IMG/VR virus record: IMGVR_UViG_3300032286_000925
Location: 1-64,000 of that record
Reading direction: 5' to 3' (one strand)
Origin: a virus
Length of the DNA stretch: 64,000 nt
Shown here piece after piece: positions 1 through 64,000 of the stretch (the first letter of the stretch is position 1; the number at the start of each line of letters is the position of its first letter). The position numbers were made by a program, and so were the translations under genes. The notes beneath the pieces were generated by a model. That model was not told the DNA's origin and ran no database searches. It worked only from the letters and a program-made list of their open reading frames with translations.

Positions 1-182
1 GTGTCTGCCCTTGCCTAGCCCTTGCCTAGCCCTTGCCTAGTGTCTGCCCTTGCCTAGCCCTTGCCTAGTGTCTGCCCTTGCCTAGCCCTTGCCTAGCCCT
101 TGCCTAGTGTCTGCCCTTGCCTAGCCCTTGCCTAGTGTCTGCCCTTGCCTAGCCCTTGCCTAGCCCTTGCCTAGTGTCTGCC
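1..182. repeat. 11-bp tandem repeat array with higher-order pattern
   Basis: The unit CCCTTGCCTAG is repeated without variation in blocks of 3, 2, 3, 2 and 3 copies, separated by the hexamer TGTCTG, giving a higher-order period of about 67 bp. The array may continue left of the window. An 11-bp unit places each copy on nearly the same face of the helix, as expected for a protein-binding array. The large terminase gene lies 500 bp away, so a packaging or terminal site is a reasonable but unproven guess; a replication iteron is an alternative. Confidence 0.9.
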
Positions 183-332
183 TTAGCTGCCCTCTAAATA
201 GTGTCTAATTTGATAACAAAAGCGTTATAAACTTTATGAGATAAATACCTAAATGAACTTGACTAATCCCCAAAAAGTAGTAATCTATAAGTAGTTAGAT
301 AAAAGTCTAACTAAACAAATGAAAGGTAAAAA

Positions 333-602
333 ATGAGCAACAGCAAAAAGTTTGTAGTCAAGGACTACATCACATACACAGCAACAGGTTGTAAGGGTTT
401 AGGTTTTGCTTGTGAGTATGAGAACTGCCAGAACCAAGCAACAAGCGAACTATTGAACGACTCCACTCACGCCTTTATCCTAGCCCTATGCGACACCTGC
501 CTAAACTCTGTCCTAGAACTAATCCCAACCAGTCAATACAGAGAACAGGCTTGTTTCGATTGCTGTGCAGGTGCAACACCTTGTGGAGCAACAGGCGAAT
601 AG
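333..602 (+). CDS. small Cys-rich putative zinc-binding protein
   Basis: 89 aa. A GAAAGG ribosome site sits 7 nt before the ATG. Seven cysteines occur in spaced pairs (C-x6-C-x5-C near the N-terminus, C-x2-C in the middle, C-x2-C-C near the end), which suggests metal binding. It is the only plus-strand gene in the first 36 kb and is followed by a strong intrinsic terminator. Function not recognised. Confidence 0.75.
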   Translation: MSNSKKFVVKDYITYTATGCKGLGFACEYENCQNQATSELLNDSTHAFILALCDTCLNSVLELIPTSQYREQACFDCCAGATPCGATGE

Positions 603-616
603 CCTAAAAAATAAAT

Positions 617-648
617 AACTCCCCTAGCAATAGGGGAGTTATTTTTTT
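617..648 (+). terminator. intrinsic terminator
   Basis: A perfect hairpin AACTCCCCTA / TAGGGGAGTT with a short loop is followed by a run of seven T, directly after the plus-strand gene. The terminase gene converges on it from the other side. Confidence 0.9.
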
Positions 649-686
649 ATGCCAACGGCTAAGCCTAACGGCTAGGCAACGGCTTA

Positions 687-2096
687 CTACCTAACTCTAA
701 AGATACTACCCCCACGCTTGCCATCACCATTACGACCAATGTCTATCTTGCGATTACCTAATGAACGAGCAGTAATCTTACCCCCACTAAATCCCATTGG
801 CGGCTTGATGAGCAGAGCAGTCATCGCGTGAACAAGAGCATCGACTCTATCAGGGGACTTACCCTCACCTGGAATCCAAGAATACATTTGACTTTCTAAG
901 TCTGCCAAGAATCCAACATGATGAACACGACCCTGTTCATAAGCAAGGGTTACTGGCTCAGCGCGAAGCGCTTTACCATGTTTAGAGTGAACCTCTAATA
1001 CCTTGATGTTAGGGTCGATAGCATTGATAGCATTGCGAACTAATGCCCCACCCTGATTCACTTCAGCAACTACAGGACAGCCCCATTTGCGAGCCATCTC
1101 AACAACCTTGTTAGCCCATGTTTCAGGGGAACCTAAGACAGATGCATCTTCAAGTACCCAAGCCTGTCTCTTGTATAAGTCTCTGTCTGCAGTAGCAGCA
1201 CAAACAACAATGCCACACTCATCACGAGGGTTCTCGGCTACTGACGGGTCGACACCAATGATACGAAGTGGAGTGCCTAAAGGCATACCTGACTCACGGC
1301 TTCTATCGATAAGCTCTTGAGTCCAGAGAGCGCCCTCGACATCATCGAGCATCTCTCCATAGAGTTCTTGAGCGGCTAGCCTGGTACCAGCATACACACC
1401 GGTTATAGCATCTAGATATGCACTAGATAGGTTGCCTGAGTTATCTAAAGTAGATCCTCTAGTGATCACTACGCGACCAGTCTTAGCTTCTTCAATGAGT
1501 TTATATAATAGTGGGACACGTTTTGGTGTAGTAGTGACTAGGATCCTAGGGTTACGTCCTAAACGAGTACCAACACGAAGGTTATCAAATGCAGTCATAC
1601 CGGCTGCATCAGGAGTCTGCCTCCAAGCGGCTACCTCGTCACCCCAGGCATGAGTGAACTGAGGACCACGAAGTGAGTCAGGCTCATCAGCTGTAAAGCA
1701 TGTAGCAGTATTACCATTAGGCCAGGTAAGTCTTCTTTTAGAGGGTTCATACAAAGGTCTCTCACTAGGGGGAGTAACATTCATGATCCCAGATTCACCT
1801 TCAACGATAACGTCACGCACATCGGCTGCTGTTCTAGCAACAAGAGCAAAACGACGTTGACCTTCAGTTGTATGCCTAGCTTGCTCCCTTACCCACTCGG
1901 CTGCTGTCCTGGTTTTACCAGCACCACGACCTGCTATATATGCCCAGATGGCCCAATCGCCTTCAGGAGCCTGCTGTTCAGGTCTTCCCCAAACAGACCA
2001 GTCCCACAGCAGTGTGTCTGGATCCATTCCGGCTAGGGCCAGAGCCTGCTCTTCAGGACTAAGAAGAGACAGCTGCTCCATCAGACTCTTGGCCAT
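687..2096 (-). CDS. terL: terminase large subunit
   Basis: 469 aa, the ATP-driven DNA packaging motor and nuclease. The Walker A motif GRGAGKT is at about residues 56-62, and a Walker B-like segment (AWGDEVAAW) follows around 150. The C-terminal nuclease domain shows the expected acidic residues, with IIGVDPS near 280, VVAEVNQGG near 345 and DRVDALVHA near 415. Length is normal for the family. Its ATG overlaps the stop of the upstream gene (TAATG), so the two are translationally coupled. The likely small subunit lies about 30 kb away, which is unusual. Confidence 0.93.
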   Translation of the reverse strand: MAKSLMEQLSLLSPEEQALALAGMDPDTLLWDWSVWGRPEQQAPEGDWAIWAYIAGRGAGKTRTAAEWVREQARHTTEGQRRFALVARTAADVRDVIVEGESGIMNVTPPSERPLYEPSKRRLTWPNGNTATCFTADEPDSLRGPQFTHAWGDEVAAWRQTPDAAGMTAFDNLRVGTRLGRNPRILVTTTPKRVPLLYKLIEEAKTGRVVITRGSTLDNSGNLSSAYLDAITGVYAGTRLAAQELYGEMLDDVEGALWTQELIDRSRESGMPLGTPLRIIGVDPSVAENPRDECGIVVCAATADRDLYKRQAWVLEDASVLGSPETWANKVVEMARKWGCPVVAEVNQGGALVRNAINAIDPNIKVLEVHSKHGKALRAEPVTLAYEQGRVHHVGFLADLESQMYSWIPGEGKSPDRVDALVHAMTALLIKPPMGFSGGKITARSLGNRKIDIGRNGDGKRGGSIFRVR

Positions 2097-2602
2097 TAGT
2101 CAACTAACTGAACGTTAGGATCACCATCAAAGATTGCCTCAGCGGTTATCCTATCCATGTGCCCACTAATGGTTAAACCACGATCTCTCTGAAACTTAGC
2201 AACGGCTACAGAAGTAAGGTCTCCATATGATCCAGGACGATCACGGGTTCCCTCTGAGTAACCAAGCTCTCCCAGCCTGCGCTGTAAGTGGTAGACACTA
2301 AGAGACTTAGTCTGATTGTTTTGCTTAAACACCAAAGCTGATATCAATACATCATCACGCTCTCCAAAACCAACGACGGCTGGGCCAGCAGGCTCAGGCA
2401 TAGCTTCTCGAACGGCTTCAATGTCTACTTTTTGTGGTATTCCTCTAATCACCTCAGAGGCTAATTTAGGTGTTATTGGAGGAACAGGTGTAGCTTCTAG
2501 TGTAGAGTCGTTGACGTTAGTAAGGTTAGAATCTACAACATCTTCAACGGCTTCAGGAGTGTTTAGTTCTTCTGGAGTTGGGGTTAGATCTTGATTGTCC
2601 AT
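2096..2602 (-). CDS. peptidoglycan-binding-domain protein upstream of terminase
   Basis: 168 aa. The first about 90 residues are acidic, Pro/Thr-rich and probably disordered. The last about 70 resemble a PG_binding_1 fold, with pattern LQRRLGELGY, then VAKFQRDRGL and ITAEAIF. Such domains usually anchor cell-wall hydrolases, but no catalytic domain is present. It is coupled to the terminase by overlap. A virion role or a role helping a separate lysin is possible. Confidence 0.75.
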   Translation of the reverse strand: MDNQDLTPTPEELNTPEAVEDVVDSNLTNVNDSTLEATPVPPITPKLASEVIRGIPQKVDIEAVREAMPEPAGPAVVGFGERDDVLISALVFKQNNQTKSLSVYHLQRRLGELGYSEGTRDRPGSYGDLTSVAVAKFQRDRGLTISGHMDRITAEAIFDGDPNVQLVD

Positions 2603-2618
2603 ATTAATATCCTATCGG

Positions 2619-2789
2619 TTAGGCTCGCTGAGCGAGGAGAGAAGAAACAACCGCGGACAATCCTAATGCTAGAATCAAACCGAGGTTAGCTGGGGAAACG
2701 ATAGCGACAATGATGTCAACTACCGCAAGGGCAACAGCAATAACAGCTGGCCAAACAATATCTTTTAATCTAAGGAACCAAAGGGGCAT
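2619..2789 (-). CDS. small two-TM membrane protein, holin-like
   Basis: 56 aa (MPLWFLRLKD start). Two hydrophobic segments (about residues 11-31 and 35-53) are separated by a short SPAN turn, and the C-terminus is short and charged. It starts 3 nt after the stop of the upstream membrane gene. Size, topology and position near an NlpC/P60 hydrolase suit a holin or membrane accessory, but this is inference. Confidence 0.7.
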   Translation of the reverse strand: MPLWFLRLKDIVWPAVIAVALAVVDIIVAIVSPANLGLILALGLSAVVSSLLAQRA

Positions 2790-2792
2790 GTC

Positions 2793-3029
2793 TTACTTTC
2801 TTTTTGTAGGGGTTGGGATAGGGCCATAGCTGTCTTCAAGATTCTTAGGTGCAACTACGCCAAGTAACGGTTGGGGATCAGTATCATCCCCGCTGTCTAG
2901 ATGTTCGATATGACCATAATCATTTTGATGCAAGAGCAGGTATAGCCAGTATGCGAATAATAGCCCAAATACAGCTACCACGGCTAACACGGCTACCAAG
3001 CCAAGTATCCAAATTATAAAATCAAACAT
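2793..3029 (-). CDS. small single-TM membrane protein
   Basis: 78 aa. One long hydrophobic helix (about residues 3-33) is followed by a hydrophilic, Asp/Pro-rich tail ending TPTKRK. It forms a pair with the downstream 56-aa membrane protein. No family recognised; a lysis accessory role is plausible from context only. Confidence 0.7.
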   Translation of the reverse strand: MFDFIIWILGLVAVLAVVAVFGLLFAYWLYLLLHQNDYGHIEHLDSGDDTDPQPLLGVVAPKNLEDSYGPIPTPTKRK

Positions 3030-3084
3030 ATAAGTCTCCGTACTTATGTAATTTAAATCCTACCATAATTAGCAGTAGATAATA

Positions 3085-3114
3085 AAAGAAACCCCCCGGT
3101 TTCCCGGGGGGCTC
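3085..3114 (-). terminator. intrinsic terminator after the NlpC/P60 gene
   Basis: On the minus strand, a GCCCCCCGG / CCGGGGGGT hairpin with an AAA loop is followed by TTTCTTTT. It separates the NlpC/P60 unit from the membrane protein pair. Confidence 0.9.
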
Positions 3115-3151
3115 TTGTAAAGACATGTAAGCAGCTTACAGCTGTTCCACC

Positions 3152-3724
3152 TTAACTTGCCTGTCTAATAACACGAACGTAACGGATTTGACTATGCTTA
3201 TAGTTAGTCAACGGTTCAATAATAGTTGTTCCTGATCCGTAGTTAGCATTAATGATTTTACCATTGCCGATATATATTCCGGAATGGTAGAAGCTGGTAG
3301 ATCCATTGTATGCAAATACAACGATATCCCCAACGTTAGGGTTAGATACTCGGCTACCCAGATGGGCTTGTTTATTAGCAGAGTGTGGGAGGGTTATACC
3401 GAACTGTTTATAAGTCCAGCGAACCATCCCAGAACAGTCCCACCCCCTCGTTGACGAGCCAGAGAAAACATAAGATGTTCTTCCGACGCGTGTCTTGAGG
3501 TACTTGACTAGCAGAGTCATTCGTGCATAGTTTCTAATCTCTTTTGAGTTAGATGTTTTTTGCATGAACTTTAGTTCTGCTGTAGTTGACAGCTTTGGTT
3601 TTACAATAGCCGTAGATGTTTCTGCTGTTTTCGCTACTTGATTTTTAGATGCAATAGCTGCAGAAGCTGAGCATCCAGCAACGGTTAATACCATTGCTAC
3701 TAGTAATGTTGCGAACTTTTTCAT
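3152..3724 (-). CDS. lipoprotein-type NlpC/P60 peptidoglycan endopeptidase
   Basis: 190 aa. The N-terminus is a signal peptide with a lipobox (TVAGC, Cys18). A Ser/Thr-rich linker leads to the NlpC/P60 domain, with catalytic Cys97 in WDCSGMV and His147 in FYHSGIYIG. These enzymes cut stem-peptide bonds of peptidoglycan. A lipoprotein signal is unusual for a phage lysin and predicts surface anchoring after export. The gene has its own promoter with a palindrome just downstream and its own terminator, so it is regulated separately. The ribosome site is AGGAAAGG. Confidence 0.88.
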   Translation of the reverse strand: MKKFATLLVAMVLTVAGCSASAAIASKNQVAKTAETSTAIVKPKLSTTAELKFMQKTSNSKEIRNYARMTLLVKYLKTRVGRTSYVFSGSSTRGWDCSGMVRWTYKQFGITLPHSANKQAHLGSRVSNPNVGDIVVFAYNGSTSFYHSGIYIGNGKIINANYGSGTTIIEPLTNYKHSQIRYVRVIRQAS

Positions 3725-3790
3725 TGGCGACCTACCTTTCCTGTTATGAATTGAGTTAGTACTCGGTCGTTATTGGTTGGGTTCTCCCAT

Positions 3791-3847
3791 ATACCTGCCG
3801 GTGCAGGTATCCCATAATTTTACACCATTACGGGTGCTTTTTGTCAA
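3791..3847 (-). promoter_or_regulatory. promoter and palindromic operator of the NlpC/P60 gene
   Basis: On the minus strand TTGACA (3842-3847) and an extended -10 TGTAAAAT (TAAAAT at 3817-3822) are 19 bp apart. Just downstream, 3791-3810 is a perfect 8-4-8 palindrome (ATACCTGC...GCAGGTAT). It lies at the transcription start or in the leader, the usual place for a repressor operator; a leader hairpin is the alternative. Confidence 0.65.
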
Positions 3848-3869
3848 ATCAAGAGCAGTTTTGTACGAA

Positions 3870-4100
3870 TTACATACCTAAGCCAATAGCAACAGCTTGC
3901 TTAAACCGCATAAAATCGGGCATGTCGGCTAGGCTAATCTTAGATCCTAAAGAGTTAATATCCATATTTAAGGTTATTAAGGTGTTTTGAGAATCGGTGG
4001 TTGGGTCATATTTACCTACCACATATAGGTCATATAGGTTCATTATGTTTGTATAAGCTTCAGTCTCATCGGTGGTTAGCCCACTTGGTATTTGGTGCAT
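3870..4100 (-). CDS. hypothetical small protein
   Basis: 76 aa with an AAGGAG ribosome site. A minus-strand TACAAT box lies about 25 nt upstream. Mixed, soluble composition with no recognisable motif. It separates the lysis-type genes from the cassette array. Confidence 0.6.
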   Translation of the reverse strand: MHQIPSGLTTDETEAYTNIMNLYDLYVVGKYDPTTDSQNTLITLNMDINSLGSKISLADMPDFMRFKQAVAIGLGM

Positions 4101-4149
4101 GGTTCTCCTTAGTTATATTCTATTGTACCGCACTTTTCCTACAACTCTT

Positions 4150-4236
4150 AACATATAAGAAACCGCGTAGCGGCATTTAGCTGAGCGAAGCGAAGCAATT
4201 GTGCAAGACGGCGAAGCCGGCTTGCCAGCTGCGAAG
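4150..4236. repeat. cluster of tiny GCGAAGC-centred palindromes
   Basis: No gene is present. Several short inverted repeats with a GAA-type core follow one another: CCGCGTAGCGG, GAGCGAAGC, ACGGCGAAGCCG and GCTGCGAAGCAGC. They sit between the last ordinary gene and the first copy of the cassette element. Confidence 0.6.
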
Positions 4237-4310
4237 CAGCGAATTCTGATTTTTATTAATTGTTTTACGCACCTAAACCCTAGCCTTTCGGCTAGGGCTA
4301 GGCTGACTAA

Positions 4311-4532
4311 CTAATCTCTAAGTGCTCTCAAAGCCCAGATGAAACTAGCAAGGATTAGGGTGATTAGGACACAAGTTACGCCATACCAAGCGGTGTATTG
4401 TTCTAGGGCATAGGTGTTCTCGTATACTTGCCACTCGTAGTCGTATCGCTTTACAAGCATTATAGAGATTATGGCAGACATTCCAAGAGATAAGAATAGT
4501 GCTACACGGGTGATGAATAGTGAAAGGTTCAT
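4311..4532 (-). CDS. small two-TM membrane protein (paralogue A)
   Basis: 73 aa. Two hydrophobic segments flank a Tyr-rich loop (YALEQYTAW), and the protein ends ALRALRD. It is clearly a paralogue of the protein at 6038-6259: both begin MNLSL.ITR.ALF, share VLITL..ASF, and end in RD. It is the last cassette of the array. A membrane role is certain only by topology. Confidence 0.75.
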   Translation of the reverse strand: MNLSLFITRVALFLSLGMSAIISIMLVKRYDYEWQVYENTYALEQYTAWYGVTCVLITLILASFIWALRALRD

Positions 4533-4725
4533 TGGAACTCCTGATAGTAGTTAGGTGATGCTAGGCAGAGGTTTCCACCTAAGACAAGTATGGCAGTTGT
4601 TAGAAAGTAAGTCAAACTTAGAAATACGGCGGCGTTTTATTTTTTAATTGCGAACCTAATTCTGATCTATTAATTGTTTTACCGTGCCTAACCCCTAACC
4701 TTTCGGCTAGGGGCTAGGTTAGGGA

Positions 4726-4950
4726 TTACTTGCGTTTCCAAATAATCGGTGCTAAGGCAAAGAATAGGCTGGCAACTCCACCTATCCATAAGCCGTCTAG
4801 GGCAACGCCTAACGCTGTGTTTGTCGGCTCTGCTCCATTGGCAACCAATAGGGCATAGATTAGGACATAAACCGCGGCTATTGCTGGCGTAAGGATTATG
4901 CTGGCAAGTAGTCGGCGAGCAACTACAACTGATTTTCTTGGTTGGTTCAT
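4726..4950 (-). CDS. small two-TM membrane protein
   Basis: 74 aa. A basic N-terminus (RKSVVVARR) leads into two hydrophobic helices (about 13-37 and 48-69) and ends WKRK. The ribosome site is AAGGAGAA. It is a stand-alone cassette with its own promoter (TTGACT near 4990 is not clear) and a GAAA-loop hairpin. Function unknown. Confidence 0.7.
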   Translation of the reverse strand: MNQPRKSVVVARRLLASIILTPAIAAVYVLIYALLVANGAEPTNTALGVALDGLWIGGVASLFFALAPIIWKRK

Positions 4951-5031
4951 TTTTGTTCTCCTTGTTATCGGTGTTGCTGGTTGGGGGTTGCCTAACCCTG
5001 CCTATTGCTAGACAGGGCTAGGCTGTAAAAC

Positions 5032-5244
5032 TTAGTTGCTCTTGTTCTCTGGTAGTTCTGTCCACCTAGTCCAAGTTTTAGGCAACTCTCCTAAGTTCAC
5101 TGCTGTTTCACCGTGTCCTAGACAAGTGAACATTTCAGGGTCGGTTAGTGAACTCCACAAGACGCTATCGGCTGACTTATCGCAAGACAAGACATCGCAA
5201 CGGTGTCTGGTTGTTGTGGTTAGTTTTGTTGTAAATAACTCCAT
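5032..5244 (-). CDS. small Cys/His protein
   Basis: 70 aa starting at the ATG after AGGTGATTACT (a GTG 9 nt upstream is possible). C-x4-C near residue 17 and C-x2-H near 41 suggest one metal site. A promoter with TTGACT and CAAACT at 17 bp lies near 5285-5315. Confidence 0.6.
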   Translation of the reverse strand: MELFTTKLTTTTRHRCDVLSCDKSADSVLWSSLTDPEMFTCLGHGETAVNLGELPKTWTRWTELPENKSN

Positions 5245-5417
5245 AGTAATCACCTACTTTCTACGGGCATACCCGTAGTTCTAGTTTGCCAGAGTATAAG
5301 ACATAAGTCAAACACCTAGCCGTGCGGCGTTTTATTTTTTAATTGCGAACCTAATTCTGATCTATTAATTGTTTTACGGCACTAACCCCTAACCTTTCGG
5401 CTAGGGGCTAGGGCTGC

Positions 5418-5597
5418 TTAGGGCTTAGTTCCAAACTTCCAAAACTTTTTTCTAATCCAAAAAGTCCCGTGTGTTCGGCAGAACACCTTGTGCTTACAAG
5501 GAACTAAAACTAAAGTTCCGTTGTCTTTTGGCTCTTTGACTAGTCCCCTTGCGAATAGTTCGGCTTGCTCGGCATCGCCTTTTTGCTCTATAAACAT
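5418..5597 (-). CDS. hypothetical small basic protein
   Basis: 59 aa (MFIEQKGDAE start) with AGGAGAA upstream of the ATG. The C-terminal half is basic and aromatic, with C-x-H and C-x2-H pairs (PCKHKVFCRTHG) that could bind a metal, and ends WIRKKFWKFGTKP. It occupies a complete cassette between two hairpins. Confidence 0.65.
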   Translation of the reverse strand: MFIEQKGDAEQAELFARGLVKEPKDNGTLVLVPCKHKVFCRTHGTFWIRKKFWKFGTKP

Positions 5598-5668
5598 AGT
5601 TCTCCTTGTTATCGGTGTTGCTGGTTGGGGGTTGCCTAACCCTGCCTTTCGGCAGGGCTAGGCTGGGA

Positions 5669-5851
5669 TTAGTCCTCTATTGGTGTAGTTATACAAGGAC
5701 AGTTTACGCTAGTGCCTTTACAACAAGGGCAGTCTTTATTGTCCTTACGCCACATAAGGTCGTCCATACACTTCAAGCAAGGCCAGTCGGTAGTTGAGAT
5801 ACAACCTCCAAGTTTGGAACAAACAGTTTCGTCATACTTACAACAGGGCAT
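5669..5851 (-). CDS. very Cys-rich small protein
   Basis: 60 aa with 11 cysteines, including CC, C-x2-C and C-x-C-C groups, so probably a structural zinc or metallothionein-like protein. AGGAG lies 7 nt upstream of the ATG. Cassette gene; function unknown. Confidence 0.65.
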   Translation of the reverse strand: MPCCKYDETVCSKLGGCISTTDWPCLKCMDDLMWRKDNKDCPCCKGTSVNCPCITTPIED

Positions 5852-6037
5852 AACAACTCCTAGTTAGTTTTGGTATCAGGATTTTCCCTGACGGGTTCAG
5901 TCTTTCACACTTCAGCGTAAGGGTCAAGTCTAGGTGGTGAGCAATGGTTATATATCCAATTGCGAACCTAATTCTGATCTATTAATTGTTTTACGCCACT
6001 AACCCCTAACCTTTCGGCTAGGGGCTAGGCTGACTAA

Positions 6038-6259
6038 CTAATCTCTAAACGCTGTCCAAATCCAAGCGAAACTGGCAATGGCTAGGGTGATTAGAACCCA
6101 AGAAACGGCAGTCCAAGTTGTGTAGTGGTCTAGGGCATAGGTGCTGTTATAGATGTCCCATTGGTATTCGTATTCCTTAGCAAGTTTTAGTGAGATTACG
6201 GCAGACAAGCAGATAGAGACGAATAGTGCTGAACGGGTGATGATAAGTGATAGGTTCAT
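6038..6259 (-). CDS. small two-TM membrane protein (paralogue B)
   Basis: 73 aa, the same length and topology as the protein at 4311-4532 and identical at roughly half the positions by eye. The AGGAGTTCTA ribosome region is also similar in both. This indicates that whole cassettes were duplicated and then diverged. Confidence 0.75.
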   Translation of the reverse strand: MNLSLIITRSALFVSICLSAVISLKLAKEYEYQWDIYNSTYALDHYTTWTAVSWVLITLAIASFAWIWTAFRD

Positions 6260-6449
6260 TAGAACTCCTACTAGTAGTTAGGTGGTGCTTGGATAGATAC
6301 GCTATCCAATACAATTATGGCATAGTCGTAAGTGATTAGTCAAATAGGAATGCCGAGCAGCTTTATATTTTTAATTGAGCTTCTAATTCTGATCTATTAA
6401 TTGTTTTACGCGCCTAAACCCTAGCCTTTCGGCTAGGGCTAGGCTGGGA

Positions 6450-6710
6450 TTAGAACGGAACTGATAGTCCTAACCTGCCTTGTAGTTTCTCCACTTCCTT
6501 TTTGAGTAAGTGTAGTTCTAGGCTGTTGTATGGTTGTAGGGCATAGTTGTTTATCAACTCGCCGCAGTCGTGGCAAGCAAACCCTTTCAACACAGGTTCG
6601 CCATTTGGGTATCTAATGCTAAGTCCGTAGGCATTGGCAGACAACTCTCCACTTGGGTTTCCACAGGAACAGAACACTAGGTTCATTTGGTATGGTGCTA
6701 GTTCAGTCAT
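6450..6710 (-). CDS. small zinc-ribbon-like protein
   Basis: 86 aa from the ATG that follows AAGGAGAGTGATTACT. C-x-C near residue 14 and C-x2-C near 46 (FACHDCGEL) suggest a zinc ribbon, and a short helix rich in Leu/Lys follows. Cassette gene. Confidence 0.65.
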   Translation of the reverse strand: MTELAPYQMNLVFCSCGNPSGELSANAYGLSIRYPNGEPVLKGFACHDCGELINNYALQPYNSLELHLLKKEVEKLQGRLGLSVPF

Positions 6711-6882
6711 AGTAATCACTCTCCTTATTAGACTTCACAGGTCTATTCTTTCAGTTTATCGGTGCTAAGTCAAACACCTAGCGCGGCGCGTTTATTTTTT
6801 AATTGCGAACCTAATTCTGATTTTATTAATTGTTTTACGGCACTAACCCTGCCTTTCGGCAGGGCTAGGCTCTCGGTGGTGA

Positions 6883-7113
6883 TTACTTCCAAGCACCGAT
6901 AACTTTCATCAACTCGTTTGGAGTGGTCTTGAGTTCTCGGCAGAGTGTCGCCATCATTCCTGACGGGATTTGACGCTCTAGGTGGAAATAACGGCTAAGG
7001 CTGGACTTCTGTAAGCCTGTAGCGATAGCGAACTGATTTAGGGACTTGTAGCCTAGTTTGGTGTATCTTGCGACAAACCAATTCCAAGCCGTAGCGATTT
7101 GAGTTTTACTCAT
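6883..7113 (-). CDS. Xre-like helix-turn-helix protein
   Basis: 76 aa. Residues about 22-70 fit the lambda-repressor-like HTH fold: LNQFAIATGL, then SSLSRYFHLERQIPS, then a final helix ending PNELMKVIG. It is one of only a few obvious DNA-binding proteins in the array and a candidate to bind the repeated intergenic element (inference). Promoter TTGACT/AATACT lies near 7210-7240. Confidence 0.75.
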   Translation of the reverse strand: MSKTQIATAWNWFVARYTKLGYKSLNQFAIATGLQKSSLSRYFHLERQIPSGMMATLCRELKTTPNELMKVIGAWK

Positions 7114-7348
7114 TTTGCTCCTTGATTAGTGGATAGGTTGGGGGCTGAGTGGTTAGGCAAGGCTTCGCAACTGAGCCTAACCACTCACGCTATTTAGTTG
7201 TGGGTCTAGTATTTCAGGTAATCGGTGATTAGTCAAATAGCAAGTAAGGCGGCGCGTTTATTTTTTAATTGCGAACCTAATTCTGCTTTTATTAATTGTT
7301 TTACGCCAAAAGCCTAACCCTTTCGGGCTAGGCTCTCGGCACTATGGG

Positions 7349-7696
7349 TTAGAACTCGTTAGCCATTTGAGCCATAAACTCTATGGCTCTAGCGTAGTTC
7401 TCATCAAGGGACAAGGTTTCTCCCCTTGCGTTTGAGCCACCTGTGAAGACGACAGTTCCAACGATAGGGCTAGACGCTCCTAGCATTTCGTAGAAACGAG
7501 TTGCTACCTTGTTGAGTGGTAGCCCCTTGTGTAGCCCTTCATCATCTACCCAGAAATCTAGGGCAGGCTGAATGGTTACGTGGTCAAACCAGTTACCGAT
7601 AGCTGATTTGATAGCGTCTGAAATCTCCACTTCTGGAACTTCAATTCGCTCGGTGGTGTTGTCTGGGCGGACAACTAAAGCGTGAATAGTGTTCAC
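7349..7696 (-). CDS. DUF3846-like protein
   Basis: 115 aa from a GTG preceded by AAGGAA at 7 nt; the longer upstream reading frame has no ribosome site. The order HALVVRPD, then FWVDDEGLHKGLPLNKVATRF, then GTVVFTG and LSLDENYARAIEFM matches the DUF3846 pattern found in phages and plasmids. Function is unknown in the family. Confidence 0.7.
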   Translation of the reverse strand: MNTIHALVVRPDNTTERIEVPEVEISDAIKSAIGNWFDHVTIQPALDFWVDDEGLHKGLPLNKVATRFYEMLGASSPIVGTVVFTGGSNARGETLSLDENYARAIEFMAQMANEF

Positions 7697-7939
7697 GGCA
7701 GTTTCCTTACTACTAGTAGTTTGGCGTTGCTCTGCGGCACTGGCACCCAGCACTCTTACCGAAACAAGACAGAGCAACGCATCAGGGTATTCCCTGACGG
7801 GTTCAGTCTTTCACATTATCGGTGCTAAGTCAAGCACCTAAGTATGCGTGGCGTTTTGTTTTTAATTGAGCTTCTAATTCTGATTTTATTAATTGTTTTA
7901 CGGCACTAACCCTGCCTTTCGGCAGGGCTAGGGCTAAGG

Positions 7940-8209
7940 TTAGAAGGCTTTGATAGCCTCGCCAAGAGTTCCAAACTCTAGGAACTCACTCAGTTCTTTA
8001 ATTCCGTCTGGTGTTGCTAGTCGGATTGTATAGCGTGAGCAACTTCGGTCAGCAACGTGTTCGCTGGTTATGAACTTCCAGCCGTTCTCGTGGGGGGTCA
8101 GAGTTTCCCAATAGACTTCAGAGTTCCAGAATTTCATCGTGGTTTCACTAAACCAATTTTGATTGTTCTTGATGATTTCCTGCCACTCTTGGCTTTCTTT
8201 GTTTGTCAT
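7940..8209 (-). CDS. hypothetical small protein with structured leader
   Basis: 89 aa from the ATG after AGGAGAAAA. Soluble with many aromatic residues; no domain recognised. The mRNA leader (8210-8317) contains two strong hairpins, unlike most cassettes. Confidence 0.65.
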   Translation of the reverse strand: MTNKESQEWQEIIKNNQNWFSETTMKFWNSEVYWETLTPHENGWKFITSEHVADRSCSRYTIRLATPDGIKELSEFLEFGTLGEAIKAF

Positions 8210-8225
8210 TTTTCTCCTAGTCGGT

Positions 8226-8317
8226 AGTCGCAAAGTGAGCAGTAATCAACTGCTAGCAAGGTCTTTCCTGCTCACTTCGCTAAGGCTTATGTTTCTCGAA
8301 CCAGCAACCTTTGCTGG
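8226..8317 (-). promoter_or_regulatory. structured 5' leader of a cassette mRNA
   Basis: The stem 8229-8242 pairs with 8268-8280 (GCGAAGTGAGCAG with CTGCTCACTTTGC, one G-T pair), enclosing about 25 nt. A second hairpin, CCAGCAA/TTGCTGG, is at 8301-8317. Both lie between the promoter (TTGACT/AATACT near 8336-8365) and the AGGAG site, where they could control translation. Confidence 0.6.
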
Positions 8318-8473
8318 ATTTCACCCTGCTCCAAGTATTTCATACTTACGGCACTTAGTCAAGCCGTAGGTGTGGCGGCGTGTTTTGTTTTTTAATTGAG
8401 CTCTTAATTCTGCTTTTATTAATTGTTTTACGCAAGGCAACAACCCTGCCTTTCGGCAGGGCTGTCGCTTTTA

Positions 8474-8584
8474 CTACTCAACGGTGCAGATACAGTTTGA
8501 GCCAAGTCCGTCACAACAAATACAGACTAACTGGTCAAGTTCGGCAATCTCACCTATGCCATCACAGACTGTGCAGTTGCTCAC
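8474..8584 (-). CDS. tiny DnaJ-type zinc-finger protein
   Basis: 36 aa starting at a GTG that overlaps the stop of the upstream gene (GTGA). It carries two half-sites, CTVCDGIG and CICCDGLG, of the CxxCxGxG type seen in DnaJ, with further Cys at the end. Probably co-translated with the 149-aa protein. Confidence 0.6.
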   Translation of the reverse strand: MSNCTVCDGIGEIAELDQLVCICCDGLGSNCICTVE

Positions 8585-9030
8585 AAGCGTTGCCAATCTT
8601 CAATTTCCTCTTCGGTGGCTTTCCTAAAGGTGAAGATGCCTGTGCCTGTAGGCTCATCGTGGCTCCATCGCTGTGCAGTCATAGTCTTGTCGCTATCGTA
8701 GGTGATTTTGAGTGTCCAGTCACCATCGAATGTAAGCGTCTTCAAGATACTCTTGAAGTCCGCCTTGCTAAGTGTGTAGCCATCGACATTTCGCCAAGAT
8801 ACTCTGTTTGCATTTATTACAATGTAGTCCTGGTCGGCAATGTCATTAGCAATTTGCCAAGGGTGGATAATGTCATACTCGGTGTTGCTCTGGTCATCTT
8901 GCCAGCAACCATCGCAATACTCAGATGGGACTGGATTACCATTATCGTCTAACACTTCACTGTCTGTTTCACTGTCATAGACAGTGCAACGGCAGTTGCT
9001 AGACAACTCATAAACAATGTCTTCAGACAT
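8581..9030 (-). CDS. hypothetical acidic protein
   Basis: 149 aa with AGGAGTAAATT before the ATG. Acidic, with an early C-x-C and a C-x2-C pair (YCDGCWQDD). The C-terminal part (SKADFKSILKTLTFDGDWTL..) looks globular. No family named. It is in an operon with the tiny zinc-finger gene. Confidence 0.65.
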   Translation of the reverse strand: MSEDIVYELSSNCRCTVYDSETDSEVLDDNGNPVPSEYCDGCWQDDQSNTEYDIIHPWQIANDIADQDYIVINANRVSWRNVDGYTLSKADFKSILKTLTFDGDWTLKITYDSDKTMTAQRWSHDEPTGTGIFTFRKATEEEIEDWQRL

Positions 9031-9217
9031 AATTTACTCCTAGTTTAGGGTTTAGTGTAGAGGGTTCTCTACACTCTCAGTCTGCCATAGATAGCCGTAG
9101 TAGTCAAACTATCGGAGCTGCGGCGCGTTTACTTTTTAATTGAGCTTCTAATTCTGATCTATTAATTGTTTTAGGGCACTAACCCTGCCTTTCGGCAGGG
9201 CTAGGCTGGTGGAGATA

Positions 9218-9523
9218 CTAACTCTCTCTACCGCTGCCACCACAGGACACACAACGCTGTTCGTATCTGTCCTCGCCAACTCCATTACAACTTGAGCAGT
9301 GGTCGGGGTCTTCGTTTCCGTCTGGCTGGTCTGGGGCTGGCAACTCAACTTCGTCAAACTCGGCGTGCCAAAGTTCGTCTGGTATTGACCAAATAGTTGT
9401 CAATTCCATTAGTCTTGTCCGTAGTAGCGATAAGACTTGTTCTTTTGCGTCTTCAAGCCAAGTATCGTCATCGGTGATGTCTTCAATTACAGTCTTGTAG
9501 GACTTGATTACTTCTTCTAGCAT
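9218..9523 (-). CDS. protein with C-terminal DnaJ-like zinc finger
   Basis: 101 aa from the ATG after AGGAGAGA (the longer frame is leader). The N-terminal two thirds are helical (EEVIKSYKTVIED...VLSLLRTRLMEL). The end carries CSSCNGVG and CVSCGGSG, a DnaJ-type zinc centre. Cassette gene; partner unknown. Confidence 0.7.
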   Translation of the reverse strand: MLEEVIKSYKTVIEDITDDDTWLEDAKEQVLSLLRTRLMELTTIWSIPDELWHAEFDEVELPAPDQPDGNEDPDHCSSCNGVGEDRYEQRCVSCGGSGRES

Positions 9524-9746
9524 TTCTCTCCTAGTAGTTAGTGGGTGAGGTGAGAGGGTAAGCAGGACAACTAAGGTATGAAACACAATTATTTCGCTTA
9601 CCCTCTCGGGTCTAGTCTTTCATACTTCACCGTAGTAGTCAAATACCTAAGGTGTCGCGGCGTTTTATTTTTTAATTGAGCTTCTAATTCTGCTTTATTA
9701 ATTGTTTTACACCACCAACCCTGCCTTTCGGCAGGGCTGGCAGTGC

Positions 9747-10220
9747 TTACCAAGCAGAACTGAATACTGCGACTACTAACCAAGTTGAGAGCAGTAGCCA
9801 AGGACCAAGTGGCACACTTGTTCCTATCGGTGCTTTCCGCATAATCACATAAACAACTGCGAGTAGTGAGAATAGAACTGATAGTGGAATGATTAGCAGA
9901 GCAATAAGCGGTGAATACACGCCAACTGCGAGCAGTAGGGCAGTAATGAACTTCACATCACCCATTCCAACTACATCAAAGTAGTTTAGGACAAGTCCAA
10001 TAATGAACCAAGCGAACGGCAAGCCAACTGCGAGCAGTAGGTTTATCCAACTTTGAGTAGCGACATTCACAGTGATAGCGGTAATGAACGCTAGGGCGGC
10101 GAATGGTAGAACAATTTTGTTCGGTAAGCGGTGTAACTTGTAGTCAATGACTATAAGCGGTATTGTAGCAACCGCAAGATAAACAAGCGGTAGAGCAGAA
10201 ATAATGTCTAAGATAGGCAT
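9747..10220 (-). CDS. A24-family prepilin leader peptidase (TadV/CpaA-type)
   Basis: 157 aa with about six hydrophobic helices. The family's catalytic aspartates are visible as Asp26 (DYKLHRLPN) and Asp88 in the GMGD motif. The enzyme cleaves the leader of type IV/Tad prepilins at the cytoplasmic membrane. It is short and lacks the N-methylating domain, as in TadV/CpaA enzymes. No pilin gene is nearby. A phage-borne copy could modify host pili or process a phage or host protein with a prepilin-like leader; that role is inference. Confidence 0.88.
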   Translation of the reverse strand: MPILDIISALPLVYLAVATIPLIVIDYKLHRLPNKIVLPFAALAFITAITVNVATQSWINLLLAVGLPFAWFIIGLVLNYFDVVGMGDVKFITALLLAVGVYSPLIALLIIPLSVLFSLLAVVYVIMRKAPIGTSVPLGPWLLLSTWLVVAVFSSAW

Positions 10221-10403
10221 TATGTTCCTTTCGGGTTATTTGGGTGTAGGCGGTTGCCTACGCTATAAGTCTTTCACACTTCATACTGTAAGTCAAACCG
10301 CAGGTGTGTTCCGGGGGTTTTATTTTTTAATTGAGCTTCTAATTCTGATCTATTAATTGTTTTACGCCACTAACCCCCTTTCGGGGGCTAGGGCTAGCAG
10401 TGG

Positions 10404-10637
10404 TTAGGATGGCATCCAAGGTAGTTTCAGGTCAGCAAGAGAGCAACCGCACTCTGGAGTCAACTCTCTAGCGATACCTACTGGGTCGTTGTAGCAAGTG
10501 TCGTCTACCTGCTCTTGAATACATCTCAACAGATAGTCGCTGGTCTTACCGCAGACACCGCATAGATACTCAACAACTTCCATCTTGTGTCCAATGTGGT
10601 TACTTAGAAGGTCGTTGAAGTATGGCTCACTCATCAT
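10404..10637 (-). CDS. small Cys-rich protein
   Basis: 77 aa. C-x2-C (LCGVCGK), a middle Cys pair and C-x-C (ECGCS) suggest metal binding. The start overlaps the end of the upstream 42-aa gene, and GGAGAAG precedes the tandem ATGs at 10637 and 10634. Confidence 0.65.
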   Translation of the reverse strand: MMSEPYFNDLLSNHIGHKMEVVEYLCGVCGKTSDYLLRCIQEQVDDTCYNDPVGIARELTPECGCSLADLKLPWMPS

Positions 10638-10755
10638 CTTCTCCGTTGATGATTAACTCCAACTCGTTTAGTGCTTCATCAGCGGTGATGTTTCCAGACC
10701 AGTAGCGGTTATAGATACTTTTGATTTTTTGTGCTGTTCTGTCGTCTATTTCCAT
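10627..10755 (-). CDS. small acidic helical protein
   Basis: 42 aa with AGGAGTAAAA before the ATG and an overlap with the next gene. One long amphipathic helix pattern (DEALNELELIINGEDDE). It is the first gene of a two-gene cassette. Confidence 0.6.
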   Translation of the reverse strand: MEIDDRTAQKIKSIYNRYWSGNITADEALNELELIINGEDDE

Positions 10756-10976
10756 TTTTACTCCTAGGTTTTGGGGATAAATAAGTTGGGAGAGCAAGCG
10801 AACCTGTCCCCACAGACTTGCTCTCCCGTGTTTAGTCTTTCATAGTTCGGTAGATAAGTCAATCCGTAAGTGTGTCGGCGTAGTTTACTTTTTTAATTGA
10901 GCTCTTAATTCTGCTTTTATTAATTGTTTTTAGAAACACCGAACCCTAGCCTTTCGGCTAGGGCTGGTGTATGGGA

Positions 10977-11237
10977 CTACTTATTCAACTCTCGGTTGCG
11001 TTCGTAGTCGCGACCTTCCCATCTTTCATCAAGAATTTCTTCTGTGATGTCGAATGCGATACCGCGCTGGCGAAGTTCTACTAGGAAGTCGTTGGCTTCA
11101 ACATCTTCTTCCAAGTAAATAAAGTCGCCATTTTTGAAGCCGAACCCTGTCGCTGAACGCTGGGCGAACGGAAACTCCTTGAGATTTACTTCCAGCCAGC
11201 CGTGCGATGGGTCGCTAATGAACTTGAACATTTTCAC
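10977..11237 (-). CDS. conserved phage/plasmid protein (SDP-HGWL family)
   Basis: 86 aa. The opening FKFISDPSHGWLEV, the central FIYLEEDVEANDFL and the later RGIAFDI match a family I recall from many phages and plasmids as an unnamed accessory protein. Function unknown. The ribosome site is AGGAGGAC. Confidence 0.7.
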   Translation of the reverse strand: MKMFKFISDPSHGWLEVNLKEFPFAQRSATGFGFKNGDFIYLEEDVEANDFLVELRQRGIAFDITEEILDERWEGRDYERNRELNK

Positions 11238-11449
11238 TTTGTCCTCCTCTCGGTTGAACTAGGTGGCAGTTTAGCAAGTCTGCGTCTTGTTGTAGAGGGC
11301 TTTCTACGCTATCAGTCTTTCATACTTCGACAGATAAGTCAAACTAGGGTGTGCCGAGCAGCTTTATATTTTTAATTGAGCTTCTAATTCTGATCTATTA
11401 ATTGTTTTACACCGAAACCCCAACCTTTCGGCTGGGGCTCGGTAGCAAA

Positions 11450-11653
11450 CTAATCTACGCTAACCCACTTGATAGCGGTGCGTAGCAAATTGTCGTAGTC
11501 TCCCGACTGACTTTCGGTTAGGTATTCAGATACTTCGTCCTCTGAAACTCCTGCCTTTTTTAGTGCTGATGAAACTCTTGCCATAATAGACCAAGCGTTT
11601 CCGTCAAGTCCTACTAACTGAACTTTGACTTCTGGGTATTTCGGGTTTTCCAT
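11450..11653 (-). CDS. conserved small phage protein (VQLVGLDGNAW family)
   Basis: 67 aa. The order VQLVGLDGNAWSIMARV, ALKKAGVSEDEV, then SGDYDNLL and WVSVD resembles a widespread unnamed family of phage/plasmid accessory proteins. It is preceded by an unusually long leader (11660-11935). Confidence 0.7.
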   Translation of the reverse strand: MENPKYPEVKVQLVGLDGNAWSIMARVSSALKKAGVSEDEVSEYLTESQSGDYDNLLRTAIKWVSVD

Positions 11654-11659
11654 TTTTAT

Positions 11660-11935
11660 CTCCTAGTTGTTTGAGTGAGCCTTTTAATTCCCCACTTGCT
11701 CAGGTGGAGTGGTGCTATATGTGAGTGGGTGGGTTGTCTATTACCACCAAGGAGAAGTCTAAGAGTTCTTAGGAACCGCCTTAGTCCTACCAACGCTTTC
11801 AGCCGCTAAACTGGGGTCGCTAAACCCACGCTGTGCCTTTCTTACCCCTCCTAGACAGAGGGCTTCGTTCAGCCACACTCCAAGTCAGCCGTCGCTTCCT
11901 TGTTGATACAAGTATGGCAGATAGCCTTCCGTAAG
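11660..11935 (-). other. long 5' leader, possible small ORF
   Basis: Most cassette leaders are under 110 nt; this one is about 260 nt between TTGACT/CATACT (near 11910-11938) and AGGAG. It includes a 39-codon frame (11759-11878, GTG start). Its translation (RGFSDPSLAAESVGR...) faintly recalls KGG-type stress proteins but has a poor ribosome site. It could be a leader RNA or a decayed gene. Confidence 0.35.
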
Positions 11936-12042
11936 TCAAATCGTATGTCGGGTCGGCGGTTTTGTTTTTAATTGAGCTTCTAATTCTGATCTATTAATTG
12001 TTTTACGCCACCAACCTACCCTTTCGGGTAGGCTGGCAGACT

Positions 12043-12174
12043 TTATTGGTTGTGGTCGCAGAACGCTTTGGCACACTCGGGACACGCTTGCTTTTCGCAG
12101 TTGTAGCATTTTTCCCATTTGTCTAATGAGGCTTGCGTTGTTTCCTCATCACACTCGGGACACCAGACACTCAT
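12043..12174 (-). CDS. tiny four-pair zinc-ribbon protein
   Basis: 43 aa. C-x2-C at the start (WCPECDEE), C-x2-C in the middle (CYNCEKQ), then C-x2-C and C-x2-H at the end: two zinc sites in 43 residues. The ATG overlaps the stop of the upstream gene (ATGA), so translation is coupled. Confidence 0.65.
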   Translation of the reverse strand: MSVWCPECDEETTQASLDKWEKCYNCEKQACPECAKAFCDHNQ

Positions 12175-12458
12175 AGTTCCACTTCCATTACCATCTCTGG
12201 AAGTTTGGCACTAAGGGTGTTGAAAGCGATTAGGTATGCTTTGAACTTTGTATCTGCGATTTCCCACTCAGCGTGATTTCTTGCTGCGTGTTCTTCAGTT
12301 CCGTCAGTTGCCCAAACTGCGATTTCGGCTTTTTTACTTGCCCAGATAGACATTTTTGTTGCTGTGTAGCCAATGGCAGTTCCTAAGTTGTAGATGTTTT
12401 CTACTTTATAGACTTGCCTAATTACTGCGTCTGCGTATTGCTGTGGTGTGTATTTCAC
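12171..12458 (-). CDS. hypothetical protein
   Basis: 95 aa with AGGAGATAAAGTGAA upstream. Ala-rich and helical (TATKMSIWASKKAEIAVW). First gene of a two-gene cassette with the zinc-ribbon gene. No family recognised. Confidence 0.65.
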   Translation of the reverse strand: MKYTPQQYADAVIRQVYKVENIYNLGTAIGYTATKMSIWASKKAEIAVWATDGTEEHAARNHAEWEIADTKFKAYLIAFNTLSAKLPEMVMEVEL

Positions 12459-12687
12459 TTTATCTCCTAGTTGATTAGTGGAAAGGTGAGAGGGTAGGTT
12501 AGCAGTGAAAGGTATGAACGGACCTTGTTCTTCCTACCCCCTCGGGTCTAGTCTTTCATACTATCCGTAGATAGTCAAATACCTAGTGGGTCGCCCGGTT
12601 TATTTTTTAATTGAGCTTTTAATTCTGATTTTATTAATTGTTTTAGGAGCACCAGACCTGACCCTTTCGGGTCAGGCTGGCAAGTTG

Positions 12688-12987
12688 CTACTCGTGAAGA
12701 AGAGTTGCCAAGTCCTTTGGTGTCCAATGTAAATCTCTCTCAATTTTGAGACCCATTGGACCATTAGCATTTTCTAACTCGCTTAGTGAGAAGTAGCCAA
12801 GTTCTTTCTCAAATCCATCAACAAGACCGAAGAAAGTGTCTGTGCCATCAAACTCGGCAGCATACCAAGTCCAGTTAGCCCAAGGGGTGAAGAATTTTAC
12901 AGTTGCCATAACTTCGCTGAGGTTCTTGCCCTCAGTTTCGTTCCACTTTGCGAGTTTTGCTTTCTCGCTTTCTGGTAGTAGTTCCAT
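12688..12987 (-). CDS. DUF2958 protein
   Basis: 99 aa. The run VKFFTPWANWTWYAAEFDG, FFGLVDGFEKELGYFSLSELE and ERDLHWTPKDLA is the characteristic DUF2958 pattern, a single-domain family of phages, plasmids and integrative elements with unknown function. AGGAGTAAAA precedes the ATG. Confidence 0.85.
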   Translation of the reverse strand: MELLPESEKAKLAKWNETEGKNLSEVMATVKFFTPWANWTWYAAEFDGTDTFFGLVDGFEKELGYFSLSELENANGPMGLKIERDLHWTPKDLATLLHE

Positions 12988-13176
12988 TTTTACTCCTAGT
13001 TAGGTGTTGCTTTGTGGATACTTTCCACGCTCTAAGTCTTTCACGCTATCCGTAAATAGTCAAATACCTAGTGGGTCTCGCCCGGTTTGTTTTCAATTGA
13101 GCTTCTAATTCTGCTTTATTAATTGTTTTACGCGAAACAACCTACCCTTTCGGGTAGGCTGTCGCTATTTAGGAGA

Positions 13177-13671
13177 TTACCAACTTGCTTGGTAGGTGAT
13201 AGAACAATCTTGATTTTCCTCAAGGTCAATAGCCCTGTTGAGAATATCTAAGGTGTGCTGTAAGTCGCCCCAGTAGTATTCATCTATTTCGGTATTCCCG
13301 AAGAAGAAACCTGCTGTTGGTGGTAGCAACTTTTCAATTTGCTCTTTGGCACTTGGTAAGTCTTTGATGTCTATCAAGAACTCAATGATTACTTTTAGTT
13401 CTCGCAACTTTCCATTTCTTACTGGAATAGGCTGGCACTCATCTATTCCGTTAGCACACTCTTGGACAAACCAGTTGTGAACTGCGTTAGCCTTACGCCA
13501 ATAGCCAACGGTTATTTCTAGTGTAGCCCCTGCGTGTGAGCCAAGTTCGTCTGAACCTGCTGGAAAGAACTTTGTTAGTTCTTTGTAGTCTGGCAGTAAA
13601 TCATCGCTGTCTGACTTGTAATCAAACTTAGAGAAATACTTGCGAGCCTCTAAATACATATCTAATCCCAT
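13177..13671 (-). CDS. conserved phage protein (MGLDMYLEA family)
   Basis: 164 aa from the ATG after AGGAGTAAAA. It starts MGLDMYLEARKY and contains VGYWRKANAVHNWFV, then PPTAGFFFGNTEIDEYYW. I recall this arrangement from many phages as an unnamed conserved protein of nearly this length. No enzyme motif identified. Confidence 0.75.
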   Translation of the reverse strand: MGLDMYLEARKYFSKFDYKSDSDDLLPDYKELTKFFPAGSDELGSHAGATLEITVGYWRKANAVHNWFVQECANGIDECQPIPVRNGKLRELKVIIEFLIDIKDLPSAKEQIEKLLPPTAGFFFGNTEIDEYYWGDLQHTLDILNRAIDLEENQDCSITYQASW

Positions 13672-13856
13672 TTTTACTCCTAGTCTTTGGGTTAGGTGAG
13701 AGGAGTTTCCTCTCGGTGTTAGTCTTTCATACTTATTGCCAGAAGTCAAACTTGGGTATGTCGGGCGGCTTTATTTTTTTAATTGAGTTTCTAATTCTGA
13801 TTTTATTAATTGTTTTATGCCACCGACCCGACCCTTTTGGGTCAGGTCGGCAGAGG

Positions 13857-14168
13857 TTAGTCCTGAGTTTCTAAGACAAAGTAGCGTTCTACAAAGTCCC
13901 AGACATCGTTAGGTCGTTCTGAGTATTCCCGTAAAGCGTCAGCAATATAAGACATTTCAAGGAAACCAGTGCGAGAGATTTCTACTTTCTCAACACCAAT
14001 AACGGTATCAAAGTAGCCAATCAAAGCAAGGAACGGAATGATTGGGCTAGAAGTATCTCCAGCGTTCCAGTTGTGCGACCAACTAATCAAGCCAGCCGTA
14101 TGTTCAGCGAACTCTGGGGCATTTTCTAGCAGTTCCCATTTGTCCGTAATTGTTTTCCAGTTTTCCAT
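13857..14168 (-). CDS. hypothetical protein
   Basis: 103 aa from the ATG after AGGAGAAAA. Contains GLISWSHNWNAGD and ends in an acidic ETQD tail. No recognised domain; stand-alone cassette. Confidence 0.6.
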   Translation of the reverse strand: MENWKTITDKWELLENAPEFAEHTAGLISWSHNWNAGDTSSPIIPFLALIGYFDTVIGVEKVEISRTGFLEMSYIADALREYSERPNDVWDFVERYFVLETQD

Positions 14169-14340
14169 TTTTCTCCTAGGTTGGAAGTGTGGTCTTTCCA
14201 CATTACCAGCATTTCACATATCAATCCGTAAGTCAAATGTTTGGGGGTGTCGCCAGGTTTGTTTTTAATTGATCTTTTAATTCTGATTTTATTAATTGTT
14301 TTATGCTGAGAACTTGCCCTTTCGGGCAAGCCTCTTGCGA

Positions 14341-14691
14341 TTAGTAGATATGGGCTGGCGATAATGCCTCTGCTACTATTGACCTAGAATTTGAGGTTGC
14401 GTGTTCAAAGGCTACTTTTAGTAAAGTAGGCACTACTTCTGGATTTTCTCTTATTAGTTCCATTAGTCGTTTCCTAGCAGTTTTACTCTCTTTTAGGTTT
14501 TGTTTTGTGTATGCTCTTACAGGTGCGTCAAGTGGAATACCTGACTTTCTACGCCTAGCGTTTCGTTGATAAGTTTGATAACAAACTCGGCAACGCCTAT
14601 AACTATTTCCATCTTTTTTGGTGGTGGTATAGACTGCGTTTGGTGTTGTAAGGTTGTGTCCTGCTGGACACATAGTTCCTAAGTTTCCCAT
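14341..14691 (-). CDS. zinc-binding protein, HNH-type N-terminus
   Basis: 116 aa. CPAGHNL followed by CRVCYQTYQRNARRR is the Cys-Cys treble-clef knuckle seen in the N-terminus of many phage HNH endonucleases, but no HNH core follows. The basic middle suggests nucleic-acid binding. The C-terminal third is helical. Confidence 0.65.
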   Translation of the reverse strand: MGNLGTMCPAGHNLTTPNAVYTTTKKDGNSYRRCRVCYQTYQRNARRRKSGIPLDAPVRAYTKQNLKESKTARKRLMELIRENPEVVPTLLKVAFEHATSNSRSIVAEALSPAHIY

Positions 14692-14745
14692 TTTTCTCCT
14701 CGGTTGTTGGTGTAAGCCTTTTAGACACTTGCTTAGGTGTTGGAA

Positions 14746-15132
14746 CTAGATATCTCCGTAGTGGTCTCCGTCTGCGGAACAATCAGCGTGGAAACCCTGA
14801 ACAATATCGTCCTCGTTGTCCTCGTCTGTAAAGTTTTCCTTACAGATTGAGCAAGGGCTATCCATTAGCATTTCCCATTGTAGTTCTCGTTCCTCATCAC
14901 GCTCTCGAATAGCCTCGTAATCAGGTGCTTCGTTGTTGTCGTTGCGATAGTAGTCCTTGTCGCAGGAACAACAAGGTCTATCCTCGCATTGACAGACATT
15001 AGATACAGGCTCAAACTCCTCCTCAAACCTGTTTAGCACTGCCTCCCACCTAGACCTCATTGACGGACTAGCGTTCCTTCTAGCGTGCCATAGTGCTTGC
15101 TTTATCTGGCTGATATCAAATTCAGATAACAT
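14746..15132 (-). CDS. Cys-rich acidic protein
   Basis: 128 aa from the ATG after AGGAGTAAAT. The N-terminal helix ends NRFEEEF. A Cys cluster (C-x-C...C-C-x-C) follows, and a second site, CSICKENF, with His/Cys closes near the end. Probably two zinc sites. Function unknown. Confidence 0.65.
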   Translation of the reverse strand: MLSEFDISQIKQALWHARRNASPSMRSRWEAVLNRFEEEFEPVSNVCQCEDRPCCSCDKDYYRNDNNEAPDYEAIRERDEERELQWEMLMDSPCSICKENFTDEDNEDDIVQGFHADCSADGDHYGDI

Positions 15133-15310
15133 ATTTACTCCTAGTTGTAAATTGTGGATACTTTCCACAAGACAAGTCTTTCATAGATATATCCGTAAGT
15201 CAAACTTTTGATAGGAGCTGCGGTTTACTTTTTTAATTGAGCTTTTAATTCTGCTCTTATTAATTGTTTTACGAAGAAACCTCCCACCCTTTCGGGTGAG
15301 AGGCTTTGGT

Positions 15311-15625
15311 CTAATACATACCGTCTTCGTCAATCTCGTCAAACTGACTAATCAAATCCTCAAATCCAAGATTAGGATTTGTAAGAACTGTTCTGACTGA
15401 CTGAACAAACCGTAGTTGGCAACTATCGGCATACCACTCTTTTACCAAGTCCAACATATCTTCGGGAGAGAAACCATCACTGTAAGTTTTGATTTTCTCA
15501 TACTCATACTTACGCATAAGTTCTACCTGATAGTTATCCATTAGGACATAAATCTTGTGGCAAGTGTCCCAAGCGATACCTTCTGCTGTTTCAAGGGCTT
15601 TTGCTACTTTACTGAAATCGGTCAT
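15311..15625 (-). CDS. hypothetical protein
   Basis: 104 aa from the ATG following AGAGGAAAA. Helical, with AWDTCHKIYVLMDNYQ and an acidic end EIDEDGMY. No family recognised. Confidence 0.6.
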   Translation of the reverse strand: MTDFSKVAKALETAEGIAWDTCHKIYVLMDNYQVELMRKYEYEKIKTYSDGFSPEDMLDLVKEWYADSCQLRFVQSVRTVLTNPNLGFEDLISQFDEIDEDGMY

Positions 15626-15793
15626 TTTTCCTCTGTTTCTGTGGATACTTTCCACACTTGTAGTTTTTCACACTTACGCTAATAAGTCAAACTACTTTGA
15701 TATTGACGAGCTTTATTTTTTAATTGAGATCTTAATTCTGCTTTATTAATTGTTTTACGCAAGAACCCCCGACCTTTTGGTCAGGGGCTTTGC

Positions 15794-15907
15794 TTACTTG
15801 GACTTACTGATTAGGAACGCTTGTAGCGTGGAAAGTCTAATGATTACTCGGCTAAGTAGTCGTATAGCCTTTTGGTTGAGGTCAGGATTATATTTATGCC
15901 TACTCAT
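15794..15907 (-). CDS. small basic protein
   Basis: 37 aa (MSRHKYNPDL start) whose ATG overlaps the stop of the upstream gene. Basic, with a hydrophobic stretch (AIRLLSRVIIRLSTLQAFLI). Third gene of a three-gene cassette; supported by overlap and position rather than by homology. Confidence 0.45.
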   Translation of the reverse strand: MSRHKYNPDLNQKAIRLLSRVIIRLSTLQAFLISKSK

Positions 15908-16130
15908 CATCATCTCTTTTTACTTCGTCAATGAACTCTTGGATTTCTGCGAGGTCATCTGAGGTTAGTTGGTAGAGAGGGATATCATCTGAGTTTGTTG
16001 TTTCAGGAACTACAAACCCTAGTCTGCGAAGTTCCTCCATAACTGCGTGGATTTTTCCGATTTCCTCTGGGGTAGGGTAGTGGAGGGGTTCTGACCCCTC
16101 CACGCCCTCTGGGTGATTAGGCTTATTCAT
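15900..16130 (-). CDS. small acidic protein
   Basis: 76 aa from the internal ATG (MNKPNHPEG) with a GGAG-type site inside the upstream gene's end; the genes overlap by 8 nt. Acidic and helical, ending KRDDDE. Middle gene of the cassette. Confidence 0.6.
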   Translation of the reverse strand: MNKPNHPEGVEGSEPLHYPTPEEIGKIHAVMEELRRLGFVVPETTNSDDIPLYQLTSDDLAEIQEFIDEVKRDDDE

Positions 16131-16389
16131 CTCCGTAATACCCGTAGTCCTCGTCTGTTCCGTGTCCAGCACTAGCGAGAGCATCTCCGTCAAACCAACT
16201 TTCGTCTGGCTCGTTGTCCTCGTCCTCGTCCTTGTCCTCGGTTTCTTCCTCTGTCCAGATTTCTACAATCTGAACATCTACACCAAGTTTGGCATAGTTG
16301 TCCCAAGCGATTTTTTCGGCTTGCTCTTGTGTTTCTGCTTCCACATCAAAGTTGTAATCTACTCTGACGGTGATATTCCAATTAGACAT
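16123..16389 (-). CDS. small acidic protein
   Basis: 88 aa from the ATG after GAGGAAAAA. The first half is a beta-alpha-beta-like unit (ITVRVDYNFDVEAETQEQAEKIAWD); the second half is a very acidic tail of Asp/Glu. No named family. Confidence 0.6.
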   Translation of the reverse strand: MSNWNITVRVDYNFDVEAETQEQAEKIAWDNYAKLGVDVQIVEIWTEEETEDKDEDEDNEPDESWFDGDALASAGHGTDEDYGYYGDE

Positions 16390-16570
16390 TTTTCCTCGGT
16401 TTCTGTGGATACTTTCCACATCTAAATCCTCTCACATTATCTTTACATAATCAAGTATTCGGTGCTGCGAGTTGGTTTTGTTTTTTAATTGAGCTTCTAA
16501 TTCTGCTTTATTAATTGTTTTACAAAACCAAACCCTCCACCATTTCTGGTAGAGGGCTGGTTGGTAGTCG

Positions 16571-16972
16571 TTAGACTATTGCTGGTTCTTTCGGTTCAGC
16601 AAGACTTTCTTCATACTGCTTTTGGAAGCGTTCGGCTTCTCTGGCGAGAACTTTTTTGGTCCAAGTTCCAAGTGGCTCATTGGAAACATTAGTTCCGTAG
16701 CCCACTACACTTTTTACAAAGTTAAAGGTGTAGGCAGACTTGTTAGACCAACTGCCGTCTTCTAACTGCTTGTTCTCGTAGTGTAGAGGTCCGTGTAGGC
16801 TTTCCCAAGTTTTGATGCGAGCATAAACCTCACCAACATTTTTCTTTGACACCGAACCGATACCGATAGCCATAAGTGCGAAAGCGAAGTATGCGATAGC
16901 GTTAGCGTCAGCCTCGTCTTCCAATCTAGCGTCAATGTTTGCTACGCTTTGAGCGTCCCAATTTAGCGACAT
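16571..16972 (-). CDS. conserved phage protein (MSLNWD family)
   Basis: 133 aa. The opening MSLNWDAQSVANID, FALMAIGIGSVSKKN and YARIKTWESLHGP resemble an unnamed family of actinophages and plasmids. The C-terminus ends EPKEPAIV, close to the shared E-P-x-[IV]-V tail found in other proteins here. Confidence 0.7.
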   Translation of the reverse strand: MSLNWDAQSVANIDARLEDEADANAIAYFAFALMAIGIGSVSKKNVGEVYARIKTWESLHGPLHYENKQLEDGSWSNKSAYTFNFVKSVVGYGTNVSNEPLGTWTKKVLAREAERFQKQYEESLAEPKEPAIV

Positions 16973-17168
16973 TTGTTTCTCCTCGATTTGTGTAAGCGTT
17001 GTTGCTTACATATTTATTCTTACACGCTTACAACTTTTAGTCAAACTACCTGTGCTGCTAGCGGTTTTATTTTCAATTGAGTTTTTAATTCTGCTTTTAT
17101 TAATTGTTTTTAGCCAAAACCCTACCTACTAAGAGAGGCTAGTAGGCAGGGCTGGCTTTGGTCAGGTG

Positions 17169-17600
17169 TTAGTAGTCCTGAACATTTGTGTCATTGACAT
17201 CTAGGTCATAACTCTCGATAGAGAAGCCGTTAGACCAGTGGGTATCAATGCTGACCTCAAACGAGGTGTATGAAAGGTCGTCCCAGTCGAAACTGCGAGG
17301 TGCTTTGATAGTCATAGTTCCAGAAATACTAACTTCTACTTCCTTCTCTACTTCGGTGTCAATGTCAAAGATTTTAGCAATCTCTTCTGCGTGGTCGTCA
17401 AGGCTGTCCCAGTTCTCGTCTAGGTATTCCTCTAACCTGTCCTTTTTGCGTTCTAGGTCTGTCCACCAACGAATAACTTTTTCGTTTTCTGACTTTGCGA
17501 ACTCTAACTCTTTGGTTAGTTGTGCGACTTCGGCAGTAAGTTCCTCAACGGACTTTACTACTACTTCTTGTGTTTCTTGTGGTTCATTTGTTTCAGACAT
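17169..17600 (-). CDS. coiled-coil plus beta-domain protein (paralogue 1)
   Basis: 143 aa. A long coiled coil (about residues 14-65) is followed by IAKIFDIDTEVEKEVEVSIS and a beta-rich C-terminus. The same junction occurs at 18760-19221 (LAEIFGWETTKEVDVAIEI), so the two are paralogues with different N-terminal helices. Unnamed conserved phage family. Confidence 0.7.
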   Translation of the reverse strand: MSETNEPQETQEVVVKSVEELTAEVAQLTKELEFAKSENEKVIRWWTDLERKKDRLEEYLDENWDSLDDHAEEIAKIFDIDTEVEKEVEVSISGTMTIKAPRSFDWDDLSYTSFEVSIDTHWSNGFSIESYDLDVNDTNVQDY

Positions 17601-17813
17601 TTTGTCTCCTCGGTTTATTTGGGTTGTAGAGGCAAGTCGGCACTAGGAGATACTTTCTTGCCTCTACACTTTTAGTTTAAGCCCTAGACCTGACTTCTGT
17701 CAAACTTAGATGTATAGGTCGGCGTTTATATTTTCAATTGAGCTTTTAATTCTGCTTTTATTAATTGTTTTACAAACCAAAACCCCTCGCTTTTCAGCAA
17801 GGGGCTCGGTCGG

Positions 17814-17951
17814 TTAGTTCAGGTAAGTTGCCTTACAGTAATCACAAACCCAACTTGGTTCGTTTGGATACAGTGGGAACTTATGTGGGTTGAGTTCATC
17901 TACCTCAAATCCGTCAGCACCACAGAAATTACAAGCGTCAGGTTCAGACAT
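17814..17951 (-). CDS. tiny zinc-ribbon protein
   Basis: 45 aa. C-x2-C near the start (CNFCGAD) and C-x2-C near the end (VCDYCKAT) make a complete zinc ribbon. The ATG overlaps the end of the upstream zinc-ribbon gene by 8 nt. Confidence 0.65.
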   Translation of the reverse strand: MSEPDACNFCGADGFEVDELNPHKFPLYPNEPSWVCDYCKATYLN

Positions 17952-18276
17952 CTTCTTCCTCTCTCGGTGAGCAGGTCAGACATACTTCGGTGTCGTCAAA
18001 CTCGTCTCGGACTTCCTCTGGAATGAACGCCTTACAGTATGAGCAGAGGTAGAGTTCATCTTCGGTGAAGTAAGAGGCAGTGAAGAAATCTTTTGCCCCG
18101 TTTGGATAATCCTCTTTACACTCTCGGCAGAGCCAGAAGTAAGTAAGTTCGGTCATCTTTGCTGGGTCGTGAATACCCTCTGGGACTTTTGTAGTGGCAC
18201 TTAGCACACTAATCGGGTCGCCATCATTGTAGTTTCCACAACTGTCGCAAGTTATGTCGTGGTGGTTATCTATCAT
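17944..18276 (-). CDS. double zinc-ribbon protein
   Basis: 110 aa from the ATG after AGGAGATAAA. C-x2-C (CDSCGN) pairs with C-x2-C (CRECKE), and a second set CSYCKA pairs with CLTCSP. Two adjacent zinc ribbons are likely. Operon with the 45-aa ribbon gene. Confidence 0.7.
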   Translation of the reverse strand: MIDNHHDITCDSCGNYNDGDPISVLSATTKVPEGIHDPAKMTELTYFWLCRECKEDYPNGAKDFFTASYFTEDELYLCSYCKAFIPEEVRDEFDDTEVCLTCSPREEEDV

Positions 18277-18497
18277 TTTATCTCCTCGGTTTATTTGGGT
18301 TGGGGGCAAGTAGAAACAGATATAACACCTTGCCCCCGAGTTCAGTTTGCCAGAAATACTTGGCTAAGTCAAATAGCAGTTGAGTTTCGCGATTTATATT
18401 TTCAATTGAGTTTTTAATTCTGCTTTTATTAATTGTTTTTAGCGAAATTGAGCAGTTTAGACACTTGCTCGGGTGTTTCCTTTGGGTAAAGGGGGGC

Positions 18498-18698
18498 TTA
18501 TTCGTCTCCGAAACTTACTACATTGTTTTTGCCACAGAACTCGCACTCAACATCAGCGTCGCCAGACCTGCCACCAACTACAATATCGGTTTCGTTTTCT
18601 TCTTCGCACTCGCCACACTCAAAGGAAACTCCGATTTCTCTTTCGTCGTCCCAAGGTGTAGCAGTTTTCCAGCCGTCATATCCCGGAATATGTTCCAT
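18498..18698 (-). CDS. zinc-ribbon protein
   Basis: 66 aa with GAGGTAAAAA upstream. C-x2-C (ECGECEEE) and C-x2-C (ECEFCGKN) flank a Gly-rich loop. Cassette gene of unknown role. Confidence 0.65.
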   Translation of the reverse strand: MEHIPGYDGWKTATPWDDEREIGVSFECGECEEENETDIVVGGRSGDADVECEFCGKNNVVSFGDE

Positions 18699-18759
18699 TT
18701 TTTACCTCCGTTAGTTGTGGTTAGGCAGTTTATACACTTGCCTAGGTGTCCGAGGTGGT

Positions 18760-19221
18760 CTAGTTTTCTGAGAGGTTGATTTTATCAACGCTGACATCAA
18801 GAACAAACTCGCTTGAGTAGCCGATACTGATATCAACTTCAATATCACTTTCAGCGTCCTCAACGCTTTGTCCCATTGGAACGCTTATTGTTCCGTAGGC
18901 AGTGATTTCAATAGCAACATCAACTTCCTTGGTAGTTTCCCAACCGAAGATTTCGGCTAGTTCTACCAACTCGTCTGCGTCAGCGCAAGCACTTTCAATT
19001 CTTTCCTGAAACCAATCCTCAGCAGAACCGATGTTCATAATAAGTTCTGAACGCTTGGTGTCAGCAAACTTCTTTTGGTCGTTTAGGCTGGCGTGTGCTT
19101 TGTAGGTGTATTCCAACAACTCTGCCCAAGCAAGAGCGTCGTTGCCAATAATCTCAACTACATTGTTCGGTGTAAGAGTTCCTTTTAGAAACTCGTCTTT
19201 CTGTTCGTTTGTAAGATACAT
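18760..19221 (-). CDS. helical plus beta-domain protein (paralogue 2)
   Basis: 153 aa. Paralogue of 17169-17600 through the shared LAEIFGWETTKEVDVAIEI-type junction and beta-rich C-terminus; the N-terminal part differs and has a DWFQERIESA helix. GAGGAAAA precedes the ATG. Confidence 0.7.
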   Translation of the reverse strand: MYLTNEQKDEFLKGTLTPNNVVEIIGNDALAWAELLEYTYKAHASLNDQKKFADTKRSELIMNIGSAEDWFQERIESACADADELVELAEIFGWETTKEVDVAIEITAYGTISVPMGQSVEDAESDIEVDISIGYSSEFVLDVSVDKINLSEN

Positions 19222-19407
19222 ATTTTCCTCGTTTGATTTGGAGAGCGTTTTTGCTCTCGGTTATAGTTTGACAGATTTGTTGTTTGTAGTCAAATACATT
19301 TAGCAGGGTCGCGCTTATATTTTTAATTGCTGCCTTTAATTCTGCTTTTATTAATTGTTTTAGCAGAACAAGCCCTACCTTTTGGTAGGACTTGCTTTGC
19401 TAGGAAA

Positions 19408-19554
19408 TTAGAGAGGAGTTCCACAATCGCTACATTGTATATGCTCTTTACAATCTTGGTCGCACTCCCAACCGAAATCGTCTGGGGTTTCTACTTCCCA
19501 AGTATCTTCGCCAGACTTTCCACATACTCCACAGAAATCGCTTTTATCACTCAT
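19408..19554 (-). CDS. tiny zinc-ribbon protein
   Basis: 48 aa. C-x2-C (CGVCGKSG), C-x3-C and C-x2-C (CSDCGTPL) give two probable zinc sites. The ATG overlaps the stop of the upstream gene by 8 nt. Third gene of a three-gene cassette. Confidence 0.65.
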   Translation of the reverse strand: MSDKSDFCGVCGKSGEDTWEVETPDDFGWECDQDCKEHIQCSDCGTPL

Positions 19555-19816
19555 TTTTTACCTCTGCTCCAAGTTCTTTTAGTTGCTCGGTAAGTTCCTC
19601 TACAACATCATAGATAAACTCTCGGTGTTCTAGCACCCAATCTAAATCGCCTTGGACACTACTGATGATTTTGCTCCACGCCTCCGTTAGTTGCTCGGGG
19701 GTCATATCACCTGTGATGAAACTTGCTGTATGGTCTTTATCAAACCAAGTTATAGCAAGTTCATCATCAGGTTTATATTCTTTGAGCAACATAGAGACAA
19801 TCTCTACAACTTTCAC
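19547..19816 (-). CDS. hypothetical protein
   Basis: 89 aa starting at a GTG that overlaps the upstream stop (GTGA). Helical (ELTEQLKELGAEV), with DDELAITWFDKDHTA in the N-terminal half resembling small accessory proteins of actinophages. No named family. Confidence 0.6.
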   Translation of the reverse strand: MKVVEIVSMLLKEYKPDDELAITWFDKDHTASFITGDMTPEQLTEAWSKIISSVQGDLDWVLEHREFIYDVVEELTEQLKELGAEVKNE

Positions 19817-20052
19817 AAAGTCTCCAACTCGATTTCAGCAATAGCGACATTTAGTAGTGCTACAAGTTCCTTAGCGTCTGCTAGCGATAGGTGCTGACTT
19901 ACACTAGAAATGATGCCACCGATTTCCAACCCACCGACATCTCGTAGGTGTGTGCTGATATCTAGGTCAATAATAGTTCCGTCTCCCATATAGGTAGAAC
20001 CTACCCTTGTTCCAGCATTGATACTTAGTGATGTCATTTTTCTTTCAAACAT
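19813..20052 (-). CDS. hypothetical protein
   Basis: 79 aa from the ATG after GAGGAGTAAAA. Ends with a long helix (LADAKELVALLNVAIAEIELETL). First gene of the three-gene cassette; promoter near 20085-20115. Confidence 0.6.
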   Translation of the reverse strand: MFERKMTSLSINAGTRVGSTYMGDGTIIDLDISTHLRDVGGLEIGGIISSVSQHLSLADAKELVALLNVAIAEIELETL

Positions 20053-20228
20053 TTTTACTCCTCGTTTGTTTTTGTGGTCTTTCCACATTACTATTCTGAC
20101 ACGAACCCCTGACATTAGTCAAACTTTATTTTGGGGTCTGCGTTTTATTTTTAATTGCGTTTTTAATTCTGCTTTTATTAATTGTTTTTACGGAAAAGCA
20201 GTAGCCATTTCTGACTACTGCCTTTTTG

Positions 20229-20585
20229 TTATCCGTAGATTACATCACCGAAGAAAGCAATTTGTAGCAATCCGTCTGACACGCAAGCGTCAGGGTCTTC
20301 TAAGTCCCACGCACCCCCACAATGAGTAAGTCCTTTTGTAAGAACGGTGCTGTAAGCCTTAGCCAAATCCTCAATGGTTAGAGTTTTGGTTGTTGTTGGC
20401 TCGTCTGGGTCGTCAGGGTCGCAAGCAGTTATGGTGAATTCGCCTGTGCCGATTTTGTCCCAATCGCCTCCGTTAGAGTATTTTAGGCTTACCCACCACT
20501 CCATATACTCCCAGCCTCCACCGAAAGTTGCCTCCCAAAGTAGTTGCTTGTCTATTGGGACATTGATGTTGATGTTGTTTTCCAT
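20229..20585 (-). CDS. conserved phage protein
   Basis: 118 aa from the ATG overlapping the upstream stop. Contains FGGGWEYMEWWVSLKY, ITACDPDDPDE, KTLTIEDLAKAY and HCGGAWDLEDPDAC, ending FFGDVIYG. I recall this pattern as an unnamed conserved protein of actinophages and mobile elements. GGGAGAAC precedes the ATG. Confidence 0.7.
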   Translation of the reverse strand: MENNININVPIDKQLLWEATFGGGWEYMEWWVSLKYSNGGDWDKIGTGEFTITACDPDDPDEPTTTKTLTIEDLAKAYSTVLTKGLTHCGGAWDLEDPDACVSDGLLQIAFFGDVIYG

Positions 20586-20755
20586 TATCGGTTCTCCCAA
20601 TACTTATCAATGGCAATCATACTTTCTAGGTCGCTAATCCTACCCTCTATAAGTATGAGAGTTTGTGGAGTAAGTATTCCCTTATCCACTAAGAGTTCTA
20701 TTTCTTTTTTATCTACGCTAAGATTAGCGAACTCGTTTAGGTGTTCTTCTAGCAT
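20585..20755 (-). CDS. small helical protein
   Basis: 56 aa from the ATG after GAGGAGCAAA. Predicted helix pair (EEHLNEFANLSVDKKEIELL and LILIEGRISDLESMI). Coupled to the next gene by TAATG overlap. Confidence 0.6.
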   Translation of the reverse strand: MLEEHLNEFANLSVDKKEIELLVDKGILTPQTLILIEGRISDLESMIAIDKYWENR

Positions 20756-20950
20756 TTTGCTCCTCGTTTGTTTTTGTGGTCTTTCCACATTTCCAACTTT
20801 ACACGAACTTTACACGAAGTCAAGTCTGCTGCTGCGAAATGTTTATTTTTAATTGAGATTTTAATTCTGGTTTATTAATTGTTTTAGATAGCAGAAACCC
20901 ACCAACCTAAACTCTCGGTTTAGTTTATTGGTGGGCTTTGCTAGGAATAA

Positions 20951-21274
20951 CTACGCAGTTCTGATGTAGTCGTATTCGGTGGTTCGTAGAGTTTCTGCGT
21001 AAGCGTCTGGGAACTTCTCTTGTAGCAACTCTCGGTCAAACGAGGTGTTCTTACTGAATACTAGGCTGAAAGCCTTGATTTTGCCAAAGAACCCGATTGT
21101 CTTACCTGCTGGGAGAGAGGCTCGTAGGATTGCCTCGGCTTGTGCCTTGCGTTCCTTTGCGTCTTTCTCGTCAGCCTTAGCCTGAATAAAGTCAGCGTGG
21201 GCTTTCTTTACCTTGGCACTTGTGATGATAACTGCGTTCTCTGGCAGTTCTGGTGCGTTGTCGTTGTTAGACAT
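20951..21274 (-). CDS. hypothetical coiled-coil protein
   Basis: 107 aa. The central Lys/Ala/Glu-rich helix (about 22-55) is followed by a beta-like segment GKTIGFFGKIKAFSLVF and a helix ending EYDYIRTA. AGGAAAACAA precedes the ATG. No family assigned. Confidence 0.6.
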   Translation of the reverse strand: MSNNDNAPELPENAVIITSAKVKKAHADFIQAKADEKDAKERKAQAEAILRASLPAGKTIGFFGKIKAFSLVFSKNTSFDRELLQEKFPDAYAETLRTTEYDYIRTA

Positions 21275-21391
21275 TTGTTTTCCTTTTCGTGAGATTGTTT
21301 AGTTGCCTCACATCTATAAACTTACTTGGTTATGTGTTTCTTGTCAAGTCTTTCGTTTGATGTTTAGACATTTATTTTTTTAATTGAGGTT

Positions 21392-21628
21392 TTAATTCTT
21401 TTTGCTTGTGTAAAAGATATTGACTACTGTAAACCACTCTAGAGTTTTTTTGAATTGCCAATCAGGGTTTAGATGATAACACTCGTTATACCAATCAAGG
21501 TAGATTTGATTACCCGAACTTCTATCGGGGAACGCCTCTTGAACCCATAGATACATAAAGTTTAGGTTTTTTTGCCCATATTCTAGGTCAATAACTATTT
21601 CTGGGTATTTTGGAATCGGTAGTTCCAT
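21392..21628 (-). CDS. hypothetical small aromatic protein
   Basis: 78 aa, rich in Trp/Tyr. The gene runs into a truncated copy of the intergenic element, which lacks the usual hairpin. The ribosome site is weak, so the start is less certain. Confidence 0.5.
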   Translation of the reverse strand: MELPIPKYPEIVIDLEYGQKNLNFMYLWVQEAFPDRSSGNQIYLDWYNECYHLNPDWQFKKTLEWFTVVNIFYTSKKN

Positions 21629-21715
21629 ATGCGTCTTTCGTCTTTTGTGGATTTTGTAGTGAGCCTTTTATAGACAAATAAGGTAAATGCTCAGGTCTAT
21701 ATCTTTATTCTAACA

Positions 21716-22024
21716 CTAATCGTCTTCGTCTAGTGTTTCGCAGTATGCTCCACAGGAGTAGCAGAGGTAAGTTCCCCATAAAGACCAATAGCCAGCGTGT
21801 TCCCCTGCGATTTCTAGGCTACCAATTTTGTAGGTTTTTTCATCCTCGTCATACCAGACAAGTTCTTTTGAGCAGTTTTCACAGATTTCCCAAGTAAAGA
21901 TTTCGTGGCAACCATTCCAGCCATTATACTTTTCATCTGTTTTAGCACAGGTGTCAGAGCAGTAATAGTTTCTATCTACTACTTGTCCGTCTTTGTCGTC
22001 AATATCTATTAGGTGTGCTGACAT
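21716..22024 (-). CDS. double zinc-ribbon protein
   Basis: 102 aa. C-x3-C (YCSDTCAK) pairs with C-x2-C (CENCSKE), and the last part has C-x2-C (LCYSCGAYC). Promoter TTGACT/TAAACT lies at about 22058-22086. Confidence 0.65.
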   Translation of the reverse strand: MSAHLIDIDDKDGQVVDRNYYCSDTCAKTDEKYNGWNGCHEIFTWEICENCSKELVWYDEDEKTYKIGSLEIAGEHAGYWSLWGTYLCYSCGAYCETLDEDD

Positions 22025-22216
22025 TTTTTCCTCGTTTCCGTAAGTCTTTCTTACAAGATAAGTTTATAGTTTTGAGGCTAGAAGTCAAGTTTTTTGCGCG
22101 AGGCTGGGCTTTTATTTTTAATTGAAAGCTTTAATTCTGCTTTTATTAATTGTTGATCTTAATTCTGCTTTTTATTAATTGTTTTTAATTCTGCTTTTTA
22201 TTAATTGTTTTAGCTG

Positions 22217-22330
22217 CCAAGCCAGAAATGCGAAATCCCTCATAGCGTTAGGAACTATGAGGGACTTCGTGCCGAGGTAAATGAGGGGGCAAAGCCTCGG
22301 CAAGTGGGGCAGAGGAAACGAGAGAAACTC
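22217..22330 (-). other. three consecutive hairpins downstream of ssb
   Basis: On the minus strand GGCAGAG/CTCTGCC, GCCGAGG/CCTCGGC and CCCTCATAG/CTATGAGGG follow one another in 110 bp after the SSB stop. They lie next to three tandem copies of the array element. None has a T-run. They may end the SSB transcript or form a small structured RNA. Confidence 0.65.
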
Positions 22331-22341
22331 TGCCACCAAGA

Positions 22342-22764
22342 CTAAACTATTGTTGGTTCCTCGGTTGGAACTATTACAGGTCTGATTACAGGCTTAGGCT
22401 CTACTAGCGTAGTTCTGGTGAAAGTAGATTGACCATACACTAAGTCGTGTCCAAGTGTGTCAGCCTCAATCTCAACCGAAGTGCCAGACTTTTCGCCATT
22501 ATCCCAATCACGAACTCGTAGCGTTCCTGAAACTATAATCCTGTCGCCTTTGCTGATTGAAGAAACAGCGTTTATCGCAAGAGTGCCGAAAGATGTAATT
22601 GTGAACCAATTTGTATAAGCGTCAATCCACTCCATTTCCTTTGGGTCAAACTTTTTGCTGGAACTTGCCAGACGGAAACTTGTGATATCTACTCCGTCTG
22701 CTGTTTTTAGGTGGCGTGGTGTTGTAGCCACTAAGCCTGTTGTTGTGTATTTGCTGTTATCCAT
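22342..22764 (-). CDS. ssb: single-stranded DNA-binding protein
   Basis: 140 aa. An OB-fold of the bacterial SSB type is seen in ITSFRLASSSKKFD, WFTITSFGTLAINAVSSISKGDRIIVSGTLRVRDW and SVEIEADTLGHDL. The C-terminus is Pro/Val-rich (EEPTIV) instead of the usual acidic DDDIPF tip, so contact with host SSB partners may differ. It coats ssDNA during replication. The start overlaps the upstream gene. Confidence 0.88.
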   Translation of the reverse strand: MDNSKYTTTGLVATTPRHLKTADGVDITSFRLASSSKKFDPKEMEWIDAYTNWFTITSFGTLAINAVSSISKGDRIIVSGTLRVRDWDNGEKSGTSVEIEADTLGHDLVYGQSTFTRTTLVEPKPVIRPVIVPTEEPTIV

Positions 22765-22975
22765 TTAATTTTGCCTTTCGGGTTGTTTCGGTTTCTATTG
22801 CTTGGTCGTATGTCATAGACATAACTTCTTCTAACGAGGTGTGCCAAAAGATTATGTAGTGGAGTGGTAGTTCCGTTCCAAATAGTTCATAAGCCTTTTC
22901 TTGTGTTTTGTGGATTGTAAGTTCTCGTCTTTCGCCAAGATAAACTGCGATTGTTGGTGTGATTTCGTTTTCCAT
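22757..22975 (-). CDS. hypothetical small protein
   Basis: 72 aa. Overlaps the SSB start by 8 nt, so it is cotranscribed. Contains IAVYLGERRELTIHKTQEKAYELF; no named family. Confidence 0.6.
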   Translation of the reverse strand: MENEITPTIAVYLGERRELTIHKTQEKAYELFGTELPLHYIIFWHTSLEEVMSMTYDQAIETETTRKAKLNG

Positions 22976-22984
22976 ACTACGAGT

Positions 22985-23266
22985 TTAGTGTCTGACTAAT
23001 CCTGTGTCAAATCTAAGTTCGTCAGAAACAAGCCCACTCTGAACTTTCATTTTCCAACTGCTTAATTCTATTAATTGATAGGTAGGTAGTCCGAGAGCCT
23101 CGGCAATACAATCCAAGATTTCAGAGGAAACTTCTTTATGCCCTCGTTCTACTTCGGATAAATAGCCAAGAGCCACCGAGCCACGCTCGGAAACATCTCG
23201 CAAGTTTAGCCCGAGTTCGTGTCTGGTCTCTCTAATGACTTCGCCTAGTGCGTGTCTGAACTTCAT
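22985..23266 (-). CDS. ClgR-like helix-turn-helix regulator
   Basis: 93 aa. LGEVIRETRHELGLNLRDVSERGSV, then LGYLSEVERGHKEVSSE and LDCIAEALGLP form a Cro/C1-type HTH closest by eye to actinobacterial ClgR regulators. Its gene begins in the TAATG overlap of the upstream gene, so it is coexpressed with SSB. A phage transcription regulator is likely; targets unknown. Confidence 0.8.
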   Translation of the reverse strand: MKFRHALGEVIRETRHELGLNLRDVSERGSVALGYLSEVERGHKEVSSEILDCIAEALGLPTYQLIELSSWKMKVQSGLVSDELRFDTGLVRH

Positions 23267-23532
23267 TATGCCTCGTTTCCGTAGAGCAGGTCTGGTTCTT
23301 GACCCACCGGTGTAAGTTTTGGTGTTGGCAGTTTATCTACTGCCATTTTGAGAATACCATAGAGTTTTCCGTCTAGGTCTTGTTCGCCTGCGACTACTTC
23401 ATCATCAGCCCAACGCCACTCGTCTAGGTCTGTGTCCCAGATGTCTCCGTCTCCTACTTCGTAGGTCTCAACATACCACTCATTAGTTTCCTCTTTGTAG
23501 GCGAGGACATAGTGAAAGTGTCTTCTAGCCAT
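23266..23532 (-). CDS. small protein with C-terminal PDLLYG tail
   Basis: 88 aa, acidic and Trp-rich. It ends QEPDLLYGNEA, a variant of the shared E-P-D-[IV]-V-Y tail. The final GAGG of the gene doubles as the ribosome site of the HTH gene. Confidence 0.6.
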   Translation of the reverse strand: MARRHFHYVLAYKEETNEWYVETYEVGDGDIWDTDLDEWRWADDEVVAGEQDLDGKLYGILKMAVDKLPTPKLTPVGQEPDLLYGNEA

Positions 23533-23924
23533 TATGCCTCACCACCATACACGACATCTTGTTCTGGCTTGTCTGCCTTAGGTGGTTCAGGGTTAGGTGG
23601 CGAGTAATCCACTCCGTCGCAAGTGTAGTCGCCTGTATCAGCATTGAGCCACACACTAGGGCTATCAATCCAGCCCTCGTCAAATGTGTCAAGCCTGTCA
23701 GCCCACATACCAAACGAGCCTGAACCTATGCCAGAGTAGCCACCAAGAACTACCGAGAACTCGTGGAATAGTTCGGCAATGATATAGTTGTCGCCAATCC
23801 TGCCTGTTTTTTCTATGACATTATGGACAGCCTGTAAGTTGTCGCTACCTGACCAATGCCCATACATCACTATTAGATTTTCGTCTGTGTTGTTAGAAAC
23901 AACGATTAAAGACCTGTCGCCCAT
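23532..23924 (-). CDS. conserved phage protein with C-terminal DVVYG tail
   Basis: 130 aa. RSLIVVSNNTDENLIVMYGHWSGSDN and a Gly-rich GGYSGIGSGSFGMW segment match an unnamed conserved family of phages. It ends PEQDVVYGGEA, a tail shared with other proteins here. Promoter TTGACC/TAAACT lies near 23945-23975. Confidence 0.65.
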   Translation of the reverse strand: MGDRSLIVVSNNTDENLIVMYGHWSGSDNLQAVHNVIEKTGRIGDNYIIAELFHEFSVVLGGYSGIGSGSFGMWADRLDTFDEGWIDSPSVWLNADTGDYTCDGVDYSPPNPEPPKADKPEQDVVYGGEA

Positions 23925-23972
23925 TTTTGATTTCCTTTCGCTAGGGTTATTAGAAGTTTAGTCCTGTTTTGC

Positions 23973-24329
23973 CTATTGGTCAAGTAGGTCTTGTTCCTCA
24001 CCACAGCCAGCACACTTTCTTTCGTAGTCCTCGCCTTTGACCTGATAGTCGTATTCGTAGCAATCATCACAACGCAGGTGTCCTAGTTCAGAGCTGATAG
24101 CGTCAGAGAACGCCTCCCATACAGGTTCTAAGGCACTACCACTACATAGTCCGTCAAACTCCTCAATAATCTTGTCCCACTCTGCCTTAGTGATGTTTCC
24201 GTATGGTTCTGTGCTGTTATGAACCTCAACTTCATCTATGGTGTAGCAGTAAGCCCAAACTTTTTGGTCAGGGTCTTTATCAGCAATCTTGGCGAACACT
24301 TCTGCCCACTCTTTCGCAGTTCTAATCAT
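23973..24329 (-). CDS. zinc-ribbon-tailed protein (paralogue 1)
   Basis: 118 aa. The C-terminus CDDCYEYDYQ...CAGCGEEQDLLDQ is a zinc ribbon with the same order and end as the adjacent upstream protein (CDTCSLYDYE...CRHCGEEEDLLND). The pair is a tandem duplication. The N-terminal half is helical. Confidence 0.65.
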   Translation of the reverse strand: MIRTAKEWAEVFAKIADKDPDQKVWAYCYTIDEVEVHNSTEPYGNITKAEWDKIIEEFDGLCSGSALEPVWEAFSDAISSELGHLRCDDCYEYDYQVKGEDYERKCAGCGEEQDLLDQ

Positions 24330-24651
24330 TTAGTAAGTCCTCCTCCTCGCCACAATGACGACAGGTAGTTTCCTGTTCTTTTTCATCAGTAATACACTCG
24401 TAGTCATAGAGAGAACAGGTATCGCAATAGACATTTTTCTTGTTGTTGTCTGCCATTAGGTCGTGTAGATACTCTGAAACATAGTCCCAATCGCCAGAGA
24501 AGTCAGAGCAGAAGTCCTCCCAATCTTTATCGTTGATTTCACAGCCCTCAACGAAATAGTCTGCTAGTTCATCTTTTTCTGCCCAATGAACCCAGACCCG
24601 ACTTGTAGGGTCTAGTTTTTGTAATACCTCAATAAAGTCTTTGACTAACAT
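24322..24651 (-). CDS. zinc-ribbon-tailed protein (paralogue 2)
   Basis: 109 aa. EINDKDWEDFCSDFSGDWDYVSEYLHDLM is followed by a zinc ribbon ending CGEEEDLLND. The start follows the upstream stop directly (TAGATG). Confidence 0.65.
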   Translation of the reverse strand: MLVKDFIEVLQKLDPTSRVWVHWAEKDELADYFVEGCEINDKDWEDFCSDFSGDWDYVSEYLHDLMADNNKKNVYCDTCSLYDYECITDEKEQETTCRHCGEEEDLLND

Positions 24652-25281
24652 CTAATACACCACATCAGGTTCAGGCTGGTCGTTTTCCCGAGGGCAATCG
24701 TCATAGAGGTCGTCAGGGTCGCCACTATTACAGCCCCAGCACTCTTTATCTTGTGCCTCGTAGTCAGCGTGAGAGTTCGGGATATCCCACTCTTTCGTGA
24801 TAGTGAGTTCGCCTTTGTAGCCCGAGAGTTCAGCACCGAACCCTTGTTCCTCTTCCCAGTAGATATCAAAGTTCAGGTCGGGGAACTGCTCCACCATAGC
24901 CTCAAACACAGGCGAGGCTGGCGACCACGCTGTATCAAACCTATAAGTGAGTTCAGTATCAGTTTCACTATCTAGTGAGGGATTACAAGCGTCCCATTTG
25001 GTATCCCAGTTATCGTTGTTCCAGTTATACCAGTTGGTAGGAGTGTCGCCTTTCTGAACTCCATTTTCCCAACCATTAGTGCCGAAGTATTCGCCACTCT
25101 CAACTGCCTCTTCTGGTGGTGCTATGAAGTTCCAGAACGAGATGTCCTCTTTCTCATACTCAACGGAGTTAGTGTCAGAGTTCCAACTTTGTGGGTGCGG
25201 CTTTCCAGCCTGTTCTTTAAATCGTGCTATCTCTTCTTTTGAGCCAGAGATGTTGATTGAGGTATAAACCCAATTTGGCAT
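24652..25281 (-). CDS. YubB/DUF1281-like protein with C-terminal EPDVVY tail
   Basis: 209 aa. The opening MPNWVYTSINISGSKEEIARFKEQ and the Trp-rich middle match the DUF1281 (YubB ferredoxin-like) family of plasmids and phages. A Cys group (CWGCNSGDPDDLYDDC) precedes the terminal EPDVVY, which is the shared tail motif. Confidence 0.75.
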   Translation of the reverse strand: MPNWVYTSINISGSKEEIARFKEQAGKPHPQSWNSDTNSVEYEKEDISFWNFIAPPEEAVESGEYFGTNGWENGVQKGDTPTNWYNWNNDNWDTKWDACNPSLDSETDTELTYRFDTAWSPASPVFEAMVEQFPDLNFDIYWEEEQGFGAELSGYKGELTITKEWDIPNSHADYEAQDKECWGCNSGDPDDLYDDCPRENDQPEPDVVY

Positions 25282-25344
25282 TTGATTTCCTTTCGTAGCC
25301 TATGTATCAAGTTTAGTGATTTGTGGATTGGTGTCAAGTAGCCC

Positions 25345-25388
25345 GAGCCGAGAACAAGAAAGGTGAAATCAAGGCTCGGGGCTACTTA
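25345..25388 (-). terminator. hairpin between VWA gene and next unit
   Basis: A long stem pairs AGTAGCCC-GAGCC with GGCTCGGGCTACT around a 23-nt loop, with no T-run. It sits after the VWA gene and before the promoter TTGACA/TAAACT (about 25310-25340), the same order as in the cassette array. Confidence 0.6.
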
Positions 25389-25393
25389 GGTTG

Positions 25394-27187
25394 TTAGGCG
25401 TTTCGCCTACCAATCGTGCCAATGATATCAGCACAAGTTTTTCCAATCAGGATTGCTGATTGCTCTGGCGTAGAGCCAGCCAGAGATACAGCCTGACCAG
25501 AAGTTCCAGCAAGGTAAGTGTCTGGTGTTGTGGTGTTCTTATCAAAGGTCAGCCAGAGAACAGCCACACCTCGTTTGTCGCACTCTCTAATCCACTCTTT
25601 CGCCTTAGCAGGTTGAGTTCCCGAATAATGTCCGTCAGAAACGATTACCAGCAACTTCGCACCTCGGCTGTCCAGCAAGTTCATATGTCCGTCAAGAGCC
25701 ATAAACGCCTCATTAAACTTTTCAGTTCCGTCTGGTGCTGAATAGATATTGACATCATCTAATCTCTGACCAACTCGTAGGGTCGGGAACACTCCCTCGC
25801 CATAATAGACCATAGCAGTTCTCGCCTGAACCCTGCGACCTGCCTCTGCCAGAACCCACGCTGTCGTAGCCATAGGGTTCATAGCCTCACCCATAGAGCC
25901 AGAGATATCAACCATAACTCCGATTGAGAGTGTAGGCTCGTCAGTTTGTTTGCGAGTTTTATGTTCCCACATCTCAACAGGCACTCTAACGCCAACTGCC
26001 TCATACGCCTTTTTCTGAACCATTGACCGAGTTCTTAGACGACCTTGTGGCAGAGCCGAAGTTGTGAGTGAAACATCTCTCTCACGATACTTAGCCTTTT
26101 CTAACATCTGACCGACCTTGACCGAGGCAACTCGTTCTGACGAAGTAGGCTTACGAGTTTCTATCAACTTGGAACTTGATTTGCCATATGGCATTTCAGA
26201 CGAGGCTTTTGAGAACACTTTGGCACTAGCCTCTTTATTGCCCTCTCGTCTCTTGCCCTCTTCTTTTCTTTCTTTGACTTCTTCTTGGCGTTTCTCTTCT
26301 AACTCTTGGTCGCCTAAGTTGATAGTTGCTGTCCAAGCACTCTCGCCAGCAGAACTTTCCAAAGCCTCTTTGATTTTTTCTAACAACTCACTCGGGATTG
26401 AGAAACCACAATCGCCATTTTCAGTTTCCTCACCTTTTTCTTTTGCCTTTTCAGACACTAGGCGTTCCCACTCAATAGCCAATGGATAGAGGTCGTCAGC
26501 GTTAGCGTGTTTGTTGTGGTATTGAGCCTTACGCCATAGGTCTCTAAGTTGGTCATAGAGGTCTTGACCAAGACCAGCAACAACAATGTCTAGGATAGGT
26601 TTGACATCAGCGTAGTCAAGAACGCCACAATCAACACGACCACCGACCAGACCTGCCATTTGTGCGAAAGCCCTAGTGCCAGACATCTTTGCCAACTTCT
26701 CGTCAGTAAGGTCGCCAATCACGATTTCCATAGCCGAGGCTTTTAGGAAGTCAGCGTTCTCGGGGAAGTGAATAATGCCTAAGCCCTCAATGCGACTTTC
26801 CTCTAACAAGTGAAGTGCCTCGTTCTCATTTCGTTTCAGGTCTTTACTTGACTTGACTAAATCCCAGCGTGTAAATCTGGCGTGTAGAGCCTCGTGGAGT
26901 ATCGCACCTGTCGCCTTTGGAAACTCATACATCATTGACCTATCGTTTAGGTCGCCAACGATTTCAGGGTCAGCAATACCAAAAGCGTCTTTGGCATTGA
27001 CCTCAATCTCGGCAGTAGCAGGGTCAAATAGAGCAGATACAGGAGCAGACATATCAGCACCTACATAAACGACTAGGTCGTTTCTCTCTGCCCACTTATT
27101 TACAAGTCTGCCAATTTCAGAGCCGACTTTGAGCCACTCTTTCGGGGTTTCTTTTACTCCCGAGGTGTTTGTTCCGAAGTGTGTCAT
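25394..27187 (-). CDS. VWA protein with N-terminal metallopeptidase-like domain
   Basis: 597 aa. An HExxH motif (HEALHARF) near residue 96 marks a metallopeptidase-like domain as in COG3864/DUF2201 proteins. A Lys/Glu-rich linker around 300-330 leads to a C-terminal von Willebrand A domain with MIDAS residues DISGSMG near 424 and later SDGHYSG. Such proteins work with MoxR-type ATPases, and one lies immediately upstream. CobT, the VWA subunit of cobalt chelatase, is an alternative relative. It has its own promoter (TTGACA/GATAAT). Confidence 0.82.
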   Translation of the reverse strand: MTHFGTNTSGVKETPKEWLKVGSEIGRLVNKWAERNDLVVYVGADMSAPVSALFDPATAEIEVNAKDAFGIADPEIVGDLNDRSMMYEFPKATGAILHEALHARFTRWDLVKSSKDLKRNENEALHLLEESRIEGLGIIHFPENADFLKASAMEIVIGDLTDEKLAKMSGTRAFAQMAGLVGGRVDCGVLDYADVKPILDIVVAGLGQDLYDQLRDLWRKAQYHNKHANADDLYPLAIEWERLVSEKAKEKGEETENGDCGFSIPSELLEKIKEALESSAGESAWTATINLGDQELEEKRQEEVKERKEEGKRREGNKEASAKVFSKASSEMPYGKSSSKLIETRKPTSSERVASVKVGQMLEKAKYRERDVSLTTSALPQGRLRTRSMVQKKAYEAVGVRVPVEMWEHKTRKQTDEPTLSIGVMVDISGSMGEAMNPMATTAWVLAEAGRRVQARTAMVYYGEGVFPTLRVGQRLDDVNIYSAPDGTEKFNEAFMALDGHMNLLDSRGAKLLVIVSDGHYSGTQPAKAKEWIRECDKRGVAVLWLTFDKNTTTPDTYLAGTSGQAVSLAGSTPEQSAILIGKTCADIIGTIGRRNA

Positions 27188-27213
27188 TTTCTACCTTTCT
27201 TGTAGTTAGGACA

Positions 27214-27300
27214 ATTATCGTGGATTTAGGGTTTGGTGTCAAGTCGGGGAAGTAGGAAATCCACATAACCTACTTCCCCGAGCCAAATCTAGATGAAAGG
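27214..27300 (-). promoter_or_regulatory. hairpins and promoter between ATPase and VWA genes
   Basis: TTGACA (27237-27242) and GATAAT (27214-27219) are 17 bp apart on the minus strand. Upstream, two perfect hairpins, GGGGAAGTAGG/CCTACTTCCCC and AAATCTAGA/TCTAGATTT, end the ATPase transcript without a T-run. Confidence 0.8.
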
Positions 27301-27304
27301 AAAT

Positions 27305-28339
27305 CTAGATTTTGGCAGGTCGGCACTCTTCGCCAAATACCCTAGTCAAGACCTCAACAACCACAGGTCTATCATTTTCAGGCGAACAAGCAATCAAGTT
27401 CTCAATGGCGAACTTAGTGCCGAAGATGTCATTAGCCTTTTGGAACGCTAGAAGTTCTCGCATTTGAGGCGACCAAGAAACTTCACCAGAGGCTCGTTTC
27501 TTTGCTAGGTTTTGTGAGGCAGTAATGATTAGTGGAGTGATACCCATTTTGGTCTTAGCCATACCAAAGTCAGTAGTCATTTCCACTTGGATAGTGAAAC
27601 GAGAGAGCAGAGCCTCTGATAGACGAACACCAACAGCGTTAGGGTTGGTAGCACCGACCACATAGAAACCCTCTGCTGACTTCACAGGTTCTCTCTCGGG
27701 GTTTTGAGTGATAATCAACTCGTCTCTGCCGTCCATTACGCCATAAAGAGCCGAGAGAACTTTCGGGTCAATCAGACCAATCTCGTCAATCAACAAAACC
27801 TTACCCTCGGACATAGCCTTTACCAGAACTCCGTCAATCCACTCAAAGTCGCCACTAGGGGTCTGAACATAACCACCAATGAAGTCAGAGAGTTCAGTAT
27901 CACCAGAGCCGAGCAAGGTGTAAAGTTCATCAGGGAAACTAGCCTCAACGAGAGCAGTTTTGCCACAGCCAGCCTCACCATAGAGCAGGACATATTGTTT
28001 GTTGGTGCGACAGGTTTTCATAACCTCAACATCATCATTTTCAGTAGAACCCCACTTGCGAGTGAAGTAAGCCGAGCCATTTGGTCGCAGGTAAGAACCA
28101 GCACCGACCAAAGCGTCTTTCTCAACAATGCTAGGTGTAGAGCCACTCTCGCCAGCCGAGGCACGATTGGTGAGTTTGCTCGCAGGCGTGGAGTGAGTAT
28201 CTAGGTAAGCGTGATTTGCTAGGTCAGGGTGTAGGTGCTGACCAGCAGTAGCCATTAGCAATTCGCCCAAGCCCGAGTAGAGCCTGTCAGCGAGTTCTAT
28301 TGCCTGTAAAGGTGTAGTGATTTCAGTAATCGTTGTCAT
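27305..28339 (-). CDS. MoxR-family AAA+ ATPase
   Basis: 344 aa. Walker A GEAGCGKT is near residue 120 and Walker B VLLIDEIGL near 185, followed by ALYGVMDGRDEL and the VGATNPN sensor 1 region and an arginine-finger-like LLSRFTI. MoxR ATPases (also CobS) remodel or insert metals into client proteins together with a VWA partner, here the next gene. It belongs to one operon with the gene at 28357-28842. Confidence 0.85.
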   Translation of the reverse strand: MTTITEITTPLQAIELADRLYSGLGELLMATAGQHLHPDLANHAYLDTHSTPASKLTNRASAGESGSTPSIVEKDALVGAGSYLRPNGSAYFTRKWGSTENDDVEVMKTCRTNKQYVLLYGEAGCGKTALVEASFPDELYTLLGSGDTELSDFIGGYVQTPSGDFEWIDGVLVKAMSEGKVLLIDEIGLIDPKVLSALYGVMDGRDELIITQNPEREPVKSAEGFYVVGATNPNAVGVRLSEALLSRFTIQVEMTTDFGMAKTKMGITPLIITASQNLAKKRASGEVSWSPQMRELLAFQKANDIFGTKFAIENLIACSPENDRPVVVEVLTRVFGEECRPAKI

Positions 28340-28356
28340 TGTGGATTTTTCCTTTT

Positions 28357-28842
28357 CTATTCTGCTAGTTGGTCAAGGATTTCATCAGGAAATCCAAGTT
28401 CTTTTCTTGCTCTAAGTATTCTACGAATAAGAGCAGAGGGAGTTTGTTGATTTTTGGTATCGTCTAAATCCTCTTGTGAGAACTCTAACACGATAGGTGT
28501 CTGAAACAACTTCCACTCGTTATCGTGAAGTTGGTCTAGCACCTTAGCCAAGTCGTTCAGCATTTCTGCTGAAACTTCTTTTGCCATTTCTAGTGTTGCC
28601 GACATTTCTAGTGCCTTAGTTTCCATAGCGTTTGTCTTACGAGTAGCCCAATCGCCACTTTGATATACACGCCAAGGTTTCTTAGGCGACCAAGCCGAGA
28701 TTTGCCTACGCCAAGATGAACTAGGAACGAACTCTCCCTCGGCAGTAAAGCCCTCGGGAGTGATGATGATTTGAGCAGTATTTACTGCCTTGCGAAACTC
28801 CATATAAAGAGCCTTGCCTACTAATGTTGCTGATTTTGTCAT
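28357..28842 (-). CDS. hypothetical protein in the MoxR-VWA operon
   Basis: 161 aa. Contains SSSWRRQISAWSPKKPWRVYQSG and a helical C-terminus (LIRRILRARKELGFPDEILDQL). No family recognised. It starts the operon, so it may be an adaptor for the ATPase. Confidence 0.65.
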   Translation of the reverse strand: MTKSATLVGKALYMEFRKAVNTAQIIITPEGFTAEGEFVPSSSWRRQISAWSPKKPWRVYQSGDWATRKTNAMETKALEMSATLEMAKEVSAEMLNDLAKVLDQLHDNEWKLFQTPIVLEFSQEDLDDTKNQQTPSALIRRILRARKELGFPDEILDQLAE

Positions 28843-28875
28843 TTTGGATTTTTCCTTTCAGTTATGACTATCTCT

Positions 28876-28904
28876 ATTCTTAGGGTTCATTAGAAGTTTG
28901 TCAA
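28876..28904 (-). promoter_or_regulatory. promoter of the MoxR operon
   Basis: TTGACA (28899-28904) and AAGAAT (28876-28881) are separated by 17 bp on the minus strand, about 34 nt before the ATG. The -10 resembles the cassette promoters (AAGACT/AAGAAT). Confidence 0.8.
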
Positions 28905-29107
28905 GTCCTAAATCTAAGAAAGTTTTTATTTTTTTAGTGCTTCTGAAAGATTACACGAAAGGTTCGTTAAAAGTCAAACCGGCAACTGAGCTGACGGCAG
29001 CTTCTCAGGATTAAACGAAGTTGGTTAGAAGTTGTAGCCGGATACTCGGGGAGTATCTCTAATTAATAGGTATAATAAAACTACGAGGCTAAATAGCCTC
29101 TATGGCA

Positions 29108-29341
29108 CTAATCCTCTGTTGGATTAGTGGTTGGTAGATAGCAGGGCTCACAGAGTAGCCACTCTTCGTCAGAATCACTCAGCACGATAGCAAACGGGTA
29201 GAACTGACCTCCAACGCGACCCACTGACTCGTTGCAGTGCTCACAATACATTTCATCTGGGGCAGCTGTAAGAAGACCTAGTGTGTGCGCAATCTCGGCA
29301 TCGACTGGCTCAGAGATTACGTGAAGTTCATAATTTTCCAT
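29108..29341 (-). CDS. small zinc-binding protein
   Basis: 77 aa. C-x2-C (YCEHCNES) and C-x2-C (LCEPCYLP) suggest one zinc ribbon. It is isolated between two stretches rich in the TTCGTTAAAAGTTT-like motif. Confidence 0.65.
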   Translation of the reverse strand: MENYELHVISEPVDAEIAHTLGLLTAAPDEMYCEHCNESVGRVGGQFYPFAIVLSDSDEEWLLCEPCYLPTTNPTED

Positions 29342-29691
29342 AGCACTATTCTAAAACATCACAAAAATGGTGATTTTTTAAAAAATTGACGCGGTTAAAG
29401 TTGAGTCCAGGCAAAGCAGCTTCCAAACTTTAAACGAGGCTCGGTTTGATGTTTGGGCTCGATCCGGATGCTACACTGCGACTTCTCATCGGTTCACTCG
29501 TTAAAAGTTTCCCTGGATGGTATGTCTCCACCCCCTCCGGATTCGCGGGCCGTCATCTCATCAGGCCTTCGTTAAAAGTTTGCTGCCTGGATGAGCTGAA
29601 GGAGCTTCTGAGCTTTGAACGAAGGCTTCGTTAAAAGTTTTTATTGGGAACTAACAATATTAAAATTATTCCCGTTTTTTAAAAAATAAAT
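29342..29691. repeat. non-coding block with TTCGTTAAAAGTTT-like repeats
   Basis: No convincing gene. The motif (C)GTTAAAAGTTT occurs at about 29496, 29571 and 29629, and inverted as ACTTTAAACGA near 29426. Each is followed or preceded by CCTGGAT, GATCCGGAT and AGCTTC pieces. The right end is very A+T-rich. The same motif recurs inside genes to 32.5 kb. Confidence 0.7.
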
Positions 29692-29722
29692 AAAAAAAAT
29701 CCCTATCGGTTAAGATAGGGAT
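29692..29722 (-). terminator. intrinsic terminator
   Basis: On the minus strand ATCCCTATC/GATAGGGAT with a short loop is followed by eight T. It ends the operon starting near 32.5 kb or 30.4 kb. Confidence 0.9.
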
Positions 29723-29742
29723 TCCATATGGCGGGCCGACGT

Positions 29743-30087
29743 TTAGACGAGCGGTTTGTCTTCCGCTACGCGGGCTACACGCCTGATTGTTTCTGCTAGA
29801 GGCTTGAGCGGTTTGTAGTCGTCAATGAATGTGGCAAACCTGCCGGCCGAAAAAATCTTTGGCATATCTTTGTTTGGATATACCACGGAGTCTACCGCGC
29901 CTCTTTCATACTCGGTGAACTCGTGGAAGTAGTACATTTTTGAGTGCCACGGGCCTCCGTGAATATACTGCAGGCCTTTCTTTTTTATTACCTGCAGACA
30001 AAAAGCCTCGCGGTCTTTGTCCCAGTAGACTGCAACATTCCAGTTGTGCGGAAGTTCATCGGTATATGGTTGGTGGTGTACTCTCAT
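29743..30087 (-). CDS. hypothetical protein
   Basis: 114 aa. Begins MRVHHQPYTDELPHNWNVAVYWD and contains YIHGGPWHSKMYYFHEF; no family recognised. Overlaps the upstream gene by 4 nt, so it is cotranslated. Confidence 0.65.
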   Translation of the reverse strand: MRVHHQPYTDELPHNWNVAVYWDKDREAFCLQVIKKKGLQYIHGGPWHSKMYYFHEFTEYERGAVDSVVYPNKDMPKIFSAGRFATFIDDYKPLKPLAETIRRVARVAEDKPLV

Positions 30088-30269
30088 TCACTTGCCTTTA
30101 CTTTTTCTATTTTCCAGTCAACTTCATCCCAGCGGATGTCGCTCTTTGCTGTGAACTCTGCAAGCATATCCGTGAGAACGTTTGCAAACTTTTCTGCCTG
30201 TTTGGCAGTGTCGAACTCTGGTTGCCAGAATCCTTTGATGGTGTAATCAACAACTACGTATTTTGCCAT
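30084..30269 (-). CDS. hypothetical small protein
   Basis: 61 aa, beta-alpha type (YVVVDYTIKGFWQPEFDTAKQAEKFANVLTDML). Overlaps its neighbours on both sides by a few bases. Confidence 0.65.
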   Translation of the reverse strand: MAKYVVVDYTIKGFWQPEFDTAKQAEKFANVLTDMLAEFTAKSDIRWDEVDWKIEKVKASE

Positions 30270-30442
30270 TAGTTTGCCTCAATCCAGGTGTCTGCCTCTA
30301 CAAAGTCTACACAATCGCAGGCATCTTGGCTACAGGAGCACTCACTTCCGTCATTCATTGCATTGAACTTCTTCAGGGCCTCTCCCTCATTTTTAGCTAG
30401 CACTACGTATTTTAGTCCGGTAAGGATACTAAATAATCTCAT
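30269..30442 (-). CDS. hypothetical small Cys-containing protein
   Basis: 57 aa from the ATG after AAAGGAGTACAGCTG. A GLKYVVLAKNEGEALKKFNAM unit is followed by C-x-C...C-x-C (CSCSQDACDC). First gene of a three-gene string. Confidence 0.6.
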   Translation of the reverse strand: MRLFSILTGLKYVVLAKNEGEALKKFNAMNDGSECSCSQDACDCVDFVEADTWIEAN

Positions 30443-30508
30443 CAGCTGTACTCCTTTCAAGAGTCTCAGCAGCGACACTAACACAACCGGAAGCTTAATG
30501 CAAGTTTA

Positions 30509-31306
30509 TTATTCAACAACCTCAAAGAGGTTTGTTATTTCTCCAAGCCGACGTAAGGAGTTGCCATCTGGCGTGCCGGAAGCTGCCGTTCCGATGTATC
30601 CAATTGTTCGTTGAAAGTTGGCGAAGGAAGCGATCGTCTTGTGATCCCACTCGCCCCTGTTATGACTTTTAAGTCCATTCACCTGGGTAAGCGCTAGTTG
30701 AATGATTGGGATTGATTTGTGCTTGACGCCTGGTCTGAGGATGGAACTTTTAACAACGGGCTTCGTTGAAAGTTTACCTGGATCCGGATGAGATGCAGCT
30801 TCAGCTAGCTCGTTAATAGCTCGTTTAAAGTTTGGGCGCGCGAAGGCGATCACCTCGTACTTGTAACGGTTTCGTTTAAAAACGCCATTACGCAGCTGAG
30901 TCCCCTTTGGCATTCCACTAGCGGTTTGACCTTCGATACATTGAAACATTCCGTGGGTATCCCAGGCAGAGACGTCGGTTACTATACCAACGTGTGGTTG
31001 GTTGAAAGGCATCTGGGATGGATCGGTTGAAGTTTCAATGAAGACTACGTCACCTGGACGCGGGCGTAAGTGCACTCGGTTAAATCTAATAGCTTCAGCT
31101 AGAGCGACGTTCGTTAAAAGATAACTACAGCTGCTGAGGATCCCAGTCTTCAGAAAGATATAATCAACGAACGCACCGTTCCACAGTACACCAGGCCGGC
31201 CGATGGCAACAGAGAACATATCCGGTTGACCTGCCGGTGCGGTATAACCAACGTAATTTTCGGCTTCTTGGAGGAAGCGATCCCGTGCCGGACTTTTAAT
31301 CAGCAT
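30509..31306 (-). CDS. CHAP-like protein with replaced catalytic Cys plus PG-binding-like tail
   Basis: 265 aa. Residues about 10-150 resemble a CHAP/NlpC amidase. The usual W-C-x-A-F-V site reads LWNGAFV, with Asn43 where the nucleophilic Cys is expected, while the His region (QPHVGIVTDV) and IEGQT remain. The last about 70 residues resemble a peptidoglycan-binding repeat (IIQLALTQVNG...ASFANFQRTIGY). It is probably a non-catalytic wall-binding or structural relative. Several TTCGTTAAAAGTTT-like copies lie inside it. Confidence 0.7.
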   Translation of the reverse strand: MLIKSPARDRFLQEAENYVGYTAPAGQPDMFSVAIGRPGVLWNGAFVDYIFLKTGILSSCSYLLTNVALAEAIRFNRVHLRPRPGDVVFIETSTDPSQMPFNQPHVGIVTDVSAWDTHGMFQCIEGQTASGMPKGTQLRNGVFKRNRYKYEVIAFARPNFKRAINELAEAASHPDPGKLSTKPVVKSSILRPGVKHKSIPIIQLALTQVNGLKSHNRGEWDHKTIASFANFQRTIGYIGTAASGTPDGNSLRRLGEITNLFEVVE

Positions 31307-31457
31307 TCGTTAAAAGTTTCTGAAGGAGCTCTACGATTTTCCAGGCCTCGTTTGCACGAGCCGTCATCCGGATATGGTCGACGCGGTTAGCGGCTTGTGA
31401 AATGTCGGACTCTAGCTGCTGAGCTAGATGAGTTGCGTTCGTTAAAAGTTCGTTCAT
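31296..31457 (-). CDS. small helical protein containing the repeat motif twice
   Basis: 53 aa (MNELLTNATHLAQQLESD start). One long helix. The DNA motif CTTTTAACGAA occurs at both ends and encodes ELLTNA and KLLTNA. The start overlaps the upstream stop (ATGA) and the end overlaps the next start by 11 nt, so this is a tight operon. Confidence 0.7.
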   Translation of the reverse strand: MNELLTNATHLAQQLESDISQAANRVDHIRMTARANEAWKIVELLQKLLTNAD

Positions 31458-32476
31458 TCTTTGCCTGGATCTTTCTCTAGCTTCTCATCAACGTCCGTTA
31501 CAACTTCGGCATCTATTATATCTTTTTCGGCTTCGACTCGAACGCCCATCTCGGCCAGCTTTGCTGCTGCATCTGTTGCGTTGATGGCAAGTCTGTTCAA
31601 TCTTTCAGCGATGACGCTGGCGGCAGGACGTACATCGATGTTGACGTTCGTGTCAAGTTCAACACCTCCACGGATCCCGGCCCTGTCCAAAATCTCCGTT
31701 GCAGCTTTTAGTTTCACTTGCTCGGATTCTGCTTCGGTCATCATCTCTTCGAGAACGTCGACGGCGTAAGGAGCTGCCTGGGTTAACTTTGCACGAGCTC
31801 GTTCGATGTCATCACCAGGCCGATGCTTCAGACTCCTGAGGTGAATGCGGCACAAGCCGTCATCTTGGATTCGACCACTCGTCCAAAGTTGACAACGGAT
31901 CCCGTCATCCTTGACGGCTGCGCAGCGGGCCGGCAAAGAAGCTGGCTTCCGCTTCGAACTTTTAACGGGGTCCGTTTGTTCTTTGATCCAGGCCCTAGTA
32001 GCTCCGATGACCCAAGGTGGAACGAGGTAGTCCGTTGCTTCTTCAGCGATGAGATCGTATCCAGTTATATAATCAGAGTTTCGATTGGTCGGTTCGACCA
32101 GGAGTGGCTTCTTCTCTGAGAGAGACATGATTCTCTTCTCGGTTGCCATCTCTGGACTGATAGCCATGATAAGTCCAGTAGGGATACCGTTAGACGCATA
32201 GACGGGTAACCAGTTTAGTTTTGCTCGACGTAATACAGAACGGTTCTCGTATGTGTCTTCGCAAACACCCTTATCGGTTTCTTCAATACCAAGAAGTGAA
32301 AGGTCTGGACGTATGTCCAACGTAGCGTTGATTTCTATAATAGGTTTCTCTGCTTCAGGCTTTCCAAAAACGTCATCGGTTAATATACCTGGGGCACTAC
32401 TTACGGGCCGCTCTTCTTTTAACGAGCCTCCGTTAGAAGTTACTGAAGGTGAGGAAGAGGGATCTGAGCTAGTCAC
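31454..32476 (-). CDS. probable terminase small subunit
   Basis: 340 aa from a GTG with a weak ribosome site. The N-terminal about 100 residues look disordered. A Cys/His patch (ARCAAVKDDGIRCQLW...CRIHL) lies near 190. The segment DVLEEMMTEAESEQVKLKAATEILDRAGIRGG resembles the end of actinophage small terminases, which bind the packaging site. The ending is acidic. Other possibility: a different DNA-binding structural protein. Several dispersed-motif copies occur within it. Confidence 0.55.
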   Translation of the reverse strand: MTSSDPSSSPSVTSNGGSLKEERPVSSAPGILTDDVFGKPEAEKPIIEINATLDIRPDLSLLGIEETDKGVCEDTYENRSVLRRAKLNWLPVYASNGIPTGLIMAISPEMATEKRIMSLSEKKPLLVEPTNRNSDYITGYDLIAEEATDYLVPPWVIGATRAWIKEQTDPVKSSKRKPASLPARCAAVKDDGIRCQLWTSGRIQDDGLCRIHLRSLKHRPGDDIERARAKLTQAAPYAVDVLEEMMTEAESEQVKLKAATEILDRAGIRGGVELDTNVNIDVRPAASVIAERLNRLAINATDAAAKLAEMGVRVEAEKDIIDAEVVTDVDEKLEKDPGKE

Positions 32477-32502
32477 TTTTAATCAACGTCCATTCAAACT
32501 TT

Positions 32503-32741
32503 AGAGGGCCGAGCCGACGAAACTGGGGAGAGACTGTCCGTCGACCCGACCCGTTTCGTTGCATTTATATAATGCAGTTAAGGGCGTCTCTTCCAGCAAA
32601 CTTCTTTATAGAAGTCTGATAGTCCTATGTTAAATCATGTACGAAAAAGTTTTTTTGCGAATTCGGTGAGAGACGACAGGTTTTCTATTTACAAACAAAG
32701 AAAAAACCCTGTAAAATCAAGGGATTTGATTTTAGCAGGGT
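32503..32741 (-). terminator. intergenic region with strong terminator
   Basis: No gene is seen in 32503-32700; it holds GAGAGAC/GTCTCTC inverted pieces. At 32701-32741 the minus strand has a long stem (ACCCTG-TAAAATCAA with its complement) followed by six T, ending the transcript from 33.2 kb. Confidence 0.75.
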
Positions 32742-32765
32742 AGTCTCTAAAAGTGCTTTGACTTT

Positions 32766-33215
32766 TTACGGTTTAACTGGTAAAAACCAGCCTCGCCTAT
32801 CTTTCTTTCGGTTGAGTGCAAGTTCTCTTAAGCGAGGTTTTCTGCTCTCAATTCTTTGGTCAATGAGTTTCGGTTGAGCCAAAACTTCATCTTTATCCAC
32901 AAGATAGTGGTGGCTATTTCCAAGAACATAATATCTCTTAATGTAGCCTTTACTCGCATAGTACGAGATTTCTTGTTCGGAAACCCAAAGCAAGTCTGCG
33001 GCTTCCTGACGAGTAATCAGGTTTTTTGGCTGACTATCTATCAGGCCTGCACGACCTTTAGAGGCAAAAATAACTTCATCTAAATCAACTAGATAGTTAT
33101 ATTTGTTTCCTTGGGTGTAGTGCTTTTTCACCAAGCCTCTGTTAATCCAATACACAATCATTGCACGACTAACAAAGACGGAGCTGGCAGCTTGCTTTGG
33201 AGTTACGAGAGTCAT
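32766..33215 (-). CDS. tandem winged-helix (MerR/excisionase-like) DNA-binding protein
   Basis: 149 aa with two similar HTH repeats: LVTPKQAASSVFVSRAMIVYWINRGLVKKHY and LITRQEAADLLWVSEQEISYYASKGYIKRYY, each followed by a YLVD.DEV segment. The end is basic. It could act as an excisionase or regulator. Coupled to the upstream gene by a TAATG overlap. Confidence 0.75.
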   Translation of the reverse strand: MTLVTPKQAASSVFVSRAMIVYWINRGLVKKHYTQGNKYNYLVDLDEVIFASKGRAGLIDSQPKNLITRQEAADLLWVSEQEISYYASKGYIKRYYVLGNSHHYLVDKDEVLAQPKLIDQRIESRKPRLRELALNRKKDRRGWFLPVKP

Positions 33216-33502
33216 TACTTCTTCTTAGGTGCTGACTTTTTTGTTGCAGTTGTCTTTTTTGCTGTTGGCTTCTTTTCTGTCGGCTCTACTGTCTTAACAA
33301 CCACTTTTTTAACAGTTACTACGCTTGAAGAACTTGGCTTTTTTGTTCCAGTAGGGTTGACTTTTTTGTTAGGTGCGTGTGGTGACTCTTCGATTCGCTC
33401 CTTAAAGGACTCGATAATCTTACGGAACTCTTGTTCAGCTACGACATCAATTTCCTGTTTCTTTTTCTTCTTGCTCTTGAATAGGTTCGTTAACCACTTC
33501 AT
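33215..33502 (-). CDS. Lys-rich histone-like protein
   Basis: 95 aa from the ATG at 33502 (an earlier start at 33541 is possible). The C-terminal half is Lys/Thr/Ala/Pro-rich like an H1-type DNA-binding tail; the N-terminus is WLTNLFKSKKKKK. Likely nucleic-acid binding. Confidence 0.55.
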   Translation of the reverse strand: MKWLTNLFKSKKKKKQEIDVVAEQEFRKIIESFKERIEESPHAPNKKVNPTGTKKPSSSSVVTVKKVVVKTVEPTEKKPTAKKTTATKKSAPKKK

Positions 33503-33629
33503 TTGTCTTTTCTTCTTTCTCTTGCGTCTTGCAAGTTTCACAGTAGCAGTACCACACTTTGTCGTACCACCTTATTTCTGGTCTACATTTGTCATGTGTG
33601 CCAGTTACACAGAATCCACAGATTCTCAT
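33447..33629 (-). CDS. small zinc-ribbon protein
   Basis: 60 aa. C-x2-C-x6-C (CGFCVTGTHDKC) and C-x-C-x2-C (CYCETCKT) form a zinc site; the C-terminal tail is Glu-rich. It overlaps both neighbours, which is tighter than usual. Confidence 0.55.
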   Translation of the reverse strand: MRICGFCVTGTHDKCRPEIRWYDKVWYCYCETCKTQEKEEKTNEVVNEPIQEQEEKETGN

Positions 33630-34291
33630 GCAGGTCTCATTCTATACACGATTCCTTTGTGATGGGCTACCCTGACACTCGGGTGTACAAAAACTTTAAA
33701 TCCACTCTCTCTGGCATTTAGGCACCATGAGTAATCTTCCCCAATATCTATTCCGACTGGGTATTGCTCCCATTTTAAGTTTCTAATCTTAAACCACGGT
33801 CTAGACATATTTTCAAAAACTCCGGACTTTATGGCAACAAAGCCGAACCCTACTCCAAGCATTTCGGTTGGTCCTTTGGTTGTAAAGTCTTTATCGTAAA
33901 CAGGTCTTGGTAGTCCGTTTTTTCCAAAATCAGCGCAGGCTACTTTCCCGGAGAGGTCCACTATATACAAGCCACTTACTATATCTAGTTCAGATTGATA
34001 GAGTTTCCTAAAATCTTCGACAGTCCATTCGATATCTGAATCTATCCAAAATATTTTGTCGTAGGTGTATTGACCTCCGCCAACCTCCTGATTTGACCAG
34101 TCTTCGGTTTCCATATCCAAGGCAACCTGCTCTCTTAGGGTAGGAATAAAAGACGATGCTCGATTAAGAAACTTGTAAGTAAGGTTTTGTTCGGTTAGCC
34201 ATTTGATTGTCTCTATCAAACTGGAAACGTAAGCTCCGTGAAGTAATCCACCGGGGGTAGCAATTAAAACATTGTAATGCGGTTTAGTCAT
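33626..34291 (-). CDS. GT-A type glycosyltransferase
   Basis: 221 aa. VLIATPGGLLHGAYVSSL opens a Rossmann-like fold, and the DxD metal/nucleotide-sugar site is IFWIDSDIEW near residue 86. GFGFVAIKSGVFE and GEDYSWCLNARESGF follow, typical of inverting family 2-like enzymes. Probably modifies a surface or virion glycan or DNA base; the substrate is unknown. Confidence 0.75.
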   Translation of the reverse strand: MTKPHYNVLIATPGGLLHGAYVSSLIETIKWLTEQNLTYKFLNRASSFIPTLREQVALDMETEDWSNQEVGGGQYTYDKIFWIDSDIEWTVEDFRKLYQSELDIVSGLYIVDLSGKVACADFGKNGLPRPVYDKDFTTKGPTEMLGVGFGFVAIKSGVFENMSRPWFKIRNLKWEQYPVGIDIGEDYSWCLNARESGFKVFVHPSVRVAHHKGIVYRMRPA

Positions 34292-34745
34292 TTAACATGC
34301 TTTCATAAGTAATAATTTTTTCGCCCTTGCAAAGTTTGCAATCGTCTTTAGTTGCGGTTGTGCAGTTTTTACACCAAATTCCGTCGGGGTACTCTAAATC
34401 AATTTCACCGAAGGCGTAGGTAAACTTGTTTCTAAAAGTTTCATTTAGTTGTCTTTCTATAAACTTGATGTTTTTCATACTCCAAGTTTTATCTGAATCT
34501 GGGACAAACATGGTGACGGTATATCTGGTTAGTGGTCTGCGATCGGTTGTGAAGTTTGTCAAGTCAGAATCTCCTGAAGACCATTCAACATAAAAATCTG
34601 CACTTGGGTAGTTTTCAGCAATAACATCTGAAAGGGCCTCGGTTGCATCACTCCATAGGTCTTTACCTACTGAGATGTTCCATCCGTTATCTGTCTTTTC
34701 GTATCTGTCGCTGTGTAACCCGAATACTAGGGTTGCTTTAATCAT
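34284..34745 (-). CDS. hypothetical protein with C-terminal zinc site
   Basis: 153 aa from the ATG overlapping the upstream stop. The end carries C-x2-C and C-x2-C (WCKNCTTATKDDCKLCKGEK). The N-terminal part is beta-rich. No family assigned. Confidence 0.6.
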   Translation of the reverse strand: MIKATLVFGLHSDRYEKTDNGWNISVGKDLWSDATEALSDVIAENYPSADFYVEWSSGDSDLTNFTTDRRPLTRYTVTMFVPDSDKTWSMKNIKFIERQLNETFRNKFTYAFGEIDLEYPDGIWCKNCTTATKDDCKLCKGEKIITYESMLND

Positions 34746-34929
34746 CTCCACCTATCTCAAACCAACCATCTCCACCGCATGTTTTGCAGATGAAGAAGTC
34801 TTGAGAGTCTTTGCATTCGCAGTCATACCCATCACTACATAAGTGGTCTGGGTCGTATGTCAGGTTTTTGGTTTGACCGGCACCTTCACACTCTTCGCAT
34901 TGTGCCCATGATTGATCGAACTCTTCCAC
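34738..34929 (-). CDS. DnaJ-type zinc-finger protein
   Basis: 63 aa. CEECEGAGQ at the start and CKTCGGDGW at the end are CxxCxGxG repeats, with extra Cys between. Overlaps the next gene. Confidence 0.65.
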   Translation of the reverse strand: MEEFDQSWAQCEECEGAGQTKNLTYDPDHLCSDGYDCECKDSQDFFICKTCGGDGWFEIGGDD

Positions 34930-34938
34930 GATAATCTC

Positions 34939-35250
34939 CTAATTTTCATCCATTGGGCCACCACTTAAAGATAGCCACTGATGTATCATAGCATTCAAAT
35001 GTTTCACTGGTAGTGTATTAATTTTATCCCACTGCTTTGGGTCCACTAGACAAGTCTCCATAAGTGCCATCACCGAACTTAGTTTTTCTTCAACCGGGGC
35101 TTTCATAAAAGATGCCATTTTGCTGTGAGGTAACTCTTCCATAGATATAAGCTCGATTGGCCCGAAGGGGGTTTGTATCTTTACTATATCAATGGCCTGT
35201 AGGCTTTCTTCAATAAACTTTTTGCCTTTGTTTTCTTCGCGCTTTCCCAT
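34939..35250 (-). CDS. hypothetical helical protein
   Basis: 103 aa. The C-terminal part DPKQWDKINTLPVKHLNAMIHQWLSLSG has the look of phage tail-assembly-chaperone C-termini, but no frameshift partner or tape measure is nearby, so the similarity may be chance. Confidence 0.55.
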   Translation of the reverse strand: MGKREENKGKKFIEESLQAIDIVKIQTPFGPIELISMEELPHSKMASFMKAPVEEKLSSVMALMETCLVDPKQWDKINTLPVKHLNAMIHQWLSLSGGPMDEN

Positions 35251-35474
35251 TAGTTTTCCTCTACATCAAAAATATCTTCGGGGTCATTCTCCCAGCATAC
35301 TCCTTCGCCACCACAGGTGTCAACATCAAGATAACATTCTCCACAGATATCCCCCTGTCCAACACACACTTTGCACTCGATAACGTAGTCACTTAAGATT
35401 GGGTCCCATACTAGTCCTTTGATGTCGCATTCTGGGCACTTGATTAGTCTTTCATATTTTCCAGGCTTAGACAT
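35250..35474 (-). CDS. Cys-rich zinc protein
   Basis: 74 aa with nine Cys in C-x2-C groups (CPECDIKG, CKVCVGQGDICGEC). DnaJ-like metal binding is likely. Start and stop overlap both neighbours. Confidence 0.65.
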   Translation of the reverse strand: MSKPGKYERLIKCPECDIKGLVWDPILSDYVIECKVCVGQGDICGECYLDVDTCGGEGVCWENDPEDIFDVEEN

Positions 35475-35932
35475 TAAATCTCGTCTCTACATTTACGACA
35501 CAAAAGTGCATCGTGTCCTGTTGCCTCTTCGGACTCTGAACCGTATTGGGTTACGGGGACTGGGGATATCTGACCGGGGGTGTTGCATCTATCACAAACC
35601 ATTTCGACCATCCACTTAATCCAATGTCCTTTTTCAGTTGAGGCTAGGATACCACGACCAAGAGCATGCAGTGGTCCCGCACCAATGGTTTTTCTCAAGA
35701 AATCTCTGACATCTTCTGCCTCTAAAACTGCTCTGGAACTTTTACAGAGACAGTCCATTTTCGATGGCTTACAATAGACCATTCCCGAATATGTTGAGTG
35801 TCTAGACATAGGATGTCCACAAGCGCAGATTCGACCGTCTCGATCTAATCTTCTTCCAGCTCCTGCTAGTTGCTCTTCAGCTGCCTTAGATTCCTCAACA
35901 CCAAAATCCAAAAACTCGTACGGATTTTCCAT
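35474..35932 (-). CDS. conserved actinophage zinc protein
   Basis: 152 aa starting at the ATG (MENPYEFLDF) lying 6 nt after a TAAGGT box, the same spacing as other leaderless genes here; an ATG 6 nt upstream is possible. ICACGHPMSRHS, CLCKSS, then DVRDFLRKTIGAGPLHALGRGI and final CDRC/CRKC pairs match a conserved unnamed actinophage family. Confidence 0.7.
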   Translation of the reverse strand: MENPYEFLDFGVEESKAAEEQLAGAGRRLDRDGRICACGHPMSRHSTYSGMVYCKPSKMDCLCKSSRAVLEAEDVRDFLRKTIGAGPLHALGRGILASTEKGHWIKWMVEMVCDRCNTPGQISPVPVTQYGSESEEATGHDALLCRKCRDEI

Positions 35933-35985
35933 ACTCATACCTTACCAACTTTCTTTTTTTATTTTAAGGTCATAAACATCTTAGC

Positions 35986-36114
35986 ATGAATGTCAACCTT
36001 TTTTTATGAATGTAAATGAATATTTGAATGTCAACTATATTTTCAGCCCCCCCTAACGCTCACACATACGCGTATAGAAATATTAGTTGACATTCGTATA
36101 TTAGTTGACATTCA
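35986..36114. promoter_or_regulatory. divergent promoter region with four TGAATGTCAACT boxes
   Basis: Boxes at 35986-35997 and 36025-36036 point one way; AGTTGACATTC at 36085-36095 and 36103-36114 point the other way, the last two 18 bp apart. Each contains TTGACA, so it can serve as -35 and as operator. The plus promoter would be TTGACA with TACGAT at 16 bp. The pattern fits a shared regulator of the 35.9-kb (-) and 36.2-kb (+) transcripts. Confidence 0.7.
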
Positions 36115-36254
36115 TAAGACATACTATACGATTTTAGGTAAATATTTTTCCTATTTTGTGTTGGTATCTGGAAAGTTCAAATTTGGACATTTTTACCCAT
36201 TTCTGTATAGTATGTAACATAACTTCAAAAAATAGTACATTAAGGAGTATCACC

Positions 36255-36461
36255 ATGGCATTTGCTTTTTTTCTTTTTGCCCCATTTTACCTGTGGCCAG
36301 CGTTCATTTTCTTCGGTCTAAAGTCCAAAACTGGAGCAGCTTTTCCTATTCTTTTACTCCTAATTTTACTCCCGATAGCCTACTTTTTCGATTGCTACGA
36401 GACGATTGGAATATATGTAGGGATACTTTGCCTACTAGCTTTTATCTTTGTTGGGATGTAA
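36255..36461 (+). CDS. small hydrophobic membrane protein
   Basis: 68 aa from the ATG after AAGGAG (7-nt spacing). Almost entirely hydrophobic, with two or three helices (FFLFAPFYLWPAFIFFG, FPILLLLILLPIAYFF, IYVGILCLLAFIFVG). It is an isolated plus-strand gene with its own regulated promoter. This suits a superinfection-exclusion or lysogeny-type membrane protein, but that is inference. Confidence 0.75.
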   Translation: MAFAFFLFAPFYLWPAFIFFGLKSKTGAAFPILLLLILLPIAYFFDCYETIGIYVGILCLLAFIFVGM

Positions 36462-36470
36462 CCAAAACAA

Positions 36471-37040
36471 CTAGACCTTATTGATTTGTATCAAAATGTC
36501 GTCAGACCTGTCCTTAAAACTTCGTAAATCATAGACAACTGCTTCACAACCAGTAATACTGAATATGTCGCTTACAAGAGTCTGAGCCACCTCAATATCA
36601 ACTACATCTTCAATGAAATACTTACCACCAACATTTAGATACCCCCACAAGTTACGCAAACCAGCAACCTGCTCCTCATATCTATGGGAACCATCGTCAA
36701 TAATATAATCAAAACTACTGCCACCAAGTACACCATCAATTTGAACAGCATCAGTAGCATCACACAAAAATACCTGAGATTTTAGCGATTCCCACCCCAA
36801 TCTTGACAAATCTATATCAAGTCCAACGACCCTAGATTCAGGTAGATACTCATTCCACATATTTATCGAGTGACCCTCGTAAACACCCACTTCAAGCAGA
36901 CTTTTTCCAGTTTCAGCCGGTATCTGCTCACCATATATGTCAATGTAGCTGTGCGCAGTGCCTTTGTCGCCCCTACCATCAGAAAAACTGTGATTTTCAT
37001 ACACTTCTTGTAAAGATTTCACATTAGCCTTTCGGTCCAT
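36471..37040 (-). CDS. class I SAM-dependent methyltransferase
   Basis: 189 aa. LLEVGVYEGHSINMW is the SAM-binding loop, VVGLDIDLSR follows, and DYIIDDGSHRYEEQ is the motif of the sugar O-methyltransferase/cephalosporin hydroxylase-like group. It sits last in an operon of sugar genes, so methylation of a glycan is likely. Confidence 0.8.
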   Translation of the reverse strand: MDRKANVKSLQEVYENHSFSDGRGDKGTAHSYIDIYGEQIPAETGKSLLEVGVYEGHSINMWNEYLPESRVVGLDIDLSRLGWESLKSQVFLCDATDAVQIDGVLGGSSFDYIIDDGSHRYEEQVAGLRNLWGYLNVGGKYFIEDVVDIEVAQTLVSDIFSITGCEAVVYDLRSFKDRSDDILIQINKV

Positions 37041-38023
37041 GTTTTTGGGGTCAAATTTGATTTAATTTCAACTGGTAAATGATACTCAAAGTCCTTCACC
37101 CGAGGTCTAACCCAATCAACCAAATCATAAAGTCCTTTTTCTAATGAAACAGTAGTTTTGTAGTCCAAAAGTTCACGACTCTTGTTGCTAGAACACAAGG
37201 CTACATGGACTTCTTGAGGTCTTCCCGGCATGTAGATAGGGTCAAGTTCAAATCCAATAATTGACGCTAACAACTCAGCTAAATGTTTAATAGTTATTGG
37301 AGATTCATCAGGTCCGATGTTTATAACCTGACCCACAGCCTCTGGCAGATAACTAGCCCTATAGATTGGCTCAACTACATCTTCAATAAAACTAAAACAA
37401 CGTTGCTGAGAACCGTCACCATAAATAATTGGCTGTTTACCCTGCAACATACGATTAGTCATAATGCTCGCAACATTCCTAAACGGATCATCAAACTTCT
37501 GTCTAGCCCCAACAATGTTATGAGGAACAAGAATCACCAAATCAACACTATGAACATCAGCAAGATTCTTCAATACCCGCTCAGCAGCTAGTTTACTTAT
37601 CCCATATGGGTCTTGAGGCTTACAAACTAAAGACTCATCAAATAGGTTGCCACCATTATCCCCATACCTAGCCATACTTGACATATAAATAAACTTAGGA
37701 ACGTTTGCTTGAATACTTGCAGTCATAGCATTCACACTAATCTGCATAGTATTACGAACAACTAATGCTGGACTAAAGACACTCAAACCTTCATACGCTG
37801 TACACGCAGCATGGATAACCAAATCTGCACCAACAAAAACAGGGGTAATGCTGTCTAAGTCATCTAAATCAAGATTATAAAACTCCACACCCTCAGGAAT
37901 ATTGTCTAAACTACCTCCAATAAGGTTATCTATGCCACGCACCTTCCAACCCTCAGACATGTACTTATCAGCAAGATGAGACCCAAGGAACCCAGCTACA
38001 CCAGTAATAACAACTATCTTCAT
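37019..38023 (-). CDS. NAD-dependent sugar-nucleotide epimerase/dehydratase
   Basis: 334 aa. The NAD site GVAGFLGSHLAD is near the N-terminus, DNLIGGSLDNIP is the second strand region, and the catalytic Y-x3-K is YGISKLAAERV with upstream MSSMARYG. GalE-like extended SDR family. Overlaps the methyltransferase start by 22 nt. A GTG at 38029 is an alternative start. Confidence 0.87.
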   Translation of the reverse strand: MKIVVITGVAGFLGSHLADKYMSEGWKVRGIDNLIGGSLDNIPEGVEFYNLDLDDLDSITPVFVGADLVIHAACTAYEGLSVFSPALVVRNTMQISVNAMTASIQANVPKFIYMSSMARYGDNGGNLFDESLVCKPQDPYGISKLAAERVLKNLADVHSVDLVILVPHNIVGARQKFDDPFRNVASIMTNRMLQGKQPIIYGDGSQQRCFSFIEDVVEPIYRASYLPEAVGQVINIGPDESPITIKHLAELLASIIGFELDPIYMPGRPQEVHVALCSSNKSRELLDYKTTVSLEKGLYDLVDWVRPRVKDFEYHLPVEIKSNLTPKTWTERLM

Positions 38024-38036
38024 AAACACATCATCC

Positions 38037-38660
38037 TTAAAAATTCTCTCCTAGGACTTCTAAAATCCCATGATAGTTTGTTTCCCCATCTGGAAGATAG
38101 GCACACATAGAAGTGTAAATATACCCATCTGAGTCATACCTCTTGTCTTTCCAGAATCCATACTCTTTCCACACATCCCTGTGAGCAACCACTTGTAACG
38201 CATCTGTTTTGTGGAATACAGGTCTATGACCACTAACGACCGCCCCAATGACATGATGAATAATTGAAAAGAGAAAAATGTTTTTAGTTGTTTTATCTAT
38301 TTCATCGTTTAAATACTCTAAAGCGTTTTTATAAAGTAAGTTATCAATATTAAACTGAATGTAATACTCTCCAAGATTATTTTCATATGCGTATTTCATA
38401 GCTAAATCTCTGGAAGAATGCCCCCAATCATTCATTCTTTTTTCAGTATTGATTAAGATTGGCTCTATACCCAGAGCTTTAAAATCAATACCTTCTTCTT
38501 CATATGTTTTTTCTTTTGGTCCGTCGTGGCAAATAACAATATTAAAATCTCTGAATGTCTGATTTGCAATGGACTGTAGTCCGGTTTGAATAGACGGAGT
38601 TTTACCAGTTCTAGGAACATGATGCTCATAATCAACTGCAACAATACAAAACTTTTTCAT
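38037..38660 (-). CDS. family 2-like glycosyltransferase
   Basis: 207 aa from MKKFCIVAVDYEHHVP. SIQTGLQSIANQTFRDFNIVICHDGP is the classic GT2 opening, and FNIDNLLY replaces the usual DxD. VFHKTDALQVVAHRDVWKEYGFW and SDGYIYTSM follow as in acceptor-side motifs. Part of the surface-sugar operon. Confidence 0.75.
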   Translation of the reverse strand: MKKFCIVAVDYEHHVPRTGKTPSIQTGLQSIANQTFRDFNIVICHDGPKEKTYEEEGIDFKALGIEPILINTEKRMNDWGHSSRDLAMKYAYENNLGEYYIQFNIDNLLYKNALEYLNDEIDKTTKNIFLFSIIHHVIGAVVSGHRPVFHKTDALQVVAHRDVWKEYGFWKDKRYDSDGYIYTSMCAYLPDGETNYHGILEVLGENF

Positions 38661-38661
38661 G

Positions 38662-39483
38662 CTAAAAAATAAACCTTTCGTTGTCATCTAGGTTTAAATA
38701 AACCTGAGACACCACCAACGGTTCCTTTGTTACAACTTTTCTATACATTAGATTTAGCACATCTGCCATTTTGTTCGGGTCAATACCGATATGCTCCGCA
38801 TATCCTAAAGATTTCTGAGTGATCATTCTCATCTCAACCATTGCTTTACCGTGGTCATAGTCAGTAGCAGAAGTATGTCCTACAACACAACCCCAGTCCC
38901 TATAGACTTTTTTATTTAAACATATTGCTAAAGCGCAATACACAGAGTCAATACCCCAACCTAGATTTACTTTTTCAAACCCTCTATCAAAATCCCCGGT
39001 TTCAAACATCCACTCGTAGAAGTCAAAAATAACCTCAGCTAACTTTCTGGACGTCGCTACCCATATACCATTGGTGTGTGTAGACAAAACTAATCCAGGA
39101 TGTTGCGTCGACCTTTCAATGGATGACCCATCCCAAGACCAAACATCTGCATCTGAAAAACAAGGAGCGTAAGCCCAGCAATCTGGATCCGATTCAAATA
39201 ACGTTTCTACTTTTCTAGTTAGCCCCGCGTAATCTTTAAAAACGCCATCTCCGGCATTGAAAATAAAAACCGAATGATCTGTAGTTAAGAAATCTTTTAT
39301 AGCATTATAAAAATGCCCTAGATACCAGACTCTATTAGCACGAATCCACCTCTCGTTTACATCCGAGTAACTCGAGTCGTTATACATTAAATAGTCAAGA
39401 CCAGCGTTCGAGAGTTGTGTATCTATATCTAAAGAGTTTTGATATACCCTATTCCAAGATACACAGTAAGTTTTTGATGTCAT
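38662..39483 (-). CDS. glycosyltransferase-like protein
   Basis: 273 aa from the ATG at 39483; the longer TTG start lacks a ribosome site. Pattern includes VFIFNAGDGVFKDYAG, NGIWVATSRKLAEVIFDFYEWM and GWGIDSVYCALAICLNKKVYRDW, which I have seen in unnamed glycosyltransferases. A TAGAAT box 7 nt before the ATG suggests leaderless translation. Confidence 0.6.
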   Translation of the reverse strand: MTSKTYCVSWNRVYQNSLDIDTQLSNAGLDYLMYNDSSYSDVNERWIRANRVWYLGHFYNAIKDFLTTDHSVFIFNAGDGVFKDYAGLTRKVETLFESDPDCWAYAPCFSDADVWSWDGSSIERSTQHPGLVLSTHTNGIWVATSRKLAEVIFDFYEWMFETGDFDRGFEKVNLGWGIDSVYCALAICLNKKVYRDWGCVVGHTSATDYDHGKAMVEMRMITQKSLGYAEHIGIDPNKMADVLNLMYRKVVTKEPLVVSQVYLNLDDNERFIF

Positions 39484-39567
39484 AGTACCAATTCTATCTA
39501 AAGTCAAAAAGACCTATTTACTGTAAAATAGAGGTACATACCAACTTTTATAGAAGGAATTAAGTAA

Positions 39568-42498
39568 GTGTCACGCCCTAAAAAGGGTGTGGGAGAGCAC
39601 TCAAAACATAGACTTAGTAAAAAAGGACCGCTGTTACTCACAACGGCCTTTCTTGTTTTTTACCCAGTTTGCTTAACGCAAGCAGCTACTTCTTCTTTTC
39701 ATCAAAAGAGTCAAGCAACTTCTTTGTCTTACGAGCAGCAGCTAGGTTTGCAAAAATACCCAGCACAAACAGCGCTAGGACTCCAGCACCAAAGCCTACC
39801 CAAAAACTATCAAGGTTTACAGTTATTAGCACAGTCATCTCCTTCAGTTGATGATTTCAATACTCTTAATACTACACTATCTAAGTACCAAACTCAACTT
39901 CAAACACTTATATCTAAAAAAGATACAAATCCGTCTTCGGAGCTTGATAAAGCCATTACTGACGTCGAAGCTAAGATATCTGACCTAGAAGAGAAGATAG
40001 CCAAGTTCACCCAAACCATCAATAGCGTCAAAAATGCCCAAACTACCCTTGCTAAAGCCTTACAAACCCTCTTAGAGAATCAAAACAGCTTAAAAACGGC
40101 TCAAAACACCTTAGACAACGCTAAATCTAGTCTTTCAATAGCCACCAACGCTAAAAATACTCAAGACGCCATCACGACGGCATCAAAAGCAACTTTAGAC
40201 TCTGCACAAGCAATCTATCAAGAGTCTTTAACTGAAAAAGAACTATCTGACGCATCTCTGACGCACCAGCAGACTATAACAGCACAAGCACAACAAGGCG
40301 TCAATCAGGCACAAGCATCAGTTGACAATGCAACGGCAAACACCTTGGCGGCCCAAGCAACTTTAAACGAAGCGTCATCAAAAGTTGCAGCAGCCTCTGG
40401 AAATCTCATCAAAGCATCTATAAAGAAATCACAAGCACAGCAAGATCTAGAAGTTGCCTCATCCAAACTTCAAACGAAGCAGTCAGAAGTATCTGCTGCC
40501 AGGGAAACTTACAACCAAGTCACTATACAATACAACGAAACTTTAGACACATACACAACGGTCTATAACGAGTACCTGGATGCGCAAGAGACTGTAAACA
40601 TTACACGAATCAACCTCCAAGAAGCGACTAACCAGCTCAACCAAGCACAGTCAGACTATGACAATCTACTTATTCCTGACCCAACGTGGACTCCACTTAC
40701 TTACGAACAAGAGCACGAACGCTTAGTTCCAACCACCACCATTGTTCCAGTTACAACCACAACCCTTACAGGCGGCCTAACCGCTGACGTATTCAACCGA
40801 AATGGTTACAATAACGCTCCACCACTACCTACCTCAAACGAACGACCTATCTACACAACCATAGTTCCAGACATCAACTTCAACTGGGGTTCAGGACAGG
40901 TCTTCAACTCAGGTAGAAGCGAAGATGTCATTGTACGTTTCACGGGAAACATTTCATTCCCGACCTCTGGCAACTACCAGTTCTACTCACCAGCAGATGA
41001 CGGAACTATTCTCCAAATCGACGGAGTTCAGATTATCAGCGACTGGCGAGACAAAGGTGGAGGCGGTTCTACCTCTGCACCAGTTTATTTTGAAGGCGGT
41101 TCTACCCACAGCATCACCCTTTACTACTACGAGAATGGTGGCGGAGCTAACGTCTGGCTTTATTACTACACCCCACAGACAGGTTATGTTCTAGTTCCGC
41201 CATCTTACCTAGGTACAACATCTACCACTACAACTACCTACGTTGAACAAACTGTTTGGGACTACGAAACCTACTACACCACAGAGGTAGTCCCTGGACA
41301 AGTCCACCCACTAATCCACGACCCTGCTCTACTGCCTAACCTACGGAACGCACAAATCTATTACGACGCAACCGTTCTTGCTAACCAGCAAGCAGAAGAA
41401 GACTGGCAGATAGCACAAGACAATCAACAGCAAGCAGCCCAAGATTCCCTAGCAGCCTATTACCTACTTATAGATACTGCCACCACTCTTAACGCCCTTT
41501 CTTCAGAACTGGACGTCGACCAAAACGCATTCAATCAAGCTCAGTCAGCTTATAACCAAGCAGACTCTGAGAATGAGGTGGCTCAAACTAACTTAGATAG
41601 CGCTGTAAATGTGAAATCAGTAGCTCAGCAAACTTTTAACGAAGCCGATTCAAACTTAAACACAGCAAACTCCCAGCTTCAGGCAGCTCAAAGTACTTAT
41701 AGCACAGAAAGCAGGAAAAGTCAAGAGAATCAAACTTCAAACGAACAAGTTTCATTAAAAGTTATATCTAATAAGACTATTTTAGATAACCAACAAGAAG
41801 AATATAATAAAAACACTATAGCTTTGGAGTTAGCAACTTCTAACGAAGCTTCAGCGCAAGGTGTAGTTCAGAGCTCTCAAGATGCAGTCAACCAAGCTCA
41901 GATTCTTGTAGACACAAGCGTCCAAGAAAAAGCAACGGCAGAAACGGATCTACAGGCAGCTGAAACTTCTAACGAAACCTCATTCAACAATGCCCAAGAG
42001 GTAGCCTCAGGACTCCCAACTTTGCTTGACACAGCCGATACCATACTAAACACACCTAGAGGTTCTCAGGAGATTCCTACTGACCTTACAGCAGATAACC
42101 TTATAGACGTCGACCTAACGCAAGTTGACCCTACAGAGCTAACAGAAGCACAAGCAGAGCAACTTGTAGAAGCTGCCCTTGTTGTCTTTGAAACAGCCAC
42201 AGAAGGCTCAGCAGAGTACGAACAAGCTCTTGACGCACTTGCACTTGCAGCTCAACAGGACGACATTGTTGTTGACGAAGCTCTAGCATCCATCCCAGGT
42301 GTTGGACAAGCAGCACAAGCAGCAGTAGCAGTATTGAACGCTATTGGAAACTTAGGTGCTGACATCTCACCAAAGAAGCGTAAGCAGGCTCAGAACCTAG
42401 TTGTAACCACCCTTGTTGTTGGACAAATTGCCCAGACAGCAGCCCTAGCTACCGCCAGTGCAGGCGGTTCATCTAATAGAACTACAAGGAGAAAATAA
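39568..42498 (+). CDS. secreted coiled-coil protein with PA14 domain
   Basis: 976 aa from a GTG with GAAGGA 9 nt upstream. A signal-peptide-like N-terminus (KKGPLLLTTAFLVFYPVCLTQA) is followed by about 280 residues of Gln/Ala/Asn coiled coil. A PA14 domain (about 400-540; DVFNRNGYNN, YQFYSPADDGTILQIDG, ITLYYYENGG) follows, with flanking Thr-rich strands, then more coiled coil and a hydrophobic C-terminus. PA14 domains bind sugars. Likely an adsorption or surface protein. Its first about 90 codons overlap a well-formed antisense gene, so the start is debatable. Confidence 0.75.
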   Translation: MSRPKKGVGEHSKHRLSKKGPLLLTTAFLVFYPVCLTQAATSSFHQKSQATSLSYEQQLGLQKYPAQTALGLQHQSLPKNYQGLQLLAQSSPSVDDFNTLNTTLSKYQTQLQTLISKKDTNPSSELDKAITDVEAKISDLEEKIAKFTQTINSVKNAQTTLAKALQTLLENQNSLKTAQNTLDNAKSSLSIATNAKNTQDAITTASKATLDSAQAIYQESLTEKELSDASLTHQQTITAQAQQGVNQAQASVDNATANTLAAQATLNEASSKVAAASGNLIKASIKKSQAQQDLEVASSKLQTKQSEVSAARETYNQVTIQYNETLDTYTTVYNEYLDAQETVNITRINLQEATNQLNQAQSDYDNLLIPDPTWTPLTYEQEHERLVPTTTIVPVTTTTLTGGLTADVFNRNGYNNAPPLPTSNERPIYTTIVPDINFNWGSGQVFNSGRSEDVIVRFTGNISFPTSGNYQFYSPADDGTILQIDGVQIISDWRDKGGGGSTSAPVYFEGGSTHSITLYYYENGGGANVWLYYYTPQTGYVLVPPSYLGTTSTTTTTYVEQTVWDYETYYTTEVVPGQVHPLIHDPALLPNLRNAQIYYDATVLANQQAEEDWQIAQDNQQQAAQDSLAAYYLLIDTATTLNALSSELDVDQNAFNQAQSAYNQADSENEVAQTNLDSAVNVKSVAQQTFNEADSNLNTANSQLQAAQSTYSTESRKSQENQTSNEQVSLKVISNKTILDNQQEEYNKNTIALELATSNEASAQGVVQSSQDAVNQAQILVDTSVQEKATAETDLQAAETSNETSFNNAQEVASGLPTLLDTADTILNTPRGSQEIPTDLTADNLIDVDLTQVDPTELTEAQAEQLVEAALVVFETATEGSAEYEQALDALALAAQQDDIVVDEALASIPGVGQAAQAAVAVLNAIGNLGADISPKKRKQAQNLVVTTLVVGQIAQTAALATASAGGSSNRTTRRK
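39686..39832 (-). CDS. small single-TM protein antisense to the PA14 gene start
   Basis: 48 aa from a GTG 6 nt after AAGGAG (an ATG at 39838 is possible). DSFWVGFGAGVLALFVLGIFA is one TM helix followed by a basic KKLLDSFDEKKK tail, a typical small phage membrane protein. A bulged hairpin followed by six T (about 39619-39655, minus strand) acts as its terminator. It lies entirely inside the plus-strand ORF. Confidence 0.5.
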   Translation of the reverse strand: MLITVNLDSFWVGFGAGVLALFVLGIFANLAAARKTKKLLDSFDEKKK

Positions 42499-42794
42499 TG
42501 AAATTATTCGCAAACGTAATACTACGAGTAGTAGCCACATTCGTAGCGTCTGCACTAGGCGTTATCGGTGCTGGCTCTGTTGCTGGCTCTGTAAGCGGTG
42601 TTGATATCCCAATCTGGTTTAGCGCAATCATGGGAGGAATCATGGCGGTTGCTAAGGTTGTCGAGCTTCTCTCTCTAGCGTTCCTAGAAGATGGAAAACT
42701 CAGCCGAGAAGAAATCAACGCTGCTTTTCGCCAGACCACCAAAATCAAAGACATTGACGAAACCACTTCAACAAGCAAGAAAGAGAAAGAATAA
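42498..42794 (+). CDS. holin-like membrane protein (paralogue 1)
   Basis: 98 aa. Two hydrophobic segments (about 7-32 and 38-58) are followed by LEDGKLSREEINAAF and a charged Ser/Lys tail. It resembles the minus-strand protein at 53283-53552 in order and in the DGKL..(D/E)EIN.AF motif. Its position before an M23 peptidase suits a holin. Confidence 0.7.
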   Translation: MKLFANVILRVVATFVASALGVIGAGSVAGSVSGVDIPIWFSAIMGGIMAVAKVVELLSLAFLEDGKLSREEINAAFRQTTKIKDIDETTSTSKKEKE

Positions 42795-42988
42795 TGAAGA
42801 AAATAACAAAGTTCCTAGGGGAACTTTTCAAAGACCTACTTGACCAAGCGTGGACCCTACTAGGTCTAGCGTTGGGTTGGGTGCTTCTAGAAGGTTCTGC
42901 CAGAGATATCGTAGGTAAGTTGATTGGAATTACCCTACTTATTTGGGTTCTGACCTTCCCTATCCGTCGTGGCAAAGACGACGAATAA
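42794..42988 (+). CDS. small two-TM membrane protein
   Basis: 64 aa. Hydrophobic segments (TLLGLALGWVLLEG and IVGKLIGITLLIWVLTFPI) end in a charged RRGKDDE tail. Overlaps the holin-like gene (TAATG), so it is cotranslated; a lysis or antiholin partner is plausible. Confidence 0.7.
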   Translation: MKKITKFLGELFKDLLDQAWTLLGLALGWVLLEGSARDIVGKLIGITLLIWVLTFPIRRGKDDE

Positions 42989-43021
42989 ATCAGCAAATTC
43001 TAATGGTCTTACAATAGAACT

Positions 43022-44092
43022 ATGCCTAATTTGAATCCAGAAGAGCGCGACCTCGCTAATGCGTTGATTCTACTCGCTGACAAGTACGGGAAGTTTAATG
43101 AAGACGAGACTGGCATCTGGGCTGGCTACGAGTCAGCCGAAGCAAACGAAGTTGCAGGTATTGGCGTAAAGTGCTCCAACTGCGTTCTTTACAGAGGTGG
43201 CTCTGAATGCGCTATTATCTCAGCAGAAGTAGAGCCAGACGGTAAGTGTCGATTTGCTGTTATCCCTGATGGCGTAGTTGTTGTTGCAACAGCAGGCTCA
43301 AAGCCATCACCTAAAAAAGATCAAATAAAAGGTTCTGACAAGAACAAAGAAGGCTCTGCCGATACAGGCAAAGGAGTTACTTTTACTCCAGAGATTACTA
43401 AGGCTCTTGAGAAGAAAGTTGCTGACCACAACGCCAAGGCAAAGAATGGCCGCAAGGTTACGCTTGCAAAACTAAAAGCAGTTTACCGTCGTGGAGCAGG
43501 TGCATTCTCTTCAAGCCACCGCCCAGACCAGAACCGCAACTCATGGGCTATGGCTCGCGTCAATGCTTTCTTAAAGCTTGTTCGCTCAGGTAAACCTAAC
43601 AACCCTAAGTATGTTCAGGACAACGACTTACTACCTAAACTTCATCCTCGTAGCACCGAAACTGCCACAATGAATCCATTACTGGCGTCTATGGTATTCG
43701 CTCTAGACGATGACTCTTGTCCACCAGCTACCCAAGACATTGCTGTAAACCTTGCTAATAGAGAAAAGGCAATAGAAACTGCTGGCTATGGGCCACTAAA
43801 TCCTAATGAACCAAATGAAGAGTTTTGGCAAGATAAGGCTGATCGCTGGTCAATCCCTGTCACCGAAGCAAAGAAAAGTGTGTGCGGCAACTGCGTAATG
43901 TTTATTCGCACACCAAAGATGTTGGACTGTATTGAAGGCGGAATCTCTGCCGGCGACTCTGGTCAGCAAAACGCATGGGACGCTATCGATCAAGCAGAGC
44001 TTGGCTATTGTGAAGCATTTGATTTTAAATGTGCTTCATCAAGAACTTGTAATGCATGGGTTGTTGGTGGTCCAATCACCGAAGAAAACTAA
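43022..44092 (+). CDS. hypothetical structural-type protein with Cys modules
   Basis: 356 aa. Translation is probably leaderless: TACAAT (43010-43015) ends 6 nt before the ATG. VKCSNCVLYRGGSECAI and VCGNCVMFIRTPKMLDCIEGG are related C-x2-C modules. Between them, YRRGAGAFSSSHRPDQNRNS and WAMARVNAFLKLV form a module I recall in phage head/portal-region proteins. Function unknown. Confidence 0.65.
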   Translation: MPNLNPEERDLANALILLADKYGKFNEDETGIWAGYESAEANEVAGIGVKCSNCVLYRGGSECAIISAEVEPDGKCRFAVIPDGVVVVATAGSKPSPKKDQIKGSDKNKEGSADTGKGVTFTPEITKALEKKVADHNAKAKNGRKVTLAKLKAVYRRGAGAFSSSHRPDQNRNSWAMARVNAFLKLVRSGKPNNPKYVQDNDLLPKLHPRSTETATMNPLLASMVFALDDDSCPPATQDIAVNLANREKAIETAGYGPLNPNEPNEEFWQDKADRWSIPVTEAKKSVCGNCVMFIRTPKMLDCIEGGISAGDSGQQNAWDAIDQAELGYCEAFDFKCASSRTCNAWVVGGPITEEN

Positions 44093-44116
44093 TCAACTAA
44101 CTAAGGAAAAACATTT

Positions 44117-44614
44117 ATGTCAGAAAAAACTGTAGTTTACATTGAGCCATTCCCAAAGAACAAGCGTGGAGATGGATTCAAGAACTTTGCTTCATACCGT
44201 ACTAACCCACACCGTGGCGTTGACTGGTCAGTTGCTGGCGGTCTTAAGATTAAGGCTATTACAAGCGGAACAGTTATGGAAGTTGGCGAGACTAAGGTTT
44301 TGGGTAACTACCTAATCCAGTCTACATACGATGGTCACTTCATCCTTTACGCACACTTCCAGGTTCCATCAACTCTAAAGCAGGGTGAAAAGGTCGAGGC
44401 TGGAAAGACCATTGTTGGTCTAGTAGGAACAACCGGAACCGCAAGTACCGGAAACCACCTTCACGTCACCTATGGTGTTAAGAAGAACCTTATCACTGCT
44501 GGTATCGAAGACCTACGCGACTTGTTCGCAGTACTTGACGCAGCACCTAAGAAGTCTGTTGTATCTAAGGTTGCGTCAGCAGTAAAGAAGGTAGTGCCTA
44601 CCAAGAAGGCATAA
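44117..44614 (+). CDS. M23 family peptidoglycan peptidase
   Basis: 165 aa. Zinc ligands are visible as His32-x3-Asp36 (PHRGVDWS) and the second His in HLHVTYG near 118, with YAHF in between. M23 enzymes cut peptide cross-bridges of peptidoglycan. No signal peptide, so a holin is needed, and the upstream holin-like genes fit. The C-terminus is Lys/Val-rich. Confidence 0.87.
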   Translation: MSEKTVVYIEPFPKNKRGDGFKNFASYRTNPHRGVDWSVAGGLKIKAITSGTVMEVGETKVLGNYLIQSTYDGHFILYAHFQVPSTLKQGEKVEAGKTIVGLVGTTGTASTGNHLHVTYGVKKNLITAGIEDLRDLFAVLDAAPKKSVVSKVASAVKKVVPTKKA

Positions 44615-44673
44615 TAAGCTAGCCCGGAGATAAAGGTGTATTTGAACACGTAATAAACCTGACCGGTAGAAAG

Positions 44674-44705
44674 AAACCCCCATCTGACGAGGTTGGGGGT
44701 TTTCT
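44674..44705. terminator. bidirectional intrinsic terminator
   Basis: AAACCCCC and GGGGGTTT pair around about 14 nt, with T-rich flanks on both strands. It ends the plus-strand lysis block and the minus-strand nuclease gene. Confidence 0.88.
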
Positions 44706-44709
44706 TTAT

Positions 44710-45378
44710 TTATTGATATTTAAAAGCAGACTTTGCTTGTAGGTATGCTTCTTTTATACGTTCATCTAGCATCCCCTTGGGGCATGAGTAAACCCAATTA
44801 GAAGAAGAGTGGTATTCATAAGCACTTCCACCATTAGTCCCAATATTAGACATTACTCTGTAGTTATCAAAAGTAAACCTATTCCAAACTTCTGTCACAT
44901 TTACGGTATTGTTGAGTACAGGCTTATCATTCACCATTTGAAACTCAGAGATTTCAACAACTGGATTTCGGTAGCCATACTTTTTTTGATAGAGTATGTG
45001 ACTTAAATTCATATACCCATCATGGTGTCCAAAATTTGGTAGATTTCCCAAGAATAATAATCCACTAGAGTTAGGTTCAATATTATAAGATTGAGTTTTT
45101 ACTGGCAACAGATTAGAAGCAAAAATCTTACGGATAAGCTCATGTTCTTCTTCAGAATACTCATGCTTGACTTCTACCCAAGTATCAAAATCTTTAAGAT
45201 AAAAATCAGGCAAATAAGATAGTTCTTCTTCTTCAAATATAGTGGAGAATCTTTCATACTCGTATTCCCATCTGATGTCTAAAGCATCAAAGAATACCGC
45301 CCATCTAGCTTCTAATCTAGACCTAAATAATACTCCAGAATATTCAGTAGGTTTAACATTCAAAGAATACTTAGCCAT
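44710..45378 (-). CDS. PD-(D/E)XK nuclease-like protein
   Basis: 222 aa from the ATG overlapping the upstream stop. FRSRLEARWAVFFDALDIRWEYE, YLPDFYLKDF and WVEVKHEYSEEE give the E...PD...E-x-K signature of the restriction-like fold (TnsA/Cas4-like arrangement). The nuclease target is unknown; DNA processing is likely. Confidence 0.75.
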   Translation of the reverse strand: MAKYSLNVKPTEYSGVLFRSRLEARWAVFFDALDIRWEYEYERFSTIFEEEELSYLPDFYLKDFDTWVEVKHEYSEEEHELIRKIFASNLLPVKTQSYNIEPNSSGLLFLGNLPNFGHHDGYMNLSHILYQKKYGYRNPVVEISEFQMVNDKPVLNNTVNVTEVWNRFTFDNYRVMSNIGTNGGSAYEYHSSSNWVYSCPKGMLDERIKEAYLQAKSAFKYQ

Positions 45379-45700
45379 TCTTAGGTCCCCCAATCATACT
45401 GCTAACGCTACTACTAAATGGCTTATATATGTTATGCATCATAGCATCATAAGTCCCATCGTCAGGTATAGGTTGTATAGCTAAAATAGCCGAGTACGGA
45501 ATAAACACAAAACCATCTTCCCACTCCTCAACTATGTTATTAGTTTCTGTTTCAATCTCCATACCATTTGACGTAGACACACCAACTAAGTCAAGAAAGT
45601 CTACAGTTGCAACGTAATAAGTTTTACGCCCAGGTAAGAGAATAGTTATTTTACTGCCTTCAGGAAATAGGTCCTGAACCTTTTTGTTTTGAATCACCAT
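45371..45700 (-). CDS. hypothetical protein
   Basis: 109 aa. Beta-rich N-terminus (SKITILLPGRKTYYVATVDFLDLVGV) of SH3/Hfq-like appearance and a Ser/Gly-rich end. AGGAATC precedes the ATG. Overlaps the nuclease gene. Confidence 0.6.
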   Translation of the reverse strand: MVIQNKKVQDLFPEGSKITILLPGRKTYYVATVDFLDLVGVSTSNGMEIETETNNIVEEWEDGFVFIPYSAILAIQPIPDDGTYDAMMHNIYKPFSSSVSSMIGGPKNG

Positions 45701-45712
45701 GATTCCTTTCTA

Positions 45713-46117
45713 TTAGTCTTCCGACCCATTTTCTAGGGCCCATCTTATATCTTGCCAATCAAAGTATATCGAATTAGCATCCGGAAATACTAAACTATGC
45801 ATCGTTTGGAAGTAGTGGAGGTTGCCCTCGGTATCAATAATTCCTAGCGGACTTACATCTCGAATCTCAACTAAAGTACATAACTCTTCATCGTAGTCGT
45901 CAGACACTCCATCAAGCTCATCTTCATCAGGAAGATTAAACTGGTTAACATATACCGACTTATTAACTTCAAAGTACGGAGATAGTATCTTGCTAAAGAC
46001 ATTAAACTTTAGTGGCCTCCAACTGTCATAGAACTCGTCCTTGCGTGTCTTATCGAAATCTTCCCAATCATCAGGGTTGATTACCACAATGTCTCTGTGT
46101 AATGGTTTAAATGTCAT
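45713..46117 (-). CDS. hypothetical protein
   Basis: 134 aa, acidic (DEDELDGVSDDYDEEL). Contains DIVVINPDDWEDFDKTRKDEF. No family recognised. Cotranscribed with the dimer glycosylase gene. Confidence 0.6.
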   Translation of the reverse strand: MTFKPLHRDIVVINPDDWEDFDKTRKDEFYDSWRPLKFNVFSKILSPYFEVNKSVYVNQFNLPDEDELDGVSDDYDEELCTLVEIRDVSPLGIIDTEGNLHYFQTMHSLVFPDANSIYFDWQDIRWALENGSED

Positions 46118-46125
46118 TATGTCTC

Positions 46126-46602
46126 TTAACTAACGTGCGTTACCCAATAGTAGTTACACTTCTCACAACAAGGTTCATTGTCCGGGTCTTCCAATGAATC
46201 GAAGAACTGGAAGTAGTAAACTGGATCTTTTTTGTAAAGGTTTGCTTTGTGTGTAGCCATAACTCTAAAACTCTTTTCGTGGTCATGGAACCAGTTAGGT
46301 AACCCATCACCCCACGACTCAGTGTTAGCGAGGAATAGTTTTGTGATGTTGGCAACATTATTCTCTGTCTTTATGCCACGTTTATTTGCTTCATCAACGC
46401 AAGCCATTACGTAAGACAGCAACGCCTTCTCGTGACCTCTCCACATCTTTACTGCAGGGTGATTGCGCCATCCGGCTTTAGGGTCGTCATTACTAAGGAC
46501 GTTGAGGATTTGATATCCCTCAAGGATTTGCTTGTTGAGGCGTTTGTTATCTAGCACCTCTGCGGACTTGTTGAAGTCCTTGTACGGTAGAAATGTTTGC
46601 AT
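46126..46602 (-). CDS. pyrimidine dimer DNA glycosylase family protein
   Basis: 158 aa. MQTFLPYKDFNKSAEVLDNKRLNKQILEGYQILNVL and NHPAVKMWRGHEKALLSYV match the Pyr_excise family related to T4 endonuclease V, which removes UV-induced pyrimidine dimers. A C-terminal Cys pair (CCEKCNYY) is added. It is leaderless, with TAAGGT ending 6 nt before the ATG. Confidence 0.8.
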   Translation of the reverse strand: MQTFLPYKDFNKSAEVLDNKRLNKQILEGYQILNVLSNDDPKAGWRNHPAVKMWRGHEKALLSYVMACVDEANKRGIKTENNVANITKLFLANTESWGDGLPNWFHDHEKSFRVMATHKANLYKKDPVYYFQFFDSLEDPDNEPCCEKCNYYWVTHVS

Positions 46603-46608
46603 ACTTAT

Positions 46609-46637
46609 ACCTTACTGACGTCGACGATTCTTGTCAA
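46609..46637 (-). promoter_or_regulatory. leaderless promoter with GTCGACGTC spacer
   Basis: TTGACA (46632-46637) and TAAGGT (46609-46614) are 17 bp apart; the spacer contains TCGTCGACGTC. The same sequence and spacing occur at 49766-49794, so the spacer motif is probably an operator. Confidence 0.8.
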
Positions 46638-46649
46638 GTCCAAAATCGG

Positions 46650-46680
46650 AAAAACCCCCGAACCGAAGTCCGAGGGTTTC
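46650..46680 (-). terminator. intrinsic terminator after thioredoxin
   Basis: Minus strand AACCCTCGGAC-TTCG-GTTCGGGGGTT (stem with one mismatch) followed by TTT. The stretch 46681-46764 between it and the thioredoxin stop shows no gene. Confidence 0.75.
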
Positions 46681-46764
46681 TCCTAGAAAGGAATTACAAA
46701 TGTGAAACAACACACAGCACGGGAACCACTCCGTACATTTATATTCTACTACAAAAACACAAGA

Positions 46765-47082
46765 CTACAGGAAGTTTTGCACTTCTTTAACAAGTCCAGG
46801 CTTTGGTTTTGCACCAATGATTGTATTGACAATCTCACCATTTTTGTATATAAGAATAGTTGGAATAGAAGAGATGCCAAATCTTTCCAAAAGAAGAGGC
46901 TCTTCATCAGCATTAACTTTTACAATCTTTAGCTGCCCAGCATACTCTTCAGCAAGTTCATTAAGGATTGGAGCAACCATCCGACAAGGACCACACCAAG
47001 TAGCCCAGAAATCGACAAGTACCAACCCAGAAGCATTAACCACTTCTTCAGTGTATTCATCAGTTTTTATGTCCTTAATCAT
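46765..47082 (-). CDS. trxA: thioredoxin
   Basis: 105 aa from MIKDIKTDEY. Active site WCGPC is at residues 29-33, with DFWATW before it, cis-Pro in SSIPTILIY and final GAKPKPGLVKEV. It reduces disulfides and could reduce the phage ribonucleotide reductase at 54-56 kb. The start overlaps the upstream membrane gene. Confidence 0.95.
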   Translation of the reverse strand: MIKDIKTDEYTEEVVNASGLVLVDFWATWCGPCRMVAPILNELAEEYAGQLKIVKVNADEEPLLLERFGISSIPTILIYKNGEIVNTIIGAKPKPGLVKEVQNFL

Positions 47083-47278
47083 TTTCGTGCCAATCTCTAT
47101 CCATTTTTGTCTGGCTACCAAATGTCAAAGCAACCATAAGCATAGATACAAGTATAACAAACGGTTGAAAATACCACCAGTTCACCCCGGTACCAGACGA
47201 CACAATACTTGCGATTGTCTCGTGATACCCAAACCAAAACAAAAAGGCAAACAAAGCATCTTTATTTATTTTTCCCAT
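47075..47278 (-). CDS. small membrane protein
   Basis: 67 aa from MGKINKDALFAFLFWFGYH. Two hydrophobic stretches; hydrophilic end WHEND overlaps the thioredoxin start. Confidence 0.55.
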   Translation of the reverse strand: MGKINKDALFAFLFWFGYHETIASIVSSGTGVNWWYFQPFVILVSMLMVALTFGSQTKMDRDWHEND

Positions 47279-47403
47279 GCGCACACGCTTTCTGAGTGAC
47301 TTCCACTCAAATCTTGATAAGTAACAACACCACACTTGTAGTGCTGAATTGCATACATTAATCCAATAAGACTAATGAATATTACCATAGTAGTGATTAC
47401 CAT
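47266..47403 (-). CDS. small TM protein with two exported Cys
   Basis: 45 aa from the ATG after GAGGCTAAG. One TM helix (MVIFISLIGLMYAIQ) followed by a short tail with two Cys (YKCGVV...SVCAWEK). Similar design to the next upstream gene; the pair lies beside thioredoxin. Confidence 0.55.
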   Translation of the reverse strand: MVITTMVIFISLIGLMYAIQHYKCGVVTYQDLSGSHSESVCAWEK

Positions 47404-47413
47404 CTTAGCCTCA

Positions 47414-47623
47414 CTACTCACCTTCACCCACACCCTCACACATCTGAATAGCAGTCTCTTCCCCAGCGTCTTTATATTGTTCCCAACAGGAGACAGGGGT
47501 AGGAGTAGGTGCCGGATTCTGCTTTCCCTTAAGCAAGAAGAATCCATAAGCTAAGCACCCAAGCATTGCAACAACAATTAGCGCAAATGCAGCAATCTCT
47601 TTTTTAGTTATCTCTTCATTCAT
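47414..47623 (-). CDS. small TM protein with Pro/Thr linker and two Cys
   Basis: 69 aa. Cytoplasmic KK start, TM helix (AFALIVVAMLGCLAYGFFLL), PAPTPTPV linker, then SCWEQYKDAGEETAIQMCEG with two Cys that could form a disulfide outside the cell. Overlaps the upstream gene. Confidence 0.6.
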   Translation of the reverse strand: MNEEITKKEIAAFALIVVAMLGCLAYGFFLLKGKQNPAPTPTPVSCWEQYKDAGEETAIQMCEGVGEGE

Positions 47624-47843
47624 TAGATTCTCCTTTAATAAGTTCAACAGCCTCGCAAAAACAATAGCCAAGTTGATTATGCCCACCATCCAAAGTGCAT
47701 TTGCTATTCTCTGCTAGCAGTTTGATGATGCGATTACGTTCTTCTGTTTTAATAAAGCTTTCATATGAAGCTTGCTGTTGACGAACAATTCCTCGTCTAA
47801 TATCAATAGCTTCTTGCTCCGGGTCATGCGGGTAGTCATTCAT
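47616..47843 (-). CDS. small helical protein of the RIIxLL family
   Basis: 75 aa from MNDYPHDPEQ. EERNRIIKLLAENSK and the C-terminus AVELIKGESNE recur in the next upstream protein (RERIIELLKAEIE...AIDLIKGETNE). A tandem paralogue string of unknown function. Confidence 0.65.
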   Translation of the reverse strand: MNDYPHDPEQEAIDIRRGIVRQQQASYESFIKTEERNRIIKLLAENSKCTLDGGHNQLGYCFCEAVELIKGESNE

Positions 47844-48027
47844 TCGTCTCTCCTTTGATAAGGTCAATAGCAGTCTCAAGACCGTCTAGGTACTCACGGT
47901 CAACAAGCATTGGATTGCTTACTCTTTCAATCTCTGCCTTTAGCAGTTCAATAATGCGTTCACGCTCACGCTCAACAGCACGAGCTCTACCCTTTAGGGA
48001 ATCCTCTACTGTAATCCATTTACTCAT
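47836..48027 (-). CDS. small helical protein of the RIIxLL family
   Basis: 63 aa. RERERIIELLKAEIERVSN and DLIKGETNE end. Overlaps its neighbours on both sides. Paralogue of 47616-47843. Confidence 0.65.
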   Translation of the reverse strand: MSKWITVEDSLKGRARAVERERERIIELLKAEIERVSNPMLVDREYLDGLETAIDLIKGETNE

Positions 48028-48224
48028 TACGTCATTCTTTCTATTAGTTCGATATGCTCACGAACAGCTCTACAACGAGCATGGGTCCGCATTATTTTTG
48101 CATTTCTGCAGTATTCATAGTCACACGCAAGGTTATTAAGTGCCTCAATGATTCGAGTACGTTCCTCACGTCGACCAACTTCTTCTCCAGCCATCCAGAT
48201 GATTCTAGCCTCTTCATCATCCAT
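48027..48224 (-). CDS. small helical protein of the RIIxLL family
   Basis: 65 aa. MAGEEVGRREERTRIIEALNNL; ends HIELIERMT. It shares the arginine-rich helix with its two neighbours and with 50671-50919. Confidence 0.6.
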   Translation of the reverse strand: MDDEEARIIWMAGEEVGRREERTRIIEALNNLACDYEYCRNAKIMRTHARCRAVREHIELIERMT

Positions 48225-48225
48225 A

Positions 48226-48834
48226 CTACTCCGCTACCTCCAATGAGTCAATAGCATCTTGCAGAATAGCAAGACCAGTCTCTGGGTGTACGCAGTTACG
48301 CAAAATCTGTCTTTTGTTGGAGAGTTTGTACTTACTTAGGTCTATACCATGAAGTTTTTGTAGCCCTGGAATCTGTAAATCTCTCAGGTTCTCTACAACC
48401 TTAGGTAACTCATTAATAGTAAAACTTGCCCAGTAAAGGTGCCTGTTTATCTTCTGAGGGTCCATCATTGCAGGATAGTAAGGAACAACATTCTCTACAA
48501 CCCATAAAGCTTTTGAGTGATACTTCAAGAACACAATCTCTTCATAAAGAGTCATGTCTGGATACTTAGGCTCAGTGCCACGGAATCTTACACCAATGTT
48601 GTATCTAAAAGACGAGTGGCTTTGACAGGGAGGAGAAGACCAAATAAAGTCAAACTCTTCATGGTGCTCCAATAAGAACTGATGCGCATCCCCCACAACT
48701 ACGGTGTCATTTGGGTACAAGTCTGCATAGACAGCAGCTATATCGGGGTTGTACTCAACAGCAGTGACTTCATGCTCGTCACCCCAAAGTCTTCGGTTGC
48801 CACCAATACCAGCGTATAAGTTTAAAATCTTCAT
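48226..48834 (-). CDS. DNA cytosine-5 methyltransferase-like protein
   Basis: 202 aa, short for the family. Motif I LNLYAGIGGNRRLWG, motif IV with catalytic Cys70 in SSPPCQSHS, then VVENV (motif VI-like) and NKRQILRNCVHPETG near the end. The recognition domain is reduced, as in many actinophage methylases. It probably protects phage DNA from host restriction. Confidence 0.82.
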   Translation of the reverse strand: MKILNLYAGIGGNRRLWGDEHEVTAVEYNPDIAAVYADLYPNDTVVVGDAHQFLLEHHEEFDFIWSSPPCQSHSSFRYNIGVRFRGTEPKYPDMTLYEEIVFLKYHSKALWVVENVVPYYPAMMDPQKINRHLYWASFTINELPKVVENLRDLQIPGLQKLHGIDLSKYKLSNKRQILRNCVHPETGLAILQDAIDSLEVAE

Positions 48835-48841
48835 AAGTTCC

Positions 48842-49045
48842 TTAATAAACTATGTTCGGTTCTTCGAGCACACCGTGACGTTTTCTAGCAGCCATACACC
48901 CAGCCTCCCAAAGATGTCTAGCGTATTGGCCGTTAACCCCACCACTCCAAAGCTCAATGTTTTTAGTTCCATCTGCATTTCTTGCAAGGTTTTTCTTAGG
49001 AACCTCAAGATTACAGTTTGCACAGATGTAGTTATCAGTAGACAA
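48842..49045 (-). CDS. zinc-ribbon protein with C-terminal EPNIVY tail
   Basis: 67 aa starting at a TTG inside the upstream gene's tail codons. C-x2-C (CANCNLEV) and a later Cys; basic middle (KNLARNADGTK). Ends LEEPNIVY, the shared tail. Strong overlap shows translational coupling. Confidence 0.65.
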   Translation of the reverse strand: MSTDNYICANCNLEVPKKNLARNADGTKNIELWSGGVNGQYARHLWEAGCMAARKRHGVLEEPNIVY

Positions 49046-49322
49046 TGTCTGGCTCTTCTCTAGGTGCTAATCCAGATTCTTTAATCCAACGCTCAGCAAG
49101 GTCTACCTGAACCCCTTGGGTCAAAGTCAGGAAGTCAGTACTACCATCAAGAACGTTGTTATTAAAAAGGTGAATAAGTATTCTAGCATTTGAATAAGGG
49201 TCTCCAGGACCATCCTTCTTACTCTCCCATAGGTTCCTGTCATAGCTAGGAATACTGTAGTAGTTAGTGAGTCTGTACTTAAAGACTCCAGAATGCGAGA
49301 CTTCTACTTCATTAATAGACAA
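49035..49322 (-). CDS. hypothetical protein with C-terminal EPDIVY tail
   Basis: 95 aa starting at TTG (TTGTCTATT) within the upstream gene's last codons. Contains FKYRLTNYYSIPSYDRN and ARILIHLFNNNVLDG, similar in plan to the upstream protein. Ends REEPDIVY. Confidence 0.65.
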   Translation of the reverse strand: MSINEVEVSHSGVFKYRLTNYYSIPSYDRNLWESKKDGPGDPYSNARILIHLFNNNVLDGSTDFLTLTQGVQVDLAERWIKESGLAPREEPDIVY

Positions 49323-49590
49323 TGTTCCCCTCTTCCTTGTTCAACACTATCAGTTCCGATTGCTTATACCAAGCACTGGATAAATATAACTTTTCGGGCC
49401 CAGTAAGGGCATCAAATGCCATCTGATCCATACCAAACAAAGCAGACCTAAACATATGCACTAAGAGTATCTTTTTATCCTCTTCTAGAGCATTTTGATA
49501 CCTATCTTGATTAGTAGTGCTAAGGCTAAAGAAGTTAGTGCAATCAAGAGTTTTACCTTTATACTTCATTCTCACTCTAGTAAACAACAT
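49312..49590 (-). CDS. hypothetical protein with C-terminal EGNIVY tail
   Basis: 92 aa from the ATG after GAGGAGCCAG (the GAGGAG is also the Glu-Glu of the upstream tail); MKYKGK at 49569 is an alternative start. MKYKGKTLDCTNFFSLST...KKILLVHMFRSALFG looks paralogous to 49035-49322. Ends KEEGNIVY. Confidence 0.65.
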   Translation of the reverse strand: MLFTRVRMKYKGKTLDCTNFFSLSTTNQDRYQNALEEDKKILLVHMFRSALFGMDQMAFDALTGPEKLYLSSAWYKQSELIVLNKEEGNIVY

Positions 49591-49759
49591 CTGGCTCCTC
49601 ACCATCCCAAAGACTCGGTCTTATCCCAGCCTTCTTAACTTCATCCAAAAACGTATTCAAATGCTCTAAGCTACAAAAATCTCCCCAATGCGTAGTTGGG
49701 TACTTAGGCATATTACTGGCAATAGTTTCGCCACATTCGTTGCAAATAGGTTCTTTCAT
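49577..49759 (-). CDS. small Cys protein with C-terminal EPDVVY tail
   Basis: 60 aa. C-x2-C (CNECGET) and CSLEH form a FCS-like zinc site (DFCSLEHLNTFL). Ends GEEPDVVY. It starts leaderless 6 nt after TAAGGT. Confidence 0.7.
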   Translation of the reverse strand: MKEPICNECGETIASNMPKYPTTHWGDFCSLEHLNTFLDEVKKAGIRPSLWDGEEPDVVY

Positions 49760-49765
49760 ACTCTA

Positions 49766-49794
49766 ACCTTACCGACGTCGACGACATTTGTCAA
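49766..49794 (-). promoter_or_regulatory. leaderless promoter with GTCGACGTC spacer (second copy)
   Basis: TTGACA (49789-49794), TCGTCGACGTC in the spacer and TAAGGT (49766-49771), with the ATG at 49759. Nearly identical to 46609-46637. Confidence 0.8.
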
Positions 49795-49798
49795 CTTC

Positions 49799-49993
49799 TT
49801 AATAGACAATATCTTCTTCTTCTGCATTATCAAAAGCTAGCTCACACTGCCCGGAACAGACAGCCACAGTGTCCTCTGGAAAAGTGTCCCAATCGTACTC
49901 AGACAACCACCTAGCACAGAACCCACAGCGAATCCGCTTAATGTCCCAACTAAGGTCTTTGCTAACAAAACTCTTTCTAGTTCTACGAAACAT
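49799..49993 (-). CDS. zinc protein with C-terminal EEDIVY tail
   Basis: 64 aa. Basic N-terminus, CGFCARWLSEYDWDTF and VCSGQCELAF make a zinc site. Ends EEEDIVY with no gene overlapping that end, so the tail is not forced by a downstream start codon. Confidence 0.65.
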   Translation of the reverse strand: MFRRTRKSFVSKDLSWDIKRIRCGFCARWLSEYDWDTFPEDTVAVCSGQCELAFDNAEEEDIVY

Positions 49994-50102
49994 TTTTAAT
50001 CTTTCTTTGAGCTCTTTTAGCCTGTTCGTACAGACGCTTCTTTTGCATCTGGCGATTGAAGCGAATCTCTTTCATGAGTTTTTCATATTCTTCATTTGTC
50101 AT
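49983..50102 (-). CDS. small basic helical protein
   Basis: 39 aa (MTNEEYEKLMKEIRFN start), one very basic helix (RQMQKKRLYEQAKRAQRKIKN). Overlaps the next gene by 11 nt. A possible nucleic-acid binder. Confidence 0.55.
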   Translation of the reverse strand: MTNEEYEKLMKEIRFNRQMQKKRLYEQAKRAQRKIKNVS

Positions 50103-50125
50103 TTGTCATTCTTTCTTTATGGACG

Positions 50126-50199
50126 TCGAGGATGTCGGACTTGAACCGACGACCGAACGATTATGAGTCGTTTGCTCTAACCTGCTGAGCTAATCCTCG
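50126..50199 (-). tRNA. tRNA-Met (CAT)
   Basis: 74-nt cloverleaf with a perfect 7-bp acceptor (CGAGGAT/ATCCTCG), D-stem GCTC/GAGC, anticodon arm AACGA-CTCATAA-TCGTT, T-arm GTCGG-TTCAAGT-CCGAC and discriminator A. CCA is not encoded. The anticodon could also be lysidine-modified Ile2. Its 5' end overlaps the stop of the peptidase gene by 10 nt. Confidence 0.93.
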
Positions 50200-50537
50200 C
50201 TTATAAGCCACTCTATCAGTTCTGGATTATCTCGCATAACCATAATCAACGAGTTCTCCCATACACCAATAAAATAATGCTCCCAAGCTTCAAAATCATC
50301 CGATTTCTTTGGCTTGACAGAGTTATCAAAAATCATCCTAGCTGCGTGGAGGACTTCGTGCATAACAGTCACTTTCTTCTTGCTTACATGCATCTGAGAG
50401 TCTATCACGATGATATTCTGTGTGTCAATAGTATAACCATAACTACCGTCATTTAACATACCATCTTGCTTTTGGGTACGCTCGATGATCTCGAAGACTT
50501 GCACTCCGATTTTAACGCTTTTAGGGAACTCAGCCAT
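50190..50537 (-). CDS. ImmA/IrrE-like zinc metallopeptidase
   Basis: 115 aa. HEVLHAA (His60, Glu61, His64) is the HExxH zinc site in a helix, with a further Glu in FEAWEHYF. Such phage proteins cleave repressors (ImmA) or act as toxin-type peptidases. Its last codons and stop (GAGGATTAG) are the start of the tRNA. Confidence 0.75.
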   Translation of the reverse strand: MAEFPKSVKIGVQVFEIIERTQKQDGMLNDGSYGYTIDTQNIIVIDSQMHVSKKKVTVMHEVLHAARMIFDNSVKPKKSDDFEAWEHYFIGVWENSLIMVMRDNPELIEWLISED

Positions 50538-50670
50538 TTCTCCTCCACCTACATTTTACTACAGGTAAACACAGGGCACAATGAAGGAGTTATATAATAA
50601 TGTATCACTTTTGTACACACATATTTTAGAGGGGGCGTATAACTTTAAAACTAAGTTTATACAAGATTTT

Positions 50671-50919
50671 TTAGAAAACCTGGTCTTTATCCAGTAGATT
50701 GATTAAATCAGTTGCTGTAAGAAAAACTTCATCAAATACTAGATTTCCCTCAGAATCTAAGTGCTGGAGACTATTCTCCAAGATTAGTTGCTTAATCCTG
50801 TCTCTCTCAAACCTGATGCCTATTTCAGCTCCAGCCATCATTCCATTATCAAAAGCTTCTTCAGTCGACCACCAAAAAAGCCAACCTATAAACTTTTTAA
50901 CTAAATAATTAGACTTCAT
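50671..50919 (-). CDS. small protein, RIIxLL-related
   Basis: 82 aa from the ATG after GGGGAA, overlapping the upstream gene. Contains WLFWWSTEEAF, then RFERDRIKQLILENS and TATDLINLLDKD, echoing the R-x-R-I-[IK]-x-L-[LI] family at 47.6-48.2 kb. The following 50538-50670 stretch shows no gene. Confidence 0.55.
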   Translation of the reverse strand: MKSNYLVKKFIGWLFWWSTEEAFDNGMMAGAEIGIRFERDRIKQLILENSLQHLDSEGNLVFDEVFLTATDLINLLDKDQVF

Positions 50920-51463
50920 TTCCCCAAACATCCCAGCCACTCATCGGCCTACGAGCAAACATTTCAAGTTTTGATTGGTCTGGGTACAGACGCTCAATCC
51001 TTCGGTGGATTTCGTCTGGCTTCCTCGAGTGCTCCATCTTTGCAGCAAGAACCACATGGGGAACACCCTCGTCCGCAAGGGGTAGGGGTCGGCCCTTGGT
51101 AACGTTTGAAGCAACAATAACAAACTCCGTTGTCGGTTTTACGATGCTCGGGCGGACGCCTTGCGCGCCGATTGGAGTTAGGCCGTCCTTGCGAGTCTTC
51201 ACCCATGTAAATGCAACTCCTCTATATGTAAGTCCCCATGCTCGGAGAAGATCGATGGCAAAGTCCAGACGAGGTGAAGTTACCCACATGAATACAACGC
51301 CCGGCTTGTTTAAGACACTTTGTATATCCATCGCTATCAAATCTTCATCTGACATGGTTGGGTAGAACTTTGCAGCGGCACCCATTTTGTCCTGAGCACC
51401 ATAGTAAGACCATGGCGGATCCATCAGGATAACGTCATACTTCTTATCTGGAAGTGATGTCAT
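50909..51463 (-). CDS. MT-A70 family DNA adenine methyltransferase
   Basis: 184 aa. Catalytic DPPW at residues 15-18 (ILMDPPWSYYG), VFMWVTSPRLDFAIDLLRAWGL, TTEFVIVASN and HSRKPDEIHRRIERLYP complete the MT-A70 plan (N6-adenine methylation). Probably protects phage DNA. 51464-51667 upstream shows promoter-like AT stretches and no convincing gene. Confidence 0.88.
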   Translation of the reverse strand: MTSLPDKKYDVILMDPPWSYYGAQDKMGAAAKFYPTMSDEDLIAMDIQSVLNKPGVVFMWVTSPRLDFAIDLLRAWGLTYRGVAFTWVKTRKDGLTPIGAQGVRPSIVKPTTEFVIVASNVTKGRPLPLADEGVPHVVLAAKMEHSRKPDEIHRRIERLYPDQSKLEMFARRPMSGWDVWGNEV

Positions 51464-51667
51464 GTTGTATTTTTTGTCTCCGTAATAAGGGGGATTATAG
51501 AGACAGTCTACACCACATATTGATAATTAATTTGGAAGACCTAGTACTGACTTTCCCCAAGTTTGGACCTTGGTTCCAGAGGTTCCCACTTACATTTCTG
51601 TAAGTCGTCTCAAGCATTTCTGCTCTGCTGGTTGGTCTTGTGGACTCAGCAGTAAAGAGCCTATAGA

Positions 51668-51741
51668 GTGACCCTGTAGGAGTCGAACCTACGACCTGTG
51701 CGATCTAATTGCACCGCTCTTGCCAACTGAGCTAAGGGGCC
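51668..51741 (-). tRNA. tRNA, anticodon probably TAG (Leu) but imperfect
   Basis: D-arm GCTC-AGTTGGCAA-GAGC and T-arm GTAGG-TTCGACT-CCTAC are canonical. The acceptor GGCCCCT/AGGGTCA has mismatches at pairs 1-72 and 3-70, and the anticodon stem GTGCA/CGCAC has an A-C at 31-39. The loop ATTAGAT gives TAG. It lacks the long arm of tRNA-Leu, so identity is uncertain. Confidence 0.7.
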
Positions 51742-51789
51742 AACCAGATGCGCTCTGGCGGGCGGTCTACATTTTCTTGCGACGGCGAA

Positions 51790-52140
51790 ACACACCAGTG
51801 GACTGTGTAGATTTGCACTACCGACTACTACTTCCGCGTCGACTCGTAGCACCTTGGCTACGCCAGTCCTTAGAGATTCCGTTGCCTAGGACGGGTAGAC
51901 CGCTTTACGCTCTTTTGTCTACAAGCGTGGACTGCGAGGAATCGCACCTCGGAAACTCCTTACGAAGCACCTCTAGCTAATTTATCCATGGTAGTCAATT
52001 AGCACAGCCCTAATCAGTAAGTCCCGTAGGAAGGCTACTTCGCCCAGTAATCTGGGTATTCCCGGGTGCGGTTTACTGAGTTGCAACTACTCCCAAAGAC
52101 GAAACAGTGGGCGGAGTTATCTACGCCTAGTTGCCATAAC
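51790..52140 (-). ncRNA. region of tRNA-like and other hairpins
   Basis: No gene frame of note. On the minus strand, T-arm-like loops TGCAAAT (near 51812-51818, GTAG/CTAC stem) and TGCGATT (near 51940-51946, CGAGG/CCTCG stem) are each followed by CAGTCCA. The first has a matching upstream GGACTG and a GTAGC/GCTAC D-like stem. 52021-52085 has CAGTAA...TTACTG ends with CCCAG-ATTA-CTGGG inside. Standard anticodon arms are not found. Either decayed tRNAs or an unnamed structured RNA. Confidence 0.4.
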
Positions 52141-52147
52141 GTAGCAG

Positions 52148-52490
52148 TGGAGATGCGGGGAATCGAACCCCGGTCCAGTTAAGGATCTATTGTTCTTCTA
52201 CAAGCTTAGGTAGTTTATGTTACGGCTTAGATGTGTGACCTACCAGACCATCTAGTCGTTACCACTCTTTAAAGTCTTGTGGGAGAGACTTTTGTTTTGT
52301 CCTACTTATTTAAAACCTGACTGCCCACCTAGAACTAGTGCTTTGTCAGGGGCCTAAGCGTTGCGATTAAATCACGCGGCTAGAGCGTATGCAGATGTAT
52401 TAGCATTTATTGTTTTGACAGATTCAAGAGATACTGTCATCTCTGCTTGCTTCACCAATTTCAGAATAACTGTCGAAACCAGTCATCCCC
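52148..52490 (-). ncRNA. ssrA: transfer-messenger RNA (tmRNA)
   Basis: 343 nt. The 5' end GGGGATGACTGGTTTCGACA and the 3' end GGTTCGATTCCCCGCATCTCCA pair into a 7-bp acceptor (one G-T). The internal frame encodes ANTSAYALAA then TGA, a standard proteolysis tag, with A at position -4 before the resume codon GCT. It rescues stalled ribosomes and tags their products. CCA is not encoded. Confidence 0.93.
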
Positions 52491-52520
52491 TCAATATTTA
52501 GTTATAAGTAAATTATAAGG

Positions 52521-52655
52521 CTAATCTACCTTGTTTACAAGCTTACGCTTGATTTTATCAAAAATCTTAGGACGTTTTTTAGACGCCTTACCATTCTGTC
52601 TTCCAGAACTTTTTACTTCCGAGACTGGCTTTCCGCCAGGCTTACCTTTTGCCAT
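52521..52655 (-). CDS. small very basic protein
   Basis: 44 aa with AAGGAGATTAA before the ATG. Lys/Gly-rich (MAKGKPGGKP ... IFDKIKRKLVNKVD). Divergent from the HTH gene; possibly binds nucleic acid. Confidence 0.6.
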   Translation of the reverse strand: MAKGKPGGKPVSEVKSSGRQNGKASKKRPKIFDKIKRKLVNKVD

Positions 52656-52701
52656 TTAATCTCCTTTGTTGAATATAAATATATTAGCAGATAATTTTGT
52701 G

Positions 52702-52730
52702 TTGCGCAACTCAATATAATTCATTATAAT
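52702..52730 (+). promoter_or_regulatory. promoter of the HTH gene
   Basis: TTGCGC (52702-52707) and a perfect TATAAT (52725-52730) at 17 bp. It drives the single plus-strand gene in this minus-strand block. Confidence 0.75.
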
Positions 52731-52759
52731 GGAACTACGTCTAAACATAAGGAGACAAA

Positions 52760-53233
52760 ATGACAACTAATCTGGTAGAAGAATACTCAGAAAAAATAGA
52801 GCCACTATTAGAGCTGGCAAAGAAAGCCTACGGCTCTAGAAGCACTGCATCCCCACAACATGACGCATCTAGAAAGTACACCGATTTGCTGGTCGAGTAT
52901 TATGGCAAAGGCGGAAGCTTGTTAGATTTAGCTAGCAAACTAAAAGTAACTTATGCAGGCATGCGTAGAAGAATTATTACCTCTGAACTTCCATCTACAA
53001 AAAAGAGAACTAGAAGTAAAGCTACCGTAGTAGATGTTTCTACCGCTGCCGAGATGTTAAAAACACTCCAACAAACAGGACATACAGAAGAATATCACAA
53101 CGCTGTTTATAGAGTGTATGAAGAGCAAGGTATATCCTTAGGTAAGTTAGCAAAAGCAATGGGACTAAGTTCATCAAACCCTCTCTACTATGCAGTAGCT
53201 AAAGCTAGAATAGCAAAATCTGAACTAGTTTAA
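52760..53233 (+). CDS. DNA-binding helix-turn-helix protein
   Basis: 157 aa with AAGGAGACAAA before the ATG. Two HTH-like units, YGKGGSLLDLASKLKVTYAGMRRRI and YEEQGISLGKLAKAMGLSSSNPLYYAVAKARI, in tandem. Probably a phage regulator; it has its own promoter and terminator. Confidence 0.7.
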   Translation: MTTNLVEEYSEKIEPLLELAKKAYGSRSTASPQHDASRKYTDLLVEYYGKGGSLLDLASKLKVTYAGMRRRIITSELPSTKKRTRSKATVVDVSTAAEMLKTLQQTGHTEEYHNAVYRVYEEQGISLGKLAKAMGLSSSNPLYYAVAKARIAKSELV

Positions 53234-53240
53234 GGTTAAT

Positions 53241-53273
53241 AAAAAAGCCCCTGATTTCTCAGGGGCCTTTTTA
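53241..53273. terminator. bidirectional intrinsic terminator
   Basis: GCCCCTGA-TTTC-TCAGGGGC with A-run before and T-run after; serves the HTH gene (+) and the convergent holin-like gene (-). Confidence 0.9.
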
Positions 53274-53282
53274 TTTATTCAG

Positions 53283-53552
53283 TTATTCGCCTTTAGATGT
53301 TTTTTTGGTTTCAGCCAAAGCTGCCTCAGCTGAACTAGCAAACGCAATGTTAATTTCATCAGAGTCTAGTTTGCCATCTACAACATAAGCACGAGCCAAA
53401 GACTCCGCAACTTCCATGATTCCAACAAAAGCAGCAATCAAAGCGGACTTCCATAGCTCGACGCCACCAATAGAACCAGCCGCTAAAACGGCACTGACTT
53501 TTAGAATTACAAGAGCAATTGTTCTTTTAAAGATTGTTAATACGAGTTTCAT
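53283..53552 (-). CDS. holin-like membrane protein (paralogue 2)
   Basis: 89 aa. Two hydrophobic segments followed by VVDGKLDSDEINIAFASS. Order and motif match 42498-42794, 11 kb away on the other strand. A second holin or antiholin is possible. Confidence 0.7.
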   Translation of the reverse strand: MKLVLTIFKRTIALVILKVSAVLAAGSIGGVELWKSALIAAFVGIMEVAESLARAYVVDGKLDSDEINIAFASSAEAALAETKKTSKGE

Positions 53553-53609
53553 AATTTCTTCCAGGAGTAGGTAGGTTAATGCTTCTCTCTCCCAAGAACT
53601 ACTTCAATT

Positions 53610-53936
53610 CTACCGCTTTATTCTAACTTCTATTTGACTAAGGGTAGTTCCCGATTTAATAGCTCTTCTAATGGATTTTCTCTCGGAGTCCGTGGTCCCA
53701 CCCCAAATACCCATCTCATTGTTCTCAACAGCATAAACTAGACAGCGCATCATATAAGGACACTCTCTACATACAGCTTTTGCACCGGCTTCATTATAAT
53801 ACTTGCTAGTCCCAGCTCCACCAGCAAAATCATTTAAATCCACTGGATAAAATGCATCAGGGTCAACTTCAGCGCAAGGCGCTACACCAAACTCACCAAA
53901 ATCGGGGTAGTTCTCTATATTTAAATTAAAAATCAT
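53610..53936 (-). CDS. WhiB-like Fe-S transcription factor
   Basis: 108 aa. Four cysteines, Cys21, Cys56, Cys59 and Cys65, in the C...C-x2-C-x5-C plan bind a 4Fe-4S cluster. DPDAFYP follows the first Cys, and the family turn GIWGG is at 76-80, followed by a basic helix. WhiB proteins bind the main sigma factor and exist only in actinobacteria and their phages, so this fixes the host group. Confidence 0.93.
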   Translation of the reverse strand: MIFNLNIENYPDFGEFGVAPCAEVDPDAFYPVDLNDFAGGAGTSKYYNEAGAKAVCRECPYMMRCLVYAVENNEMGIWGGTTDSERKSIRRAIKSGTTLSQIEVRIKR

Positions 53937-53958
53937 TTGTCATTCCGTATCTATTTAA

Positions 53959-54156
53959 TTATCCTCTTTTAGCACTAAAACCTATACCATTAAAAATAAT
54001 AGGTGGAGCACCAAAGATCCTTAGTAGTTTACCACCACAGCCTTCAATTTTGCAAATTGGATCTTCCGGAGTGGGATCATTCATTAAACGAGTTTCCTCA
54101 TATTCATGATTTTTATCTTCAGGGTGGTCAGAGCATTTGTATTGGTATGTAGGCAT
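53959..54156 (-). CDS. FmdB-type zinc-ribbon protein
   Basis: 65 aa. MPTYQYKC start, then C-x4-C (CKIEGCGGKLLRIFGAPP) and final NGIGFSAKRG match the FmdB family of putative regulators. The first zinc pair is incomplete (CSDH). Confidence 0.75.
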   Translation of the reverse strand: MPTYQYKCSDHPEDKNHEYEETRLMNDPTPEDPICKIEGCGGKLLRIFGAPPIIFNGIGFSAKRG

Positions 54157-54161
54157 TTAAA

Positions 54162-56201
54162 TTACTTATCTTTAAGATTTTCAGTAATTAGCTTAACCTC
54201 ACAGGCATCCGTAGTGCAGTAAGCGTCACCAATAGCCTCTAGACCCATACCTTGGTAAATTCCATCAAGAGAGATAGGGAATAGCTTTTCAGTTGCAGCT
54301 AAATACTCTTCCTCAGTGATTTGTGTGTACGGCATCTGAGGATAAGTCATGTTGCCTGAAGGCAAGAATGACACAGTCTTCAGCTGACCGTCGTACATAT
54401 GCAGAACTGACTCGATGTGCTTTGACTCAGTCTCAGGGTCAAACGAGATGGTTACAGATACAGAGTTATCTGACCAATAACGCTGGGCTGTCGCAGCAAG
54501 TGCCATCTTTTCAAAGATAGTTACGTCGCGTTCTGCACGTTCCGCAAGAGACTTGATTGGGAAGTAGACAACAGTCGTGTGATCCGGATTAGATACGTCC
54601 GGCTCAACTGTGTAGTTAGCCATCTTGAATAACGCTAACATAGGGTCATCATTTCCAAAACGAATTGCACGGTTGAAGAACTTACCTCCTGGGGTCCAGT
54701 GAACACCCGGGCTCTCACCGGCCAAGATAGATACAGTTCCTGATGGCTTTACAGTCGTGGTCTTGATTGACTCACGGATACCCAGCCACTCAGAATAAGT
54801 AACGTCATACTTCTTTACTACTGCGTATCCCTCGTCCATCCAAGTACGTAGCTCTGGTAGACCCTTACGGTCAGCAAAGTTAGCAATACCAGACATGGAG
54901 GTTCCGATACGACGGTTTCTCTGCATGATTGCGTTGGTCTCTTCCCAGTGTGTAGGAAGAAGAGTTACGGTCTTAGCATAAAGGTAGGCAAACTTTAAAG
55001 TACGAAGATAGTCTTCCTTGCTTTCGTGGCGGTTCAGGTAAGTCTCAACAAGAGTACACATTTCGTAGCTCTCCAAAGACTGCTCTGCACAAGGGTTGTA
55101 GCCCATGATTCGGTGGTCCTTGTTGTTGATTGGGTCACCTAGACGACCATATGCCTTCGAGACGTCTTCCCAGATAACGCCAGGTTCACCGTTAAGAATG
55201 ATTCCATCCACAATTTTTGAGAAATCAGTTCCAACGTTTACCATGACGGAGTTGTTTGACATCCAACCCCAACCAGGGTTCTCGGAGTCATAAGAGTTAC
55301 GCTCAGGGAACTTTTCAGCGTTCTTTAGGTTTAGGAAGTTGTCATCATCAATGCGACCAATCAACAACTCAGCAGAACGACGAACGTTACCAGATACAAC
55401 ACAACGGCCAATTAGGTTACCAATGTCAGCAATATCAATAGTAGTTAAAAGCTCACCAGCACGACCATTAAAAATATCACGAATTTTGTCGTGTAGTGCA
55501 ATCAATGGGTCTGGACCAGATGCAGTACCACCAAAGGTAGCAATAGGAGTGCCATAAGGACGAATTTCGCTGTAGTCAAACTCTAGGCTTGCTTGCTCTG
55601 GCTTCAGGTATGAGTTGATTAGAGCAACAGTGCTCTCCTGCCAACCTTCACGAGTATCTGGAATAGCGTAGGTCTGAGTAGCACCCGGAGCATAAATCTC
55701 AAAGCTCTTGTCTGCACCCTTGTCGTCAAACCCAACGCCCACACCGAGCATCGATGCTTCCATAAGGAATGCGAATGGCTTACCTGGGTTCTGCTTGGTC
55801 ATTTCCAAAGTAGATACAAAAGCACAGTTCTGTAAAGCAGCTGAGTTTTTCTGGACGTTTACGATGTTGGTTCCCATAACCCAAAGTCCACGCCCTGGAG
55901 GAGACCACTTTAGATTAAATAGAGAGTCAAAAAACTCTTTAGCCGAGGCGGCAGCCTTAGCGTCTGACCATGGCAAACGGTTCTGCTTAGCGTGGTCTTT
56001 TTGGATTGAGTATGTACCATTGGTAACACGCTCACAAACTTCAGCCCAAGTTTCCTTGGTGCCATCTTCTTTTTTGCGTGAGTACGTGCGCAAGAATGTA
56101 ATCTCGCCTACAGAGTTGCCAGCGGCATCTTTGTAACCAAAAGGGGATTCTTTTTGCTTGTACTCCGCTACGAACTCTTCATTTAGCTTAAATGAGAACA
56201 T
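54162..56201 (-). CDS. nrdJ: class II (adenosylcobalamin-dependent) ribonucleotide reductase
   Basis: 679 aa, monomeric RTPR type. NCAFVST carries the first redox Cys near residue 127, NPCAEQSL near 367 the radical Cys, and MCTLVETY the second redox Cys. RRIGTSMSGIANF, TVKPSGTVSILAGESPGVH and a C-terminal CTTDAC pair, reduced by thioredoxin, complete the plan. It converts ribonucleotides to deoxyribonucleotides using vitamin B12. Length fits the L. leichmannii type. Confidence 0.93.
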   Translation of the reverse strand: MFSFKLNEEFVAEYKQKESPFGYKDAAGNSVGEITFLRTYSRKKEDGTKETWAEVCERVTNGTYSIQKDHAKQNRLPWSDAKAAASAKEFFDSLFNLKWSPPGRGLWVMGTNIVNVQKNSAALQNCAFVSTLEMTKQNPGKPFAFLMEASMLGVGVGFDDKGADKSFEIYAPGATQTYAIPDTREGWQESTVALINSYLKPEQASLEFDYSEIRPYGTPIATFGGTASGPDPLIALHDKIRDIFNGRAGELLTTIDIADIGNLIGRCVVSGNVRRSAELLIGRIDDDNFLNLKNAEKFPERNSYDSENPGWGWMSNNSVMVNVGTDFSKIVDGIILNGEPGVIWEDVSKAYGRLGDPINNKDHRIMGYNPCAEQSLESYEMCTLVETYLNRHESKEDYLRTLKFAYLYAKTVTLLPTHWEETNAIMQRNRRIGTSMSGIANFADRKGLPELRTWMDEGYAVVKKYDVTYSEWLGIRESIKTTTVKPSGTVSILAGESPGVHWTPGGKFFNRAIRFGNDDPMLALFKMANYTVEPDVSNPDHTTVVYFPIKSLAERAERDVTIFEKMALAATAQRYWSDNSVSVTISFDPETESKHIESVLHMYDGQLKTVSFLPSGNMTYPQMPYTQITEEEYLAATEKLFPISLDGIYQGMGLEAIGDAYCTTDACEVKLITENLKDK

Positions 56202-56275
56202 ATTTAGTTATACCTTCTTCTTTGGGGGAGTATTTAATGTTTTACTAGTATACCCCATATAAAGAATTGGGAGTA

Positions 56276-56503
56276 TTAGTCGTGATTTAAATATAGTGCA
56301 TCAACAATAGATTTGCAAATTGGACAGATCCTTAGTTTTAAAGGGTCTCTATAAGGCACAAACTCTATCCCGCATAAGGCTATTACTGGAGTTCCCATAA
56401 CATATCCCTCAGTAACCTTCGCAGCTTCTGCGTAATGTGCAAAATCCTTTGAATCATCGGTATCAGAAGTTATTGGCAAATCTAGAACATTAACGTTGTT
56501 CAT
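56276..56503 (-). CDS. DUF3039 protein
   Basis: 75 aa. FAHYAEAAKVTEGYVMGTPVIALCGIEFVPYRDPLKLRICPICKSI is the DUF3039 pattern, an actinobacterial family with a zinc C-x2-C. Overlaps the upstream gene. 56204-56275 holds two AATACTCCC direct repeats that could regulate nrdJ. Confidence 0.8.
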   Translation of the reverse strand: MNNVNVLDLPITSDTDDSKDFAHYAEAAKVTEGYVMGTPVIALCGIEFVPYRDPLKLRICPICKSIVDALYLNHD

Positions 56504-57458
56504 TAGGCATATCCTTTAGTATAGACAGAACTTTTTCTTTTGAAATTTTTGCAATATGCGACGAGGCATCTTGCTTTCCAAAACTTATTATTAACTGACC
56601 CCCATGTTCAACCATTCCGGCAGCAAACTCTACTCCCGGAGAAATAAATTGAAAAGGCTCCGTGTATTGAATAATTTCACCATACCAGTTATACCTGACA
56701 AAACAATGAGAGTAGTTTCTAATAACTCCTTGAAGCACCCCAAAAGACTCCGGTTGATACCAGCTATACGGAGCCATGTAGTTTCTGTGAACTACAGCCA
56801 AGTATGTACTATCTCCCAAATCAAGTAGGCAAGAACCGCCTCTAAACTTGTACTCAGGAGTTTTCTGGTCTACAACAATGATGTCATCCTTAGTTGCGAC
56901 CCCACACTCATATATAAAATCAAAGTTTGGGTTTTCTTTATAAGGTAGCATCCAATTTTTTTCAACAGCTTTTTCACCTTTAGGAGATCTATATATATGG
57001 ATAAATTTAGCTTCTTTTTTATCTTTATTATATTTAAACAGCCCTACTCTTGGATAACTCATGTAGCCAACCTCATAGACTACACCTAGCATCCACCAAG
57101 AGTTATCCCGCCAAAACAATCTAAAGTCTTCTATCCCTCTTTTTATTGGAAAAGGACAATTCACTATAGATATTTCTGAAAAATTTTTAAACGTTCTTAA
57201 ATCAGCATCTAATTCTGCAAAATAAACCCTATTTTTAACAAGATTGCCAGTAGTAATTTTTAGATGGTATTGAGGAAAATCTAAAATTAAGTTGCTAGAT
57301 CTAAAAACAACAGCGTACAATCCACTATCATCAACCCCAATAGATGGATTACATAGGGACCAAAGGGGGTCTTTTAGTTGATTTTTATCAGCTAAAAGGT
57401 AAGTTTCTCCCCCTAAATCTTTAAATAAAGGGTGCGGAGGGAAGGTGACATCAGACAT
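56490..57458 (-). CDS. GH130-like beta-propeller protein
   Basis: 322 aa. Repeated blade-type segments, RGIEDFRLFW, EKNWMLPY, VHRNYMAPYSWY and final GVEFAAGMVEHGGQLIISFGKQD, match five-bladed GH130/GH43-like propellers that act on mannose or related sugars. The substrate is unknown; possibly phage glycan modification. Confidence 0.6.
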   Translation of the reverse strand: MSDVTFPPHPLFKDLGGETYLLADKNQLKDPLWSLCNPSIGVDDSGLYAVVFRSSNLILDFPQYHLKITTGNLVKNRVYFAELDADLRTFKNFSEISIVNCPFPIKRGIEDFRLFWRDNSWWMLGVVYEVGYMSYPRVGLFKYNKDKKEAKFIHIYRSPKGEKAVEKNWMLPYKENPNFDFIYECGVATKDDIIVVDQKTPEYKFRGGSCLLDLGDSTYLAVVHRNYMAPYSWYQPESFGVLQGVIRNYSHCFVRYNWYGEIIQYTEPFQFISPGVEFAAGMVEHGGQLIISFGKQDASSHIAKISKEKVLSILKDMPNEQR

Positions 57459-57533
57459 ATATCTTATTCTATCTCAACTTTTAATAAATGCTGTAAAATT
57501 AAGGATGACTACCCTTCCCGAAATTAGGCTCTT

Positions 57534-57893
57534 ATGAGTAATAGTATAGCTGGAACTTACAATATAACGTGCGATCAAGGCGCGACATTTAAGCGTACCC
57601 TGACTTGGACCAATCAGGCTAGAGTTGCCTATAATCTCACCGGTTACACAGCTAGAATGCAGGTAAGAGAGACAGCAACAGCTAGTGGCATTATATTAGA
57701 ACTAACTACTGCAAACAGCAGGATAACCCTTGGTGGCACGGCAGGCACGGTTAATTTACTAGTTGCAGCAAACGTAACTGCCGCCCTTACCCCCGGACTT
57801 TATGTATACGATTTAGAACTAGTTTCTGGCGGCGGTGAGGTGACTCGCCTTATTGAAGGCAACTTTAAAGTCAAAGCAGAGGTAACTCGTTAA
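57534..57893 (+). CDS. tail-associated protein (EQGATF/EVTR family) with leader peptide
   Basis: 119 aa. [50 protein letters not shown] and final EVTR match a common phage tail/fibre accessory family. A 10-codon leaderless ORF at 57505-57537 ([10 protein letters not shown]), 5 nt after TAAAAT, overlaps its ATG (ATGA), so it is probably translated by coupling. Confidence 0.75.
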
Positions 57894-58333
57894 TGGCCTT
57901 AGAATTTGAAGATAAAGCGAATAAAGTTATTGTAAATCCACAAGACATAACCAAAGTTATAGTACAAGAAGAAGTAATCAAAGTTGACGTTAGTTTTGGT
58001 GGACCTCAAGGAATTCCAGGCCCAACAGGCCCAACCGGAGCAACCGGAAGCACAGGCCCAACCGGAGCAACCGGAAGCACAGGCCCAACCGGCCCAGCTG
58101 GACCAACTGGCCCCCAAGGTCCAGCAGGTGCAACCCAAGTAGTCGCTTATACCCATACCCAAAATGCGGTATCATTGAGTTGGGTAATTACGCATAATCT
58201 AGGCTTTTACCCAAACGTTGTAGTTACGGATTCAGCTGGAACTGTAGTCGAAGGAGACATCTCATTTCAGTCTGTTAATCAACTTACTATAACACTAACA
58301 CACGCTATAAGCGGATATGCTTATTTATCATAG
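57893..58333 (+). CDS. collagen-like tail fibre protein
   Basis: 146 aa. About 14 Gly-x-y triplets ([10 protein letters not shown] type, roughly residues 40-82) form a collagen-like stalk after a short N-terminal adaptor. The C-terminal domain ([19 protein letters not shown]) resembles the end of the next protein, so they share a tip module. Overlaps the upstream stop. Confidence 0.85.
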
Positions 58334-58344
58334 GAAAGTAAACA

Positions 58345-60867
58345 ATGGCACGTAAATTCTTAACACCAATCGACCTCAATAAAAATGAGTTGCAAAACGT
58401 TGCTATTCAAAACCTAGCAAGCGACCCAGCAAGCCCAGCCACAGGTCAAATATACTACAACACTGGTGGAAGTCTAAAATACTACAATGGTTCTGCCTGG
58501 AAGATAGTTACCACAGGAGTAATTACTGCACTTACCTTTAAGAATGACGGTACCGGAGCAGCAGCAAATTCAACCTTTGATGGATCAACTGCTGTATCTA
58601 TATCATATAACTCAATCGGCGCAGCCCCTACAGTTAACGCAACTTTCACCGGAACACTAACTACACCTCTAAATACAGCTGGACTAGTTGTAACAAATGC
58701 TACCGGCGTGCTCTCTAGCACAGCAACAATCGCTGACTCGTACCTAGCAAATATCACTACAGTGGGTAAGGTTCAAAACTCTGCAACTACCGCATCCTCC
58801 GCAAATGGTGCATCAACAATTGTTTCTCGCGATGGAAATGGTAACTTTGCTGCTAACACAATTACTGCTACTCTTTCAGGAAATATCAGCGGGTCTGCTG
58901 CATCTCTATCTGCTGCATCTGCACTACCTGATGGAACAACTGCAACTACCCAAGCGGCAGCAAACAACTCAACAAGAGTTGCAACTACCGCTTATGTAGA
59001 CACAGCTGTATTCAACGGTCAAGCTGGATTCAACGTACACGCTGCTGTTGCAGCAGCATCTACTACAAACATCTCTGGCACATACACTGCTGGTTCTGCC
59101 GACAACTCACAGGGTACGGGTGTCGGTGCGACATTCGTATTCACTACAGCCACTGTAGATGGTGTAACTCTATCTGCAGGCATGCGTGTTCTTCTAAAGA
59201 ACCAGACTACTGCAACTCAAAATGGTGTCTATACAGTAACTGGAACCCCTGGAGCAAACGTTACACTTACTCGTGCAACTGACTTTGATAACAGCGTTGC
59301 TGGTGAAGTCTTTAACGGTGACTTGATTTACATTGGTGGTACAGGCGGGCAAGCTGGAACCACATGGGTGATGAACTCTCCAGGAACTGCCACAACTCCA
59401 TCTGGTGCAGTTAGAATCGGCACTGACAACATCAACTGGGTACAGTTTGCTGGTGCTGGGACCTACACAGGCTCAAACGGTGTAAGCGTAACAGGAACCG
59501 CCATTGCTGGTGTAGACGCAACCACAGGAGCTAAGGGTGTTGCTTCATTCCCATCAGCTCAGTTTACAGTTGCTTCAGGTGCAGTAACCGTTGCAAACCT
59601 ATCTGCTGCAGTTATTTTAAGCGGTACATTATCTGCTGCTCGTGGTGGTACAGGTGTAGACAACGGTTCAAACACTCTAACACTTGCTGGAAACGTAAGT
59701 CACGCAGGTTCATTTACCCAGACATTTACAGCAACTGCCAATACTTCCCTTACTTTACCTACTACAGGTACGCTTGCTACTCTTGCTGGTTCAGAAGCAC
59801 TAACTAACAAAACCTACAATGCTCTGACTCTAACTGCAGCTTCTACAGGTTTTACAATTGCTGGTGGAACAACTAGCAAGACTCTTACTGTAAGCAACAC
59901 CATAGCTCTTGCGGGTACCGACTCAACAACGATGACGTTCCCAAGCACAAGCAGCACAGTTATGACCCTGGCTCAACCAGGAACGCTGACTGGAACTCTC
60001 ACACTTCGTGCAGGTACTGCAACTGCCGGAACTGCCCCTCTATATCTAACTTCTGGTACTAACCTAACTGCAGCCGCAGCTGGAGCAGTGGAGTTCGATG
60101 GTACTAACCTATTCTTCACTCCAAGCAGCACACGCAAGACTATCGCGTTTACTGACTCAGCAATGTCTGGAAACACAACCGGTTCTGCCGCAACTCTAAC
60201 CAATACTCGCTCACTTTGGGGCCAGAGCTTCAACGGTTCTGCCCTTGTCACTGGGATTATTAGTGGTGCAACTCAAGTTATTGGTACTGCTGGCACAAAC
60301 TTTGTCTTAAAAGGCAGTGATTTTAATGCGACCACTGGTACCGCACCCGGCACTTACATATATGGTAGCGAGGCCACAGCCGCTACTGGAAACGCTCAGG
60401 CTGGTAGCGTCTACATCTACTCTGGTGCAAGTGGAAGCGGTAGCGGTACAGCAGGTAGCATCAACATTGGTTCTGGTGAGGTTATAAACCTGGGTGGCGG
60501 CACTACAAACATTGCAGGAACCGTAAAACTTACCTCACTTGGTAATTCTGGTTTTGTAAAACTAAGCACTGGCGGAGCCTTAATTCAAGACACCAATACC
60601 TACCTCACTTCTACATCCGCTACATCCGCAGGATTTGCAAAGAAGTACGCAGAAAACAATGGAGCTCTTACTGCAACCTCAGGTGCAGTTACTTGGACAG
60701 TCACTCACAACTTGAATACCTCAAACGTTACAGTTCAGACATATCAAAACTCAACCAACGCTTCAGTTGAAGTTGATGTTGTAACCACAAACGCCAACGT
60801 CGTGACTCTTACTTTTAACTCAGCAACACTGACAGGTAGCGAATATCGCGTAGTTGTTATTGGTTAA
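58345..60867 (+). CDS. long repetitive tail fibre protein
   Basis: 840 aa, Thr/Ala/Ser/Gly-rich. N-terminus [31 protein letters not shown] with [16 protein letters not shown] is the usual attachment module. The centre has repeats such as [13 protein letters not shown] and [24 protein letters not shown], and the C-terminus ([14 protein letters not shown]) matches the tip of the preceding protein. Trimeric receptor-binding fibre likely. Confidence 0.85.
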
Positions 60868-60886
60868 TAAGTGGTAGTATAAGCTT

Positions 60887-62161
60887 ATGGCTAGATTATT
60901 TAAAACACCAGTAACTGTTGAAGGTGTAATCTCTACAAATAACGTCATAGCGTCCACCCAATCTTCCGGTGACGAAGGCGGTCAAATTGACCTTACTAAA
61001 GCAGCAACCAATACAACGCTTACTACTGGTGTAACACTGGACGTCTTCCAAAATAGACTTCGTATCTTTGAAACTGGCGGAACTAACCGCGGGTACTACC
61101 TTGATATTTCCGCAGGTGGAACCTCTGCAGCAACCAACATAATCGGCACTGCATCGGCAGTTTCTAATACAGTTACAGGAACTAACTCCGCAGACCTTGT
61201 TTACGGAAACATGGCTGACAACGACCAGTTCAGAATTCGTGTTGGTGGTACTGCCACAAACGCAGGTTTCGTAGAGATTGCAACCGCAGACGATGGCACC
61301 GAGCCAATCTATGTGAGACAGTATACTGGCGTATTCACCACACTGGCTAGAACTGCAACTATTCTTGATGGTTCTGGAAATACCTCTTTTCCTGGAACAG
61401 TAACTGGAACTACCTTTTCTGGTTCAGGTGCATCGCTTACTAGCATTCCAGCTGCAAACGTAACTGGAACTCTCACCTCAACAGTTCTTGGAAACTCATC
61501 TGTATTTATCGGTACAACTTCTGTTGCTCTAAACCGTACTAGTGCAAACCTAGCTCTTACTGGAATATCAAGCATAACACTTCCAGGTTCTACATCTGGA
61601 ACAGCTCAAATTATTCCTACTGCCGCAGCTGGAACTGGAACAGTAATTACACTTCCAGCAACAACTGGAACCGTAGCATTAACTGCAAATAAATTATCAG
61701 TATTTGCTGCAACAACATCTTCAGAACTTCTTGGAGTCATTTCTGATGAAACAGGCTCTGGTGCCTTAGTTTTTGGTACAACTCCAACTATCACTCCAGC
61801 AGATGCTGTCGCTGCTACTTCAGCAACTACTGCTGGATTTATGGGTATGCCACAGAATGCTAAAACTGCATCTTATACACTTGTAGCATCAGATGCTGGC
61901 AAGCATATTTATTTTTCTGGAAGCACCGCTTCTCAAACAATAACTATTCCTGCAAATGGTAGCGTTGGTTACCAAATTGGTACAGCAATTACGTTTATAA
62001 ATTTAGCAACCGTATCTGTTAGCATTGCAATTACGACTGACACTATGTATTTAGCAGGTCCCGGAACTACAGGAACTAGAACTTTAGCTGCTTACGGTAT
62101 GGCAACAGCTGTAAAAATCACTGCAACTTCATGGATTATTAGCGGTAACGGTCTTACATAA
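60887..62161 (+). CDS. tail fibre protein
   Basis: 424 aa. Leaderless: TAGTAT ends 6 nt before the ATG. Similar composition to the previous fibre (repeats IPTAAAGTGTVITLPATTGTVAL). The N-terminus MARLFKTPVTVEGVIS is a different attachment module. Overlaps the next start (TAATG). Confidence 0.8.
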   Translation: MARLFKTPVTVEGVISTNNVIASTQSSGDEGGQIDLTKAATNTTLTTGVTLDVFQNRLRIFETGGTNRGYYLDISAGGTSAATNIIGTASAVSNTVTGTNSADLVYGNMADNDQFRIRVGGTATNAGFVEIATADDGTEPIYVRQYTGVFTTLARTATILDGSGNTSFPGTVTGTTFSGSGASLTSIPAANVTGTLTSTVLGNSSVFIGTTSVALNRTSANLALTGISSITLPGSTSGTAQIIPTAAAGTGTVITLPATTGTVALTANKLSVFAATTSSELLGVISDETGSGALVFGTTPTITPADAVAATSATTAGFMGMPQNAKTASYTLVASDAGKHIYFSGSTASQTITIPANGSVGYQIGTAITFINLATVSVSIAITTDTMYLAGPGTTGTRTLAAYGMATAVKITATSWIISGNGLT

Positions 62162-63561
62162 TGACTGGCATTCTTGGAGGTCTAATTGGAAGTTTTAAGA
62201 CTGCTGTAGCGGGTGTAGTCACTAAATATTTTGCATCCGTACAGAGCAGCACCCCAAAACACGCGTTAGTTTCGGTGGCAACCGATTCTAATCAAAACAC
62301 TTATTATGCAACCAAGTCTGGGTCTACAAGTAGAGCAGGTTTTTTGCTAATAAAAAAGGCAAAAGACGGCTCCATAGTCTGGGTTAAAAACATATCCACT
62401 GGTTATACAACAACAAATGTTGGAGATTCTCCAAACGGCATAAGAGTTATTGGAAGCGACCTATGGGCATGGGGCGTAATGAGGCAAAATATAGGAGTTA
62501 CTTCAGGAAATAACTCTTGGCTGATTAAGTTTGATTTAAATGGAAATATAGTTTCACAGTGGTATCAAAATTGGTCTACAAGTTCACTTAATAGCGAGAT
62601 AATTAGGTTTAATATAGACTCTTCCGGATATTTTCACATGACCTTTTTTGATACCTATGATAAAAGCGTCAACTATTATGATTTAATATTTAATTCAAGT
62701 TTAGTTGCAGTTAAACAGAGGTATTACAGCTACGGTCAATCACTTGACATTAAATCTCGACCATCCGATGGCACTGTGTTTTACTTTGTTCAAAACGATG
62801 GATTTGGGTTCAATCTAGTAACACCAGGAACTGCCCCAACAACCGACACAAGGTATAAATACACAACTTCAGAGACTCCTATAAATTCTTTTAATTCTTC
62901 TGGTTTTACTTTTGATTCAAGCGGAAATATTTATGTTACAAGTTTCACAGTAGGAACTAACGGCTATACTTCTGCAATTCTTCTCAGCAAATTTAATACA
63001 AGTCTTACTCATCAATGGACAAGAAGAATTACTACAGGAACAACGGTTATTCGAGATACTTATCTTGCGTCGTTAACGATAGACAGCTCAGACAATCTTT
63101 ATCTATCACTCAGATACGCATTCTACTCTACAATTTTTAAGTATAACTCATCTGGCACTTTACAGTGGAAGTCTAGAATCGTATTCACCTCTGGCGCAAA
63201 TACAGCCACCGAAATGGCTCCGTATCTTTACATAGACTCAAACAATGATTTAGTTATGATTGCCTCTCAGTATCAATATTTTCCTGACGGAATAGCCTTA
63301 AAAATTAAATCAGACGGCTCTATGGCAGACAACTCGCTGAGAACAATACCAGGAACTTCCCCTGCCCTTGCAGTTAGGATAACCGCAGACACTACTTATA
63401 CCGATGCTGCTTATTCGTATGTAACAGCCTTTTCTGCCCCACCTTCTGGGTATATAACGTACCAAAACTATACAGCGGCTTTTACAACTACTATGCCATA
63501 CACAGTAACAAACACAGACATAACTGCAAGCTACACCGAAAATCAATACCTAACTACGTAA
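62161..63561 (+). CDS. beta-propeller-like surface protein
   Basis: 466 aa. Repeating blades of the type FDSSGNIYVTSF, IDSSDNLYLSL, IDSNNDLVMIAS and FDLNGNIVSQW point to a SBBP/NHL-like propeller. A Gly/Ala N-terminus could join it to the fibre. It could be a receptor-binding or accessory fibre tip. Confidence 0.7.
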   Translation: MTGILGGLIGSFKTAVAGVVTKYFASVQSSTPKHALVSVATDSNQNTYYATKSGSTSRAGFLLIKKAKDGSIVWVKNISTGYTTTNVGDSPNGIRVIGSDLWAWGVMRQNIGVTSGNNSWLIKFDLNGNIVSQWYQNWSTSSLNSEIIRFNIDSSGYFHMTFFDTYDKSVNYYDLIFNSSLVAVKQRYYSYGQSLDIKSRPSDGTVFYFVQNDGFGFNLVTPGTAPTTDTRYKYTTSETPINSFNSSGFTFDSSGNIYVTSFTVGTNGYTSAILLSKFNTSLTHQWTRRITTGTTVIRDTYLASLTIDSSDNLYLSLRYAFYSTIFKYNSSGTLQWKSRIVFTSGANTATEMAPYLYIDSNNDLVMIASQYQYFPDGIALKIKSDGSMADNSLRTIPGTSPALAVRITADTTYTDAAYSYVTAFSAPPSGYITYQNYTAAFTTTMPYTVTNTDITASYTENQYLTT

Positions 63562-63568
63562 GGAACAT

Positions 63569-64000
63569 ATGAGTAAAAAACTGTATATGCTACACATACC
63601 GAAGTGCGGAGGACTTTCAATAAGTCTTATAAAAAAAGTTTTACCAAGAAACATAAACGTTTATCCAAATGAAAGATTTGATGATTTTACAGATTTTAAT
63701 AACTACGATTATGTACATTGGCACTTTGGCTCGACTTTAATAGACGACCCAAACTGCGACACAGTTTGCATAGTTAGAGACCCAGTAGATAGGGCTATCA
63801 GCAATTTTCTTTGGCTAAAGCAGCAGAACAGCCTAATCGAATCGACTGTATACACTGACGATACTTCATTGCTAGACCAACTAAAATATTATCTTTTTGA
63901 AGACAAGAACTACTTCTCACATAGAAACCTACAAGCAAAATTTCTATCAAATGGAATTTCAAATGATATTTTAGAAGCAGTGTATAAAAAAATTCCAAAT
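63569..64000 (+). CDS. sulfotransferase family protein (partial, runs off window)
   Basis: 144 codons are visible. P-loop-like HIPKCGG at residues 9-15 binds the 5'-phosphosulfate of PAPS, and RDPVDRAISNF at 70-80 is the 3'-phosphate site. It transfers sulfate to a hydroxyl of a carbohydrate or similar. AAGGAAC precedes the ATG by 2 nt. It follows the fibres, which suggests glycan modification of the virion or host surface. Confidence 0.8.
   Translation, partial: MSKKLYMLHIPKCGGLSISLIKKVLPRNINVYPNERFDDFTDFNNYDYVHWHFGSTLIDDPNCDTVCIVRDPVDRAISNFLWLKQQNSLIESTVYTDDTSLLDQLKYYLFEDKNYFSHRNLQAKFLSNGISNDILEAVYKKIPN

Follow-up and report, generated by a model that had tools for sequence, protein, structure and literature searches.

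How can phages hold dozens of small, probably host-takeover genes under one control and yet freely swap them? This question is touched by an array in IMG/VR record IMGVR_UViG_3300032286_000925, a freshwater phage contig of 95,385 bases, of which the first 64,000 nucleotides are the window analyzed here. The source is a large and probably lytic phage, with a predicted host among freshwater Actinomycetota. The array comprises 28 minus-strand units, each with an A/T-rich box (about 20-46 bp, between modules), a promoter of TTGACT-N17 extended −10 type, small genes, and a hairpin (Table 1). A strict box pattern gives 30 matches, as compared to 0 expected from dinucleotide shuffles, all within 4242-22211; a looser pattern gives 31 matches, all on the minus (coding) strand, from 4261 to 22206; and a strict TTGACT-N14-TG promoter pattern gives 22 matches in the array. 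In pattern scans of the whole contig, box and promoter class are confined to the array, with 0 occurrences elsewhere. These results confirm the initial annotation in its claim of an array of about 28 units on one repeated cassette, and support its division into separate units behind that cassette. Its list of copies is amended: 28 copies bear promoters, the copy at 4266 is a promoterless half-copy, and a threefold tandem occupies 22130-22211.

Table 1. Coordinates of the array, its units, its flanking genes, and example hairpins in the window
Feature	Position	Strand	Remark
Entire array (28 promoter units carrying small genes)	4236..22215	-	transcribed strand minus (predicted)
Box threefold tandem, array upstream end	22130..22211	-	
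Terminal half-box without promoter, array downstream end	4242..4266	-	
SSB gene, array upstream flank	22342..22764	-	likewise in relatives
Terminase large subunit, array downstream flank	687..2096	-	likewise in relatives
ClgR-like HTH protein adjoining array	22985..23266	-	candidate box reader, argued against
Second HTH protein, within array	6883..7113	-	candidate box reader, argued against
Example terminator-like hairpin, GAAA loop, upstream of box: GCCAGCCCTGCCGAAAGGCAGGGTTGG	9718..9742	-	
Example 5'-terminal stem-loop at predicted +1: GTGGAAAGTATCCAC	15154..15169	-	
Unit 0, box to −10	22061..22156	-	
Unit 1, box to −10	20795..20885	-	
Unit 2, box to −10	20093..20188	-	
Unit 3, box to −10	19265..19361	-	
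Unit 4, box to −10	18344..18439	-	
Unit 5, box to −10	17674..17771	-	
Unit 6, box to −10	17016..17110	-	
Unit 7, box to −10	16426..16521	-	
Unit 8, box to −10	15662..15756	-	
Unit 9, box to −10	15175..15270	-	
Unit 10, box to −10	14208..14302	-	
Unit 11, box to −10	13721..13816	-	
Unit 12, box to −10	13035..13129	-	
Unit 13, box to −10	12550..12644	-	
Unit 14, box to −10	11911..12004	-	then long manA-like leader
Unit 15, box to −10	11314..11408	-	
Unit 16, box to −10	10834..10930	-	
Unit 17, box to −10	10268..10363	-	
Unit 18, box to −10	9614..9708	-	
Unit 19, box to −10	9079..9172	-	
Unit 20, box to −10	8334..8429	-	
Unit 21, box to −10	7805..7899	-	
Unit 22, box to −10	7208..7302	-	
Unit 23, box to −10	6745..6836	-	
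Unit 24, box to −10	6314..6407	-	
Unit 25, box to −10	5899..5992	-	
Unit 26, box to −10	5283..5375	-	
Unit 27, box to −10	4587..4680	-	

The box holds a nearly fixed position relative to the promoter. Among the 28 promoter-bearing copies, the −35 element is TTGACT in 25, the spacer is 17 in 24, and the extended −10 position carries TG in 26; the −10 hexamers, such as AAGACT and CAAACT, are weak, and this promoter class does not stand out in a generic promoter scan. The box does not lie directly against the −35 element, as had been proposed: in the window, the last AATT begins 31-36 bases upstream of it, with a GC-rich gap between. The distance from box to −35 element is near-constant although the intervening sequence varies. 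It is 57-63 in the window; in relative G028 it is 50 in 20 of 24 units, and in relative G029 it is 47-49 in all 22 units. We conclude that the near-constant distance supports the box as a position-fixed promoter element.

Relatives with arrays were retrieved through terminase and SSB; relatives picked by RNR have no box, and RNR is therefore a poor guide. About ten related phages show the same plan, most with a box sequence of their own (a 'dialect') at a nearly fixed distance from the −35 element. The exact window box was not found in IMG/VR, and a shorter piece of it gives 14 single, chance-like matches and no arrays. Thus, of the expectation that the element should recur in related phages, the sequence itself fails to recur, but an equivalent of different sequence stands at the same place in those phages. 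Close relatives carry the same genes in similar order, with every box swapped for their own version, and three close phages carry three dialects. Within a genome, box similarity is 0.87-0.95 (genomes computed), whereas between the window phage and G029 orthologous boxes are no closer to each other than non-orthologous boxes (0.63 vs. 0.61). Genes, leaders, core promoters, and, in part, hairpins track ancestry when 17-19 orthologous units are compared; boxes do not. The closest named phages are actinophages; a megablast search against named phages gave no match, Pumpernickel and GodonK show no comparable dispersed repeats near terminase, and DSL-LC01 has an array, but one of a different promoter type. 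A terminase search of bacterial genomes confirmed no relative, and so provides no prophage or host link.

The boxes also coincide with edges of module exchange. The block-edge comparison covers two same-dialect pairs of relatives, the window phage having no same-dialect relative. In the pair G021/G022, 8 of 16 homology-block ends fall on boxes (0.14 expected), the other half lying elsewhere; in the pair G018/G019, 3 of 12 do (0.14 expected), with most lying elsewhere. These block edges support modular exchange at the repeats, in line with the earlier idea of modular gene capture. In five of the six genomes examined, likeness between boxes is greatest among neighbours; G021 is the exception, with no spatial similarity among its boxes. 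A non-exhaustive search identified no annealing recombinase.

We propose, with somewhat more confidence than doubt, that the units are promoter-terminator cassettes in which the box serves both as a position-fixed promoter element and as a recombination joint, homogenised within each phage. The roughly 28 units would be separately promoted and presumably separately ended. Each module would open with the −35 element and extended −10, continue with a stem-loop at the transcript start, a ribosome-binding site, and between one and three small genes, and close with a terminator-like hairpin. In its first role, the box, upstream of the −35 element, would probably dock an activator or, far upstream, RNA polymerase alpha. 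In its second role, the box, as the longest sequence common to all modules, would be the site of homologous recombination, which would move, gain, and lose modules and copy the box from unit to unit. Such copying would hold one phage's boxes nearly identical while they drift jointly away from the boxes of relatives.

Selection by one binding protein would be another way to account for a homogenised tract with a spacer of fixed length. In this alternative, which we take seriously but do not expect to hold, a single phage-encoded activator binds the box, and when its specificity changes, selection rewrites all boxes, recombination being secondary. T7-type RNA polymerases and their promoters change together in a comparable way, as do Cluster A repressors and stoperators; in Cluster A phages, genome-specific stoperator motifs occur with matching repressors (PMC6550527). 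Fixed distance with variable intervening sequence, together with conservation of specific box positions within a phage, fits an activator as well. However, the unconserved spacer has lost orthology along with the box, and the greater likeness of neighbouring boxes is not expected from selection by one protein. Furthermore, the two obvious DNA-binding proteins, the HTH proteins that the initial annotation had named as possible box readers, keep their recognition regions across dialects while the boxes change, and this makes them weak candidates on sequence grounds.

The box is very unlikely to be an ordinary UP element, bound by the C-terminal domain of host RNA polymerase alpha on account of its A/T-richness and subject to no special evolution. 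The boxes are A/T-rich in every dialect, but the stretch nearest the −35 element, where a canonical UP element had been suggested, is GC-rich: A+T content 11-20 bases upstream of the −35 hexamer is only 28% in the window and 0.19-0.48 in most lineages (0.65 in G028). A canonical UP element is therefore unlikely, and a need for A/T alone cannot explain near-identity within a phage together with total replacement between phages. WhiB7-type activation was also considered and rejected. WhiB7 is a WhiB protein with an AT-hook that acts at A/T-rich DNA immediately upstream of the −35 element (PMC3905903); no AT-hook is seen in the sequences of the two WhiB proteins, and the A/T-rich block is not adjacent to the −35 element.

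The RNA structures bear on whether the units are separate transcripts. The hairpin upstream of the box has a median of 15 pairs and a median folding z of −5.3 relative to mononucleotide shuffles, and its loop is GAAA in 21 units. (For G025, the low z is an artefact of a fixed window that misses its hairpin, located further upstream.) Stems that differ between units with pairing kept, as first noted, are indeed seen, but these differences compare paralogous places. In 24 of the 28 units the predicted transcript begins with a stem-loop, as compared to about 19% in shuffles, and comparison by ancestry shows changes on both sides of these 5' stems that preserve pairing; the stems may protect the RNA. 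The 5'-terminal stem-loops had been missed in the initial annotation. Rfam contains no family matching box, hairpins, or pseudoknot. One long transcript, with hairpins and 5' stems as RNA processing or stability sites and with promoters weak or silent, would accord with the weak −10 hexamers, with the rarity of U-tracts after hairpins in the window phage (median 2 T in the next 10 bases; commoner in G029 and G021), and with a generic sigma-70 scan that finds no promoter excess in the array (19 vs. 26 expected). We nevertheless consider it quite improbable, given that TTGACT-N14-TG occurs nowhere else in 95 kb and that the 5' stems lie exactly at the predicted +1. Least probable is an integron-like cassette store with the box as attachment site of a site-specific recombinase, to which break points at boxes and the box-module-box order, bounded by promoterless boxes, would conform, but ten records, several of them fragments, contain no tyrosine integrase, an attachment site needs neither the same order nor a fixed distance to a promoter, and the upstream tandem equally fits slippage or unequal exchange.

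Among known systems, the PeSLs (promoter-early stem-loops) of T4-like phages (Arbiol 2010 and Comeau 2014, as cited in PMC4503421) are closer to the array than SAS/ESAS; a motif similar to PeSL occurs in haloarchaeal virus HGTV-1 (PMC3950731). As outlined in the citing paper, PeSLs, like the array, couple a terminator-like hairpin to a promoter, recur many times within a stretch of small, variable genes, and shuffle genes by recombination between copies. The array has 28 such sets and, in two pairs of relatives, module exchange with block edges at the repeats. Since its closest named phages are actinophages, an unrelated group, rather than T4-like myoviruses, we term it PeSL-like, not PeSL. 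Set against that outline, the array has in addition a stem-loop at +1 and, separating hairpin from promoter, an A/T-rich box at fixed distance; this box varies from one close relative to the next but is homogenised inside a given phage.

The likeness to SAS/ESAS of Cluster K mycobacteriophages (PMC3203893, PMC12699233) drawn in the initial annotation holds in part; similar motifs occur in Microbacterium clusters EF, EC, and EI (PMC7302621). SAS/ESAS and the array boxes alike occur in actinophages as multiple copies that precede small genes, and the ESAS consensus is subcluster-specific. However, the 13-bp SAS lies at the ribosome-binding site and ESAS is a 17-bp inverted repeat just upstream of it (PMC3203893), as opposed to a box upstream of the −35 element, and ESAS subclusters vary at few positions, whereas array boxes differ wholly. 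The 17-bp repeats of Cluster O mycobacteriophages also exceed 30 copies, with recombination proposed for gene gain and loss, but are palindromic, partly inside genes, and not promoter-linked (PMC4351075). Cluster A stoperators resemble the boxes in having many sites per genome, a genome-specific motif, and a single orientation, but are 13 bp repressor sites, genome-wide, with no fixed promoter distance (PMC6550527).

In about 20 orthologous modules, the control sites have been replaced jointly, whereas the modules themselves and, for the most part, their order were retained, and concerted evolution of regulatory DNA is therefore directly measurable. The array is an unusually clear example of concerted change across many control sites. 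Only tentatively, and as something we think unlikely, do we suggest that the box is a phage-specific joint marking sites of module exchange, such that only same-dialect phages readily trade modules. If so, box turnover would build recombination barriers between phage species, and the same box would keep newly acquired modules under the phage's own promoter control. The three close phages with three dialects provide a natural test between recombination and a changing activator as driver, and the plan is common among related lake phages.

The initial annotation had claimed about 30 copies of the A/T-rich box upstream of the −35 elements, and this is borne out: the strict box has 30 matches, where none is expected. 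With a loose pattern, 31 of 31 minus-strand copies lie inside the array; the three opposite-strand matches (70798, 71546 and 89134) are far from it and not arrayed. A promoter is present at 28 box copies, with TTGACT as −35 element in 25/28, a spacer of 17 in 24/28 and TG preceding the −10 element in 26/28; the strict promoter, TTGACT-N14-TGnnAnnnT, has 22 matches in the array and 0 elsewhere on both strands of the 95 kb. Hairpins preceding the boxes contain 15 pairs in the median (z about −5.3), and in 21 units the loop is GAAA. Termination at the hairpins is plausible, since following U-tracts, rare in the window phage, are better in the related phages G029 and G021; start sites, termination and early timing we infer from sequence. 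One array end is a promoterless half-box, the opposite end a threefold tandem. Micro-hairpins (GCTNCGC, variable flanks) occur past the window's last box, and also within or adjoining boxes of G018, G019, G023 and G025.

A feature absent from the initial annotation is a stem-loop starting no more than 2 bases from the predicted first transcript base of most units. A strong stem at predicted +1 is present in 24/28 window units vs. about 19% in shuffles, starts at −2, −1 or 0 in 22 of the 24 stem-bearing units, and recurs in G028 (19/24), G029 (19/22) and G025 (14/18). Orthologous stems are altered on both sides with pairing kept (e.g., GTAGGC/GCCTAC to GTAGAG/CTCTAC). In E. coli, RNase E attacks transcripts more slowly when their 5′ end is base-paired (PMC3997798 and references there); hence these stems resemble protective starts and would by analogy be protective.

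Arrays with a phage-specific dispersed box (a "dialect") occur in many IMG/VR phages, all metagenomic contigs, located via the flanking SSB, AAA ATPase and terminase genes; units there were chosen by box pattern, on which their promoter counts depend. For the window phage, G028 and G029, the long dialect of each was found in its own species only. In the best cases the box keeps a nearly constant distance to the −35 (20/24 G028 units at 50, 22/22 G029 units at 47-49, the window at 57-63), with a variable intervening sequence; the distance is looser, 50-58, in G025. An upstream A/T-rich block and, in most lineages, a GC-richer stretch adjoining the −35 recur across lineages; this arrangement was not seen in G032, G037, G040 or G041.

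Orthologues were compared in a single trio of close phages, the window, G028 and G029, which share 19 (window-G029) and 17 (window-G028) orthologous units, mostly collinear, with proteins about 50-99% identical. For window-G029, median nucleotide identity for orthologues vs. non-orthologues is 0.88 vs. 0.60 in genes, 0.86 vs. 0.52 in leaders, 0.83 vs. 0.72 in core promoters and 0.76 vs. 0.66 in hairpin regions, but only 0.63 vs. 0.61 in boxes; box likeness within each genome of this pair is 0.87 and 0.91. The orthology signal ends at the −35, with none across spacer and box. G021 and G022, which have a common dialect, keep spacer orthology (0.80) at similar overall divergence (84%), and clock-like decay is therefore excluded. 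These comparisons indicate that about 20 units had their box and spacer replaced jointly.

Homologous recombination between boxes, shuffling modules and homogenising boxes, fits the block edges at boxes, the reordering, the likeness of neighbours and the half-box and tandem at the array ends. With homology blocks defined by BLASTN and a shift test that presumes uniform placement, 8/16 G021/G022 block edges fall at a box in both genomes (0.14 expected from random box shifts; p 0.0002), as do 3/12 edges at a box for G018/G019 (random box shifts; p 0.0004). At junctions, homology runs up to the 16-base box from one flank and is gone beyond. Block order is rearranged between G021 and G022, and single units are displaced between the window and G028. 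Adjacent boxes are more alike in the window, G028, G029, G025 and G023, but not in G021. The constant spacer length indicates that selection acts too.

A test for binding of the boxes by two HTH proteins, proposed in the initial annotation, appears unpromising, because both are conserved while dialects differ: the recognition region of the ClgR-like protein (5woq, E 2e-14) is nearly unchanged across dialects, and conservation of the other is even higher.

The array works most like the promoter-early stem-loops (PeSLs) of T4-like phages and the HGTV-1 motif (PMC4503421, PMC3950731); we do not class it as PeSL because it lies in a different phage group and has an additional phage-specific box. 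ESAS and stoperators show dialect-like differences on a smaller scale (PMC3203893, PMC6550527).

The window covers bases 1-64000 of an IMG/VR virus record of 95,385 bases, with genes for a T4-type terminase, SSB, B12-dependent ribonucleotide reductase, family A DNA polymerase and D5-type primase. The host is likely a freshwater actinobacterium, since the closest terminases among named phages are those of uncultured Actinomycetia phage DSL-LC01 from Dishui Lake (79%; PMC10611076) and then Microbacterium phages (about 60%). The phage also has a tmRNA gene, whose tag is ANTSAYALAA, and encodes two WhiB proteins. The AAA ATPase matches a porphyrin biosynthesis PHROG and adjoins a 597-aa protein whose positional counterpart in DSL-LC01 is annotated cobalamin biosynthesis; with the reductase, these genes possibly have a B12 link. 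DSL-LC01 itself has an array of a different promoter type, with an extended −10 within palindrome-like GATTCTAAAGATGTTATAATTGAATC (17 copies), hairpins ahead and a repeated ribosome-binding site after; similar arrays occur at loci L121, L157 and L159. Dense short tandem-like repeats (TTGGGC, CAGGCAGG, TAGCTCAGCTC) lie by the terminase at locus L096, and L095, L103, L105 and L115-L120 also have repeated words there, each phage its own.

An H-type pseudoknot RNA of 27 bases, with the sequence ACAC-CT-GAGC-AA-GTGT-CTAAACT-GCTC, is located ahead of a ribosome-binding site or at a unit 3′ end in the window, in G018, G019, G021, G022, G025, G028, G029, G032, G034, G035 and G037, and at loci L125, L131, L143 and L151. 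Its second helix, not required in the search, has an exact complement 7-11 bases on at 25/26 distinct sites, in five sequence versions; covariation is 0.278 vs. 0.130 in shuffles, for a set selected by pairing. It had no match in Rfam. The long leader of unit 14 is formed by a manA-like RNA (RF01745) scoring 45.8 bits, below the cut-off of 55.2; the orthologous G029 leader scores 62.2 bits.

Boxes and other features in the window and in related phage records (G) and loci (L)
Feature	Location	Strand	Sequence
Strict box	window 4242-22211	minus	AAAACAATTAATA-N-AGAATTA-N-CAATTAAAAA
Box	G028		AAATTAATAAAAACAAAA..AAACAACTAGAAGATTACC
Box	G029		AATTAATAAATAGACCAAACAATTAAAAAGAGA
Box	G025		ACAGAATAATTAAAAA
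Box	G023		CAAGAATAAGAAAA
Box	G030		CAAAAATTAAAGAAATTCAAATTA
Box	G021/G022		TTGTATTCATTTTTTCAC
Box	G018/G019		AAATAAAAAATAAAA
Box	G031		AAAACAAAAATAAGAA
Box	G033		AAAACCGTAAAACC
Pseudoknot (about)	window 18724-18749	minus	
Pseudoknot (about)	window 18450-18476	minus	
Pseudoknot (about)	window 14715-14740	minus	
Pseudoknot (about)	window 11674-11707	minus	
manA-like RNA	window 11718-11899	minus	
manA-like RNA	L177:16298-16475		
manA-like RNA	L184:1598-1781	minus	
Micro-hairpins	window 4160-4240		
HTH protein, ClgR-like	window 22985-23266		
HTH protein	window 6883-7113		
tmRNA and two WhiB proteins	window 52147-52490, 53610-53936; record 72418-72921		
AAA ATPase with 597-aa neighbour, and B12-dependent ribonucleotide reductase	window 25394-28339 and 54162-56201		
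DSL-LC01 array	L174 (DSL-LC01 24063-65421)		
Repeats by terminase	L096:12000-12500
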